From: Asterochloris sp. CNOR1
Taxonomy: Eukaryota > Chlorophyta > Trebouxiophyceae > Trebouxiales > Trebouxiaceae
Direction: 5' to 3'
Length of the DNA stretch: 64,000 nt
Assembly (NCBI GenBank): GCA_963969365.1
Contig: OZ017746.1
Location: 1,364,001 to 1,428,000 of the forward strand
Below the pieces are notes generated by a model. The model saw only the letters and a program-made list of their open reading frames with translations. It made no database searches and was not told the DNA's origin. Positions 1 through 64,000 of the stretch are shown here, one piece after another. How positions within the stretch are numbered: position 1 is the stretch's first letter; each line of letters starts with the position of its first letter. Position numbers and translations under genes: made by a program.

Positions 1-1103
1 TCTTGTACAGTGCGCGACTTGGCTTTGCACCTCTGCAGGAGACGAAGCTGCTGCAGACCATTGACCAGCTGCGGGGTCAGGCGCACACAGTGCTGCAGGC
101 CGAGCGCACCGGCCACAAGCTGCAGACCATGGCCCAGCCCAAGCAGTGGCCTGTCAGCAATGGGCACACTGTGGAGGTCGACACGCCTTTCACCACCAGG
201 TGGGGCCTGCCTGCATGGTTGACACCTTTCCCAGCACAAGGTGTTGGCCTGTCCTGCTTAATACATATCCCTTACACCATGAGGCCTGCCCTGCTGGCAG
301 CAGGTTTGGCAGTAGCAGCCAGGTGGACTGAGTATGCTGCCCTGGGTCCTGCAGGGTTGCACATGAGGCTGCACTGTAAGTGGGCTTCTCTGCTGAGCAT
401 ATCCCATGACTGAGTGCCTAGATACACTGCTAAAGGGTGCTGTCTCATGCATGGGGTTCTGAGATGCAAGTTGTCTGCAGCCGCGCCATGCTGCTGGGCA
501 AAGGAGCTGGTCCAGGTGCTCAGAATGTGTTCAGCCTGGAGGGCTCTTGTGAGAAGGTTTCCTGTCTTGCTGCTGCAGGGCGCGGGAGCTGATGCAGTTG
601 TACAGGGGGCTGAAGTTGCAGGGCTTGAGTCTGGAGGAGCGCCTCGATGTGCTGCTGCATGTGAAGTGGACTGTGAAGGAGTTTGATTGCGCCCTCACGC
701 GGGAGATCGTGCAGCTGATTGACAGGGAGGCAGACCTGCTCAACAGGTGAACAGGCGTCCTGTGAGAGGGGTGCCTGTTTGGTGCAGATGAGCAGTTGCT
801 GCGCCAGCCTCAGCTGTCTTACAACAGCTCAGATGGCGACCAAGCGAGTCCCTGCCATACCATGAGCATCGCCCCTGCATGGCAGTGACTTTACCTCTGC
901 GCTGCAGGGGGCGCCAGGCCAAGACTCTGGAAGGCCTGCGCAAGCGCATCAGTTCGCTGTTCCTGGACTTTGTGGAGGACCCTGTCTTCAATCCAGCCAG
1001 CAAGAGCACACCCTCCGAGGATGACTATGTCTACAGCTTTAGCAACGGCACCAGCACACATGGGCTGAATGGACATGCTGCGCAGACTCTGTGTATGTCT
1101 TGA
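1..1103 (+). CDS. IQUB-like protein, C-terminal part (5' end outside window)
   Basis: Three exons are visible, about 1-199, 579-746 and 908-1103. The two junctions keep phase, each restoring an AGG codon. The end of the protein carries the motifs LLHVKWTVKEFDC, IVQLIDREADLLNRGR and LEGLRKRISSLFLDFVEDP, then stops with TGA at 1101-1103. This charged helical ending resembles what I remember of the C-terminus of IQUB, an IQ and ubiquitin-like protein of ciliary radial spokes. That match is from memory, so the family name is inference. The first exon reads as a helical stretch (ETKLLQTIDQLRGQAHTVL). The gene starts left of the window. Another conserved plant or algal protein with this helical module is possible. 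A TGTAA word, the usual chlorophyte polyadenylation signal, occurs near 1307. Confidence 0.55.
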
Positions 1104-1272
1104 TCAGTTGATCCTTAACGTCCAAAGCAATGAAATCCATCAACGATTGATCACCTTCAGTGGTAATGTCTCACGCCGTGCAAAGTTGGAATAGCCTGAT
1201 CAGTCAACGCTCCGAGGAAGTGTTTTGTCAACACATTTCGTTGAGATAGACTATGTCCTGCATGCCTACTGA

Positions 1273-3718
1273 ATGCCCAACAACAAGAAGGCCGCAAAAG
1301 CACAGCATGTAAACGATCAGTCCGCCATTCAGGCAAGTGGCTCAGAGCCAAAACCCTCAGAAAGCAACAGGAAGGTACTTGTGCAGCTGCAGCTTTTTGT
1401 GGCCACCTGAAGGCCAAAGCGCTTGCAGAACAATTGTCTGAAAGTCAATTTTCCTGGCCTCAGCCTCGGAAGACCAAGAAGGATGAGGCCTGGGCTCCAC
1501 AAGACTCCTTGCCCGTGGAGCTGGCTGCCCTTGAGCTGAGGATCAAGCATGTGCAGGGTGATGGCAATTGCTTCTTCCGTTCAGTGGCTGATCAGCTACA
1601 GGTGGGCTAGCATGGCAGGCACCAAGGGATCTGCCATCCAGCCTGCAACAAGCCTATGCTTAGCTCAGGAAGGAAGCAGCTTGTGCTGCCGTGCAGGGCA
1701 ACAGCGGCGACTACAAGCAGCTGCGCCAACGAGCCGTGGACTACATGGAGGTCTGCGGCCATTGCTGAAGTGTTCCCAAGGCCTGCATGGCCCCTACCCA
1801 TGTGGCACATGAGTGCCTGAGGGGTGGCAGTGCCGGCTCCACCCTGCCTAATGCAATGCAGCAAGGGTAATTGGCATGCTGCAGGAGCAAGAAGCAGACT
1901 TTGCGCCCTTCATTGAGGACGACGGGCAGTTTGCAAAGCATTGCAAGTTCATGCGCCAGGTGGGCCACAATGCGTGTAACCAAACATCATGTGCCATCTT
2001 AGCTCTGTCATCTGCAGGCTCTCAATGGAAGGAGGTCCACAGTGCAGGCCCCATTTGTCAGTCCACACACATTTGTCCACATGCCTGTGGACCTGCTCAG
2101 CGCAACTTACGAGTCTGCAGGCGGCATGAGCTGCTCACGCACACACTGCCTGCTGCAGGACGGCACCTGGGCTGGGCAGCATGAGCTGGTGGCAGTGGCC
2201 AGGATGCTGCCGGCTGATCTCCGCATCTACCAGGCAGGGCAGCCCAGCTGGACCATCAGCTCTGGCATGACCTCAGGCAAGGCAGGTGGCCCCACACTGG
2301 CATGGCCCATGGCCTCTTGCAAGTGCATGCGCGGCCTACAGCATGCTACAGGTACAAATGTGCCGGATTAGAGAAACGGGGGCTGCTGCACTAAATCCTG
2401 CCAGGGTGCCTGCAGGATGCTCCCCCAATTCCCACGCTACACATGTCATATCATGATGGAGAGCATTACAACAGCATACGCTGCGCAGAAGACTATGGCT
2501 CAGGTGTGCTCGTGCAAACCTCAGTCTGTGCACGGCAGCAAGGTGGTCAGCAAGGTGCTGGCAGTGCTTGTCTCACCTGATAGCACACCTTTTGAGCTCT
2601 GCCATGTTGTGTGCTGGTATCACTCTGTTGGGGGACAGTGTGCAGGCTGGCGCTGCCCTGTCAGCGCAGCAAGAGGAACCCAGGGCTGTCTCCTCGTGCA
2701 CACCAGCGCTGTCAACCTGCTACTGCAGGCCCACCAGTTCCAATCAGGGCCAATACCAGGAGGGCGCTGGTCCCCCAAGCACCTGCTGGGTGGAGCAAGA
2801 AGGAGGAAGGCCGCGTCATGGAAGGCACTGGGTGCTACGACGCTGCACAGGTCCAGCGGGCGCTGCAGCACTGCCGAGGGGACGTGGATGAGGTGGGCTT
2901 CAGTGGTTCACTGCAGGGTGCATATGGCTAGCATGGGCGGTGGCTTCACAGCTGTGAGCTGCTTGGGGGCAGAATGACTCAGAACGGGCATGGCGAGCCT
3001 TGAGGATGCGGGCTGTCAGCTGTCGGCACTCCTCAGGCAAGGCAGGCTGTAGCAGGCCTTCAGTGGGCTTCCTTAGTTGGTTACTGTACCAGGGCCTGCA
3101 GGCGGCACCAGACTGGAGAGATGTGCTGTTCTTGGGGTTTCCAAGCCCCAGACAATGAACCTATGCAAGCAGTCCTCTGTTGACAGCAGCTGCCTGAAGG
3201 ACAGCATGCCCAACTGCCTGCAGGCCATCGAGCTGATTGTGGAGCAAGTGGCGGCAGATGCTGTGCCTGAGCCTGCAGCAGCCCTAGAGGCCTACCCTGT
3301 AGAGGGTGTGGGGCAGGAGCCGCCAGCAGCGTCTGCTGCAGAAGACGACTTTTCAGCAGCTGATGCTGTAGCCATTTGGACGGCAGCCCTGGGCATTGAA
3401 GAGAGCCCAGATGGTGCAGACGGCCCCTCAGCTGCCGGCACAGAGGGTGCAGCAGACCCGTCAGGTGCCAGCACCGAGGGTGTGCCTAGAGCTGCCGAAC
3501 CCTCTGCTCCACAGACTGCTGCTAAGGATGGTGATAAGTCAGAAAAAGAGAGGCCTCTGGGCAGGAACAGGAAGTGCCCATGCGGCAGCAAACTGAAGTA
3601 CAAGAATTGCTGCGGTGGCGCAAGGGCAACTGCTGCAAGACAGTCCGAAGCAGCTGCAGCAGCTGCTGCTGAGCATGGACTGACAGCTGGCACCCAGACC
3701 ACAACCCTGTATATTTAG
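1273..3718 (+). CDS. OTU-family cysteine protease (deubiquitinase) with UBA-like segment and SEC-C zinc motif
   Basis: Likely removes ubiquitin from substrates. The OTU catalytic core is split over exons. DGNCFFRSVADQL, with the catalytic Cys, ends at 1601. Further exons are 1697-1750 (NSGDYKQLRQRAVDYME), 1885-1959 and about 2159-2286. The catalytic His is in HMSYHDGEHYNSIR in exon 2416-2503. Exon about 2728-2892 carries a UBA-like helix pattern (YDAAQVQRALQHCRGDVDE) that continues as AIELIVEQ in the last exon, 3224-3718. That exon ends with a SEC-C zinc motif, RNRKCPCGSKLKYKNCCGG. OTU plus SEC-C matches Arabidopsis OTU7-type proteins. The best start is the ATG at 1273 (MPNNKKAAKAQ), but the splice from it to the exon ending at 1601 is not resolved. 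The gene converges with the minus-strand gene that ends at 3874. Confidence 0.85.
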
Positions 3719-3873
3719 GCTGGCTGCTTACACATTGCATGATGCATTGAATCATTTCATCTGGCATCATCCCCTTCCTCCCTTTCCCCGTTCCATGCAG
3801 CCAGAGAAATACGCACAACTCATGCAGCTCCTATGTAGCTCATCAAGCACGCACCTGGTCGGGTGCTGGATTG

Positions 3874-5588
3874 CTACACTATACCGAACTCTGCTTCTGC
3901 CAGTTCTTCGCTTTGCACTGTAGAGTCTGCAGCTTCAGGGACAGTTTCCACAGAGGGGCGCCCCTCTGAGAGGGTGACGGGCGGGTTTACTGAGGTCATG
4001 CCATCTAAATAGCGTTGCAGCATCCACAGGAGCTGCTGAAATGCAGCCTGGCCAGCCTTCATGTCAGGCACTGACTGCCTGCAGAGGCGGCACTGTTGAG
4101 AATGGGATGCAGGGCAGCCCTGGGTCCACCTCTGCAGGCCGCTTTGGGACGCTCAGACATGCCAGACTCGTAACTGGAACTTTGCTCACCACTGTCTCAT
4201 GCCTGCTGGCCATCGACAGCCCGCAATGCTTCAAGCTCACATGGCCATAAGTGGCAGAGTGCAAGACATGATTTGGTTTGCAGAGACAGATGCGACACAC
4301 CCTGTGAGCTCCACCTCTTCTGGTGAAGCAGCTGTGACGGTGCTCAGCTCCTCTGCAAGTTGCTCAAGCTTCCCTGCAATGTCTGTCCATGCCGACCTGA
4401 GAACAGCCAGCTTCTGAGCTACTGCGTCGACACGGTTTGCCTGCAGTGCCACATTCCTGCATGTCTGCGTCACTGCTGGGCTCAAGCCACAAAGGCTCTC
4501 TACTGCTGCAGATGAAGGCAAGCAGACAGGCCAGCTGAAGCAGCATGCATGCAGCTGAATAAGAAACCAAATGAGCAACACCTGGTCAGTGACAAGGCTG
4601 CAGCTTGCACCCACCTGCTGCTGGATGACTTGCCAGTGTGCTGGCAAGGGAGTCCCTGTCCTGTGCAGCTCAGCCTCGCCTCTGTCTATGCCAGGCAGGC
4701 TGGCAGCAAATTGGTGCATATCCTGCTCCAAGCGGGCAAAGCTTTCCTTGCACCTCACAGCCTGGGCAACACAATCCAGCAGGGCCTGCAGCGAAACATC
4801 AAGGGGAAATGGGCGGCATAGCTGCCAACTTCAAGCTTGGGGACTCCTTCTGGAGCAGCAGGCTGCTCTTACGATCAACTGCTTCTCGTGACAACCAGCT
4901 GTTAGCACTTTAGCAGATTCACCTTTTGAATCTGGTTCAGCAGTGGCCGTAGCAAGTCAGGCCTGTCCGCAGTCTCAGAGAGAGGGGGCTGAAACAGGAG
5001 CCCATACTGGCAGCAGAATGCCTCCAGGTCTAAAGCTGCGTCCTGCAGGCATGGCGCCACGTCAGCACGGCTGCTTTGGCAGCCATGGGCGCGCCCTGCT
5101 CCCCTCTGAACACAGGGAGGGCTGGCCTGAATAGGTATGGCTGCCAGCAACAGAATGGTCTTCGCCAGCGTGTCTGGCCGCTTTGGTCACTTGAAGCATC
5201 ACAGCTGAACCACAGAGATGCGGCTTCTCAAATGGACACACAGTGATAGCTGCAGCTGGCTGCCACATGGCACGCATGCTGTCAGCAGCTGGCGACAGAC
5301 ACTGCGTCGATGCGCTGCACCTTCGACTCCCAGAGAGCCTCATGAACCCTGGCCACCAGGCTGTCCCAAGTCCGCACCACCTCCAGCGCCTTCTCTGAAG
5401 ACTCGCTGGCCTCCAGCAGCTGTTCATGCTCAACCAAGCTACCTGCAGCTTCAGATTCGCTTGTCAGGACATCTTGCAGCATTTCCTGCGGATGATCACA
5501 TGGCTAAGCTTACACAAACAGCCTTACCCCTCAGCTGGTCCAGGGCTTGAGCCACTTCTGGCCAGCCCCTCTCAGGCATTGTGTTCAT
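3874..5588 (-). CDS. Unidentified coiled-coil protein
   Basis: Reading down the minus strand, exon 1 is 5588-5528 (MNTMPERGWPEVAQALDQLR). Later exons are about 5475-5329, 5043-4927, about 4803-4620, about 4475-4306 and about 4073-3874, ending with TAG at 3874-3876. All are rich in Glu, Gln, Ala and Leu with heptad-like spacing, for example LVEHEQLLEASESSEKALEV and VAQKLAVLRSAWTDIAGKL. No catalytic motif, signal peptide or membrane segment is visible. It could be a small cytoskeletal or complex-assembly subunit, but I do not recognise the family. In-frame ATGs upstream of 5588 leave the start uncertain. It is divergent from the quinone oxidoreductase gene at 5670. A TGTAA on the minus strand at 3727-3731 could be its polyadenylation signal. 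Confidence 0.6.
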
Positions 5589-5669
5589 GCTGATGACAAG
5601 GCAAATCATTGACCAGACCTGCACATCGATCACAAGCCCTACACATCGATCACAAACAAAGTGTTTGGT
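5589..5669. promoter_or_regulatory. Very short divergent promoter region
   Basis: Only about 81 bases separate the proposed start codons of the minus-strand coiled-coil gene (5588) and the plus-strand quinone oxidoreductase (5670), so both promoters must share or overlap this stretch. It contains two imperfect copies of a roughly 18-base unit built on 'acatcgatcacaa' (about 5625-5660). These could be binding sites or a simple repeat. No TATA box is obvious. Confidence 0.45.
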
Positions 5670-8138
5670 ATGAGGGCGATTCAGTACAACAAGACAGGAG
5701 GTCCGGAAAATTTGGAGCTCAAGGAGCTGCCTGTGCCAAATCGTGGAGATGGAGAGGTTGGCTGCATATGTCTGTGCAGCATGTAACTGTATGCTGTGCA
5801 GCCGCCAGCACTCCAAGCAGCAAATGTTCATGGTATGCACTAATTTGCCACTTGCAATGCATGTGTGCCGTGCAGGTCCTCATCAAGCAGTACAGCACAA
5901 GCGTGAACCCGGTGGAGGTCAAAATCCTGGCTGCAGAGTCTACAAAGCTGCCAAAGGTCTGCTCCAGTGCTGTTGCCCCAAAAATTGAGGGCGCGCTGGG
6001 CGTGTGCCTGCTTCATGCGTGCTCATAATATTGCCAGGAACCTGGGCATGCCTCTAATCAGGAGTGGTGCTGAGCAGGTGCCTGGTGGGGATGTCGCAGG
6101 AACAGTGGAGGAGCCTGGCAGTTCCAAGGTAGGCTGTGTCCAGATGCTGAGCTGTGCATTGCTGTCAATGCTCTTGACCTCAGCTTCATGCCTGTCGTGT
6201 AAAAGGCAAGCCTGTGTTGCACAACAATTGCCCCATTTGTCCCCAATAGCCGACTGGGCTGACCTTTCAGTACCAGAGAAGTGTTGGGTTTTTTGGGTGG
6301 TGACCCAACTGTCTGCATGCTGAGGCAGAGCTTGCCTAAATGATGGGCAACCCCTTTGCATGCCATAGTTGCAGCTGCAATGCGCACATGCAAGGCAGGT
6401 GTGGGCCTGCCAGAGACAAAAGCTAGACAATCTCTACCTCCCTGCAGTTCAAGAAGGGCGACCGGGTCTATGCATTGGACAACACCTTCCTTGGGAACCA
6501 GCAGCACGGCTCTTTCCAGGTGGGTCAGGCGCCAAGTGGAGCTCTGCAGCCCCGCTGTTGCACTCCACTCATCAAGTCACTGCTTGGACCTCCCCAGCGG
6601 CATGACAGCAAGAATCCATGCATTGATAGATTCTTTGGGTGATGCCTGTTGGCCCCAGAGCAGGGCCCTGCCTCTGTGCCCAGCCTTGCATGGCCTCACC
6701 ACACCCCATGCTTTGCCTGCTGTGTCTGCAGGAGGTGGTCAGCATACCTGTGGCACATGTGGCACATGCACCCAAGAATGTGCCCCTGACTGAGGGCGGT
6801 GGCATTCCTCTGGTGGCGCTCACGGCATGGCAGGTGAGCCTGCCAATGCCTGCAGCAGTGCAGGCTTGGGCACAGACAGGTTTTCCGTGACCTCCTCTCA
6901 GCAGGCAGCAGCTGCTTAGCCTGTAGCTTTGGTGCATAAGGCCGCTTCTTGCTGTCGGCAGGCTGCAGCACTTTGCTTTGCAGGCTCTGCTGCTGCAGTG
7001 TTTGTGGCCAAGTGCAAGATTGACAGGGAGTCAGCAAGCAGCTGCACCTGCCTGCAGGGTTTGGAGCATGGTACCGTCAAGGCAGGCTCGCGAGTGCTGG
7101 TGCATGCTGGCGCGGGCGGCGTAGGCATCTTTGTAATCCAGTTTGCCAAGGTGCAATCATCTTGTCCTCCTGTGGCCTGCCTCCTGCCTTGCTGCTGCTG
7201 ACCATCCACAGCTGTGGGCTCAACAATCAAAGCTTGATGCAGACAAGGGGCGCCCATGTAGTCAGTACTGCAGGGTCCACGAACCAGGAGTTTCTGAAGG
7301 TAATATTCAGGTTGTTGCCCATTGCCATTGCATCGAAGCGCAACGCTGCCTTTGCAGCAATGCCTAAAACGCTGTTGGTGGGTGCAGAGCCTGGGGGTGG
7401 ACGAGCCGCTGAACTACAAGGAGGCAGACCTTGAAAAGCTATTCTCTGACCAGCAGTTTGATTTCATTTTTGACTCGATTGGGGGTGAGTGCTGGCAACA
7501 GCTGCTGCTGAGGTCAGGGTAAACAATGTGCTGGCTGTACACTACTTCTTGTCTCCTCATGGTGCAGGGCCTGCAACAGAGCTGGGGTACCACAAGCTAC
7601 TCAAAAAAGATGGGTGCTACCTGGAGATTGCCAACACAGGAACTGACCAGAACCGTGTGAAGAAGCTGTGAGTGGTTTTGCTTGCCACATCCTCTAACTG
7701 CACTGCTACACCTGCTAGAAGTGGCACATGGTGTCTTTCCTGGTACCATGTGCAGACTTCTGTGCCTGCTGTGGTACTGGAGCCTGGAAGCGCTTGCGGT
7801 GCTGCATGCAATAGACAATGCTTGCGCCTACTGCAGGCAGGAAAGCAGCTCATCTGGCAAGGGTCCCAAGTACAAATTCATGGTTGTAAATGGAAATGGC
7901 TCGCAGCTTCAACAGGTCACTGAGCTCATCGAGCAGGTGACTGCTGTGGCTGCTATGTTGACAGCTTGCCAACTGCTGCTGGCATTATGCCGATGCCCTT
8001 TGCATGCTGCAGGACAAGGTTCGCCTGGTGGTGGACAAGACATTCCCTCTTGAGCAGTCTCGTAAGGGCTTTGAGTACATTGCAAGCTCAGCACCCAAGC
8101 GGGGCAAGACAGTCATAACATTTGGCCTCAAGGAGTGA
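5670..8138 (+). CDS. NADPH:quinone oxidoreductase, zeta-crystallin-like (MDR superfamily)
   Basis: Medium-chain dehydrogenase/reductase of the quinone oxidoreductase class, which reduces quinones or enones with NADPH. Eleven exons join in frame into about 320 residues, the usual family length: 5670-5756, 5876-5956, 6078-6128, 6448-6519, 6732-6833, 7058-7150, 7243-7299, 7388-7484, 7568-7667, 7837-7936 and 8013-8138. The start MRAIQYNKTGGPE, the GroES-like fold (TSVNPVEVKI, PGGDVAGTV, KKGDRVYAL), the nucleotide-binding loop VHAGAGGVGIFVIQFAK, FDFIFDSIGG and the C-terminal SRKGFEYIASS are family landmarks. No zinc-binding cysteine set is seen, as expected for quinone reductases. No transit peptide is obvious. 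A TGTAA word at 8484-8488 may be the polyadenylation signal. Confidence 0.92.
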
Positions 8139-9246
8139 AAGGTGATGCCTATGCACTGTGGACTCCATATACAGCTGGTCACCGTAGACGTCATATACAG
8201 CTGGTTCTGTTTGAACAACACTTTCATTGCTAGCACTCAATGGGCTGGTCCCTTGTCAAGGCTTTACCTGTTGCTACTGGTATCTTTGTATCGATGCAGG
8301 GGCCTCATGCGCACGAAAAACCTCATGCCTGGCCAAGTACTTGGTCAATGCAGTGGCTTGCAAGGCTCATAATTCGTCAGTCACCCTTCACATTCGTTCC
8401 TCAGTCATTCTCCATACTCCTCTATTCCCAGGCTGTGGCGGGCGGGCATTCATCAATGAATATTCAGATTTCAAGAAAATGAATGTAACCTGAGTCGAGC
8501 TGGTTATCAGCTGAGCTCATGCAGAGCCTTTTACGCATGCAGAGGTTGCCTGGGTGCTGACTGGCGACCTGGAGGTACTCCAGTTGCTGTGATGGCCTTC
8601 AGCCGGGAGTGCAGCACAGAGCTTGGAGCGCAGGGGTGGGCACACCGCTGCAAACATGAGCTCAGATGCTGCATTGAACCTACAGTGTTTGACATTGTGC
8701 CCTGGCAGTCACAAGCGGGGATGAGTCCCGCCTGAGCATACACATGATGCTGGCAATGCACGTCACACATTGATCCCATGATTGATACCATTCAGCCAGG
8801 AGGCGCGGTCGGTGGGCTGGTGCTGCCCCTCAAACTCTCCTGACATGGCTGCAGGTTCTGCAGGAGCTCCTCGCGTCAAGTGCGCTGTAGGCAGCTGCAG
8901 CAACTCTGTGGGTGCAGACACTGGAGCAGGGCGCACCTGCTGCGGCGCAATCAAGTGCTGAGAGCGTCGCATAGCCTGGTCACACGCCTGCACAGCGTGA
9001 GCTGCGTTGTGCTTGCCATAACCTGGTGGTGCATGCCTGACCAGGCGCATCAGACGCCCTTCGCCTGTTTGCCTCTGCGTTATGGATTTCTATGTGGCTG
9101 CAGCGTGCTGGTCGCTACCTGTACATTGCTCAGTCTCTCACATCAGGCCGATGCCGCTAGGCTTCTCTTGGCCTGAGCTATAGCCACTGCAGCAAAGCAC
9201 CTGTCCCAGGCCTGTTCATGGACTGGCCTGCTCCCCTCATGTGCAG
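8139..9246. other. Gap between genes: 3' end of the oxidoreductase and unresolved 5' end of the amylase gene
   Basis: About 1.1 kb with no exon I can support. The first part is probably the 3' UTR of the oxidoreductase, up to the TGTAA word at 8484-8488. The amylase gene must have its first exon, promoter and probably a plastid-targeting peptide here. An ATG at 8845 opens a short frame (MAAGSAGAPRVK) that could be part of it, but no good splice links it to the exon at 9247. Confidence 0.4.
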
Positions 9247-12200
9247 GTGCAACTGCTGGTGGCAGCAGCAGCAGCCACCGAGGCTGCCCCGCCACAGGGC
9301 AACAACCAAGGGGGCAGCAACCTCAGTCAGATGCCAATGAAAATCGAGTTCGACAACAACTCTGACCCAGATGTCACAGTCATCAGCATTTCAGGGCCGG
9401 ACCAGACAGACCTGCTGATGCAGCTCACGGGGGCCTTCAATGCTCTGGAGCTCACTGTGGCATCTGCCAACATCAGGACGAATAGGCATGGAGAGATCTA
9501 TGATCAGTTTCGAGTCATGGACGCTGATGAGAATAAGGTCAGCGCGAGAGCTCGTTGACGAGGGAGCGTCTCTCCCATATGAGGGGCAACCCCAGATTTT
9601 GTGCAAGGCAGCTCCTGGAAACCATTGGGCTAGCCACAGGCTGCTCTGCATATCGTAGTTGGGCTTGAGCAGATTCGGGCTTGTAAAGGCAGCTCCTGGA
9701 ACCCATTGGGCTGGCCATAGACTGCTCTGCATGCTGTAGTTGGGCTTCAGCAGGTCTAGGCTGGTAATGCCGATGGGGGTGATTGCCTGTCCTCAGCACA
9801 CCTCAGCTTGCGCAACTTCATGCTGCATCTAGCAACTGCCGCGCATGAGGCTCTAGAATATGCCACAGTATCGGTGCCAGATGTGTAACCACCACTGCAT
9901 GGGGCCACAGCTCCAGGAGCCTCACAGGCTGGTCTGCATGATGCAGTGTGCCATGCAGCAGGCCTGCCCCTCAGTGCGCAGCAGGCTGGGCTGGTAGATG
10001 GGCTGCTGATGCTTCATCGCCAGTGATCTGTCGGATGCATGTATTCGCCCCAGGGGTTTGCCTTTGGATGTGGCCGAGTGGCTTACGTGAGGCTCCTGCT
10101 GATATAGCCTTGTGCCGTGACCTGCAGATCCCTGAGAGCAGGTGGGACACCATCAGCATGCAGATAAAGTCGCTACTCTCAGCCAGCAGCAAGAGCAGCA
10201 AGCCTGCCATCTATGGTGCTGCCGCAGCCATAGAGATCAAGCGGCTCCGACCGCTGGCAGAGACGGGGAAGCTTCAGGTGGGAGACAAGGCCGGCCACAG
10301 ACTGCAGGGATGCAGCAGGCTCCTGGCCGTTCATTGAGGCATAACGAAGCATTAATTAAAGTCAGGCCTGTGTCCACACAATGCAGGCCTGACAATCTGG
10401 TGCTCTGTTGACTCTGTGCCTAGCTGGACTGAATCACATGGTATAGCTCAAACTGCCCAGCTGCCATGGCCTGCTGCTGTTAGCCTGCTGACCCTGAAGC
10501 AGGGCTTCAGATGCATGATGCATGCTGCTGCCCTTACAGAACCTGCCTGACATACCCCTCCGCTGGCGTGCAGGGGGAGGCTGCTGCTCTGGAGCTGGCT
10601 GCCGCTGAAATGGCGCAGGCAGCGGCTACACTGGTATCCATTGAGCGGGACATCGTTGAGATGGTGCAGAATGGGGTGAGCGCCAAGCTCAGTCATCGTG
10701 CTTTGATGATGGTGGCTGCCTGCTGCCTTGGTGAGGCACAGGAGCGTGTGGCGTGCATGCCTGCACAGGAACAGGAAGGTGCATTCGCCTGTTCAGACAG
10801 GCTCGCCCTGCAGGCTCGCCCCCAGCTGGTACTTCCGCCTGTGAGGGAGTTCAGCAGCTGACCGGCCTGTCTGTCTGCTCCGACACCTGTGCCCGTGCAG
10901 TAAATCGCCTGCCTGCCGCTAGCACAGCCATGCCAAAGCTTACTGCTGCGTCTGTCACACAGCACCCACATCACTAAGGGCACCATCCTGCCTGCATGCC
11001 AATGAAGGTGTGCACAGCTGTGTCAGGCCATGAACAGCAGTTGCGCGCATGCCCTCGTCACTAAGAGCGCCATCCTGCCTGCAGGTCAGCGCTGTCGTGC
11101 CACATGTGGCAACTGCGTCTGGCTACTTAAAGAGATTGTCCACACTCGGTGCCCACAAGGATTCAAACCTGCTTGCAGTCCGACACCATTGCGCTGCAAA
11201 CGCGCGAAACAGAGCGGACAGAGGCCGCTGCCCTCCTGGAGCGGCGCATGGCGGCAATGGAAGCCGTGCTGGCTGCCCGTCGCAAGGTCCTGGCTGAGCC
11301 GGCCAAGCCAGAGGCCGCCCGCGGCCCTGGCGCTGACCTCAGATTCGGGGTGAGGCACGTTTGCTGCAGGATGCGGTCCTCGCTTTTGCGTGAGTGCATG
11401 TGGCCCACGCTGGCGCGGGCCCTCTGCTGCCGGTCAAAGCACGCAGAACCTCTGGGAGTGACCTGATGCTGGCTCTTGGGAAAGGGCAGCTGGCGCCTGG
11501 TCCTGAAGACTGGCTCATGGCGGCTTCTCTGGCCAGCAGGCACGCATAGATGGCAGAGGCAGTGCTTGTCGAACCATATAGGCTGGCCAAGCTCTGCTTA
11601 CTAGGTGCAAGAGCCTGCTCAGGCAGTGCTCAGCCTTGCTGCTGCTTATGATATCGGCCCCCCTCCATTTCTGGTGGCTGCCTCCAGGCTGGCGGCGGGA
11701 CCTCATCAGGTCCGGCAGCGGGCAGCGGGTACGAGATCATACTGCAGGGTTTCAACTGGGACTCCTACAAGAACAAGTGGTACAAGGTCAGCACTTGCAG
11801 CATAACCTCATGACGGTGCACCTCTCTTGATGCCTGCTGAGCAGCTGCCCTCAAAATGCACTTCGTCTAGATCAATGCCTGACGTCCAAATCTGCACATA
11901 CTAATTATGAGGCAGCGTTATTGCATTTAAGCCGGGCCCTGCATGTCTGCTCTGGACCACTGCCTGCCGTATTTGGAGGCTCCTTCAGCACCTGTCGCTG
12001 GCTGCTTACGCATCTGCCCCTGATGACTGCCGCCCATGTACTCCTCTGCAAAGCCTCAGGATGCCAGCCAGACCCCATGGAACATAGCCATGGGCCTGCT
12101 GGGTCTCTTGCACCCACCAACACCAGTTGCCATGCCTGCAGACCCTCAAGTCCCAGGTGGGCGCCATCGCAGATGCAGGCTACACCTCGGTATGGCTGCC

Positions 12201-15200
12201 CCCGCCCAGTGACAGCGTGTCTCCCCAGGGCTACCTTCCCCGTGACCTGTACTGCCTGGACTCACAGTACGGCACCGAGGCCGAGCTGCGCGACCTGCTG
12301 TCTGTCATGCATGAAAACGGGTTGAAGGCCATCGCTGACATTGTCATCAACCACCGCTGCGCCCACTTCCAGGTGAGAAGCTCTGTTGACACCTCTAGAG
12401 GCTGCAGGGGGCAGTGATGCAGGGGCTGTGATGGCATGCCTGGACAGACACAGGGAGGCCTGGATGTAGGGGCCACCCGAACAGGGGTGCTGCGCCTGCG
12501 CTCACTGCTTGGTGAGAGGCTGTTGGAGGCCACAGAGACCGCCAGAGGGGTTGAACAGGGCGTCATGCATGCCTGCGCAGGCACAGGCAAGGCTGTGCGG
12601 TTTTCGTCTCCTGAGGGCTGCAAAGCACAGATGCCAGTGGCGTGCCCATTGACAGAACTGGCCATGCCCTGCTTCCCACACAGGCTGCCTGGTTCAAGAT
12701 GATTGTTCTTGGGGTCATCCCCTGCCACTGCAAAGCCTTCCATGGATGCTGGACACGAGCCTTAGCAGCACAAAAAGGTGCCATGTTTTGGCATTCCTGA
12801 GGGCTCTAGCATTGATGCACAGCTGATGTCAAGAGCCACAGGGCAAGAGCCACAGGGCTCTTCGGCAAGCGCCACAGGGCTCCACAGCCAGCCGATCGTG
12901 GGTGGCTGGCACTGTGCCTGACAATCTCAGAACGGGCAAATGATGATGTCCTCGTGCCTGAGGATCCGCAAGTGCGGCTGCGCCGTCTGCCAGCACAGAC
13001 TGGGTCATGGCCCCCTACATGGATGGCCCCCTACATAGATTGCCCCCCAGGCAGCTGCTCAAGACCCACCCTGCTGTTGGTCTGCATCACGATGACGCTC
13101 CAACAGGTGCTAGGCTTTCAGCATGACTGTTCAACACTGCTGTTGCTGCTTGCAGTGCAAGCAGCCCATCATAACTCCCCGCTGCCCTGCAGGATGAGAC
13201 TGGCAAATGGAACAAGTTTGGAGGGCGGCTGGCCTGGGACAAGTCAGTCATCTGCAACAACAACCCCCAATTTGGCGGGACGGGGACCCGCAAGCAGACT
13301 GAAGACTATGTGGCTGCCCCCAATGTGGACCACAGCCAGCAGCGGGTCAAGGACGACATCAAGGGCTGGCTCAAGTACCTGCGCACCAACGTGGGCTTTG
13401 ATGGGTGGCGCTTTGACTTTGTCAAGGGCTACGGTGAGCTGGGCTGCATGGTGCCGAGCGTGGGCTCTATTGTGCTGCCAGGTGCCTGCCTGGTGCTGCA
13501 TGCAGGCTGCATTGCGCTGCCTTGTGGGGATGCTCAGACTTTCAAGGGCTGCATGGTGCTCAGACTTCGTCAAGGTGAGCAAAGGCCTGCTGGGTGCAGG
13601 GCATGTCTGTGCTTTGAGTGGTGACTTGCCTAGGGTGTGCAGGGCACTGCAGGGGATTGCAGTGGTTGCTGGCATGTGCAATTTGTGACTCCTGCATGCC
13701 ACAGCGCTGCATGGCGCACTTGCACCTGCCTGCTTGTTGTCGCAGAGTGCTCTGCTCCACACACAGTCAAGCACTCTGACTCATATGCTCTGTGTGAAGG
13801 GGCCTATCTGGCCCACTCTCTCTTAGAAGAGACGACTGCACCGCTGCCAGCGTACGTACGAAGTGCATACTCAAAAGCCAGCTGGCCCCCCACACTTGCC
13901 TTCCTCTATGCTGCAGCTGGCGGTAAGGCTGCTGAAGACCATGCAGGCTCAGCTGGTCACTCAGGCTCATGCGAGCCTTCCAGCTTACCACTCAGGATCT
14001 CAATGAGCTGCAGCTGGCGAGGTCGTCAAGGAGCCTGGGGACACCTCGGCCCTCGTGATGATCACTCAGGCCTTCGCTTGCACCCGCTGCGTCTACCAAA
14101 CACCACGGCAGCCCTTTACTGTGTGCCTCCAAAGGCTGCAGATGGCAAGGCTGTAAAACATCACCCAGCATGTTGCCTCCCCGACTCAACGCTCTGATTG
14201 TGTACGCTGCAGCTGGCGAGGCCGTGAAGGAGTATGTGGACGTGTCAGTCCCCCTGATGGCCTTTGGCGAGTTCTGGGACACCTGTGAGTACACAGACGG
14301 CGTGCTCAACTACAACCAGGACAACCACCGCCAGCGCACTGTCAACTGGTGTGACAAGACGGGGGGAACCTCCGCCGCTTTTGACTTTACCACCAAAGGT
14401 GGGCTGCTGGCACACAGTCGAAGTGCAGACGTGCTTTTGCTTGGCTAGGAAGGCCGAGGGAAGGAGTCTGCCGCTTACAAAGGTAAGCCGCAGCTTTCAA
14501 TGCTCTGTGCCTGACCCTCAATGCCAAGGAGACACCAACAGCCGTTACTTCCACATTTCCAGACCCCACACCTGATGGGCTCTGCCGCTGCACAATTGCA
14601 ACAGGGTTTGTGCCCGGCCGCGCATTCTCTGGTGCCTCCAGCACGCAGGTTGCTGCCTCATCCTTCCTGCCACTGAGCCCAGCTGCTTCAGGTACCTTCC
14701 AGACCTTATGCAGCCAGCGAGCCCGCTGCAAAATTGTGCCTAATTGCTCCAGGCACTTCCCCAGCGCCTTCATCAAGCAAGGCTGCCGCTGCTCTGCCGG
14801 CAGCCAGCAGTGGGTCTTGACCTAGATCCCCATGTGTTGCAGGCATCCTGCAGGAGGCCATGGCTCGGGGAGAGTACTGGCGGCTGGTGGACGGGCAGGG
14901 GCGCCCCTCTGGGCTCCTTGGCATGTGGCCCAGCCGAGCCATTACCTTTATTGCAAACCATGACAGTGAGTGCCCCTTCTGAGCAACGCCAATCGCAGCT
15001 GGCACAATCAACAGCAGCCCTGTTGGTCATGCGTGTGCTCTTTCCCACTCAGCAGCAGCCCTGCTGTTCCTGAGCTTGCTCCTGCTACAGTTGCTGACTG
15101 CCTGTCTGCTCAGCTGCCTGCCCCTGCTGCAGTTGCTGCTTGTCTGCTCTGCACAGCTGCCTGCTCGAACTGGGCCTGTCTGCTCAGACAGCTGCGGCAC

Positions 15201-16110
15201 TGTCGCATATCTGGACACGCTGGCCATGCGCAGTTAGCCCTGCCTGGTCTGCCCTGCAATACTGCCTGCTTGTGCCAATCTCATGTGCACAGCCCCCGCC
15301 TGTGCCTGCTGCACTTGCTGCCACGCACAGCTGCCTGCCACGTGCTGGCCCTGCAAACCGCCATCTCTGCCGCCTGCAGCTGACTCAACGCTCAATCACT
15401 GGCCCTTCCCCTGGAACCACCTCCATGAGGGGTACGCCTACATCTTGACCCACCCTGGCACGCCCTGCGTCTTCTATGACCACCAATGGCAGGAGGGCTT
15501 GAGGCAGACCATTGAGAAGCTGATCAAGATCCGGAAGGACATGGGCATCAGCAACCGGTCCAAGGTACTGTTCAAGTGCTTTTGCCGTCTCAAGAAACGG
15601 TGCTCGTGGGACAACTTGGCATGTCCCTGATTCACAGGGCTGCTGATATCCCTGCCAACGGCATCTGCATAAGGAATGGGGCCAGGGTATTGGTCACATG
15701 TCATGTCTCAGGCGCCCGCGGTTGCTAGAATTCCAGCCAGCTGCATTGGGCATTAATAGGCCGGCCAAGGCCCCCTCACATGGTATGCCCTAGCTCGCAT
15801 GGTCAGGGGCGTCTGCTGCAGCAATTATAAGTCCACTCAGCTGCTCAACCCCTGGCAGTTGCCCGCAAGAAAGTATCCACATATGCCAGGCATGACCATG
15901 AGGCTGACCATCTATTGTGTCTGCGCTCTACAGGTTCAGGTGCACAAGGCCTCATCGGATACATATGCTGCCAGCATTGATAGCAAAATTGCTATGAAAG
16001 TTGGCTGGGGCAACTGGTCGCCAAATGAGGACGGCGTCCAGCTGGGACAGAAAGACTGGCTGCTGCTAACCTCTGGGCCAAACTTTGCTGTGTGGCAGGC
16101 CATCTACTGA
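9247..16110 (+). CDS. AMY3: AMY3-like alpha-amylase (GH13) with N-terminal ACT domain and helical linker
   Basis: Endo-hydrolyses alpha-1,4 links in starch, probably in the plastid. Exons: 9247-9537 (ACT-like domain, DVTVISISGPDQTDLLMQL to YDQFRVMD), 10128-10277, 10574-10675 and 11179-11349 (helical, Ala/Glu-rich linker), 11688-11786 (YEIILQGFNWDSYKNKWY, start of GH13), 12142-12372, 13193-13433, 14213-14398, 14843-14965, 15380-15564 and 15934-16110. GH13 conserved regions are present: ADIVINHR, GFDGWRFDFVKGY with the nucleophile Asp, FGEFWD with the acid/base Glu, and FIANHD. AHWPFP-like (NHWPFPWNH) and ILTHPGTPCVFYDH are typical of plant AMY3. The N-terminal exons all join in phase 0, which supports one gene. 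Plant AMY3 instead carries CBM45 modules. The first exon and transit peptide were not found. Alternatively, ACT and amylase could be two neighbouring genes. Confidence 0.85.
9605..9768. repeat. Two-copy tandem repeat, unit about 81 bases
   Basis: In the intron after the ACT exon. Copy 1 starts at 9605 and copy 2 at 9686. Both run 'aaggcagctcctgga', 'cattgggct', 'ctgctctgcat' and 'gtagttgggctt'. The copies differ at several bases, so the duplication is not fresh. Confidence 0.8.
13911..14237 (+). repeat. Three decayed copies of the amylase exon start upstream of the real exon
   Basis: The real acceptor and exon begin 'ctgcagctggcgaggccgtg' at 14208. Upstream in the same intron are copies at 13911 ('ctgcagctggcggtaaggct'), 14008 ('ctgcagctggcgaggtcgtc', then 'aaggagcctgggg') and 14136 ('ctgcagatggcaaggctgta'). 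The 14008 copy stays similar further into the exon. Each copy keeps an AG acceptor-like site. Confidence 0.85.
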
Positions 16111-16331
16111 GCCGCTGCCCCTTGTGCCTTCTGCCAGCCATAGTCAGTGAACAAAACATCTCACGTCTGTACCAAGAACGCAATGCAGCTGGCAAGATTG
16201 ACTTAGACGTGCTTCTGAGAACAGCTTGATTGCTGGAAGCGATAAAATTGACTAGCGTGAAATTTGATGGATGCCTGAGCGCATCATAAACAGTCTTGCT
16301 CAGGGCACATTAATTTGGTGTGTCTGGAGAC
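16111..16331. other. Convergent 3' intergenic gap
   Basis: 221 bases between the amylase stop (TGA, 16108-16110) and the stop of the minus-strand transporter (TAG, 16332-16334). It must hold both 3' ends. I saw no clear TGTAA on either strand and no hairpin worth naming. Confidence 0.5.
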
Positions 16332-19300
16332 CTACTCAAATTGCCGTTTTGTGCTTGCCAAGATGAGGTATGTGGTGCCGCCCAGGACATGCAGGCTGGC
16401 AACAATGCGGAAGACTAGAGGCCAGGAGTGTGTGGAGTCGAGAATCACACCAGTGCCATAGATGCTGAGCGCCTCTACAATGCTTGAGAACCCATTTGTG
16501 AGGCCATAGATGATGCCAGCATACTTCGGCGAAATGTCCTGCACATTAACACAGACCGTTGCGATTGCTGCTAGGCCAAGGCAGCAACAGACGCTCCTTG
16601 AGGACCAGTCAGTCAATGGAGTGTTCTTGGGCACCTTGCGAGGCATTGCCCCCCAACTCTGCAAGTCCTCGCGAAAACATGGGTGCCTTGCATGACTCAT
16701 TCCTTCAGGATCATTTAGCAGCAGGCCCCCACTTACTCTCACCAGGTGGTTCGAGGCGGAGCCGGCTGCCTCAAAGCTCTCCACAACAAGGCAGACTGTC
16801 AACACTATGAGCGCCTGGATGGCAGTGCCAGCCTGCATGAAGGGACTCACATGCATCAAGAGGAGTGAACTCTATGGGGCGCATCAGGGGCAGGTGTGCA
16901 GGACAAGGGCAGTCAATGCAACTAAGGCTGCTACAAGCAGGCCAAGGCAAACACTCTCATAGCCGCATCAGGTGCAGGGGTAGAGCAAAAGGGCAGGCAA
17001 AGGTGCCAGAGAAGCCACAAGCAGGCCATCATACACTGGGTGTGCGTGCGAAGCCAGGCGATGTACACCTTGAAGGGCCAGCACCCACGGGCATCCTCAC
17101 CGTGGCAATGACGGCCAGATAGAACAGGCAGGCAGCGGGGCCAAAGGACCCAATGGCCTGCATCAGCTTGCGCACCCAGGTCAGGGGCAGCACCCGCCTA
17201 TTGACCAGCATGTCTGCAAAGGTGCCTGCTGCAATGGTGGCCACTATCGCGGCAGCCCAGGGCGCCATGCTGTATAGGGAGGCAGTTTGGAGCGTTTCGC
17301 CATGCTGCTGGAAGAAAAAGCTGGGGACCCAGATAGAAATGAGAAACTGCCCAACACCTGCAGCAACAGAGGTCGCAGGCTGTCTAAGAGGTGGGGTGCA
17401 GGCACCCCTGGCATGATGCTGCAGATCGTATGGGTGCAATCATGCTGCCAAGAGGGGTCTGCAGGCCCATGCGCCATCACGGGTGCAGGTGTGCGCAAGT
17501 CTGGGGCTTTTGACAGGGGCAGAAAGTGCAGGTCAGGCTCCAGCAGGCTGCGTACCTTGAGTGCTCTGGCAGATGAGGATGGCCCACACTGCTCGACTGC
17601 AAGCAAATTGCTCCCAAGGCACATCTCCCAGGCTCTTCACAGGCTCTCGTCTGCAGCACCAGAACCACGGCAAAGGTTCGCAGCGGCGTTGACGGCTGCA
17701 GCAGTGCACGCAGGAGCGATGCCTACTCCGCATGTGCAGCTTGAAGTGACCCTCCCCACCTCTGGGCATGCAGTCATTTGCTCTGAGTGCTGATGGCTGG
17801 CAAGGCAGGAGTGCTTGCCGCTGTGTTTCTTGATGATGGAAGAAGCCTCCCCAAGCCACCTCGTCCAGAGGCATCCAGCATGCATGCACAGGCAGGAGTG
17901 TGTCGGCTGACCTGAGGGTGAAGCTCCCTGGGGCTGGTGGATGGAGGACTCTGAAGGCAAGAGCAGCCCCACCCCAGCAGCGCGCAGGGTCACCAGTGAC
18001 GCAATGCCACAGCACTGAAAAGCGAGAGGGAGCATGCATGCATTTCACGCGGGGGGTCTGGGCCTCGCCTGGGAGTGAAGCCCTTGGTGGCGGGCGGGTC
18101 CTCCGTGACCAGGGGCACCCAGATGACACACCACAGGAGGCCCACAAACCCATACACGAAGAAGAGTGCAGGCCAGCCATAGCCCTTGATGATGAAGGGG
18201 GCTGTGACGTACGCGCAGACGGTGCCTGCAGTGGCCCCTGCAGGGCAGGGGCGGGCACCTCAGGCTAGCCCCACGCCGTCATCCGCAAGGACTGGGGCAC
18301 CCATCTCAAGCTCCCACAACTGCTGCTTCAGGGTGCCGCAGCATGCTCCACAGCATGCTGCAGGGCCTGGCCGGCCTCCAGTGCACAGCCCATCTGCTGC
18401 AGCAGTGCCCCTCAGCGCAGCAACCTGCATTGTGGCACTGCAACAGGCTGAGTGGCGTCGAGGGCTCAGTCAGCTGGGCAGTCACCACACTGCCCCGGCA
18501 TTACCTGCATAGACCAGGGAGTTGGCCCGTGAGCGCTGCCGCCGTGGCACCCAGCTGCTGGTGAGGTGCTGGATGGCTGGAAATGTGACCCCCTCCCCCG
18601 CGCCCATGAGCATGCGGCAGGCCAGCAGGGTGTAGATGTCGCCGTTGGCAGCCGCCAGGGGGGTTGCGATGGTGAAGGCAGACCACACCAGCACACCCAG
18701 GCCCAGCACCAGCTTGGCAGTGTAGCGGGTGGCCAGGTAGCCACCAGCAATGTTGGAGATGGTGTAGCCCACAAAGAAGACACTGCAGGGCGGCAGTTGC
18801 ACTGCTCAGCTCCCTGTGAAGCTGAGGGTCCCGCAGCCCATGAAGGTGATGCTGCAGAGTGCGGCCGGAGGTGGTGGCACAATGCATGGCTTTAGCAGGG
18901 CCATGACTGGCAAGAGTGGGCCCTGATAAGGTTGGTGATCGTGCAGGATAGCTTGAAGACACTGCAGGGCAGCATTTGCATGGGCAGCTTCCTGTGCATC
19001 TGAGTCAGGTTCAGCGTACAAAAGAGACACTGCAAAGACGAGCAAGGTAAGCTGAGCACAGTGCCAGGCATTGCAGTGCAGCTGGTGGTCAGCGATTGTT
19101 GGGAATGGTGTTATCTGTGATGAAGGCGTGATAGAGCACGGCAAGGGAAAGGGCTCAGCCCAGCATACTGCCTTGTTACACATCATGCCGTGCAAGAAAA
19201 CCTCCAGCAAAGAGGCACATATTCGCCTGGGGGGCAGCAGGGCAGCCGCTGGAGAATGGGGACTGGCCCACGCAGCAGCTCGCCTGGGGGGGCACCAGGG

Positions 19301-19798
19301 GCCTCCAGCTGGGGGCAGCAGCTCTCACTGGGCTGCAGTTGTTTCCCTGCCATGCGCAGTGTGCTGCCAGGCAAGTGATCGACCTACCACCTCTCGTCAG
19401 TAGGTGCGCCTGTAGACTGAGCACCACACAGAGAGAGGCAAGGGAGGCATCAGCAGACCTTGCAGAGCGGTAGGCAGCCCACATGCTGTCAGAGGCACCC
19501 AGCCTCACCTGTTGACGGCGCCCTTCGTGTGATCATTCCACCCGTACTCTAGGCCCATGGGGATCATGGCCACGCTGATGGCCGCGCGGTCGATGTAGCA
19601 GATGAAGGCAACCATGCAGCACAGAGCGACCACCACCCACATGCGCCAACCGCCAGGGGGTGCATTCTCGTCTTCGTCTGCATACTGCCTGCACGAGGCA
19701 GAGAGGAAGTGTGCACCAGGGAGGGTGGACCTTGTCCGCAGGGCTGGCTGCTTGCCCAGCAACGGGGTGCGGTGGTGGTGCACAGTGGTCCTCTGCAT
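16332..19798 (-). CDS. Major facilitator anion transporter, SLC17/ANTR (PHT4) type, probably plastid
   Basis: Membrane carrier of the family that includes plant ANTR/PHT4 phosphate, ascorbate or anion transporters. Minus-strand exons: up to 19505 (WRMWVVVALCCMVAFICYIDR, first membrane segment), 18783-18510 (FFVGYTISNIAGGYLATRY, then CRMLMGAGEGVTFPAIQHL, the family signature), about 18239-18060 (FIIKGYGWPALFFVYGFVGL), about 17360-17070 (VPSFFFQQHG, IVATIAAGTFADML), about 16833-16747 and 16541-16332 (ISPKYAGIIYGLTNGFSSI to the stop). The junction between the first two restores a Ser (AVNS/VFFVGY). The ATG at 19798 begins MQRTTVHHHRTPLLGK, an Arg/Ser/His-rich stretch with few acids that could be a transit peptide; an earlier exon is possible. 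The substrate cannot be told from sequence. Confidence 0.82.
16880..17035. repeat. Two-copy tandem repeat in a transporter intron
   Basis: Units of about 80 bases beginning 'gcatcaggggcagg' and 'gcatcaggtgcagggg' and ending 'ctacaagcaggcca' and 'ccacaagcaggcca'. Both lie within an intron of the minus-strand transporter, and the copies are clearly diverged. Confidence 0.6.
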
Positions 19799-20837
19799 GC
19801 TGCCTGCAGTCAGGGGGCCAGCCAAGGTGCATGCAGGGCGACCACGCACGCTCCCTGCTGGCTGCAAGCTGGCTGGCTCTCAGAGATGCAGCCCAGGCAG
19901 GGCTGGTGTCAACCTACAAGGAAAATGCTGCACATTGCAAGCTGGAGGCCCCAGAGCACCCAGCTTGCTGATCCCACAGGGGTGCACCCTGTCATTGAAG
20001 TCAGCAAAGGAGGTAATGCAGTGGAGTAGAGCGGGCCTTGCCCCACAGGTTTGACTGCTGGTACAGCAGAGCAACACTGTGGTTCTCATTGTTGCCTGCA
20101 TGCCCCCAGAACAGGCAAGTGCACGTGGGCAGGGTGCGTTCGTGAGGCATGCTGCATGGGGATGGCTCTGTCACATCTGGCTTCAATGCAAATGATGCCC
20201 GCTAACACCCCCTATGCTGGGTCTGCTGCACTCCAGACGTCCACAGGCTGCATGCTCTCCTGTGCTCTTGCAGCATGGCTGCCGTCTTATGTGTGTCTGG
20301 TGTGCGCAGAGTGCACAAAAGTTGCTGCGCTTCTCCCCCTGCGACAAGCCCGCATGCCTTTACCTGAAATAGTCGTCCCCGCCATTCTCTCTTCCAGCCC
20401 CAAAGAATCGCAGAAGACCAACTCGCCTGGCAGCGCCCAGCGGCGTGACTGCATTTTGATCCCTGCAGGTGATGGGGACTCAGCTTGCACAAGGCGACAA
20501 CGTGCATCCAGCACTCCGATGATGAGACCAGGTTGTGTCATGCACAACCCTAGATCCCTCCTTTGCAGCGTGAACAATGGCTGGGTCTACCTGAACATTG
20601 TGAATGCATTGGGCCATAACACCGACCCACTCGGGCAGGCAAAATGAGTCAGCACATGGATTTGATCCATGAATGTCTGATGGGTGGCACTAGCAGCGCT
20701 GCCTCTCTCTAAAGGCAGCCTGCATGAGCCTGCCCAGCCGTTGACAAGGCTGAGCCACATGCATGCTGGCAGGGCCCCACCTGCTGGCATCGGTGTGCGC
20801 AGCCCTGTCCTGGGCGCCTGCCTCAGCCTCACACGAA

Positions 20838-22116
20838 CCTGGGGCAAAGCTGCGCTTCTCCATGCCAGGGTGGGAGCCAAAGTCGTCCAGGTAAGACTTC
20901 CCCTTGCCCTCTGCATGCACCACTGAGGGGGACCACAGGTAGGGCAGCTGAGCGCCGCCGCCAGCCTGCAGGACGAAAGTTGCTGTCCGGCCATGCACAG
21001 GTCCCTGGGGGTGAGGCAGTCTGGTCAGCACTGAGGGGACCCAGGCCAGGTAGTTTGAGGGCAAGCAACACTAGGCATTGCAGGGCAGTCTGCAGCCTGA
21101 CTGGCTGTGCAGCAGCTGGCCCTGCAGCAGGTCTGGCAGCACATGACATGCTGCCCGTTGATGACAGCTGACAGGCAGGATAGTGCGTACATGGGCCCAC
21201 CTGGGTGTGCATGGGTCTCAAACCATGCACGAACCCACCCTGACCTGGATCTTGAAAGAAGGGTCAGCGCCGTGCTCCCCTGCATGCTCACCGCCGCGCT
21301 TCTGAGCTGCTGACGCCTGTGGGCACACTGAAATGCGGGACAGCCCAGCAGGCGACGGTAGCAGGTCTGGCAGCCCCTGGTCCTGCACCTGCTCTGCATT
21401 CAGCTGCTGCAAGAGGCAACGACCCAGTCAGGTGCTGGTGGTGTAAAGCGTGCTTGCCGGCCATGCAGACATGCCTTGGGGAGCAAGTGGCAGGGTGCCG
21501 GATAAATCAGTGCCTCTGAAGCAACAAATGATGCCAGTCCGTGTTTCAGTGCTGCTGGCTGCCACAGCACTTGTGGCTGCTGGACGCAGTGATTTTTGCC
21601 AGCAGTGCAGCGGTGGCTGCAGCTCACTGCGCTGGGCCTGGCATCCTGTGGCACGAATGGCCTGCCCTCTCCGCCTGTGCTGACGAACGGCGTCCCTGGC
21701 GCGCTTGGGGCTGCTGACACCTGGCCTGCAGCTTCTGCACGGCTGAGCAGCTCCACCTGGCTGCCCTGCCATGAGTCCGCATGCATGGTGGACGAGGGGC
21801 TACCCCCTTGCGACACAGCTGCTGAGGCTTCACGATGTGGGGGCAGCGGGGGGCGCTTTGGCGCATGTTCGCCGGTGTGGCCTGCTCGGGCGGCCTGCTG
21901 CTGCTGAACGGCTGCGGTTACACGCGCAATGCTGGCATGCGTGCCCTGAGGATGGATGTCTGCTGCCTGGGCTACGCAGTCTGCAGTTGTGGGCGGAGGG
22001 GGCCCCGGCGGTGGCGGGTACTGTGGCGTCTCCCTGTTGATGGCCTGATGATCTGCAGAGCTGCTGCCAGGGCTGTTGCTGCCGCCCTTGCCTTTGTTGC
22101 CGCCTCTCTGCTTCAT
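20838..22116 (-). CDS. Unidentified Pro/Gln-rich protein
   Basis: A long open minus-strand stretch starts at an ATG at 22116 (MKQRGGNKGKGGSNS). It is rich in Pro, Gln, Ser and Ala, with a proline run (YPPPPGPPPP) and QQQQ. In-frame sequence continues upstream to about 22173 (NEANPGFRKCQPPKPG), so the true start may be earlier. Later exons are probably about 21402-21243 (LNAEQVQDQGLPDLLPSPAG) and about 21003-20838 (GRTATFVLQAGGGAQLPYLW, SYLDDFGSHPGMEKRSFAP), both bounded by AG and GT. I do not recognise the family. It looks like a disordered nuclear or regulatory protein with a small folded C-terminal part. Further minus-strand sequence near 20350-20540 (RRWALPGELVFCDSLG) might belong here or to the transporter. 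Exon joins are uncertain. Confidence 0.4.
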
Positions 22117-22173
22117 GCCAGGTTTGGGGGGCTGACACTTGCGGAAGCCAGGGTTGGCCTCATTATATGTTCT

Positions 22174-22966
22174 AGAGACACAGAGGGACTCTGAGCTTTG
22201 TGATGGGCACAGACTGAGGAATGCAGAGCATGTGGAGCGATTGGGTGAGACAGGGGTTGCAAGGTTTCGCTATCAGAGGCCAGGCTGCAGATTGCAGGGT
22301 CTGAAGATCGACAACCGGGCAAGCGGACTGCCTGAGCACCAGTTCTCTGCAGACCATCCGAAACCTACTTTTGCGTTCTGGCTGAGTTGCAGTGGAAATT
22401 TCATGAGAAGCTCATGTAGAGCTTGTACTCGCCACCAGCCTGCAAAGATGCCTCTGTAGCAGGACACTGGCAAGGCACAGCTCTTTCCTGGCAAGTTGCA
22501 GCAGTTTCATTCCTGCACACGAACCCTGGTCCACTACCAGCAGGGCAACGCCATGGGCAAGACCATGGGGAGGATTTGCCGCATGCTGCACCTCTGAGGA
22601 GCATTGCCCGTCATGCAGCCAAGCAATGGCCTCAACCCAGGGGGGCAGCAGGTGGGACCATGGGCTGGCAATTCTGCTGGCATGCTGCTGAGTAACTAGG
22701 CACCAAGGCTTCAGAAAAATGCTGCAGGCATCAACAAGCATGGCGCTACCCAACACAGGCGCACAGCAGGGCCAGGCAACTGGCCAGGTGTGGTCTTCAT
22801 TTACCTTCATGTGAACAGTGCAACTTTGCTTCAGGATTAAAGCAGCCTTAACACCTCTAGCGAATGGTAATTTGGTGGCAATGAGCTACACAGACCGAAA
22901 TCTGTGATTGCTGGCTTGCATTTGCTCTGAAGCTGTTTTGCACATGGTGAGGGAGATCTCAGCTGC
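22174..22966. other. Divergent upstream region with no supported gene
   Basis: About 0.8 kb between the Pro/Gln-rich minus-strand gene and the SWP73 start. A 132-codon open stretch runs on the minus strand (22810-22412), but it lacks recognisable motifs or an ATG start. I treat the region as promoters and 5' leaders of the two flanking genes. Confidence 0.4.
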
Positions 22967-25900
22967 ATGCTGCACCTGCAGGCCTCAGCTGCAACTACGC
23001 TGCAGCAGCTGGCAAACCTGGCAGGCACAGCCCAGGCAAGCAGCCTGCAGAGTCTGGCCGGGCAGCAGCCAGGCATGGTTGGGCAGCAGCTGCAGCGTGC
23101 ACTGGCTGCCGCGCCCACCTCCATGGCGCAGGCCCTGCAACAGCAGGCAGTCCAGCAGCACCAGGTGGGCACTGTGTAGCCATGATCCGGGGTCTAGCCC
23201 TCTGTGTGGAACTGCTGTGCTCAGAAGCAGCTTTGCTCACGTGCAACACGCTGGGCACCTGTTGCAGCAAGAATCCGCTGGGCTGCACAGTTGCTGTCGC
23301 ATCAGCTGCCAGAGCTGTCTTTCCACGCCGTCACTGCAAGCTGCCAGGCAGAGACCTCAAGGCAGCCCGCCTTGCAGAGGCCTGCCCAACCCGCGATGGC
23401 CAATCACCTGCACCGGCAGCTGCACCAGCAGCAGCAGCCGCGGGTAGGGCGGCCCCCGGGCTCAGGAGCTGCCATGGCTGCTAGCCAGGTGATGGCTCGT
23501 GCCCAGCTGCACCGGGGCCCAGGGCGCCCGCCCTCACGGCCGTACGCAGCGCAGACGACGACGGCGGGTTCGCAGGCGGCCATTCATGCGGCGGTGGTGC
23601 AGCAGCAGCACATCAACAGGCAGATGACCCGGGGGCCCAACCAGCGGGTGGATAAGGTGATACATTGCAGCCATCATGTTGGCCCAACGGCTCGGTGCAG
23701 GGCTGGCAACGCTCTGCCCGTTAGCATGAGGCGGTGCTGGGGCTGCTTGCACTGTGCGTAGGCAGCAGCACCCACTGCGTGCTGTCAGAAGGCCGGGCTG
23801 TATGCTGAGGACACCAGCCTTGCCATCCGCACCCTGAGGCGGTGCCCCTTCTTGCCGCAGCAGCCTGCCTCTTGAGCCCCCATGGGGCTGATGGCCTTTG
23901 CCTGGGCCCTGCAGCCGCAGGGCACCCCGCTTGTATTGTAGTCTTGCTGCACTGGTCTGTCAACCCTTTGCAGGTCTCGGGCATCCCTCAGCTGCCTGAA
24001 ATGCGCTACTTCAGCGCGCTGCACACCTCCTGCCTGGTGCCTTCAGCCGCAGCACAAACCCCCTAGCTGCTAAAGGCGCTCCCTCAAGGTACGGGCCTTG
24101 CCCATGCTCATGTCACTGCCTGCTGGTGCAGGGCATCCCACAGCTGCAGGATTCTGTGCCCACTGCTACAGCAATTGCTTGATGAGACCCTGCTTGGTAA
24201 CTGCACCCGCAGGGGATGTCCCAGCTGCGAGAAACTCGTACTTCAGTGCGCTGCAGCTTGGGCTCCTCCAGCCGCTAGAAGGTTGCTGCCACCCTATCCT
24301 TTCACCCTATCCTCCCACGACAGTCTCTCAATGTCGTCTACCCCTCCTCCCGTCGCCACCTCCTTCCTGCAGCCGCAGGCAGACCTGTTGCTGCAGGAGT
24401 CATGGCTTTTCTGCGTGCTGCAGCTTCGCGTCCTGCAAATGCTGTGCGTCCACCCCAGCTCACCACAACAGCCTACACATCGCATCTCTGCCTGCAGCCG
24501 CAGGCAACCCCCTTGCTGCCAGAGTCGCGCAGCTTCAGCGTGCTGCAGAAGCGGGAGCGGGAGGTTGATGAGCTGGTGGCCCGCAAGCGCCGTGCCATCC
24601 GTGAGGCCGGCCATGATGCGCGCCTGCAGAACAAGAAGCTGCGCGTCAGCGTGCACTCCCAGGCCATGAACCAGCCCAAGGCCAGCGGGCAGCGGGGCTC
24701 AGGCAAGTCCCTGCCTTGGGGATGAACAACAGGCTGCACTTCAGCGTGCTATCCTGGGCCATGAATCAGCCCTGGGGCAGCCAGCTTTTCTGCCTCGGCA
24801 GCATCTGCAGAGCGTAATGTGTCTGTGCTTCAGCATGCACTCCCAGGCCATGCACCAGCCCAATGCCAATGGGCAGCGGGGCACAAGTGAGCCAGAGGGG
24901 TGCTGGGCTCTGCGGCAGTGGTTTGCTGGCACCTTCTGTATTGCCCATCCCTGCGCTGCCTCCAGTTATGTCAGCAACTCAGCGCACCTTGTTCGCACCT
25001 CTGGATCTGGGCTGCTTGCTGCTTGGTGGCTGATGACTGTCTTGGCGGCACTGCTGTGTCTGGTAGTCCTGGTGTGGGCTGCAGCTGTTGGCATCGTGAG
25101 TCGCAATAACACCGCCAGAGCAGCGGCTCTGCCGGCCTGTTTTGGTGACTTGCCTCCAGGATTTACTGCTTGCAAGATGTCTGAGCATTCCTTGTGCAAG
25201 GTGCTGGCTGCCTCACACTGTGCCTCCTGCCGTCAGTGCAGGGCATGTTGATCCATGAATGTAGGTGCGTGCATTGCAGATGCCCCCTCGTGGGTCCTGA
25301 CTCTTCATGGTGGTCTGCTAGACCCTGCTCAGGCCTCCCAGCTGCCCCCTCTGGGCTTCCAGCCACAGCCAGCAGATGCGTTCCAGTGGTTTGTGCGCAA
25401 GCTGACTGTGCAGCTGGATCCAGCGCTGTACCCTGGGCCCGACGGGGTGATCCAATGGGAGAAGGCGCAGCATGTGGGTGAGTGGCGAGACAAATTCGAG
25501 ATCAGGTGAGCAGCAGGCAGCCAGTGGCATGGGGCAGCATGCCTTGACAGAATGGGACTTGCCACGGCAGAGGCTGCTGTGAGGGTGGCTCCTCACTGCT
25601 TTCCGTCAGCTTGGGGACGTGCAGAGAGGCAGCCTCTTGCTTTTGTGCCTGACCTGCATCCGGGATCGCGGCTTGTCACCAGGAGCAGTCAGTGGGCAGC
25701 AGTCAAGCATGCCGGCTGATGGGCACCACCATCATCAGGTGCAAGGTGCTACTGCCTGACTGTCAGCAGCCAGGGGCCTGCTGACAGGATGCAGGGCAAA
25801 TGATGTGCATCTGTAGCATCAGGGTCCTGCCTGCCAGCCCATGATGGGTCCTACCTGTGTATCCTTGTCGAGAGAATGGGCCTCTTGCCCTAACTTGGTT

Positions 25901-28900
25901 GGCAAGGCGCTGCTGCCTGTCTCCTCACCTCCAAGGGCCCCTGCCCTCTGTCTGCAGAAGGCGGGCCATGATGCCTGCCTGCAGTCCTCAAGAGACCCCT
26001 GGCTGTGCCTGCAGGAGACAGGGCAGCAGCGATGTGCGCGTGGACATCCTCATAGAGCTTGATCAGGCCCACCCCACCTGCAAGCTGGACTCGGCTCTAG
26101 CCAAGGTGGCAGGCTTTGAGAGGGGCACGCGGCCAGGGGCTGTGGCTGCAGTGTATGACTACATCAGGAAGCATGGGCTGCAGGTGCGAGGCAGTCAGGC
26201 ACAAATGCTGCAGTCAGGCACAAATGCTGCAGTCAGGCATGCCCACAGCAGGGCGGGCAGCATTTGTGCAACAGCTGACCTTCTGAGGTCAATCTATGCG
26301 CGTGTCGCAGACAGCTTGAATAGAAATGGTCTGGTAGGTGCCGCCTGATGCCTCAGCTGAGATACGGCAGCGCCTCATGCTTGCAGTCAGCTCAGGACCC
26401 TGGCACAGTCACCTGCAACCCAGAGCTGGAGGCTGCTCTCCAGCAGAAGGTTGTGAAGATGGCTGCCCTGCCTGCTTTGGTTGGGAGCCACTGCCACACT
26501 GAGCCTCCTCCTCGATTCAGCCATACAGTCAGGTGCGGCCAGCAGCTGTGCTCTACCTCTGGGCTCTCCAACCCCTGAATTGCATGTGCCCAGACTGCGT
26601 GTCAGGCGAGGCTGCACTGGTCAGCATGCGGGCGAGGCACCTGTCTGATCATGTGTTTCACTGTGCATGGTCAGTCTCACCTGCAACCTGATGCTGCAAG
26701 TCAAGGCTGCGCACCCGGATGAGGTGGGCAGGGGGCATGCCATGTCAGGAGCAGCTGTTCAGGTTGTTATGTTGTTTGCAGTGTTGTCTCCCTGCCCTGG
26801 CATGACTAACCAGGTACCCACCTGCAGGATGATGACGGACCAGCAGCGGGTCGGTGGCCAGCACCTCACTGGTACGACAGAGTGGTATGATATCAACATC
26901 GCTGTCCCAATGGCTGGCACACCTGACCCTTACTTCCTCACCACGATGCCAGGCCTTGATAAGGATCTTGCCGCAGTGAGTTGTGTGCAATCATGTGCTC
27001 AGCTTGTGGTCTGCTCAGTATAATCTGCAGTTTGTGTGGTGCGCTCACATGCATCGTGCACACCAGAGATGGCCCTGGCAGGGTGTCGTATGTGTGTGTG
27101 GGGTGGGCGTCTCATGAAGATGTGGAAACGGCGCGACTTGGATGCGCCGTCGGGGTGCTGCGCTGGCATGCGTGCTGCACATACTCCCTGCCAGCTGCTT
27201 GCCTGCTGACCGTGGAAGACAGTCTGGGGACACTTGCCCCCCCAAGCCCCTCTCCGTCAAGATCCAGTGAGACATGCCTTTCGCCCTTGTGCAGTGGGTT
27301 TGCAGGGCCCCTGAAAGCCACAGGCTCATCATGAACGTTTTTCTGTGCTGCCTGCAACTGGAGGACTGACCCTGGATGTCAAGCAGTGCTGCTTGGGCCA
27401 GGCAAAGATGCAGGCTGGTGCCTGCCCTTCCCTGCCCTGCAGCCGCCAGTGTGGGAAGGTCAGCTTGCTGCAGGGTGGATATTGCTCTGGCAGAACCCCC
27501 TCCTCACATCTTGCTGACGCAGGGGAGCAGCCCAAGCTCATTCTGTGATGGCTCCCTGCCCCTGCCCTTGCAGTTGGACAAGTCCCTGTGGGAGGTGGTG
27601 AACCTGCTTCAGGAGCAGAAGCGCCGCCGCGCCCTGCTGCTGGGTTTTAGCCGCAGCCCTGTGGACTTCATTCAGAGCATGGTGGCCACCCAGGGCCGTG
27701 AGCTGCGCAGCCTCAAGCTCAACCAGTACACCGAGCTGGAGGCTGTCAGGTGTGCTGGGTGTGGCTGCTCGGCGTGCAGTCAGAACTGCCTGGCATGGCC
27801 CCAGCTGCAGCAGGCTGCCTGTGCATTCCTCCACGCTGCAGCTGCTGGGTGCTGCAGTCACCAGTGCGGGCTGAGGCCATGTAGCGTCAAGCTCACCTCA
27901 TCACCACACCAAGCTGTAGGCTGGAAGGGGGACAGTGTGGGTTCCTCTACTCTGCGTTTGTGCTTGGCCATGAGGGTACTGCTGCGGGCCCCCCCTGCAG
28001 ACCACAGCTGCGGTGCCTGTGTGGACTTTGACACCCAGGTACGTCGATTGCCCCCACTGATCGGCAGGCTGCCAGGTGTGGCCGCTCTTGCACAGACTGC
28101 CTCTGCGCCCCCACTGCAACGCAGCTCTGCTGCAGCAGGTTCCCTAGCACTCACTTGCTGCAGCATTGGCAGCTTGAGCTTCTTCCTGATTGTGTGGCCA
28201 GCCACTCGTTGCCACCAGCAAGCAGGTGCTCGCACCTTAAGGCTAGGGGATGAAGAACTGCAGCAACGAACGCCAACCCGTGGTCTCTAGGTCACTCCCT
28301 TCTGCTAGGAGGCTGCCGCTGACAAGCACCTACAGCCAGACCTTGGTCTTGCAAAGCCTCTGCTCTACACAGCGGGCGCGTATACTGGATCTGGGCTAAA
28401 TGGCTGGAGGAGGCAGCTAAAACGCTTCAAGACCCACAGAAGGGGCAATACCTTACCACATTGCTGTGCTGCACTGCAGGCGCTCGGACCTGTTCAGGGG
28501 CAAGTGGGTGGAGGAGGCAGCCTTACGGCACCTGCAGGCCATGGCGCCCCAGCTGCCGCCGCAACAGCGAGGGTACCAGGTGCAGGCGGGGCGCCCCCAG
28601 CTGCAGGGGGCCTATGCCGCCAGCCAGGCCTTGGCGCTGCGCCCGCAGGCACATGCCCAGGCCGCCAGCCTGCAGACAAATATGGGGGTGCTGGCCCTGC
28701 AGGCACAGGCTGGCGGTATGCCGATGCTGGCCAGCACAGGGACTGCACTGCCGCAGACGCAGGCCAACAGCATGCCAACTCCAGCCATTGCTGGGCGCTT
28801 GCCGCTGCAGACCAGTGCTGCTGGCCTGGGTTTGCAGAAAAGTGGTGCAAGCATGCCGCTGCCCCCGGCCGCCAGCCTGCCAGTGCAGAGCAGTGCTGGC

Positions 28901-29245
28901 AGCCTGCATCTGCAGACGAATGTTGGGCTTCTCCCCCAGGCCAACAGCCTGCCTCTGCAGACAAATGTTGGCGGCAGAGCATCTACGCCTGCTGCTGGTG
29001 CTCCCTACAGTGCACCACCCGTGCCAGCTGCTGGGGGACTAAACAGTGCAGCCCCCATGCTGACTGCTGGGGGCCCACACAGTGCAGCACCTCAGCAGGA
29101 AATCAGTGCACCGTCCCAGCAGCAAGTCAGTGAACCGCTTCAGCAGCAGCATGCTACCACATTTCCTCCTCTACCAAACATGTCCCACTTGAACACGGGC
29201 GTTCAACACAGGCCACCACAGCCACATAACCATCCAGGCTCTTAA
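22967..29245 (+). CDS. SWP73: SWI/SNF chromatin-remodelling subunit SWP73/BAF60 (SMARCD family)
   Basis: Core accessory subunit of SWI/SNF complexes in the nucleus. The start is ATG 22967 (MLHLQASAATTLQQ), and the first exon to 23164 is Gln-rich. Exons then include 23348-23656, about 24498-24702 (LLPESRSFSVLQKREREVDE to QNKKLRVSVHS, the BAF60 N-terminal box), 25280-25505 (PSWVLTLHGGLLDP, the 'W-L-I-G' segment), 26015-26183 (SWIB domain, CKLDSALAKVAGFERGTRPG to YDYIRKHGLQ), 26387-26449, about 26828-26976 (EWYDINIAV), 27574-27749 (RSPVDFIQSMVATQGREL, matching the family 'FARDPQGFI' region) and 28480-29245. The last exon ends the BAF60 core and adds a tail of about 220 residues made of Gln/Pro/Ala repeats around 'LPLQTN'. 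The 24.7 kb donor may be GC-type. Introns hold many decayed exon copies. Confidence 0.85.
23970..24550 (+). repeat. Serial decayed copies of a SWP73 exon start
   Basis: The real exon edge is 'ccgcaggcaaccccc' followed by 'ttgctgccagagtcgcgcag' near 24498. Similar edges occur at about 24375 ('ccgcaggcagacctgttgct'), 24208 ('ccgcaggggatgtcccagct') and 23971 (cag, then 'ggcatccctcagctgcctga'), with a shorter one near 24128. All keep a GCAG acceptor, and most keep a following 'ttcagcgtgctgcag'-like end. Confidence 0.7.
24640..24895 (+). repeat. Three serial copies of a SWP73 exon end
   Basis: The exon end 'gtgcactcccaggccatgaa' (about 24650) recurs as 'gtgctatcctgggccatgaa' (about 24748) and 'atgcactcccaggccatgca' (about 24836). 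The third copy also repeats 'gggcagcggggc' and ends beside 'gtgagc', a better donor than the first copy has. Confidence 0.8.
26191..26243 (+). repeat. 19-base tandem repeat, about 2.5 copies
   Basis: Unit 'gcagtcaggcacaaatgct' in perfect tandem at 26191 and 26210, with a partial copy from 26229, just inside the intron after the SWIB exon. Perfect identity suggests it is recent. Confidence 0.9.
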
Positions 29246-29340
29246 ACACAAAGCCCCTTGCTGCTGCACCCTTCTATATTGGTATTGTCTCTGAATTCAA
29301 CAGCTCAAAATTGTGCACACCCAAACTGACACCAAATGTT

Positions 29341-32300
29341 TCAGGCGCGCTGCCAGATGGAAGGCATGGCTTGCATGTGCCAGGATGGTGTCTGTATGTG
29401 CCGGGAGGGGGCCCTGGGCTGCTGCATGGCCAACTGAAGCCTTCCAAGGAAGTCGCTCTTGCCCTGCTTGTGGGCCACATCTGCTGCAGTCTGGCCTGTA
29501 TTGTCCCGCATCTGCGTGGCAACAGGGGGCATGATTCAACTCTGATAGGTGTCACACCTGATGATGACAAACTTTGTCAAGGAAGCCACTCATACAGGGT
29601 CAGTGGACTCACCTGTAACACAGACGCGCCGCAATGTTGTAGAAGCAGCATCAACATGCCCATGCTGCCTCGGCGAGCAGCAATGTGCAGAGCAGTCTGG
29701 CCATATCTGTTGGAACTGGCTGCCAGACTGTCTGCCAGGAAGCCTGCTGCGTGCAGCAGCTGCCCCGCTACAGTGCAACGGTCTGCCACTGCTGCTGCCA
29801 TCAGAGGCGTCCAGCCATCCCCATACAGGCCAGAGTCCTACAGTCAGGCACTTGAGTCAGCTCTAGTCAGGTTCTTTTGCCACCAGGCATCACAACACAG
29901 ACGGCTTTCCGGAGAGGTGTCTTTGAGCCGCTGGCCAAACAGCCTCACCTGCCAGAGAATGCCTTTCCAGTGGAAGTGGCTGAGCAGCAGGGACACCACA
30001 TGGCCATTCCCTCGCAGTGCAGCAATGTACAACGGCGCCTCCCCTGCAGACAGGGGCCAGACATGGCACAACTTTCAGACCTTGAGATCTGGGAGACGCA
30101 TGTATGGCCTGATAACCAGGTAGCAGTTGCTTCTGCTGACTGGCACTCTGGCACGCTGCTGCGCAGGTAAGCTGGAACGGGTGCCCCTGCAGCCCACAGA
30201 CCCATCCAGGCAAGGCAGCTGGGTCACCTGCCACGCTGCTCAGCTGGGGGCTGGCCCCTGCAGCCTGCAGGACCAACAGTGCAGGGCAGTCATGCCACGC
30301 ACCAACCAACACACCTGCTGCATTGCTCAGCTGCGCATCTGCCCCAGCAGCCAGCAGGACCTTAGTGCAGGTGGCGTGCCCAGCCTCGCATGACTGGAAG
30401 AGGGGTGTGGCCCCTCCCTTGTCACGGGCATCCAGCTGAGCCCCCAGTTGCAGTAGCCCCTGCAGCCAGGGCACCAGAGCTCTGCAGCTCATACAGGCCA
30501 GATCATGCGAAGCAGCCACCAAGCTGGATTGAGGAGAGGCAGAGCACTCGTCCCCCATGGAATGCCAGTCCTGCCAAAGCTGGGGTGGCAGCCGGTTTGA
30601 AGAGGCAGGCAGTGTGTCAATAGACGTCAGGCAGCCTCACCCTGATGCAGTCAGCGTCATGCCGTTCCACCGCAGCGTGCAGGGGAGTCTGCCGTGCCAC
30701 TGTGGAGCAGTTGACGGCCGCCCCCAGCAGCATGCAAACGTCTTCTGCCGGCAGGCTTAGCCCGTGACCTGCGCCCTTGTGGCCAGTGCTCTGCATAGGC
30801 GCCCCTGCGGCTTCGGCCGCTGCCAGCTCTGCCTGCCTCAGCAGGGCGGCTGCAGCCCTGACACTGCTGGCCACACACATGTCCAGCAGAAGGACCCCGC
30901 CCTTCTGCAGCACCATCTCCTCCTGCAGCTTCTCCCGCACCCCTGGGAGCATGAAGGTGATCTCCAGCACCTACAAGCAGCGAGACAGTCGTGGAGGTAC
31001 GCGAAACTCTCTGAATGTGCCGCAGCGCTCTACGTGAGAGCGCTGCATGAGGTTGCTTCCCATCAAAGTCACAGCATCTGTCTGCACTTCTTCAACGGTA
31101 GGCCGCCATGCAAGAGGGCGAGGTTGCAGGTGTCAACCGCCAGGAACGTCATGCAGCGCTTTCCTTCAGATGCGGCAGGGCTGCTGCCGCCTCTGCCAGC
31201 CCTGCTGCCCAGCGGGGGGCAGCGGAGTGCATTGCTGCTGCCGGGCGGCACAGGGCCCCGATCACCACCGCAGCCCGCGATCGCGGAGGGCTGACGCTGC
31301 TGCTGCCTGCGCCCAGCTCCATTGCAGTAGCAGCAGCGTCTGCCAGGCCAGGAGACGCAAGCAGAGACCTGCAGAAGACCAGAGCCAGGTGTGAGTCCCG
31401 CCACAGAAGTGGAGTTCTGCCCTGTGTGGGGCCTGTGCATGCAGCAAGCTGCATACATGCACCAGCTTGACGGCAGCGCTTCTTACGTCATGCCTCCAGT
31501 GGGGCTGCTAAGCAGCTGTTGCGAGCTCCAGCATTGCTCGATGCGGGCAGCAGTCAAGCAGCCACGCCTGTCAGCCACTTCCGCTGGGACGTGGAGGCCA
31601 GAGCCTCCCAGCAGCAGCATCTGCAGGTGGGGGCAGCTGCCTGCGAGCGCCCCCAGGTCCGCCAGCGTCAGGCAACTGCAGTTGTGCAGCGCCAGCGCAC
31701 GAAGCCCTTGCCCTGTCGCACCCACGACGCTCTGCACAGATACAGGCACATCCCTGCCGGCAGCAGCCTGCTCTGCCTCCCCAGCAGCACCCTCAGGGTC
31801 ACCCTCCACACCTGCAGCCGACCAGCTCACCACTGTGGTATCTGCACTACAACAGCAGCTGCTTCAACAACATGACAGCTGCTCCCCTGAACCTGCAAGG
31901 TCATCGCTAAGCACATGCTTTACTTGTGTTCAAGTTTGTAGCAGATGGACGCAGCTCAGGCCATGACTCAAAGTCATGCCCAAGGTCAGACGCAATTGCA
32001 AAGCACGCACCTGCAGCGGAGGCAGCCTCGCTGCTGCCGTCCAGGCCAGCGCTGGGCTCCTCAGGCTGCCTGTGCTGCCCAGGCCGCAGCAGCCCCTGCA
32101 GCCTGAGGTGGCTCAGAGCTGCACAGGCCAGACGGGACCCTGCCGCTGCCTGCAGCACGCCGGCGAGGGCCCGCCCATCCAGCTGGAAGCAGCGCTGCAG
32201 GTCCACTGTCCGCAGGCTACGCCCTGCCTCGCCTGTACAAGCAGGCAGCAGCAGTCAGCCTGCAACATGAACGTTTCCATGTTGCTTGCAACGCACAGGC

Positions 32301-33761
32301 GGTGCCTCTGCAGCAGGTGCTGCCTGTGCCTTCAATAACATGAGCAGTGAGCTAACTCTACTAACTAACAGGCGTCAGGCTGCCATTTGCCTCGGTCTAC
32401 TGACTGCAGGCTGCGCCCCGCCTGGTCTGCAGGTCCAGGCAGCAGGGGTGGCGGTGCAGACCCATAGCCAGGGTGGCCCCCTGCCTGGTCCGGACATGCA
32501 GGCTGCAGCATGCAGCACAAGCCGACTGTCCCTTGACCCACCACCTCGGTGCTCACACCCCAATGGCTGCCAGTAAAAGGTGCAGGGTTGGCCCCTGCCT
32601 GCTGCCATTCTCATCCTCTTGAGCAGGAAGCTCCTCCTTCCAGTCCCTGTCACCCTGCAGAAGGCTCCTCACCGCATCCGCCCCCCTGGAGGCCAGCACA
32701 GGGTGCAGGGTGGACCCAGGGCTGATGCCGCCCTGTCGCTTCCCCCGGGGGGAGGCTCCACCCCCGGACATCCTCCCCACCCTGGTTTCTGGGACTGAGC
32801 CGCTATGCCATGCAGGAAGCTGCCAGCACGCATCTGGAGCAAGCGGCGTCTGCATCTGCAGCCAGGGTGGGGCAGGGTCCCCACCTGCCTCCGCCAGGTG
32901 CTCCACCGCCCTGGCCGTCAGCTTGCGGCACCCCGGCAGGCGCAGCACCTCCAGAGCGCTCAAGGCGCTCAGCGCGTTGGCCATGTCCTCGTCCTCGATG
33001 GGGCACCCCCGCAGGTCCAGCGAGCGCACACCTGCAGGGCAGACAGCTGCAGGGTGAGCAGCTGTGCCTGCAATTCCTGCAAGTGCCAGCCCACCCACAG
33101 TCTGCAGTTGATGCAGCGGACAAGGAAGAACAAAAAGAGATGTGCACTGCTTCGACAGCATGACTTGCCCAGCAAGCAGGCCCAGCAAGATGACCCTTGC
33201 TCAGTTGAGCTGCCTAGCTGCCTGTTGTTCTGCTGCTGCTTGCAGACCGCCACTCTCTGCCTCAGTGGCATGCTCCCTCGAACAACACGCTGCAAAACAC
33301 CCTGTGCTGTGACTGACCCTGGTAAACTGCTGCAATGCCCTGCAGCGTCCTTCTGAGGCGGTCGCTCTCCTCTCCTGCCGCTGGCCGCACACGTGCACTG
33401 CCGCCACTGATCACTAGCTGCAAGGGTGCATCACAACCAATTGCCCGCAGGCGCTTTCCTGTGCAACTGCAGGATGCCACATCCCTGGGGCTGGGCAGCC
33501 AGCTGAAGATGACTGCCAGCACCTGCATGTGATGATCGCTGTCAGCGCTCAGGAACACCTGAACGGCAGACTTTGTAGCGCATGCCAATGAGCAGCATGT
33601 ACCTCAGATGGCAGGTCTGTCAAAAGCAGGGTGTCCTCCTGCTGCTCTGTCTGCTTGGGGGCCAAGGTTGGCAGGGTGCTGGTGTCCTGGATGCGCCAGC
33701 GTGGGACAAAGACAGCTGCATGAGGGTTCAGGCCTGCTTTGCGCGCCCAGGATTGGGCCAT
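29341..33761 (-). CDS. F-box / leucine-rich repeat / ankyrin repeat protein
   Basis: Probable substrate adaptor of an SCF-type ubiquitin ligase. The first exon is 33761-33603 from a clear ATG (MAQSWARKAGLNPH) with a good GT donor. The second, 33558 to about 33320, holds an F-box (VLAVIFSWLPSPRDVASCS, then KRLRAIG). Leucine-rich repeats follow at about 33033-32870 (VRSLDLRGCPIEDEDMANAL, LEVLRLPGCRKLT), 32206-31907 (LQRCFQLDGRALAGVLQ) and 31750-31600 (LRALALHNCSCLTLADLGAL). The C-terminal half has ankyrin repeats: RQTPLHAAVERHD near 30680, GGATPLFQSCEAGHATCTKV near 30370, EAPLYIAALRGNGHVVSLLL near 30020, YGQTALHIAARRGSMGMLM near 29690, and the end at NTGQTAADVAHKQGKSDFL. The stop is TGA at 29341-29343. 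Exon borders in the LRR part are approximate. It converges with SWP73 (95 bases between stops). Confidence 0.75.
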
Positions 33762-34238
33762 GCAGGATCAGCCGGGCAGCCGTTCCCCCTGCCCACTATC
33801 GAGCGCTTTCCTGCTGCCGGGCCGCTGGCCAGCAGCAAAGCCCAGACCCAATGGTCCGAAGCTTTCCTGCTCACTGGCACGCACGACAACACTGAAAGCT
33901 CGGCAAGCTGTTGTGCACATAAGGGGTCTGTGATTCAGCTTGGTTGTGAGGAGGATGTTTTTCGGTCCCAAGTGAGGCTATCTGTGAATGTGAGACCGTT
34001 GAGAAGAATGCCCATTCTTATTGTATGCTGCACTGGTCTCGCTGGATACAGTTTGAAAATCATACAGCAAGGCAAGCAGCCAGTCTGAAAACTTGTACAA
34101 TGAGACTGTTGATCAAAGGTTTCTGCAGCGATGTGTGCGCAACTTGCTACGTACATACACAAGTGTCAAAGACAAGAGGAGAAGGGGCAAGCTTTAAGAT
34201 CAGGTGCAACAGGATGCTGCTGACTACACACTGCAGGT

Positions 34239-35605
34239 CTACATCAGCTCCTCAAAAGTCATTGTCCTGCTGCACACTGGACATGATGGGGAGCGCTCCA
34301 ACCACTCATAGATACAAGCCAGGTGGAAGTGGTGATTGCACTGCGTCAGGATCTTGGGGTTCTCTGCAACGTCAAGAGCCCCAGTGAGCAGTGGCCCTCT
34401 GCGTATGGTCAGCTGTGTGATTGTCAAGGCAATTGCCTGGCATCTTGCATCTCTAAAAGGCGGAGGGAGCTCACCATCGGAATATGGGTCCAGGCAGGTG
34501 GGACAGCAGTCCTCATCGTCATCAGTTGCAAGCTTGAGCCCTGAGGGCACCTGATGAATCCGTGGGGAGTCCTGCAAGCAGATTGGCATTTGTGCCTTTC
34601 CACTCATGGAGAAGATAGCTGTGCCCTGCTAGAAGCTGTCTGTCAAGCAGCAAAAGGCTTAAAGGTGGCCTGGCCCCACTTCAGCAGGGAGCACCCTGCT
34701 GAGCACAGCCAGGCTGCATCTTCCTCTGTTTAGTGCATGGCAGTGGGCTTTTAAGGAGGTCCAGTTTGCAGAAGCAGTGAGCTAGTGCAGACCTCCCACG
34801 ACGCCTTGACAGGCAATCCTGCAGAGCTTGGCACCAGCTGAGGTGCACATGCACAGGCTTGTACAGGCTATAATAGAGAACCCACCCTGGCATCTGCGAG
34901 CTTGCGGATGTTCTCCACACTTTGCAGCCGCTTGGACATGCGGGCACTGTCTGGCTGTGCTACTCCGGTGGCCTCCAGCGCAATGCCTCCACTAGCTGCG
35001 ACAAGGGCAAACCACTGGATCAGCACTGGGCAGCAAGCAGCTGCTCTGAATGCTGAGGCTTGTGTTGTGGGCCATACTGCTTGTGCTGGGTGAGGGCCCG
35101 GCTCTTGACAGCAAGATGGTCAGCAGCGCGCGTTTGCAGACAGTCAGGACGTCAGGCCAACAGATTGTGCTTACACGGCCCACCTTGCTATGTCATCCCT
35201 TCTTAGGGCTCACCTGTGGGTCCCTGCATCCTTGATTCGCCACTGGCACCAGCTGTGCTATGCAGCTCTGTGGAGGAGGGCTCCCCCTGCAGACAGATCA
35301 CAGGCTCAATGCCCGTCACAGCGGTGGCTGAGTGAGGTGATGACCCACCTGACCCTCTGTATGCAGGCCAAGTGATGCCATGTACATCTTGGCAGCTGCA
35401 ACAAGAGGAGGGCACACCTCACCTTGCTGCTGAGGAGCCTGGCACGCTCCTGGTCCGGCCTGTCGGGGCTGTGCCTATGACTGCTGCTTGCACTGGCCGT
35501 GTGTGAGGGCGGAGATGGGGCCTGGTAAAGCACACCGCTTATGGCTGATGAGGCCCGGCTAGGCTCCTCTGTGCAGACCTCATAACTGCAGGCAGGTAGC
35601 GTGAC
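34239..35605 (-). CDS. RING-type E3 ubiquitin ligase, plant RHB1A/At3g02290-like (5' end unresolved)
   Basis: The RING domain is split by an intron. Exon about 34571-34473 has DCCPTCLDPYSD, and exon about 34366-34239 has NPKILTQCNHHFHLACIYEW, then LERSPSCPVCSRTM, with the stop directly after MTFEELM. The two halves give the full zinc-ligand set of plant proteins of the RHB1A/At3g02290 group, whose RING also sits at the extreme C-terminus. Upstream minus-strand exons are about 35605-35424 (YEVCTEEPSRASSAISGVLY, ending RARLLSSK before GTGAGG), about 35300-35217 and about 35000-34889 (MSKRLQSVENIRKLADA). The first exon, expected between about 35600 and 36150, could not be identified, so the N-terminus is missing here. 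It is divergent from YIF1. Confidence 0.75.
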
Positions 35606-36452
35606 ATCATTGACAGCTCTGCTCGGCCCTTCTCTGCAGAACACACCTTCTGCAAAGATGAGCCTCTGCTTTGGCAGCGCCACTGCCCACTGCTGTGCAA
35701 CGCCAAAGGCCGCTACAAGTGACAGCCTGCTGGTTCATGGCAGACACACTCACTGCAGGCAGTGCTGTGCAGCTGCTGTGCGCAGCTGTTGCAACACTCA
35801 CACTGCTTCAGAAAGCAGCCATGACAGCAGTGCTAGCATTTTCAGGCACTTCAAAGCCACTCCCAAGCCACTGCTCTGCCTCAAGGGCAGCTTGGAGGCA
35901 GTACAGAGATGCAAACACGAAGACCACATGGCAGAGATCACCTGTAAGGGCTTACGCCGCACCAGTGCAGCAGGCCTAGCAGTGCCTGTCTGCAGCAGGC
36001 GCAATAAGCTGCACCACATACTCTGCCAGAATGTGAACTGCCTCTTTGCTGCTCTGCCCTCAGCATTCTGTTGCCAGACTCCTGCTCCTCCCACTCTGTG
36101 GCACCTGAAGGCCGATCCTGCCACCACTGACAATCAAAGATGAGCTGCTGTTTATGGGCACTTCAAGAGTGCTACAATGATGCTGAGAGTGCCATACAGC
36201 GGAGCCTGAAGCTCTTGTCGGAGCCGCTCCCTCAAGATCAGGCTGAGAAATTATGCAAGTCAACGTCAATGCTACAGGCTACCTGTTTGTCGTTGCATGC
36301 CTTGAGGGTTAATGGAGCCTTGCTGAAGATCTGCTAGCCAGCTGAAAGCATTGTGACAGGCAGCTTCCTGTTGTGACAGGCAGCAAGTGCATTTACGTTT
36401 CGAGTGGTGCAATTGGGCATCTAGCTCCAAGCAGCGTGGAGACTTGCTGATC
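35606..36452. other. Divergent upstream region between RING ligase and YIF1
   Basis: Probably contains the unidentified first exon(s) of the RING gene on the minus strand and the YIF1 promoter and leader on the plus strand. A 65-codon plus-strand open stretch at 36140-36337 has no recognised motif. A short direct repeat, 'ttgtgacaggcagc', occurs twice near 36350-36385. Confidence 0.4.
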
Positions 36453-38947
36453 ATGTCTTTTCCTCCTGGACAGCACAATCCTTATTACCAGCAGCAGCCC
36501 CCTCAGCAATACCCGCCACAGCAGCCCCCCGGAGGCCATGCATACCAGCCCATCAACCCATATGAGCAGACAAGCATGGGCTACCCTCAGCATCAGCAGG
36601 TGAGGCATCAACAGATGCAAGCTGAGGGTGCTTTCATGGCAGATCGCCTGGAGTCTCTGCACACTGACCTGTCGCCACCCATGCCTCTGGCTGCAGCCGC
36701 AGCCTGGGCTGGATCCCTTTGTTGGGCAGGTGGCAGCCAACATGCTGCAGCAGTCTGGCAGCACCTACCTCCAGCGCGGTCAGGACTTTGTCAAAAGCCG
36801 CATGGGTTTCCTCAGTGGCAGCTCCATGCACTACCTCTTCAACGTGAATGGGGAGTATGGTGAGCTTAGCAGCCCTTCATGTGAGCACTGCTCCATGGCA
36901 GCTGCCCGCCCATCTCCTGCTGCCATCTGTGTCTGACTTGATTGTTGAAGGGGGAGTATGGTGAGCTGAGCAGCCCTTCATGTGAGCACTGCTCCATGGC
37001 AGCTGCCCGCCCATGTCCTGCTGCCATCTGTGTCTGACTAGATGGTTGAAGGGGAAGTGTGGGGAGCTGAGCAGCCCTTCATGTGAGCACTGCTCTATGG
37101 CAGCTGCCCGCCCATCTGTGTCTGACTGGACTGTTGAATGGGGAGTATGGTGAGCTTAGCAGCCTTTCATGTGACAACTGCTCCATGGCAGCTGCCCGCC
37201 CATCTTCTGCTGCCATCTGTGTCTGACTGGATGGTTGAAGGGGGAGTACTGCAAGCTTAGCAGCCTTTCATGAGAGCACTGCTCCATGGCAGCTGCCTGC
37301 CCATCTCCTGCTGCCGGCTGTGTCTGACTGGACTGTTGCGGTGCAGCCTGCAGCATCTGCCCACAAGCTTCATGCTGCAAGCAGCGCCTGAGCATGGCCA
37401 GCGCATGCTGCCACATGCATGCTCACAGTACCGGCATGCAATGCCCACCCTTCACTGCACACCTCACGCTGCAAGGAGTGTATCCATAGCTGCTGTGAGC
37501 ACTTACATGCCAGCCAGCAGCATTTACCTGAGCAGTTCACGGCAGGACGGCCAGCTGTGAGCCATGCATCAGAAGCTGCCGAGCGCTGAACAGCATCACC
37601 CCTGACTCTGCCGTGCAGTGCGCAGCAAGCTGATGGTCCTGATGACTCCCTGGTTGAAGCGCTGGAGCTATGCACGACAACGAGAGCAGGTGCAGGCCCA
37701 CATTGGCAGTAATGCAACTTGGCTGTCATTGAGGGTGATGAGCAAAATCCTGGTGCTCAGGCCAGGATACGTCAAACTGCAGCAGCCATGACTGGTCATG
37801 GGTGGAAGAGGCCTGGGCCTGCTGGGTCTTCTGATGCAGCTTTGAGTTCATCGTCGAATCACCAGAGTGCGCAGGACCCCTTTCATTCCTGCTCCCATGA
37901 CTGTGCATCCATCCCTGAACCACCTGAGCGCGCATGCAGATAGCGGGGGGGCACCCCTTTCTGCCCCCGCGGCAGGATGCCAATGCCCCAGACCTGTACA
38001 TCCCAGTCATGGCCTTTGGCACCTACCTCGTGCTCTGTAGTCTGGCCATGGCAGCCAGCAAGCGGTGGTCCCCAGACTCCATGTATGGCCTGGTGAGCTG
38101 TCTGTGCCCACCCAAGCGTCAGCAGAGGGGCGCACCCCAGTGTGCAGAGACAGAGCAGAGAGGCTCACCCAACAAGGCTACTGTTGGCTGGACAACTGCT
38201 GAGTTCACAAGCAGACCACTTGCTGGGCTGCTGGTGGTGGCCAGGATGCTGCTGGCTGCACAGGCAGAACGGCTGCTGATGTAATGGTGCCTGCACTGCA
38301 GGTGTCTAGTGGCTTGACAGCATGGGCAGTGCACGCATTGCTCATTAAAACCATCTACTACCTCCAGCACGTATCAGCAGCGGTGCCCTTCCTTGAGGTG
38401 GTGGCGTATGCAGGCTACCCATTCCTGTATGCCTGCCTGAATGTCGTGGTGGCCAACCTTTTAGGTGAGTGCACCGGAGGTGTGTGCTGCATTACCTGTT
38501 CTGCAGTGTTGCAACACCAAGGTAGGAGTTGAGACAATGAGCATGACGGGGCCGTTTGCATAACCTGTGCTGCAGCATGACGGCATGTGTTGAGACATGA
38601 GCACAACTGGGGCCTGCTGCAGGTGGATGGGCACATTGGGCAATGCTGGTCGTGCTCAGTCTTCTCAGCGCGACGTTTCAGCTTCGTGTCAGCAAACGAG
38701 TGCTGTATCATGAAGCTCGCACATTCAGTGGGTACTTGTGCCTGCCGGCCTCAGGCCTTGCTGTCTTGGTGCAGCTGCCACAGCTTCATTGCACTGTAGC
38801 TGCAGCCCTTACTCATCATCTCAATGCGCTGCAGATGTGCAGCCGACAGCCCAAAGCTATGTCATGCTTGCCCTTTGCACTTTTCAGTTTCCATATCTTT
38901 GGTGGCTCACTGTCAGACCACAGCCTGCAGTGACAGTCTCCACATAA
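36453..38947 (+). CDS. YIF1: YIF1 family Golgi/ER membrane-traffic protein
   Basis: Partner of Yip1 in ER-Golgi vesicle traffic; a multi-pass membrane protein. Exons: 36453-36599 ([20 protein letters not shown], Gln/Pro-rich cytosolic N-terminus), 36697-36859 ([20 protein letters not shown] to [10 protein letters not shown]), 37619-37689 ([16 protein letters not shown]), 37940-38092 ([20 protein letters not shown], the family signature), 38302-38464 ([20 protein letters not shown]), 38623 to about 38728 ([20 protein letters not shown]), and about 38842-38947 ([20 protein letters not shown], stop TAA). Phases agree at each junction I could test. The order and hydrophobicity of the C-terminal segments match the family. 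TGTAA at 38961-38965 lies 14 bases after the stop. The second intron holds a five-copy tandem repeat. Confidence 0.92.
36850..37337 (+). repeat. Five-copy minisatellite made from a YIF1 exon end and splice donor
   Basis: Units of about 90-101 bases start at 36850, 36951, 37051, 37140 and 37241. Each starts like the exon's last bases (ggggagtatg) and continues 'agc..agcagcc.ttcatgtg', 'ctccatggcagctgcc', 'ctgtgtctgact'. Copies 1, 2 and 4 keep the GTGAGC donor; copies 3 and 5 have lost it. Only the first donor makes the spliced YIF1 frame. Confidence 0.93.
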
Positions 38948-39045
38948 TTTCAGTTCTGGGTGTAATACAAGTTTCGTGCAGGGGTGGCACATACATGCAT
39001 GCTGGCAAGATATAACTGCTGAACAACTTCAAGTGAGTTACAATG
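38948..39045. terminator. Convergent 3' ends with opposed TGTAA polyadenylation signals
   Basis: 98 bases lie between the YIF1 stop (38945-38947) and the stop of the minus-strand gene (39046-39048). TGTAA occurs on the plus strand at 38961-38965 and on the minus strand at 39038-39042 (TTACA on the plus strand), four bases past the minus-strand stop. TGTAA is the established chlorophyte polyadenylation signal. Cleavage normally lies 10-20 bases beyond it, so the transcripts should end inside this gap or overlap slightly. Confidence 0.6.
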
Positions 39046-41907
39046 CTAGCGGGCCATGAAAGGCATCTTCTCAATGAGGTGGCGGGCTTGGGTACAGAGG
39101 AGCCAGCACAGCATGAGGACGAGGCATGCTGCCACAAACGCCTGCCGGGCAGGCAGGCCCAGCATGACAGCCTGCTTCTGAAGGAGCATGGCTTGGCTCT
39201 GGGTCCCATCCTTCAACAGCTGCCAGCCTGAGCGGATGCCCTCGCTGAGAGCAATAGTCGTCATGGAAAACATGACCAGGCGGGCTTCAGGGTTGCGCAT
39301 CACCTGCAAAGGGGGGTTCCAAATGGAGGCAAGCACAGGTTGCCTATCTGTAATGCATACATGCAGGGAGCAGCATACAAGCAACTATGCACAGCATGTG
39401 ACAGTGGCGCCAAGCACTCCAGCAGGCGGCCCATGAGTCACTGAGCACAGCTTGGGTGGGCGCTAACCTGCAGGACTTGCGAGGCAAAGGTGCTTCCCTG
39501 GGAGTCGCCTGCACCGTCGAGGTCACCTGCAGCGCCATCTGGGCCCAGTGCACTGCGGGCTACCACGTGCAGGGCACCCGCCGCTGAAGGCGGGCCAGGG
39601 GCCAGGCCCAGCTCGGCAGTGGATGCGCTGAGCCGAATGGCTGCTCGCCCTCGCTGCTTGCCCTTACTGCTGCCTGGCATCGAGGCAGTGCCCTGTGAGA
39701 TGACAAGGGGACTGCCAGCCTGCTTGGTGACTTGCTGCGCAGGCGTGGAGGGCCCATCAGGGTGCGGCACAGGCAGCTGAGCTCTAAGCTGAGCCTGCTG
39801 CTGGAGCCTGCAGACCACATTTGAGATGGTGTGGGCAGCGCTCAGCCTGTGTAAGTTTGCAGCCAAGGTAGTTGCTGCCGTGGCAGGCCTGCACAAGATG
39901 CAGGTGAGCCCAGTGCGTCAGCTGCCTTGTTATGTGCACAGCCATGCGCATGTACACAGCCAATAGAGCAGGTAGGTGCATTCACTTGGCCTCTGACCAG
40001 GTGCACACCAGCACGTTCACAAAGGGCAGTGCACCCACCTGATGCTGGCCCAATCTGCTGGTCTGGTGGGGTGCAGCCAGGTGCACATCAGCTCATTCAC
40101 AAAGGAGCGAGTCATGTGTGCTCCCACTTCTCGGTGGCTGGGATGGGCCAGCGCCGCAAAGAGGTCGTTCCAGGGGTTCACGCCCTGGGTGCGCTCAATG
40201 TACACCTCTGAGCCGCCTCGTGCAAACGTGTCCGCCATGACTGCGCAGAAGCGCTCGCCTGCAGCAAGGAAGTCCAGCATGCCTGTGTGCTGCGCCTGCT
40301 GTGCTGGAGAGGGACAAGGGGTGCAGAGTGTGGGGCCTGAGGTGGCACAGGCAACATGCAACTCAACTTTGCCATGCAGCAGGGCCGTCCTCATGCAGAG
40401 ACACATGCAGCTAGGGTTGGCCCGGCAGCAGCATCATCAACAGGCAAGGACGATGCAGCTGACACTGGCCAGCAACACAGTCATCCTCCGGCAACACAGC
40501 CACCCTCCAGCAATAACACCACCCTCAGGCGTGGCAGGTCAGCGCAATAGCTGGACCAGCAAGCAGCACTAAACGCACTCCGCTGCAGAAGCAATGTGGC
40601 AGCCTCACCAGGCAACACAGCGGCCCTCAAGCATCAAGTCTACCCTCTGACGTGGCAGCCCAGTGCAACAGCAGCGGCAGTGCTGCCTGCTGCTCGCTGC
40701 AGAATTGAGCAGGCGGCATCACCCTGCACCACACTCGCCCCAGAGCAAGGACCCGCCCTCTGCCATGGCAGCCCAGCGAAACACCTGCAGCAGCATCCCC
40801 TCGGGCAGACAGGCACACGGCTGAGCTCTGGCATGCACAGTCACCCTCAAGCCAGGACCCACCCTCTGGTGTGGCGGCCCAGCGAAACAACTGCGGCAGC
40901 GCAGACTCCGCCAGAGCGCTCGGCTGCCCGCCGGCGGCTGCAGCAGAGGCAGCCCGCTCCACACACTCGCAGTAGGCCTGAGTGGATGAGCGTGCCGCCA
41001 CGCCGACCGCTAGGGACACCAGGCTCACACCCTGTTGGCTGGTCAGCGCCTGCAGGATCCTGTCCAGCGCGTCTGGCTTCTGAGCGCTGGCGCCAGAGGT
41101 GCTGAGGATTTGGGGGCTGCTGCCAGAGGCAGAGCTGGAGCAAGAGGCAGAGGCAGCACCCCCGCTGAAAGCGCCGTTGGAGGCACGCTGCAGGGCCTGC
41201 TGCACAGCTGGCGCCTGGGAGGCAGTTGCGAGACCCTGTACAGGCCAACAAGCAGACTGTCAGCAGCATGTGATGGCTTGAGCAACGCTGCAGGCTCCAC
41301 TGACAGGCAGCCTGCATGGCCCCAGCAAACAAAGACTGCATGCCAGCAACAAGTGGAGCTGTTCTGTAGTGAGCAGCAGTTGCAAGACAGCCATGAACAA
41401 TACCCCAAGCCCCACAAAGCCCCTCACCTGGGCCGTTGCAGTAATTAGGGAGGCAGCCACATTCTGCGCCTCATCTGACTGCAGCAGCAGCGCCATCTGG
41501 CGTATGCTCTGGGGTACCTCCTGCTGATCTGACTGCAGGAAATGGCGCAGGTCCTGCAACAGGAGGCTGGTCACCTCGCCGCCAGCCAGCAGGGCATCCC
41601 CATACTGCTGCAGGCCCTTCTTGACAGTGGCATAGGTCTGCAGGAGCTTGGCCAGCCTGCGAGCAGGGAAGGCATGACCTCAGGGGAATATGCTACCTGC
41701 AGGTGAGTTTGTCTATCCCTTGACAACAGCAGTACAGACCCTTGCCAGGCTGGGGTCCCTGAAAGTTGCCAGAGCCCCAGGCCGTGCTGCGCACCTGTCA
41801 GAGTGGTAGGCTCTGTAGAGCAGCACAGCTCCTGTGGCTGCAACCGCGCCCCCAAGCAAACTTCCTTTGCGTTTCCTGACCCTGGCAAGGGCACCATGTG
41901 AGCCCAT
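39046..41907 (-). CDS. PHLOEM PROTEIN 2-LIKE A10-like protein
   Basis: Resembles Arabidopsis PP2-A10-like proteins, whose biochemical role is not settled. The first exon is 41907-41799: ATG, basic MGSHGALARVRKRKGSLLGG, then a short membrane segment (AVAATGAVLLYRAY). Exon about 41657-41430 has LLQDLRHFLQSDQQEVPQSI and QMALLLQSDEAQNVAASLI, close to the plant 'DLKEFLQSDSDQIPNSLKQI' region. Next come about 41233-40863 (ILQALTSQQGVSLVSLAVGV), about 40300-40040 (FLAAGERFCAVMADTFARGG, NPWNDLFAALAHPSHREVG), about 39820-39470 (low-complexity Ser/Gly/Ala) and about 39304-39046 (MLGLPARQAFVAACLVLMLC, a C-terminal membrane helix). A lectin fold is not visible despite the family name. The gene is divergent from CFAP263, 221 bases away. 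One intron has serial copies of an exon end. Confidence 0.75.
40500..40905 (-). repeat. Serial decayed copies of an exon end in the PP2-A10-like gene
   Basis: On the plus strand the real exon edge reads 'gccaggacccaccctctggt' then 'gtggcggcccagcgaaacaa' (40851-40890). Copies: about 40745 ('gcaaggacccgccctctgcc', 'atggcagcccagcgaaacac'), about 40631 ('gcatcaagtctaccctctga', 'cgtggcagcccagtgcaaca') and about 40511 ('caataacaccaccctcaggc', 'gtggcaggtcagcgcaatag'). Spacing is about 105-120 bases, and similarity falls with distance from the exon. Confidence 0.88.
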
Positions 41908-42128
41908 GGACAGAGATTCCTACTGCATGGTCCGTCCCAATCAGCCCTGGTGCACTGGCTGGCAGCTGCCCGGTCAGACAAGATCAGCTTCCCACTTGCA
42001 GCGTGGGACCCAGGCCTTCCTGGCCAGTAACAGAGGCACAAATGGGTCTCGATGGGAAGCGTCCTGCAAGGTCCTCACTGAGCTTATCAGATAGGGGTTC
42101 CAGGTTGCATGCTCTTAGACTCCAAGCC
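41908..42128. promoter_or_regulatory. Shared divergent promoter region
   Basis: 221 bases between the ATG of the PP2-A10-like gene (41907, minus) and the proposed ATG of CFAP263 (42129, plus). No TATA box or known motif was recognised. Confidence 0.4.
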
Positions 42129-45100
42129 ATGCAGTCTACACACGGCAGAACTGCCAAGGCGACCTTCGGGGTGCAGCCAAAAGAGCAAGCCCTTGAAAGA
42201 CTGGTGAGCTGGCCAGGAGCACACAGCCAAACCAGGAGCCCAAGGGTCGTGTGCTTCACCTGAACGAAATGACATGTGATGCAGGTCCAGCAGAATGACT
42301 TTCTACAGCGAGAGAACCAGCTCTTTCAGACATTTCTGCAGCGGGTGCGCGCTTGGCTGCACCAATAGTTTCTCTACACCTCGACAGCGATGCTGAGACT
42401 GCTGTCTGCCTTTCAGGCAAGTACCACCCTGAATCTGAGCCTGGAAGAGGAGGAAGCAAAGGTGACAACATCCTCAGGGCAGTCCCATCTCCCTGCCCTT
42501 GACCCATATGCACTGCGCAGGTCAATGCCTGTCACATGGGTGCTGCAGAAAGCACTTGCTGCAGACTAGGATTGCTGATCTGCAACAGCTTGCATCTGGT
42601 GTATTGCAGAGAGCAGCTGCTGCTGCTGCCGCTGGCAAGAAAAGGAGAACCAAGCCAGAGGTGGTGATCAAGCAGGAGTTCAAGGCCCTGACCTGGGAGG
42701 AGAAGAATGACATCACAGCGTCTGAGACGGAGCTCATGCAGGCGGCCATGCTCAAGGCGAGGCTGGTCTGCTAGACCCTGGTAAAGCAGGCAGCCATGCT
42801 GAGTGTGAGTTCTGCTGTTTGCTGCGGGAATGGAGACCACTCTAGGTGCTGCTTCTGGCAAGGGCCACTACAGCCCCGACACTAGGTGATCAAGGTGAGC
42901 TGACTTTACTCCTGCCTCTCCAAGCCCAGAGGACATGAGTTGCAGGATGCCACCCTTTGTGCTGCCTGTTCTGCAGGACGAGGCCCACGGAGGATGTGGT
43001 GCTTGAGGCGTGCACAACATATGCACGACTGAACATCGAATCCAGCAATGCTGGAAGGCTGTGGCTGCAGGCCCAGGAGGCAGGCTTGCTCCTCACAGAG
43101 TTCGAGATGTGCTGGGTGTGAGCTTCTGTCCACTGCATGCACTCAGCAACATGAGGCCCACCAAGCAGGGAGAGGCGGCCGCAGGAGACTTATGTTGCGC
43201 TGCAGCACCTGATCGACCAGCCATGCTTGTGTGGGCTGCAGGCTCGAGAAGCTGGGGAGAAGCGTCTGCAGGAGATCCATGTGATGCTGGAGGAGGTGGA
43301 CATGCGCCTGGCCGAGAGCCGCAAGGACATGCACGACTTCAGGCGCGACATCATCAGTGCGTGCCTCCTGCCTGGCTGTGTCCACCCCGTGTCTCCTCGT
43401 GGTGCTATGCGAGGACATGCATGACATCACGCGCAGCATTGTTGCTGCATGTCCCTCCCTGCCTGGCAGCACCTGTCCATTGTGCAGCATGCCAACACGG
43501 ACATGTGCCACACTCCCCTTGCTCACTGTGTATGTGCTGCACAGAAGCCATACTGCGCGAGTGCACCTTGAGTGTGGGGCTTGACAAATTCCTTATGCAA
43601 AGCTTTGGCATGGCTGCATGCACCTCACATACCAAGCTGGACATGCTGCATGACAGCAGCACACAGGAGGCAGTGGGGCACCCTGCAGCCTGGCGCCCCC
43701 GACACAAAGCAGTAGTCTGCAGTGGGCTCGATGGACCTGTGCGCATGCAACCACTCAATTATGCATCCGTGACCTGCAGAAGGGGCACATGCCCTGCACT
43801 GTATCAGGAGTGGTATACTGGCCTGAAGCATGCCCCCATGGTCTGCAGTGGGCGCAGAGAACCCGCGCACGGGCAAGACATCGGCAGAGAAGATGCTCAA
43901 GTACATGGAGGAGCGCATGAAGGTCAAAGATGCGCTGGCAGAGAAGCTGCAGCTGAAGAATGCTGCCCTCAAGGTATGCTGGGGCAGCAGTCCCCATGTC
44001 CTGCTGCGAACCCTGCGTGCTGGGGCCAGAGCAGTGCATGCAGAGCAAAGCAGGCTCTGACACACAGGCGGCAGCAGAAGCTTGTTGCTCTCAAGGTGCA
44101 CCAGGGCAGCAGCAGCCCAGGATCTGTGGCAGACTATGCTGATGCAAGGGCCAGGCCAGCTTTGTTCTGGCCTGGCATGCGGACAGTGAGGTACTTGGGC
44201 AGCAGTGAGAGGCCAACTTTGCACGTGAGGTCCCAGCGGCTTGCTGTTGCTACCGCCTGCAGGGGCGCAGCCCCTTTTGCAGATCTGACTTGTTTAGCTG
44301 TTCGGCCCTGGCGGAGATGGACATCCACTGTGATCCAGAATAAGGACGGCCTCCTTGTGCAGCCTCCGGATGCAGCCTGATGGACCCAGGCATGCCAGCA
44401 AGTGCACCCATCACCCTGAAGCCGTGTGAAGATGTCAGAGCCCCACACAATCTCCACTGATCTGCTGCCCTGATAAACTGAGCTGCAGGTAATGGGTACC
44501 TGCAGATGCAGGCAAGGCTGCAAATCGTTGCTGGATGGCTGAGGCAAGGTAGTCAACCATGCGCTTGTGCAGCCTGAAGGTGCAGGCTGGCCTGTGCATG
44601 ACTCTGGTGGCTGCAGGTCCAGACAAGCAAGCCGCACTGCAGCATGCTGGTGCAGCCTGAAGGTGCAGATAAGCCTGCAGGGCTTGGGAAGGCTAGGGCA
44701 CCTTCAGCTGCAATTTGACAGATGTTTCATTCAAGCTAAGTAGGCCTGCAGGTGACCCGCTGGCTGGCTGCAGGTCCAGACGACCAAAATGGAGCACCAG
44801 CTGCGCTTAAAAGAGGACATGGGCGAGGTGCTGCACGTGGTTGACTTTGACCAGCTCAAGATTGAGAACCAGCAGTACCTGGAGCGCATCGAGGAGCGCA
44901 ACAGTGAGCTGCTGCGGCTCAAGACAATGACAGGCAAGGCCGTGCAGGTGAGCATCCAGACAGGCATCTTTGCCTGAGCTGTGTTTTGCTGGCGGGCTGC
45001 GCTTCAGACAAGCAGAGAGGTGGGCTTGCAAGGGCCACTGGAGAGCATGTGACATCCATCTGGCATCACGTGCTTGCTCCTCGGGGCCCAACACAGCAGG

Positions 45101-46236
45101 CATGCCATCCAGCAGTGTCTCTGTGGACCAGGTCATCCAGCCTCCTGCAGCCATCACCCAACAGATGATGCTGAGCTGACCGCGCCCAGCATGCCTCAGA
45201 GAAAGGGGAGTGCCCCGGAACCGGGATCAAGCTGTCAATCACAGGACTCAAACCTGCACTCGACCGGGGGCAGGTGTTGCGCAGCTCAAAGCCACATGGG
45301 CTGCCTCGGTGCACCCAGGCAACACAGCAGCCAATGCACTGGTGTTGCTGCGCTGCAGGTGCTGGGCAATGCACAGGCAGCACTGGTGGTGCTAGTGCAG
45401 CAGGGAAGGCTGCAGGGCAAGCTGACTTCGCCCTCTCCTACCCAGCAGCAGGTCTCACGTAGTCCATTTGCAGATGTCGAGCCAGAGCCACCCCACTGCA
45501 GCTGCACTTGTCTGGCCTGCCTGCAGGTGCTGGGCGATTACAAGGCCACATTGGCGGCGTTGGTGCAGCAGGGCAAGCTGCTGCGCAAGGAGGCTGCCGA
45601 CCGCCGCGCCCAGTTGGCAAGCTTTGACAGTGACCACGACAAGGCCACTGCGGAGAAGACCCATGCAGAGCGGGCGCTCAGGAGGTTGAAAGACGATCAA
45701 CAGGATACGTGAGCATGGGACACCATGGTTCTGCATGTGTGTGGTGTGTCAGCAGGCTGCTCGGCACCTGGCATGCTGGACCATGTAGAGCAGGCGCCCA
45801 GGCAGTTGGACTGGTGGTCAGCAGCATGCTCGGATGGCAGCATTCTGTGCTGTCATCTGTTGTGTGGGTGTAGCGCATCATCAGGCTCTTTGCTGTGCTG
45901 ATACTCCAGGTTGGTGTCCAGCTATCAGAAGCATGATGTCCCAACAGCACGTGGCATTGAGAACAGCTGGGCGGCCTTGGTTCCTAGGGTACGCTGCATC
46001 CCTATACCCTCAGCCCGACATTTGCTGGTATCTGCAGGGACCGGCCGCAGATCCTGGACTATGTCAAGCTGAAAGTCGAGGTGGCTGAGCTCGAAAAGAA
46101 GCTGGAAGACCAGTCTCGCAGAAATGAAATTGCAGAAATGGACTTGCAGAGAACCAAGAAAATGTTCGTGCAGCTCAACACACTTCCACTACCAATAGCC
46201 TCTTCAGCAGGGCATGCAGACGTGCACAGCCGTTGA
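42129..46236 (+). CDS. CFAP263: Cilia- and flagella-associated protein CFAP263 / CCDC113
   Basis: Coiled-coil axonemal protein. The ATG at 42129 (MQSTHGRTAKATFGVQPKEQ) joins in phase 0 to 42285-42344 (DFLQRENQLFQTFLQR). Following exons are 42418-42462, about 42609-42770 (GKKRRTKPEVVIKQEFKALT), about 43242-43353 (RLQEIHVMLEEVDMRLAESR), about 43847-43974 (TSAEKMLKYMEERMKVKDAL to KLQLKNAALK), 44774-44947 (DMGEVLHVVDFDQLKIENQQ, YLERIEERNSELLRLK, the strongest family signature), 45527-45708 (YKATLAALVQQGKLLRKEAA) and 46038-46236 (QILDYVKLKVEVAELEKKLE). A possible extra exon near 42970-43110 (TEDVVLEACTTYARLN) is unproven. The order of segments follows human CCDC113 well. The C-terminus after RTKKMF is unlike the family and may hide another splice. 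Introns carry several exon-edge copies. Confidence 0.85.
43974..44120 (+). repeat. Copy of a CFAP263 exon end with donor
   Basis: The real exon end 'gaatgctgccctcaaggtat', followed by 'gctggggcagcag', is echoed about 120 bases downstream (near 44080) by 'gcttgttgctctcaaggtgc', followed by 'accagggcagcag'. The GT donor is kept. Confidence 0.7.
45320..45592 (+). repeat. Duplicated CFAP263 exon start, open in frame
   Basis: The exon at 45527 begins 'gtgctgggcgattacaaggc'. A copy with its own cag acceptor begins at 45359, 'gtgctgggcaatgcacaggc', and stays similar for about 63 bases. It reads VLGNAQAALVVLVQQGRLQG against VLGDYKATLAALVQQGKLLR. A third, weaker copy lies just upstream (about 45320-45355). 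Confidence 0.88.
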
Positions 46237-46783
46237 CAACATTTCACATCAGCGCTGCAGCCCTTTAGTTCCAGATTAAGCAAGCCCTGGGGCTTTGATT
46301 GTCACAGGACATCTGCATTGCTGACCTGGAAAGTCACTTTCTGGAGCCAGGTACCGCATGCTGCAATACACCCTTCCAAATCTGTGAAGGCCAGATGAAG
46401 GCGAATGGTGACAGGCCTCATCCCTGTTCTTATTGGTATGAGGAGATCCCTTGAGGTGGCAGGACCACAGTGAGCATGCCAAGAAAACGCAGCACAGCTT
46501 ACGTTGGCTCTGCATGCCTGTCACCACACCAGGTGCACAATGGCTTGCAAAGTGGTATCGTCAGCATAACAAGCCTAGCTACAAGCCTAGACGTTATGAT
46601 AAGATCCATGATGTCCACTCCAGTCCCACTGATAAGTACGCATGCAAACCCCTGACAGGTCATATAGACCAAGTCTGTATCAAGCCATTCTTAAGGGCAG
46701 GCCTTCAAAGGGCATGCACCTGGGCTTATTAGACTGAAAGGGTGCGTTCAGCAGGCAGAGCCCTCAGCATCGTTATTGACTTG
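46237..46783. other. Convergent intergenic region
   Basis: About 550 bases between the CFAP263 stop and the TPR-protein stop. The plus-strand open stretch at 46451-46732 has no recognised motif. Nothing else could be supported, apart from the two 3' ends it must contain. Confidence 0.4.
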
Positions 46784-49187
46784 CTATCTAAACAGGCGTT
46801 CAAGGAGCCATGTATCCTTTAACTCTGCGGCCTGCTTACTTTTCAGGGGGAGGAAGACTGTTCTGCGCAGGGGCCGCAATGATTCTAGCTGCAGGAAGGT
46901 GCCGTCCTCGTTGCCGTGCTGCCATCCACTGCTCTTCCACACCTGCACAGACAACATGGGCAGAACTTGGCAATCACGCAGAACCCAACAGCGGAGTGCT
47001 GCACTGGGTGGCTTGCAGGCACCACTGCAGGTATCTCAAGCCATTGAACGGTGGGATATGACTTTGCAGACACAAAGTTTGAAAAGAGCAATGCATAAAC
47101 ACTGCAGTGCACTTACCTGAGGAAAGGCAACTGAGCCTTTGGGGATGACTGCACAGGCAGCATGGGCATCGCTATCCTCCGCATACTGCCTCAGGAACTG
47201 AGTGCACTGCTGCAGGGTTTCTGGAGACTCAAAAGCTTTTGTGACCTGGACCCTCCCCATCTGCTCCTTACCATCAGGGCCAGCCCGACCTGCACATGCC
47301 AGCACATGACCTCAGCTTGTTGCATGAAGCGCCAAGCCCACTAAAATGTCATGCCAGCGGATTGGCCCTTCATGCTCAGTCCTGTTGCCTGGGGCATCAT
47401 GTCAAGGTGCCAACGTTGAACAGCAGCGCTGAGAGAGCATGGCCTCACTGACCTCACCTGCCGGTGTCCTGGCTCCACGGATGCTTTTGTGTATTAGGGC
47501 ACCCACTGGGAGGAAGCAGACTGCAGGCTGCAAACGCTGAGCATTGTTGCTTATGCCCACCCACCTGGCAAGAAGTAGACTGCCGGCTGAATGTCCTGGG
47601 GCGCCTTTTGCATCTCTGCCTCTGTCAGCTCTTTGACGTCCTTCATAAAGTCCTCGATGCGCTCGTCGCTGATGGGAATGATGGTGCTGTTTGCCTGCAG
47701 CGGCGATGCTGGTGCTGAAAAATGCTGCTGACCTTGCATGCAGACAGCAGGGCTTGCACTTGCTGGGGTGCTTTGCAAGCTGTCAGGGAATGAGGGTGCT
47801 CTCTGCCTGCCTTCGCAGGCCTGAGGGAGCTGCTAGCCTTGCATGTGAGTGGCAGCGCTTGCAGTCGCTAGGGATCCGGTGCAGGCTGCTTGAGTAGTAT
47901 CATGGTCTGCCCATATTTGCGGGCTCAGGGTGCTGCTTGATCAGAAGTGCAGGCCATCAAGTAAACGTGCTTGCACTTGCGGGGATGCAGTCCAATGCCA
48001 GAAGGCTTATGGCAGCTACACTGATGGCACGTTGCATGCATTTGGAGCTCTCAAGATCAGCTCACATTGCACTCTATGCGAAGTCATGCCAATTGCTTTC
48101 ACTGCATGCTGCTCATGCAGGTGCAGGGCGGTGTGGCAGTCTCCAGCATTGCAGAGAGAGCCATCTGTATACTCACTGCCTGCTGCTTTGCAGCCTCATA
48201 CTCCTCATCATTGCTGATGACCCCCGTCACAGGTGCCTGCCCTATCCTGCCAGCTCCATCCGCTGCCCCAGCATCTGACGCCCTGGCATGCCCGTTTGGT
48301 GTTGCCTGGACCGCCCCTTTCCTGCCTGTTGGCTTCTTTGCAACATTGGCTTTGCCACAGGCATCCTCTTTGCTGGCAAAATTGAAGCTGCTGCCCTCTT
48401 CCCGCGAGGCCTTGCGAGCCTGGGCACGTTGCCGCTGCAGCTGCTTGCTCAGTGCAGAGGCCTTGCTGGAGGCTGCTGGCCCTGCATCTGGCAGGCGTGC
48501 CGCCTGCTGGTACACACCTATTGCCTGCAAACACAGAATGTTCATATGGAAGCACCATTCATCTCCACTTGGTTAGGGCAGCTGCTTTGTTGGCCCTGCC
48601 AGATGCGGCGTTCGGTACTCACTCATTGCATGCTTGCGTAGCAGATGCATCTGAGGCGGCAAGACGTCTGCTGGCAGACTTGGTGTGCGACAGCTACTGG
48701 TGCATTACTGGTTGGTGCCACAGTCCTACCAAGCAGCTGCAGAACCTGCCGTGTGTCCACCGTTCTCTGCAGCTGCGACTTGCTTGCTGAGCCCCTCCCA
48801 CTATGAGCTGAAGCAGCGCACCTCATCAAATTTCTCAGCTGCCTCGAGGGCTGCCCCCTTCCGAAAATAGCCCTTCTCCCACTCAGGTCTCAACTTCAGG
48901 CAGTGTTCTGCATCTGCAAGGGCCTTGGCCACCTTTTGGAGCTTGAGAAGCGCAGCACTGCGGTTGCTGCAGCGCATATGGCACAAAGCCAATGTCAGAT
49001 GCATCACGACCTCCAAAGTAACAGCTCTGCCGTCGGGTCCCAGCCTGAATTAGATGGCCAGGGTGTCTCACCTGTAAAGCACTGCGTTTTCCGGATCCTG
49101 CTTGATGGCCTTCGTGTAGGTTGCTGCCGCCTTCAGGTACTGCTCTGATGCAAACTCTGCGTTACCCTGATCTTTGAGGCTGCTCAT
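46784..49187 (-). CDS. TPR-domain co-chaperone-like protein
   Basis: The first exon is 49187-49070 from ATG (MSSLKDQGNAEFASEQYLKA, YTKAIKQDPENAVLYR). The second, about 48966-48821 (NRSAALLKLQKVAKALADAE, LRPEWEKGYFRKGAALEA), completes three TPR helices pairs of the Hsp70/Hsp90-binding type (as in STI1/HOP and relatives). The third, about 48530-48130, continues AIGVYQQAARLP and then becomes a charged, Ala/Lys-rich linker. Later exons are about 47697-47561 (SDERIEDFMKDVKELTEAEM), about 47275-47116 (ETLQQCTQFLRQYAEDSDAH) and about 46949-46784 (HGNEDGTFLQLESLRPLRRT), ending at TAG 46784-46786. It probably docks chaperone C-termini in the cytosol. The function of the conserved C-terminal part is unknown to me. 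Its ATG is only 71 bases from that of HBS1. Confidence 0.72.
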
Positions 49188-49258
49188 GAAGGCTCACAGC
49201 TCATCTATTCGCCATGCTGTTGACCTTCAAGTTTGACCCGATCCCCAGCATAGCAGCC
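49188..49258. promoter_or_regulatory. Very short bidirectional promoter
   Basis: 71 bases between the start codons of the TPR gene (49187, minus) and HBS1 (49259, plus). If HBS1 instead starts at the in-frame ATG at 49214, only 26 bases remain. Both 5' leaders must then overlap or be very short. No core promoter motif is obvious. Confidence 0.5.
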
Positions 49259-52200
49259 ATGCCAGGAGGCAAGTCCGGCAGGGCAGCATACGACGACGAA
49301 GACTGGGAGGATGAAGAGGATTATTATGATGATTATGCAGAGGATGCTTATGATGATACAGTGCAGACTGCCATCAAGCCCAAGCAGGCACGTTGCTTTG
49401 AAGCTTCTCTCCAGCACTCTGCATCAGCATGCTCAAACCTGCCCACATGTTCAGGGGACAGGTATTGCTGGCGCAGGCAGCAGGGGAGCAGGCTCCAAGG
49501 CCGGCAGTACACCTGCCAGACAGGCACAGGCACCTGGTCCTGGCAAGGGCAAGGGGCCCCAGGCCAAGCCTGCCCCAGCTGCAGGTGCTTCGGCGTTGGC
49601 TCAGTCGCTGTGCAGTCCCCCACCCCGGCTGCCAACGGGCAGGCAGCAACAGGGGGGTGAGGGCGTGGCTGCCTGCCCGCCTGCGTGCTGCCGGCATCAG
49701 CCAGAGTCTGTGCACAGCATGCCAGCGCTTCGTTGCTGGCGCATCCCTGCTGGCCTTGTGTCTTCTGTGTCATCCTTCAAGCGTGACGGGCAGCAGCCTG
49801 CACTCCAAGAGCTGTCCCAATTGCAGGCACACAGCAGTGCCACAGCAGCTGGTGGCCCCAGGCACATGTGTGACTGCAGGCCGGAAAGCTGCCACCCCCA
49901 GCCAGTGCCAGCAAACCTTTGACCTGGCGCCCACCAACAGGTCAGCAGCAGACATACAACCCTTCCAATTTGACACTCCCTCGCCTGATGACATTGTGCG
50001 CGCAGCCCAGGGTCGCCCCACAGGGCAGCCCAGAACGCCAGCAGCAGCACCTGGCAAGGCGGATGCAGCCAGCAGCAGGCCGCCGACTGCCACGCCTTCA
50101 GCCCCAGCAGTGAATGATGCGCAGGCTGCAGCTAGAGGTGCGGTTGCGCAGCCGCAGCACTGAGGCATCATGCCTGCTTATTTCTCCACATCAGGCGGCT
50201 TAGGACCACTGCCTGGGCCGTCGGCCCCAAAGCTGCCTGCATGGAGGTCCATGAATGTGGCTCTGACTGCCTTAAGTGCCTCTTACTGCCATTGCGGCAG
50301 GCAAGCGCCTGCAAGGCCACCCCCAGCAGCAGTTGAAGGCTGCAGCTGAAGGTGGGGCTGTGCTGCTGCAGCACAGACGTGTGCCTGCCTGCACCCTGCA
50401 CCAGGCGCCTTGCAAGCACTGCCTGGCTGTCGGGCTTGTGGCCGCCGCCCTGAAGCTGCCTGCATCAGGCGGTCCTCCTCGCTGGCTGGCCGGCCCACAG
50501 CCTGGCAACACTGCACAGCACTTTACGCTGCAGGCGTCAGTCAGCTCAGCGTGTCAGATGGGTCAGCCACCCCAGACAGCAAAAGCACCTCCCCTCGGGA
50601 CCAGCCCCAGCGCACAGTTGGCAGAAAGCGCTTGCTGGAGGAGTACAACCTAGAACCTGAGCTGCAGCGCAGCGTGGCAGCTGCCGAGGCCCACGCAGGG
50701 GCCAAGCCCAAGCTGCACCTGGTCGTCCTGGGGCATGTGGACGCGGGCAAGTCCACGCTGATGGGGCGCCTGCTGCACGACCTCGGGTGAGCGGCTGCAC
50801 GCCTGACTCTGGGGGCATGGGGCTGCCATTGCGCGCTTGCAAAGGGGCCAAGCAGCACCTGCTGTCTGGCGCATGACACCACGGCAGCGTCGCTGCTCTC
50901 CTCACAGCAGCCCAGACCAGATCACGACAGGACCAAGAGTGGCCATGCTTGCCGGCCTGTCTTGAGTCCCACATTTAGCGGAACACACACATCTGCATCA
51001 GACCTGAAGGCTGTCCTGCCTTCTGGTTGGCTGCCAGGCTGAGGGGGAGCCTGGCTCTGTCTGCAGGTACGTGGACAAGAAGACAGTGCACAAGCATGAG
51101 AAAGAGTCAGCCCAGGCTGGCAAGGCTTCCTTCTCCTGGGCTTGGCTGCTGGATGAGCGCCCGGAGGAGCGAGCACGAGGTGAGCGCCCAGGTTGTGAGC
51201 CTAGCTGGCTGCCGGATGTGCGATGCTGTGGTCACCCCAGGCTCTTTCCAGCGCCAGGCACAGTCAAGACATGCCGCATGCTGCAGGCAACCTCCAGCAT
51301 CACCAGCACAATGGAGCGGTCTGCTGCGGACACTGGGCCCGCTGACAGTGAGCACCGAGACCCGTGCAACCCGCTCAGCAGTGCAATATCCTGCAGGGTT
51401 TGGCAGGTGCATGCACCACAGACTGGATGCCTTCTGAATGATCTGCAGATCTGGAGCGCTGTGGTAGCAGGTCCGTAGAGTAGGCCTTGTGAGCAAGCCT
51501 TGCAAACTCTAGAGCGTCTGGGATGCAGGCGTCACAGTGGACGTCGCAACAACCCGCTTTGAGACCAGTCACTGCAATGTCACCCTGCTGGACGCCCCGG
51601 GGCATTTGGACTTTGTGCCCAACATGATCATGGGGGCTGCGCAGGCGGATGCAGCGCTGCTGCTTGTCGACGGCTCCCCAGGTCAGCACAGCCTGCAAGG
51701 ACCGCTTCATTGCCCAGGTTGAGGCACACCTTGGGGCACAGCCCTGAGGGGTTCACTGCAACACTTCTGAGCTAGGTTGTGCTATGTCTTGTGGTCAGTC
51801 CTGCACAGCCTGGCAGCCTCCCTGACGTGCGGCCGCTTCACAGGAGTGCAGCACCTGATGGGTTCAGGGCAGCACCTTGAAGCTGGTTTGAGAGGGTGCT
51901 GTTACCCTGTGTCCTGCTTCAGTCTGAGGTCCACACTCTTCCAATGAAAGCAGCAGCTGTGTGCAGCGTCCCACCAGCCGGGCTGCCAGTACGCTCTGTC
52001 ATCAGCAGGCAGGTGGGATGCCAGCTGCAGAAATTGCAGAAGGGCGCAGCTGCTGCATTCTCCAGGTGGCGGCCCAGCTGGGAATGCCAGTCCAGGTGCC
52101 CCCCCGCAGCGGCTGGTCACAGGGCACGCTCTGCTGACCTCAAGCCTGCAACAAGCTCTGCTGCAGATGGCTTCAAGGCCAGCTTTGAGACCGGCGGCGG

Positions 52201-54648
52201 CAGCCTGGAGAGCGCCTGCACCAGCCAGACGCAAGAGGCCTAGCTGGCCTGCAGCATGCTGCACTGCAGTGCTGCAAGATGCTTCAAGGCCAGCTTCAGA
52301 GCGGCAGCGCAAGCCAGCCCCGCCCAAGGAGCAGTGAGGCTGCTGCACTCCACCTGCTGCAGGTGGCTTTGAGGCTGGCTTTGAGGTTGGAGGTGGTGGC
52401 CTAGGGGGGCCTCGTGGCGGCCAGACGCGAGAACATGCCCAGCTAGCCTACAGCCTGGGCATTCGCCAGCTGGCCGTCATCGTCAGCAAGCTGGACACCT
52501 GTGACTTCTCGCAGCAGCGCTTCCAGCACATCCAGGAGACTCTGCTGCCCTTCCTGACCTCACGGCAGTGCGGCTTCAAGGCTGGGGACCTGCAGTGGCT
52601 GGCAGCTGTGGGGCCCCTGGGGGAGAACCTGATGGGTGCCCCCAAGGACCCCAGGTTTGCGGCGTGGTTCAAGGTCAGCACAGGCTGCCAGAGGGTCTTG
52701 CTGTGGTTGCTGTAACATCTCGGGCGGCCTCTCAAGGATTCTGGAGTGCAGCCTGGTTTAGTGTCAGCGCTGGCTGCCGGACTGCCCTGTATGTTGAGCT
52801 GCAAAAGCTGGCAGCACTCACCCAGGCCGTCAAAATCTGGGACTGGACATCTGCGGCCTGGTGCAAGGTCAGCACAGGCTGCACTCCAGAAGCGCGCAGC
52901 ATATCACTGGTGCCCCCAGCAGGCCGCTGGTTCACGAGAGATGCACTTGCTGCTGCTGCCGTCTTCCCACTGCCAAGGGCGCATGGGGCGGGTGCCGAGG
53001 CTCTGGATGGCAGGGCGTCAGCCACCCTCCATGGCAGACAACGAGAGACAGTGTCATGTGCACGGCAGGGGCTTTAGGTGTGGCAGCCCTTGAGGTACCT
53101 ACTTCCCAGTCATTGTGTTGAAGTCATTGTGTTGCAGATTACAGGGTAGCTGCAGCATGTAGCTGTCAAAGGGCCAACCATGGTGGAGAGGCCTGCACCA
53201 GGGATTATCAAAGTCACAGACCTCTGTAGCGGTGTTTCACAGGGCCCCAGCATGTTTGCCTTCCATGGAGGCCCTCCTGGTCAGTAAGGCAGCAGGCAGG
53301 TGAAGACGTCTGCGCTGCAGGGCCCCTCGGTGATGTCAGCTATCGAGGCCTTCAAGCCACTCAACAGGACAGCTGCACTGAGGCGGCCGCTGCGACTGCC
53401 CATCATCGACGTGTTCAAGGGGCAGCGCGGGGGCCTGTCCATTGGCGGCAAGGTTGAGGGGGGCGCACTGAAGGCAAGCACCTGTGCTCACTGGTCCTCA
53501 GCTGCAGTGCTCACCTTGACTGCTGCCAGCTTATGGGCAGGCGCCATCTTGAGGTGAAGTAGGGGTCTCTGGAGGCTGCAGGCCTGAAGTCAGTGCTGGC
53601 TGCACTCACCTTGAGAATCCTAGATACTGTCTACTATTCCCTTTTCAGGCACATGATGAGGTGCACTGGCAGCCTGTGAAGGCTCAGGGAGTCTCTCGTG
53701 TTTGTGCTGGCCACGCTTTTCACGGGCCGAGTTGTGACTGCCTATCACTGACATGTATCGACATGCTGAGGTGCATTGGGTACCTGAACTTGGGTGCATT
53801 CTGTGCTGGTATGTCATGGACAGCACCTTCTGCATGCAGGCTGGGACTCCCGTCATGGTGCTGCCCTCTGGCGAGACTGGGACTGTGCGGTCTGTGGAAG
53901 TGGATGGCTCACCTGCTGAGCTGGCCACTGCTGGCGACAGCGCAGATCTGACGCTGTCAGGTGGGCTGCCTGCTGCCACAGAGAGAACATGCTGCGCAAC
54001 AAGCCTCTCCTTGCTGTCCCTTTCTGCTGTCAGTCTCGCAGGTCTCAACACAGAGCAGCTGCTCTGTGTGCAGGTGTTGACGCTGCAGTGCTGAACACAG
54101 GCGCAGTCATCTGTCACCCGGAGTGGCCTGTCCCCCTTGTGACCAGGTTTCAAGCCTGCATCCGACTGCTTGAGCTGTCCATCCCCATCACGAAAGGGCA
54201 GCAGGTACCCACAGAGAGAGACAAGAATTTACTTACCAGGCTTCCTCCAACAGCCCCGGCTCCAGTCAGGTCGCCTCTGTGTGCCAGTGCCCAGCCTTGC
54301 TTGGTCACTGCTCCTGTGACTGCGGGACAGGCAGACATGCAGCATGCCCAGTAGATGCTGCCATCAACAGCGCGTGTCCCTGCTGTGCAGGTCACCATCC
54401 ATGTCCATGCAGCCAGGGAGACAGGGAGAATTACGCAGCTGGTATCCCTGCTGAATGCAAAGACTGGGGAAGTCACCAAGCCCAAACCAAGGGCTTTGCT
54501 TAAGGAGCAGACTGCCGTCATAGAAGTCACAGCATCCAGGTCACTGTGCTTGGAAACATATGCAGACTATAGGGCTCTAGGCCGCATTGCACTGCGGGAC
54601 TTGGGCAGAACTATAGCGGTTGGCACTGTCACTGAGCTGCTTCAGTGA
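49259..54648 (+). CDS. HBS1: HBS1-like translational GTPase (ribosome rescue, eRF3/eEF1A family)
   Basis: Works with Pelota/Dom34 to release stalled ribosomes in the cytosol. ATG 49259 gives the acidic N-terminus ([20 protein letters not shown]) typical of HBS1; an in-frame ATG at 49214 is possible. Then come a low-complexity linker, [13 protein letters not shown] (about 49965), and the GTPase domain: G1 GHVDAGKST in exon to 50787; exon about 51067-51180; [20 protein letters not shown] (G3) in about 51525-51681; exon 52363-52673 with the G4 position reading SKLD instead of NKMD. The beta-barrel domains follow in about 53323-53475 ([20 protein letters not shown]), about 53838-53960 ([20 protein letters not shown]), about 54073-54204 and 54391-54648. 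The end [20 protein letters not shown], then [20 protein letters not shown], is the EF1A-family C-terminus. Several introns repeat exon edges. Confidence 0.92.
52155..52460 (+). repeat. Copies of an HBS1 exon start in the preceding intron
   Basis: The real exon at 52363 begins 'gtggctttgaggctggcttt'. A copy with its own ctgcag acceptor at 52161-52166 begins 'atggcttcaaggccagcttt' and stays alignable for about 90 bases, including 'ccagacgc' and 'tagcctacagc'-like words. A shorter third copy starts near 52276 ('gatgcttcaaggccagcttc'). Confidence 0.85.
52650..52890 (+). repeat. Copies of an HBS1 exon end and donor in the following intron
   Basis: The real exon end and donor read 'gcggcgtggttcaaggtcag' (from 52660), then 'cacaggctgc'. 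Copies: near 52748 ('tgcagcctggtttagtgtca', 'gcgctggctgcc') and at 52853 ('gcggcctggtgcaaggtcag', 'cacaggctgc'). The last matches the real edge at 28 of 30 positions by eye, donor included. Confidence 0.93.
53235..53365 (+). repeat. Copy of an HBS1 exon start upstream of exon about 53323
   Basis: The exon begins after ctgcag with 'ggcccctcggtgatgtcagc', then 'tatcgaggccttcaag'. About 80 bases upstream, 'ggccccagcatgtttgcctt', then 'ccatggaggccctcctgg', follows a cacag acceptor-like site. Similarity is moderate. Confidence 0.55.
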
Positions 54649-54787
54649 ATCAATGAAGCTGCTGCCGTTGGTGGTAAAAGCAACTCAGAAAGCAACTGAA
54701 TGTGGATGCAAAACGAGATCCAGGGTAGAAGAGTTCTGAGAGTCTTGGCATCAGACTTGGGTTGTAGTCTTCCTAGTGGTACAGCTG

Positions 54788-57069
54788 TCAGAGTTTCCTG
54801 GCTGGAGGGTTGAGGGACAGCTTAAGGACCACATGTCCTGCATCCTCAAGCAATACTGCCTGCTCTACATCTACTGGTGACTTCAAGCTGCTGGGGGATT
54901 CACATGCTAGAGCAGCAGCAGCTGCTGCTGCACGTTCTCGATAATGAGCCGCTATTGTTACAGCTGCAGTGGAGCCCAGTATGACACTGCCGCCAATCCA
55001 AGTCCACATTCCTGTACACAGCGGGAAGCATTGAGCATCTACCATCTGCACAGCTCTCATCAGCTGCTGCCATGCCTTTCACATATAGCAGCGCCTTGTG
55101 ACAGAGCGTGCAATGTCAGAATCACCTGGCAGTGGTGCCACACCCCGCGCCCAGCCCAGCATGCTCCCCACCAGGGGCTCAAGGGTCAATACAAGACTGA
55201 TGATGAGGGGGTGCACATACTTGACTAAATAATTGAAGCCTGTGTGCCCTGCAGCAGCCAGAGGGATTTTGACTCAGGGATTCCCTGGATTTGCTGCACA
55301 GCGGTCGGGCTTGACGCAACCCCTGCAGCACGGCAGACTGACAAGGCATGCACTGCGGCTTTGCCTGGACTTGTGCTGAGCAAGCAGCACTGCCCTGGGC
55401 AGCCCATGGGCGGCTCGCTCACCGACGATCCCTGGCATGATGGCCAGGTAGGCAACTCGTGGCAGGTACTGAGGGTCCAGCCAGCCAAATATGCCGCCCC
55501 TGCCCATCACAAACAGGTGGGCGTGTTCGAAGGGCCACGCGACAAAGGTGAGCACCAGAGCGCCAGTCCCAGTGACAGGCAGCACGTAGACCCACAGCGG
55601 CAGCCAGCTGCGCAGCTTCCGGCCAATCAGCAGATACACTGCAAGGAGAGCAGTAGAGCTCCGACAAGAGTGGGACCTGTGAAACCTACAGCCCAATTGC
55701 GCCATGCAAGGCCAGTACAAGCTTGTCACATTGCTGTGCTCACAAAGCTATGCATCAGGAGCAGCAGCCCACCTGCAAACGTGCAGGCGCCCAGGAATGC
55801 CTCAAAGTCGCCCTGCAGAGACACCTGCACACACCGGCAGACTCAGCCAAGGCAGGGCCCGCACGCACAGGATGTCTGACGAAGACCACCCTCTGCCCTG
55901 CGCATACATGGACATCTGTGCCACCCCGCAGGAGCTCAGGGGAGGAGGACGACCAACGTGTGAGAGGAATGCAGGCTCACGCTGTGCTGTGCAGATGTCA
56001 GATGGATGTGTTATCCTCTGCTGCTCTGAGCCACTGATACTGTCACAGTGACTGGCTCTTCCTCACCTCTTTGTCCTCTCCAGCACTGCGAGCCAGCAGA
56101 GCAATGCCCACACATGCAAACACAGTCCCAATGATCTCCCCTGCAGCAGCAACCTTGCATTTTCTTGGCTGCAAGCCAGGGATTGTGGATGCGACGCAGA
56201 GGTTGTGAGTATCACTTGAAAGGTTTCTGACCTGCTGAGATAGGCTGTCGCAGCACCAGAGCCCCGACTGCCAGCAGGACAGGGGTGACCGAGATGAACA
56301 GCATGGCATGAGCTAGGGAAGTGCTCTGGATTGCGTACACCCAGGTGGCAAAGTGGGCTGCCAAGCACACTCCGCAGCCCACCAGCAGGTGGGCATGGCG
56401 CAGCGTGGCCCCCTGAGCCTCTGCAGCAACATGGGCCCTCACTGAGACAAGCGCACAGCTGCCGCAGTCACTTGCCCATGCAAGGCAATATGCTGGAAGG
56501 GCATCATGGCAGTGCATTGAAGCCGCCCGAGGGCTTGGCCAGAGGCATAGAGGGCATTCTGGTCGTGATCTGCTGCCGCCGCAGATGTCAGCTAGGGGGA
56601 ATGTCAGCATTGTAAAACTTCGGCATCAACATCATTTCCAGGGGCACACACCAGAAGTCATGCCCCACCACTGCGCTAGGCAGGGAGGCACCATGATGAT
56701 GGATACCAGCTGCAACCGCCATGCAGCCAGGGTGACGGGAGGCACCTCCGGCAGCTCTTTGAAAACTACGCCTGCAGGCAGTACATGCTTCCTTTACAGA
56801 GACGAAGATCAGGATGACAGCCATGGCTTGCAGGACATGCGGTGCTGACTGCAGCCATCCTGTGCACACGGATGCTGACCTGCTGAACTTATGGCAACCA
56901 AACTGAGTGCCAGCATAGGCCACGCATACCATGGCTGCTTCTGCTGGTGGTCAGGGCCCTCAGCCTTGAATTGCTGCTTTCCTGATGTATCGATCTCGTG
57001 CAGGGGCTCTGTTTCTAAAGGTTGCACTTCTGGTTCAAGCAAGTCCCCAGAGGGAGTGTCGTGAGCCAT
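54788..57069 (-). CDS. EamA/DMT-family membrane transporter
   Basis: Drug/metabolite transporter fold of about ten membrane helices. The first exon is 57069 to about 56884: a hydrophilic acidic N-terminus (MAHDTPSGDLLEPEVQPLE), then the first helix (WYAWPMLALSLVAISSA). Next come about 56770-56620 (PPVTLAAWRLQLVSIIMVPP, the EamA 'P-A-R' helix), about 56440-56220 (AHFATWVYAIQSTSLAHAML, FISVTPVLLAVGALVLRQPI, the classic EamA signature), about 56150-56050 (GEIIGTVFACVGIALLAR), about 55835-55745, about 55640-55430 (LPLWVYVLPVTGTGALVLTF), about 55245-55115 (HPLIISLVLTLEPLVGSMLG) and about 55012-54788 (WIGGSVILGSTAAVTIAAHY, then a soluble tail). The substrate is unknown. It converges with HBS1 (139 bases between stops). 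Confidence 0.82.
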
Positions 57070-57606
57070 GCAGGCCCAATGTGCCCAGGAGGCGCAGTGT
57101 CTGGTGATGTCCTGTGTGAGACACAGGCAAGCTGTCTGACAGTTCCATCCTGGTGAAATGAGTCAATAGAATGTAAAATAGCCATTCAATGGGGCAGACC
57201 CTGCAAAAGGGACAGCTTCAGAAGCTCCAGCATTGATTCTTTGACATTGAGAGGGGTGGACTGCATGCATGGCAGGCACAGAGCTCCTTGTGGCATTCCT
57301 TGTTGGTCAGCAGCTTGACAAAGCACAGAAAGGTAGCAAGGGAATGTCAGTGCCAGTCAGGGCGAGGGGCTGGCCTTATGCTGCTGCTGCTGCATGTAGT
57401 GCTGTCAGAAAGAGAGGTAATACACAGTTTAATCTGTGGGTCTGCCCTGGATGTTGCAGAAGGCGTCGAAATCTCTTGTTGTCAGGAGCTGTGCGCTACA
57501 GACTACATGCGCTGCAGAAGGGTCTCACTCCAAAAGCAATCGAGGGTCTGTGTCAACCTGCCTGCACACAGCATCACACCACCGTTTCAGATGGGCCTGT
57601 GGCGCT
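57070..57606. other. Gap between two minus-strand genes
   Basis: Holds the EamA-gene promoter and the 3' end of the trehalose-phosphatase gene. Open plus-strand stretches around 57270-57700 have no recognised motif. Nothing else supported. Confidence 0.4.
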
Positions 57607-60600
57607 TCAGCGCAGTGGAACAGTGCCTAGCCTGCATGCAGCACCCTCAAGTGACTGCCAAGGCACACATTGTACAGTGAAAGCCACATGTCCAGTGTAG
57701 CCAACGCAAAGGCGACAGCAACCTGCCAGCACATGCCTCCTGCCAGCATTGTCCCTACGCCCGGTGGCCGCACTCACTTGTTGTGCTGGCGTGGCAGGGG
57801 ACTTCAGCTGCAGGCTCCAGCCATTGCAGCTGGGGTTCTGCAGCCAGGCATTGCTGGGGGAGCGCCCCCAGCTGACAAGCTTGTCCAGGAAAGCCATCAC
57901 ATCGTTGGGGTCCCTCAAGGAGTACGCTGCAGCAGTGGGCTTTGCCTGCAGCGGCAGGGGCACAGAGTTCCAGACAAGGAATAGGGGGTTGGGCCTGCAG
58001 CACAACTGGGGGGAGCACTCTGAATGTCTGCAAGGTCTGCAACAGCAGAATCACAGGTTCTAAGCAAGGGAGCTGCAGTAACACGCTCCAGCGAGAGGTA
58101 GCTACCCTCAAGACTGCTGCAATGGAGCCAAGCAGCGTTCTTCACTACTTGTAGAGTCAAGCTCCTGCTTGCTGCCTCTACTATATCATCCTTATACAGC
58201 AGCAGGCCGCACATGACGTCCAGCAATCTGGCATGCCCTCCCATCATGGAGCCCTTAGTTGCTGGTGTCTACAACGTCCATGCACTGGCCTTTGACGGTT
58301 GCTTGGCACCAAAACATGCTGGGCACCCGGCGGCAGGGCGATCCTTGAGACAGCAGACACCAGAGGTACAGTGTCAGCTCAGCCAGATGCAGCTGTAGTG
58401 CTGGAACAGATTACCTAGCAAGCAGGGGTGCAGGCACCTAGACACAGCTGGGGTGCGGACCTTGCTGGAGACGAGGATGCCATGCCCAGCAGGCCGCTCC
58501 TTGAGCACCCTGAAGGCGTCCTCGTCTGTGCTGTCATCCCCAATGTAGATGGGCAGCACATCTGTGTTAAGCTCTGCCAGGCCCAGCGCCTCCAGCAGGT
58601 GCGCCAGCGCTCGGCCCTTGTCCCAATCCACCTGCATGTAGAAGAGGTTCTCAGGAGCCCTGCAGCAGCGTCAGCTGGAGTCCACCACCGCTGTCCACAA
58701 TGCTTCATATCCCCTGCCCCATCTCACCTACACAGCAATGCAGTCCCCTTCAAGCCTCCAGCTGACATGCACCACATTGGTGACGCAATGCACAGGCCAA
58801 TCCCCCGCACGAGGACTTTCCCTGTGAGGGATGCACTGCATTGCGAGTGCGGAGAGTTCAAGTCAGAGGGCGAGGTGCATTGCCAGCACAGGGTCACAGG
58901 CTGCAGCACAGTGCAGTGGTAGGGCCCCATCGCATGGCGGAAAGCATGAGGAGTCCCTGAGTTGATTCAGCAAGCAGCCAGCTGACTTGTGAAGGCCTGC
59001 CTCCATTGACAGTGTTGGAGAGCAGCAAAGTGCTGTAGCTGCTAGCTTAATCAAACACGCGCAACACTGGTGCATGGTCCCCCTGGTTGCAAACTGCCAG
59101 AGGCTGGCAGTTCTGCCTCGCCAATGTTGGCATTCCTGGTTTAAGCCCTGAAACCCTGCACCCACCTGGGGCTTTATTTCCAGAACTTTTCGCCCGCGGG
59201 TGGCCTTCAAATTTTCCCGGCTTTGCATGAAAGCCTCTACGGTGGTGATGACAGACTCCCAGTACTGTGGCTCACAGTTGCGAAAGTGTACAGTCACACA
59301 GTATTTGTTATGCTCCACTGCTGCACCTGGAATGCTCGCAACTCTGCAGGCACACAGGCTGTGGTCAGCTGGTGGGCAGGCAGCTCAGCACGAGGCAACA
59401 AGTGGTGCTGTGGTGCACAGGTTGCTCAGGTCAAGGCAAGGCATGCTGAGCGCTTGGCAGCAAGAGCCAGGCCCACCTCTGAGACAAGATATTGAAGACG
59501 TCATCCATTATGGGTTCAAAGTGAGCTGCTGGCTGATGAGATATACATCTTTCAGGCTGCCCCTGCAGACAGGGCAGAGCACTGCATGGTCAGCTGGCCT
59601 CAAGGTCATTGCAGTGCTCAAAGCCCACCCCAGAGTTCCTGCTGCTGCATGGTATAACCCTATTTTCCAATCAGTTTTCTGATGAATACGTGAATGAACA
59701 CAGACTCGTGATAAGGGCAGAGCCCATGCCCTTGCAGCCTCCCAGTACCTTCCACGATCCTCATGAGGCAAGACAGTCGATGCCGGCAGCACACCTGCAG
59801 ACGGGGCCCTGCAATGTCCAGGCCATGGCTGCCTGCGTAGTACAGCTCCGGCAGCTGCACAAAGGCCTGCACCTTCTCACGGCCCCGACCGCTGATGATG
59901 GCTGTGGGGAAGAGCTCTGCTATCTGGCGCACTGTTTGCCTCATCTGCAGCAGGCAGCATTGTCAAGGCCTGCCATGTGACTGGTGTCGGCGCTGCCCAA
60001 AACAGAACTGTTTGCAGCCATGTCTCCTGGCAGGCGATGATTGCCCCAGAGCTCCAGGTGGGATGCAGTGTGTGGCAGATAAAGGCAGATCTTGCAGGTA
60101 CCATGTGCTGTGGGCTGAGCAGAGAGGGGACGCTGCAGTTGGGCTGCCTTGAGTGCAGCCTTCACCTGGTCCGACAAGAAGGCTCTGTCAGGGTTCTTGA
60201 CAATGGGCGTCAGAGTACCTGCAGAGACATGGACTGCAGGAGCTTCAATTCACTGACAGGTGAGCAGGTCAACATGGCAAAACTGGGCAAGCCCTCTCCA
60301 GCAACTTGGCAGGCAGGCCTTGTGAAATGAGCTGGCAGTACAAGTCTGGGGACAGTTTGGGGTCCACTGACACCCAGCTGGCCCCTCTGGCTCGACAACG
60401 ACGAGGAGCTTACCATCATAGTCCATGAAGACCACCAGCCTGCGCCCTGTTGACTGTTGCGCAAATTGCTGGAACTGCTGTAGGATGCAGGGGTGGTTGG
60501 CCTGCAAGATGGGCATTGCAGCACTGAGGTAAGGCTTCCTGGTTGCACAGAATGGGGTGGCCGCACTGACCTGCCAGAGCTTGTACTCCCTGGCCTCCTG

Positions 60601-60756
60601 CGCTTCCTGCTCCATGCCCAGCAGAGAGGGCCTGTGCTGCACATTGGACTTGCCATTCAGCAAGACCGTGCCGTTCTGCCCAAGCTCAAAGTCTGGCCCC
60701 AGCTCAAAGCTGCTCCGCTGGTGTAGCAGAATTCTGTTTGCTGTGTTAGCCTGCAT
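57607..60756 (-). CDS. TPP: Trehalose-6-phosphate phosphatase (HAD superfamily, plant TPP type)
   Basis: Removes phosphate from trehalose 6-phosphate. ATG 60756 ([20 protein letters not shown]) opens exon 1 to about 60573. Exon about 60505-60412 ends in VVFMDYDG and the next begins with [20 protein letters not shown], so the catalytic DxDGT motif spans the junction. Next: about 59944-59795 ([33 protein letters not shown]), about 59525-59480 ([14 protein letters not shown]), about 59330-59166 ([30 protein letters not shown]), about 58637-58460 ([39 protein letters not shown]) and about 57945-57775 ([20 protein letters not shown]), which matches the plant TPP C-terminus. It is phosphatase only: no synthase domain is seen. 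The frame stays open to a stop at 57607, adding a tail unlike the family that may instead be intron or UTR. Confidence 0.88.
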
Positions 60757-61780
60757 GATCTCCCAGCTGCCGGTCCCCGGGGCTACCGCAGATGGTGCGC
60801 TCGCCGTCTGACATGCTGAGCCAACATCTGTGCTAGATGAGATCCCAAGGCTTCGGGGGGTTAGACTATAACAAAAAAGGAAACCTTTTGCAAACCGTCC
60901 AGTAAGGACATCAGCTTTTGAGCTTGTTTACAGCACTGCACTGCACGTCATCTGCAACCCTTGCCTCCTGCTGCGTCACTCCCTGGGGCACATTGCTGAT
61001 GTGAGTGGAGATATTTGTGCGGCAGGTGCCCAACGCCCCAAGCTGTCTACATCCAACCCAGAATGTCAAGCCAATGAGGCTGGCAAACGGGCCTGTTGCT
61101 GCTGACCCGCGCACTCTTTCTGCCTATGCTTGCTTTTCGGCTGAGCTGCCATGCCATGTGTTGCAACTGCCCTGTTGGGTCATGCAGGTTGCCAGCTGCG
61201 GCTGCAGAGAGCAGCTGATCAGGTCGATTCCTCAGACACATCCTTCAAGCCTCTGGTGTTGTGTATGTGCTAGGCTGCATCCATCGTCTCAGTGAAACAG
61301 CAGCTGCCAGTTCTGGCTCCAGGGTTGGCCATATCTGGCCACCTGTCCTTGCATATGCTGTTGCTGGAGCCGCAGGGCAGCAGCTTGCTCTGGCTGATGG
61401 AGCATCTGGCATGGAACTGCGAAGCTTTCCCCCAGTCAAACAGCTTTTCTTGTGTCTCCAACAGAAGCAATTGTGAAACCTGGCTTTGCCAGCCGAGAAA
61501 GTCTCTTAGACATTGACCACATTATTGACCATGAACCTGCTGGCCTGCCCGTTGCCGTGAACAGTCCGGGCACATGCCATCCTGGTTTCACTGATCGAAA
61601 GGCTGCACTTTGAAAGCCTGCTAAACTTCTCTGAGCAAGTCCCGAGTACCCTTGCGCTCTGCACTGCAGCAGGGTCACAGACCCCGGTGCTGCAACGACA
61701 TGAGTGCTGCCTCTCAATGCACTTTGACACAACGAGCACAAAGCACGGGTGGGCTATCTGCAGCCTCTGAGTGGGACAAG
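60757..61780. other. Divergent intergenic region
   Basis: About 1 kb between the TPP start and the proposed start of the last gene. It holds both promoters. Short open stretches exist on both strands, without motifs or plausible splice chains. An A-rich tract ('ataacaaaaaaggaaacc') lies near 60868-60886. Confidence 0.4.
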
Positions 61781-64000
61781 ATGGAGGATTTTGATCAGGT
61801 CAGTGATGGCCAGGCACTGAGAACCAGGAGCCACCAAGCTCCGGGAGCATGGAAGGTGTCATGGCTGATAAGACATGGGGCTTGCCATGAACCCTGCATG
61901 CAAAGGAAAGAACCTGCTGAGCTAGTGCTTCAGCCATGTAATTATTTACAGCACGTCTTGCCTGCTTGAAGGCAATCTTGTGGCCCCTCTGCACCAGCGG
62001 CAGTGATTCAAAACCCTGCAGCACCAGACCTTGCCAAACTCAGCTGGCCCCCCTGCAACCCCCGCCTGATTTGCAGGGTGTGTCATCTGACTCTGGGGAA
62101 GTAATCGAGGCCACCCCAACTGCAGCGCAAGAGGCATCCAGCCCCTCTGCAGATAGAGCTGGGGGAGCAGGAATGGCACCCGCTGCAAGCCTGGGCGGCA
62201 AGCCCCCCAAGGTTGCAGGGCGCCCGACTGCCAGCGCCCCCAGCACAGCCCGGAAGGGCAAGCAGCCAGCCGGCCAGCCAGGCCCCGACGGCCAGGATGG
62301 CATCATAGTGGTGGAGGGGGAGATGGGCTTGCCCCCGAGCCAGGACATGGGCCTGCGTGACCTGCATGACCCCATAGAAGGTGATTCAGTCCTGTTGATC
62401 CCCTGCTGGTTGGGGTGGATGGCAACAGGCCTGCATCTGCCACCGGCATGCCACCGGCTGCTGTAGTGGGAGAAGGGACCTGGGACTGCACGACCAGCAT
62501 GCAGCCAGCAAAGGAACGGCATGAGGCCACAGAAGGAGAGGCCTTCAGTGGCCCCACTGCATGCTGCTGGTGAGCCTCAAGCCCATGCTCTCTCAGACAG
62601 AGCTGTAGAGGATGATCACATGACGGCCTTGTGACTCCCGGTGTTGAGTCTGAGACCTGAGAGCTTAGTGACATGCCAGCAGCTCCTGCGGCTGGGGCTG
62701 CTCATTCTGAGGTGCTGTGGGGCTGATGCTGCAGGTGCGCAGGTGCAGTGCCAGCCAGGGCATGCCAGCAGCTCCTGCATTGAGGCGCCATTGGTGCACG
62801 ACCTGCATGGCCCCTTTGAATTGTAATGCCTTGCATTCTCCTGCACGCTCATGCCGCAGGCGAGGATGCACTGCCAGCCATCACATGCCAGACAGCTGCA
62901 GCACAGATGTGTGATCATAGATCATCCTTCTGGTCTGCAGGGGACAGCGCTGATATTAGCTGGAGGGGCAACGTCGAGGTGAAGCGCCATGCAGGTCAGC
63001 CAGGCTGCAAGGCCAACACGGCAGCAGTCTGACTGCAAGCTGGGTCCAGCAATGTGACTCATGTTGCCCTTGCAGCTGCCAGTCTGCAGCTTTCGATGTG
63101 TTCGGGTGATAATCTGTGCAGGCGCGTGCTCACTGCTCACAGCCCATCGGCCCTCTGCAGGTGTGGAGGCGAAGCAGCATGACCAGGCAGGCGACAACCC
63201 AAGGGACTTTGACCCTGACAAGGTGCTGAAGGACATCGACGAGGCAGTGCACAAGATGGCGGGGCATGCCACCCACACTGCCAAGGAGCTTTCCAGCAAG
63301 GTGGGCAGCTTCCTGTCCAGATCAGGCTTACAGACATGTGGCACCAAGCTCTGGGTGGGCGGAGACTGCAGTGAGTGGGCACTGGAAGGGTGCTGTTGCC
63401 GGCACCTGCCTGCCTGCCACTGTGGCAGGGCACTTCTGCTCTTGCAGCATTGCTTATCATTTGCCTGCAGGGCCGCCAATGTGCCCCTCTGGTGCAACTG
63501 CTGCCACTGCCTGCAGCTTCTCGGAGGGGCAAACGATGCCACAAGCAGCATCACCAAACTGGCCGGCTCTGTCACCCACTGGTGGGCGCACCTTGACCCA
63601 GGCGTGCCTAAATCTCAGCCGGCCTCAGGCAGCAACACACGGGGTGCAGCATCGCCTGAGCAGGTCGGTGTCCCGCTGTGACCTGCTGTCTGCCCCAACA
63701 CAAGACGGCCCTGCTGCGTACAAAGAAAAGCTCTGCTTTGCACTGATGGCAGCTTAGATCACAACTTTCCCACATGGGCATCAGCCATCAGCAGCTTGTG
63801 CTGGCCTCAAGAAGAGCATGCCCTGGGGCAAGTGACAGCCTGCTGATCAGCACCACATTGTGGCACAGGATGAATGTCAACCCCAGCTGGCCCGCGCCTC
63901 CTGGCAGTTTTGACCTCCTTGCCGTGCCCTGTGCTGCAGGACAGCCAACTGCTACAAGAGGAATTTGGGTTGGCAACCTCTGAAGAGTTGCTGGAGCGAT
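61781..64000 (+). CDS. Unidentified protein, possibly GRAM-domain (3' end outside window)
   Basis: A small first exon 61781-61798 (MEDFDQ) splices in phase 0 to about 62078-62381 (GVSSDSGEVIEATP), an acidic, Ser/Pro/Ala-rich disordered stretch ending DMGLRDLHDPIEG. Possible exons follow at about 62940-62996 (DISWRGNVEVKRHA), about 63161-63300 (DFDPDKVLKDIDEAVHKMAG, HATHTAKELSSKVGSFLS, amphipathic helix), about 63520-63663 (ITKLAGSVTHWWAHLDPGVP) and 63941 onward (DSQLLQEEFGLATSEELLER). The last segment looks like the opening of a GRAM domain, a membrane-lipid-binding fold, but the window ends before it can be tested. The product is unrecognised and the family name is a guess. Exon borders are approximate. 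Confidence 0.45.

Follow-up and report, generated by a model that had tools for sequence, protein, structure and literature searches.

The window analysed here is a 64,000-nt stretch of Asterochloris sp. CNOR1 (contig OZ017746.1, positions 1,364,001 to 1,428,000), and it carries predicted genes for an amylase, an MFS transporter, SWP73, YIF1, a PP2-A10-like protein, CFAP263 and HBS1. Pfam matched six of seven spliced gene predictions. The transporter matched MFS_1 (E 1.7e-46), SWP73 the SWIB family, CFAP263 the CCDC113 family, and the YIF1 gene was identified at E 4.3e-32; the spliced prediction of the PP2-A10-like gene gave no Pfam match, and its name is that of the original prediction made from the sequence. 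The key genes were also checked by homology, the amylase against barley amylase and HBS1 against HBS1L, with further checks for CFAP263, YIF1 and SWP73. Ten raw open reading frames of the window gave no Pfam match, probably because the exons are short, and a tblastn search of one window reading frame against phages gave none either.

The sampled DNA amounted to 314 kb on four contigs of one genome (56.4 Mb, 21 contigs) and comprised the window (contig 1), a 100-kb stretch of both contig 2 and contig 7, and 50 kb of contig 4. Exon edges were taken from a purpose-written, self-training ab initio gene model that used no transcripts and required at least 18 nt for an exon after an acceptor; it replaced an earlier version that gave micro-exons. 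For the first 264 kb the model predicted 603 introns, with a median length of 218 nt, and for contig 4 a further 84. The splice consensus of the predicted introns was very strong (donor CAG/GTGAGC, acceptor CTGCAG/G, the slash marking the junction). GC donors occurred in 84 of the 603 introns; some of these seem genuine, and others are doubtful and probably partly wrong. Before counting, we removed 19 of the 603 introns, located in two regions of contig 7 that contain a heptad-repeat gene and a gene duplication.

The original prediction held that introns of six window genes, namely amylase, SWP73, YIF1, PP2-A10-like, CFAP263 and HBS1, contain diverged extra copies of the adjoining exon edge together with its splice site. 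Such copies, here called echoes, were located in each of the six. In the amylase gene (plus strand), positions 14007-14060 repeat positions 14206-14259 with 78% identity (p 2e-7; the score was reached by none of 1000 foreign stretches), reproducing the acceptor and the first 47 bases of the exon that begins at 14213, a junction spanned by the alignment with barley amylase. A second, weaker echo of the same acceptor lies at 13905-13937 (p 0.006; 2 of 1000 foreign stretches), and the gene finder placed beside it an exon, 13917-13970, that amounts to an 18-residue insertion relative to the barley enzyme. The predicted intron 13434-13916 contains a donor-side echo at 13537-13601 (p 0.002 and 0.0004 in two runs). 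The MFS transporter gene, which was absent from the original list, has a minus-strand acceptor echo at 18908-18980 in intron 18783-19508 (p 1e-6 to 2e-6). In SWP73 (plus strand), intron 24037-24497 holds two acceptor echoes (24351-24423 and 24201-24256), a donor echo (24212-24275) and a weaker acceptor match (24038-24094, p 0.001); another acceptor echo lies at 28360-28417 in intron 27881-28479 (p 0.0002). The same gene has three copies of ~60 nt at 24629-24701, 24724-24785 and 24823-24885, spaced ~95-99 bp apart. The gene finder called the outer two exon, and any of the three may be the true one.

The YIF1 and PP2-A10-like genes contain serial arrays. The YIF1 array (36845-37338, plus strand) was detected both by TRF (period 101, 5.0 copies) and in alignments as ~5 tandem copies of 101 bp; it begins 15 nt inside the exon and extends across the donor site and on into intron 36860-37618. 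The first two copies share 95% identity, and the copy identities taken by distance are 0.94, 0.86, 0.72 and 0.83, the third over a longer stretch. In the PP2-A10-like gene (minus strand), intron 40259-40862 holds donor-side copies at 40738-40809, 40624-40690 and 40502-40570 with identities of 0.76, 0.75 and 0.72, and this array (40490 region) is a full-length tandem. The expected weakening of the copies with distance is thus seen in the PP2-A10-like array and only loosely in YIF1. As for ordinary minisatellites, recognised as TRF arrays, YIF1 qualifies, and most window echoes have no TRF row at their spacing.

The remaining echoes of the window were found mainly in CFAP263 and HBS1, both on the plus strand. 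CFAP263 has an acceptor-side echo at 43154-43211 in intron 43116-43241 (p 0.0003), a donor echo at 43409-43467 in intron 43357-43848 (p 6e-5) and an acceptor echo at 44602-44674 in intron 44357-44773 (p 1e-4), the last with an intact CTGCAG/G site of 14.1 bits. In addition, positions 45323-45445 copy the acceptor and exon 45494-45613 (p 1e-8, 71% identity); the gene finder made an extra exon, 45359-45451, of this copy, and residues 266-277 of chain 8glv_F4 were matched twice. In HBS1, the exon beginning at 52363 has an acceptor echo at 52158-52236 (72% identity, p 4e-7) and a second one at 52257-52296 (p 0.0005; 0 of 1000 foreign stretches). The segment 52167-52223 inside the first was called an exon, and HBS1L has no match there. 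Intron 52674-53320, whose donor junction sits within the HBS1L homology, carries donor echoes at 52840-52882 (p 1e-5) and 52714-52781 (p 3e-4). A minus-strand donor echo lies at 47485-47532 (p 0.0002) in intron 47149-47564 of a gene that, by the look of its translation, is presumably TPR-like.

Across the four contigs, 47 of the 604 introns of at least 80 nt contained a match to their own exon edge at p<1e-3 (14/127 in the window, 14/202 in contig 2, 7/195 in contig 7 and 12/80 in contig 4). The count without contig 4 was 32/524 in one run and 35/524 in another, the random null differing between the two. We further used a fixed 150-nt target with introns of at least 190 nt and junction exons of at least 60 nt. 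At p<1e-3 the own intron matched at 40 of 704 junctions, compared with only 1 of 704 for the reverse complement and 0 of 695 for sibling introns of the same gene. The excess over both controls means that the echoes are due neither to chance nor to shared base composition, the artefact that the original prediction had named as its possible undoing. Comparison of the window with itself (E 1e-3) gave 17 matches, all direct and each joining sequences less than 400 bp apart. Local pairs of at least 35 bits, collected in 3-kb windows, were direct or inverted in the ratio of 28:0 in the window, 29:2 in contig 2 and 56:1 in contig 7, or 113 direct versus 3 inverted over the three sequences, a total that includes the two contig 7 regions later excluded; block-shuffled DNA gave 0 direct pairs and 1 inverted pair. 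Many of the local direct pairs straddle predicted splice junctions. The exon-edge echoes are thereby confirmed as real, and the underlying duplication, present on all four sampled contigs, is local and recurrent as had been proposed.

Echo-bearing introns were longer than the others, with median lengths of 480 and 234 nt, respectively. Junction matches to the fixed 150-nt target rose with intron length from 0/212 at 190-250 nt to 7/253 at 250-350 nt, 16/134 at 350-500 nt and 17/105 at 500 nt or more. Because the target was fixed, length gives no advantage in these counts. The length that all tests require was reached by 196 introns, and 42 of these showed some edge or internal duplication at p<1e-3. 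What is observed is an association, compatible with intron lengthening by duplication; the proposal that echoes lengthen introns holds as such an association, and its causal part we infer. If the pattern is genome-wide, serial local duplications would offer a simple way for the introns of a compact genome to become long.

The obtained copies are short, local and diverged. Of 54 echo-junction distances, 33 were 59-128 bp and 10 exceeded 200 bp; the predicted spacing of 70-130 bases therefore agrees with the peak of the distribution and misses a tail that reaches 402 bp. In 44 of 54 cases the alignment crossed the junction with at least 8 nt on either side, and the template was therefore DNA or unspliced RNA rather than mRNA. 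Among 35 echoes, mismatches were spread evenly over the codon positions (142/522, 128/526 and 146/531, or 27%, 24% and 27%), and the distances modulo 3 were distributed 10/10/15, i.e. out of frame; together these indicate that the copies drift. Of the 28 donor echoes, 21 retained the splice dinucleotide (GT in 15, GC in the others), as did 17 of 23 acceptor echoes. When the echo sites were scored against predicted real sites, 19/28 donors and 13/23 acceptors lay above the 5th percentile and 10/28 and 7/23 above the 25th, in support of the claim that echoes seed possible decoy splice sites. Echoes would also be natural competing splice sites of known ancestry, on which splice-site choice could be tested.

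By position, 17 local pairs were intron-intron, 40 touched a junction or joined exon and intron, and 4 were exon-exon. A head-to-tail arrangement was demonstrable in 10 of 56 local pairs, in addition to the YIF1 array. The full-length examples include an 82-nt match at a spacing of 81 at window position 9605 and an 86-nt match at a spacing of 86 at position 26112 of contig 2. The former is a non-edge case, an 81-bp tandem duplication (9605-9767, plus strand, 84% identity, repeat length equal to spacing) that lies wholly within a predicted intron. In the other 46 of the 56 pairs the match was shorter than the spacing, and their flanks on the same diagonal were at the random level (0.528 versus 0.525, z 0.30), a comparison in which the bias of alignment ends toward mismatch hides a weak signal. 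Even among the pairs with at least 84% identity, 17 of 20 matches were shorter than 0.8 of the spacing (two being rows of the YIF1 array), as in a 31-nt match of 94% identity at a spacing of 194. Decay explains part of the short matches, because the score cut demands high identity and alignment ends are biased toward mismatch. The echo set itself showed a weak continuation past the probe, reaching ~80 nt on the exon side and ~100 nt on the intron side (0.63-0.65 versus 0.59-0.62 in the null); the gap cost was lenient, giving a null identity of ~0.60, and the excess alone counts. The notion that all copies are ~100-bp head-to-tail duplications was thus not borne out for 46 of the 56 pairs, and beside the tandem form there is probably a contribution from spaced copying or from tandem copies that were later rearranged.

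We consider it probable that the echoes were left by ordinary local duplication of short DNA segments, partly tandem and partly probably spaced, which is tolerated when it spans one splice site. Such duplication would strike genes more or less anywhere, either head-to-tail or with a gap between the copies, and its likeliest source, by analogy, would be breaks or paired nicks that are repaired imperfectly. Most duplications upsetting an exon would be purged. Those lying inside an intron or across exactly one splice junction would be tolerated, the latter because the old mRNA could still be made with the outer donor or the inner acceptor. The intron copy would then decay free of coding constraint and the exon copy would be kept by selection, so that edge copies should remain visible for a longer time than intron-intron copies. 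With each further event the intron would grow and acquire decoy splice sites. By the same analogy, a repair origin would cover both the tandem and the spaced forms.

A more specific reading is that splice junctions are themselves hot spots of local duplication, for example through nicks linked to transcription or R-loops. It draws on the higher match rates at exon edges. With 50-nt probes, edges matched at 24/404 and 20/407, deeper exon at 5/304 and 4/313, and intron interiors at 2-7%; profiles with these probes showed similarity all along the introns and a drop inside exons. Within one intron set, donor-edge probes matched in 17 and 25 of 152 cases versus 11-12/152 for probes inside, and acceptor-edge probes in 13 and 15 of 150 versus 7-11/150. 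With 80-nt probes in 196 introns, edges exceeded interiors by 34/392 to 18/392 at p<1e-3 (1.9-fold) and by 59 to 35 at p<1e-2, and with a single pooled cut-off the ratio of edge to interior was 44:30. Self-similarity is therefore higher at exon edges than elsewhere (34 versus 18 of 392 each), so that the second outcome named in the original prediction as refuting it did not occur outright, and the interiors are clearly duplicated too.

We compared the observed split with a simple simulation of uniform duplication in head-to-tail units of 105-200 bp, in which exons changed at 0.1-0.25 of the intron rate. The simulated edge-to-interior ratio was 1.04-1.23, below the observed ratio in each of the seven parameter sets. 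With matches treated as independent, the probability of the observed split under the simulation was 0.026-0.089 at p<1e-3 and 0.016-0.072 at p<1e-2; the all-tandem assumption of the simulation is wrong insofar as 46 of the 56 pairs lack a demonstrable tandem form. An earlier simulation without contig 4 was similar (24:11 in 156 introns, simulated ratio 1.13). The excess over uniform duplication is thus marginal and exon edges are not clearly special. Moreover, selective survival of duplications and the slower decay of exon copies can account for much of the edge preference. The copies also cross the junction rather than start there, as in YIF1, where the unit begins 15 nt inside the exon. Given duplicated interiors, 44 of 54 copies crossing the junction and a marginal 1.9-fold excess, the junction-directed process that the original prediction suggested is not established. 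We regard junction hot spots as unlikely. Unlikely, too, would be a fuller version, in which edge lesions linked to transcription or splicing are repaired by copying of nearby DNA, and introns grow from their ends and gain decoys, some of which become exons.

It is very unlikely that the echoes are instead kept for a function, as mutually exclusive exons or regulated decoys. Decoys do often score like predicted real sites (the 5th percentile was exceeded by 19 of 28 donors and 13 of 23 acceptors), and three echoes were called exons by the gene finder. However, mismatches show no codon-position bias, distances are out of frame, and the three called exons are unmatched in solved homologues. Mutually exclusive exon duplication in particular was rejected: it would be expected to leave a constrained in-frame copy, and the mismatch was 27%, 24% and 27% with out-of-frame distances. 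The three calls, in amylase, HBS1 and CFAP263, are a warning for ab initio annotation, in which echoes can be mistaken for exons.

Intron gain, in which a local duplication turns exon into new introns, is highly improbable as the source of the echoes. Local duplication is common here, and the windows around the 5' and 3' junctions of one intron were locally similar in 34 of 516 introns versus 5.2 expected. On the diagonal that the model requires, however, own introns were no more similar than foreign ones (0.321 versus 0.320) and 0 of 516 exceeded 0.45, a comparison in which gains that are too old would escape detection. The observed resemblance of intron ends lies off that diagonal and possibly reflects arrays spanning short introns and echoes that the gene finder took for exons. 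The model, in the partial account of it used here, likewise invokes local duplication that creates or copies splice signals; it makes new introns out of exon, whereas the copies described here lie within introns beside the exon, with no diagonal excess. That TGCA/GCA-rich introns and a strong splice consensus (CAG/GTGAGC, CTGCAG/G) merely imitate copies is hardly credible, given that foreign introns, sibling introns, reverse complements and shuffles all fail to give the signal. An introner family, with one sequence recurring in introns of unrelated genes, was also rejected for the window and the sampled introns (window self-matches all less than 400 bp apart; 0/695 for sibling introns).

Short local duplication, our preferred reading, has been described in several forms. 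Earlier accounts are said to be those of Thomas in 2004 for doublets, Vaughn and Bennetzen in 2014 and Schiml in 2016 for short tandem duplication, and Gao and Lynch in 2009 and Hellsten in 2011 for the intron-gain model. The echoes behave like doublet-type duplications, a minority of them tandem: they are direct, near-source copies without an inverted excess (113 versus 3). In passages of PMC2671141, vertebrate doublets, or repair-mediated duplications, are likewise short direct copies near their source and not necessarily adjacent to it; they occasionally carry exon-intron junctions and are put down to imperfect break repair with copying. According to the same portions of that paper, copies within 50 bp were excluded from the vertebrate set as tandem, and partial exon/intron donors make up 4 of 824 in its Table 2; in our sample 47 of 604 introns have an edge copy, and since the methods differ the two rates are not directly comparable.

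In rice, as far as the excerpts of PMC7971508 go, insertions arise most often by tandem duplication, which is ascribed to patch repair of adjacent nicks; its share is 70% of insertion events at the start, falls past 125 bp and has dropped to 5% by 200 bp. These duplications are alike in being direct, local and of a similar length scale, and the rice-type spacing, mostly below ~125-200 bp, recurs here in the 33 of 54 echo distances at 59-128 bp. The rice kind, in those excerpts, consists of adjacent copies, whereas adjacency was found here in 10 of 56 pairs and YIF1, and the flanks of 46 of 56 were at the random level. In mammalian cells, fill-in of 3' overhangs by CST/Pol alpha-primase followed by end joining gives small tandem duplications without pre-existing repeats (PMC8355091, PMC5730883, each in part). 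The passages concerned deal with mouse and human cells, induced breaks and overhangs of 43-54 bp (PMC8355091, PMC5730883), and the system is not an algal one. Among the matches listed in a literature search, judged by titles and abstract openings, no paper described exon-edge echoes. The original statement that no named system covers them is only partly right, since short local duplication itself is well described.

The two regions of contig 7 removed before counting showed duplication of their own. At G000:C7 ~1055546-1057730 (L017), a predicted YSPTSPA-heptad gene, presumably encoding the tail of the largest RNA polymerase II subunit, has five 42-nt exons of two heptads each with introns between them, and one intron (joined coordinates 57131-57336) contains decayed exon-like copies. 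The heptad tail seems to have grown via duplication of exon-plus-intron units. The second region, at G000:C7 ~1076811-1080396 (L019-L020), contains a local duplication with a spacing of ~1.8-2.1 kb and pieces of 74-100% identity (100% over 246 nt, 87% over 535 nt), and is perhaps a partly homogenised gene duplication.
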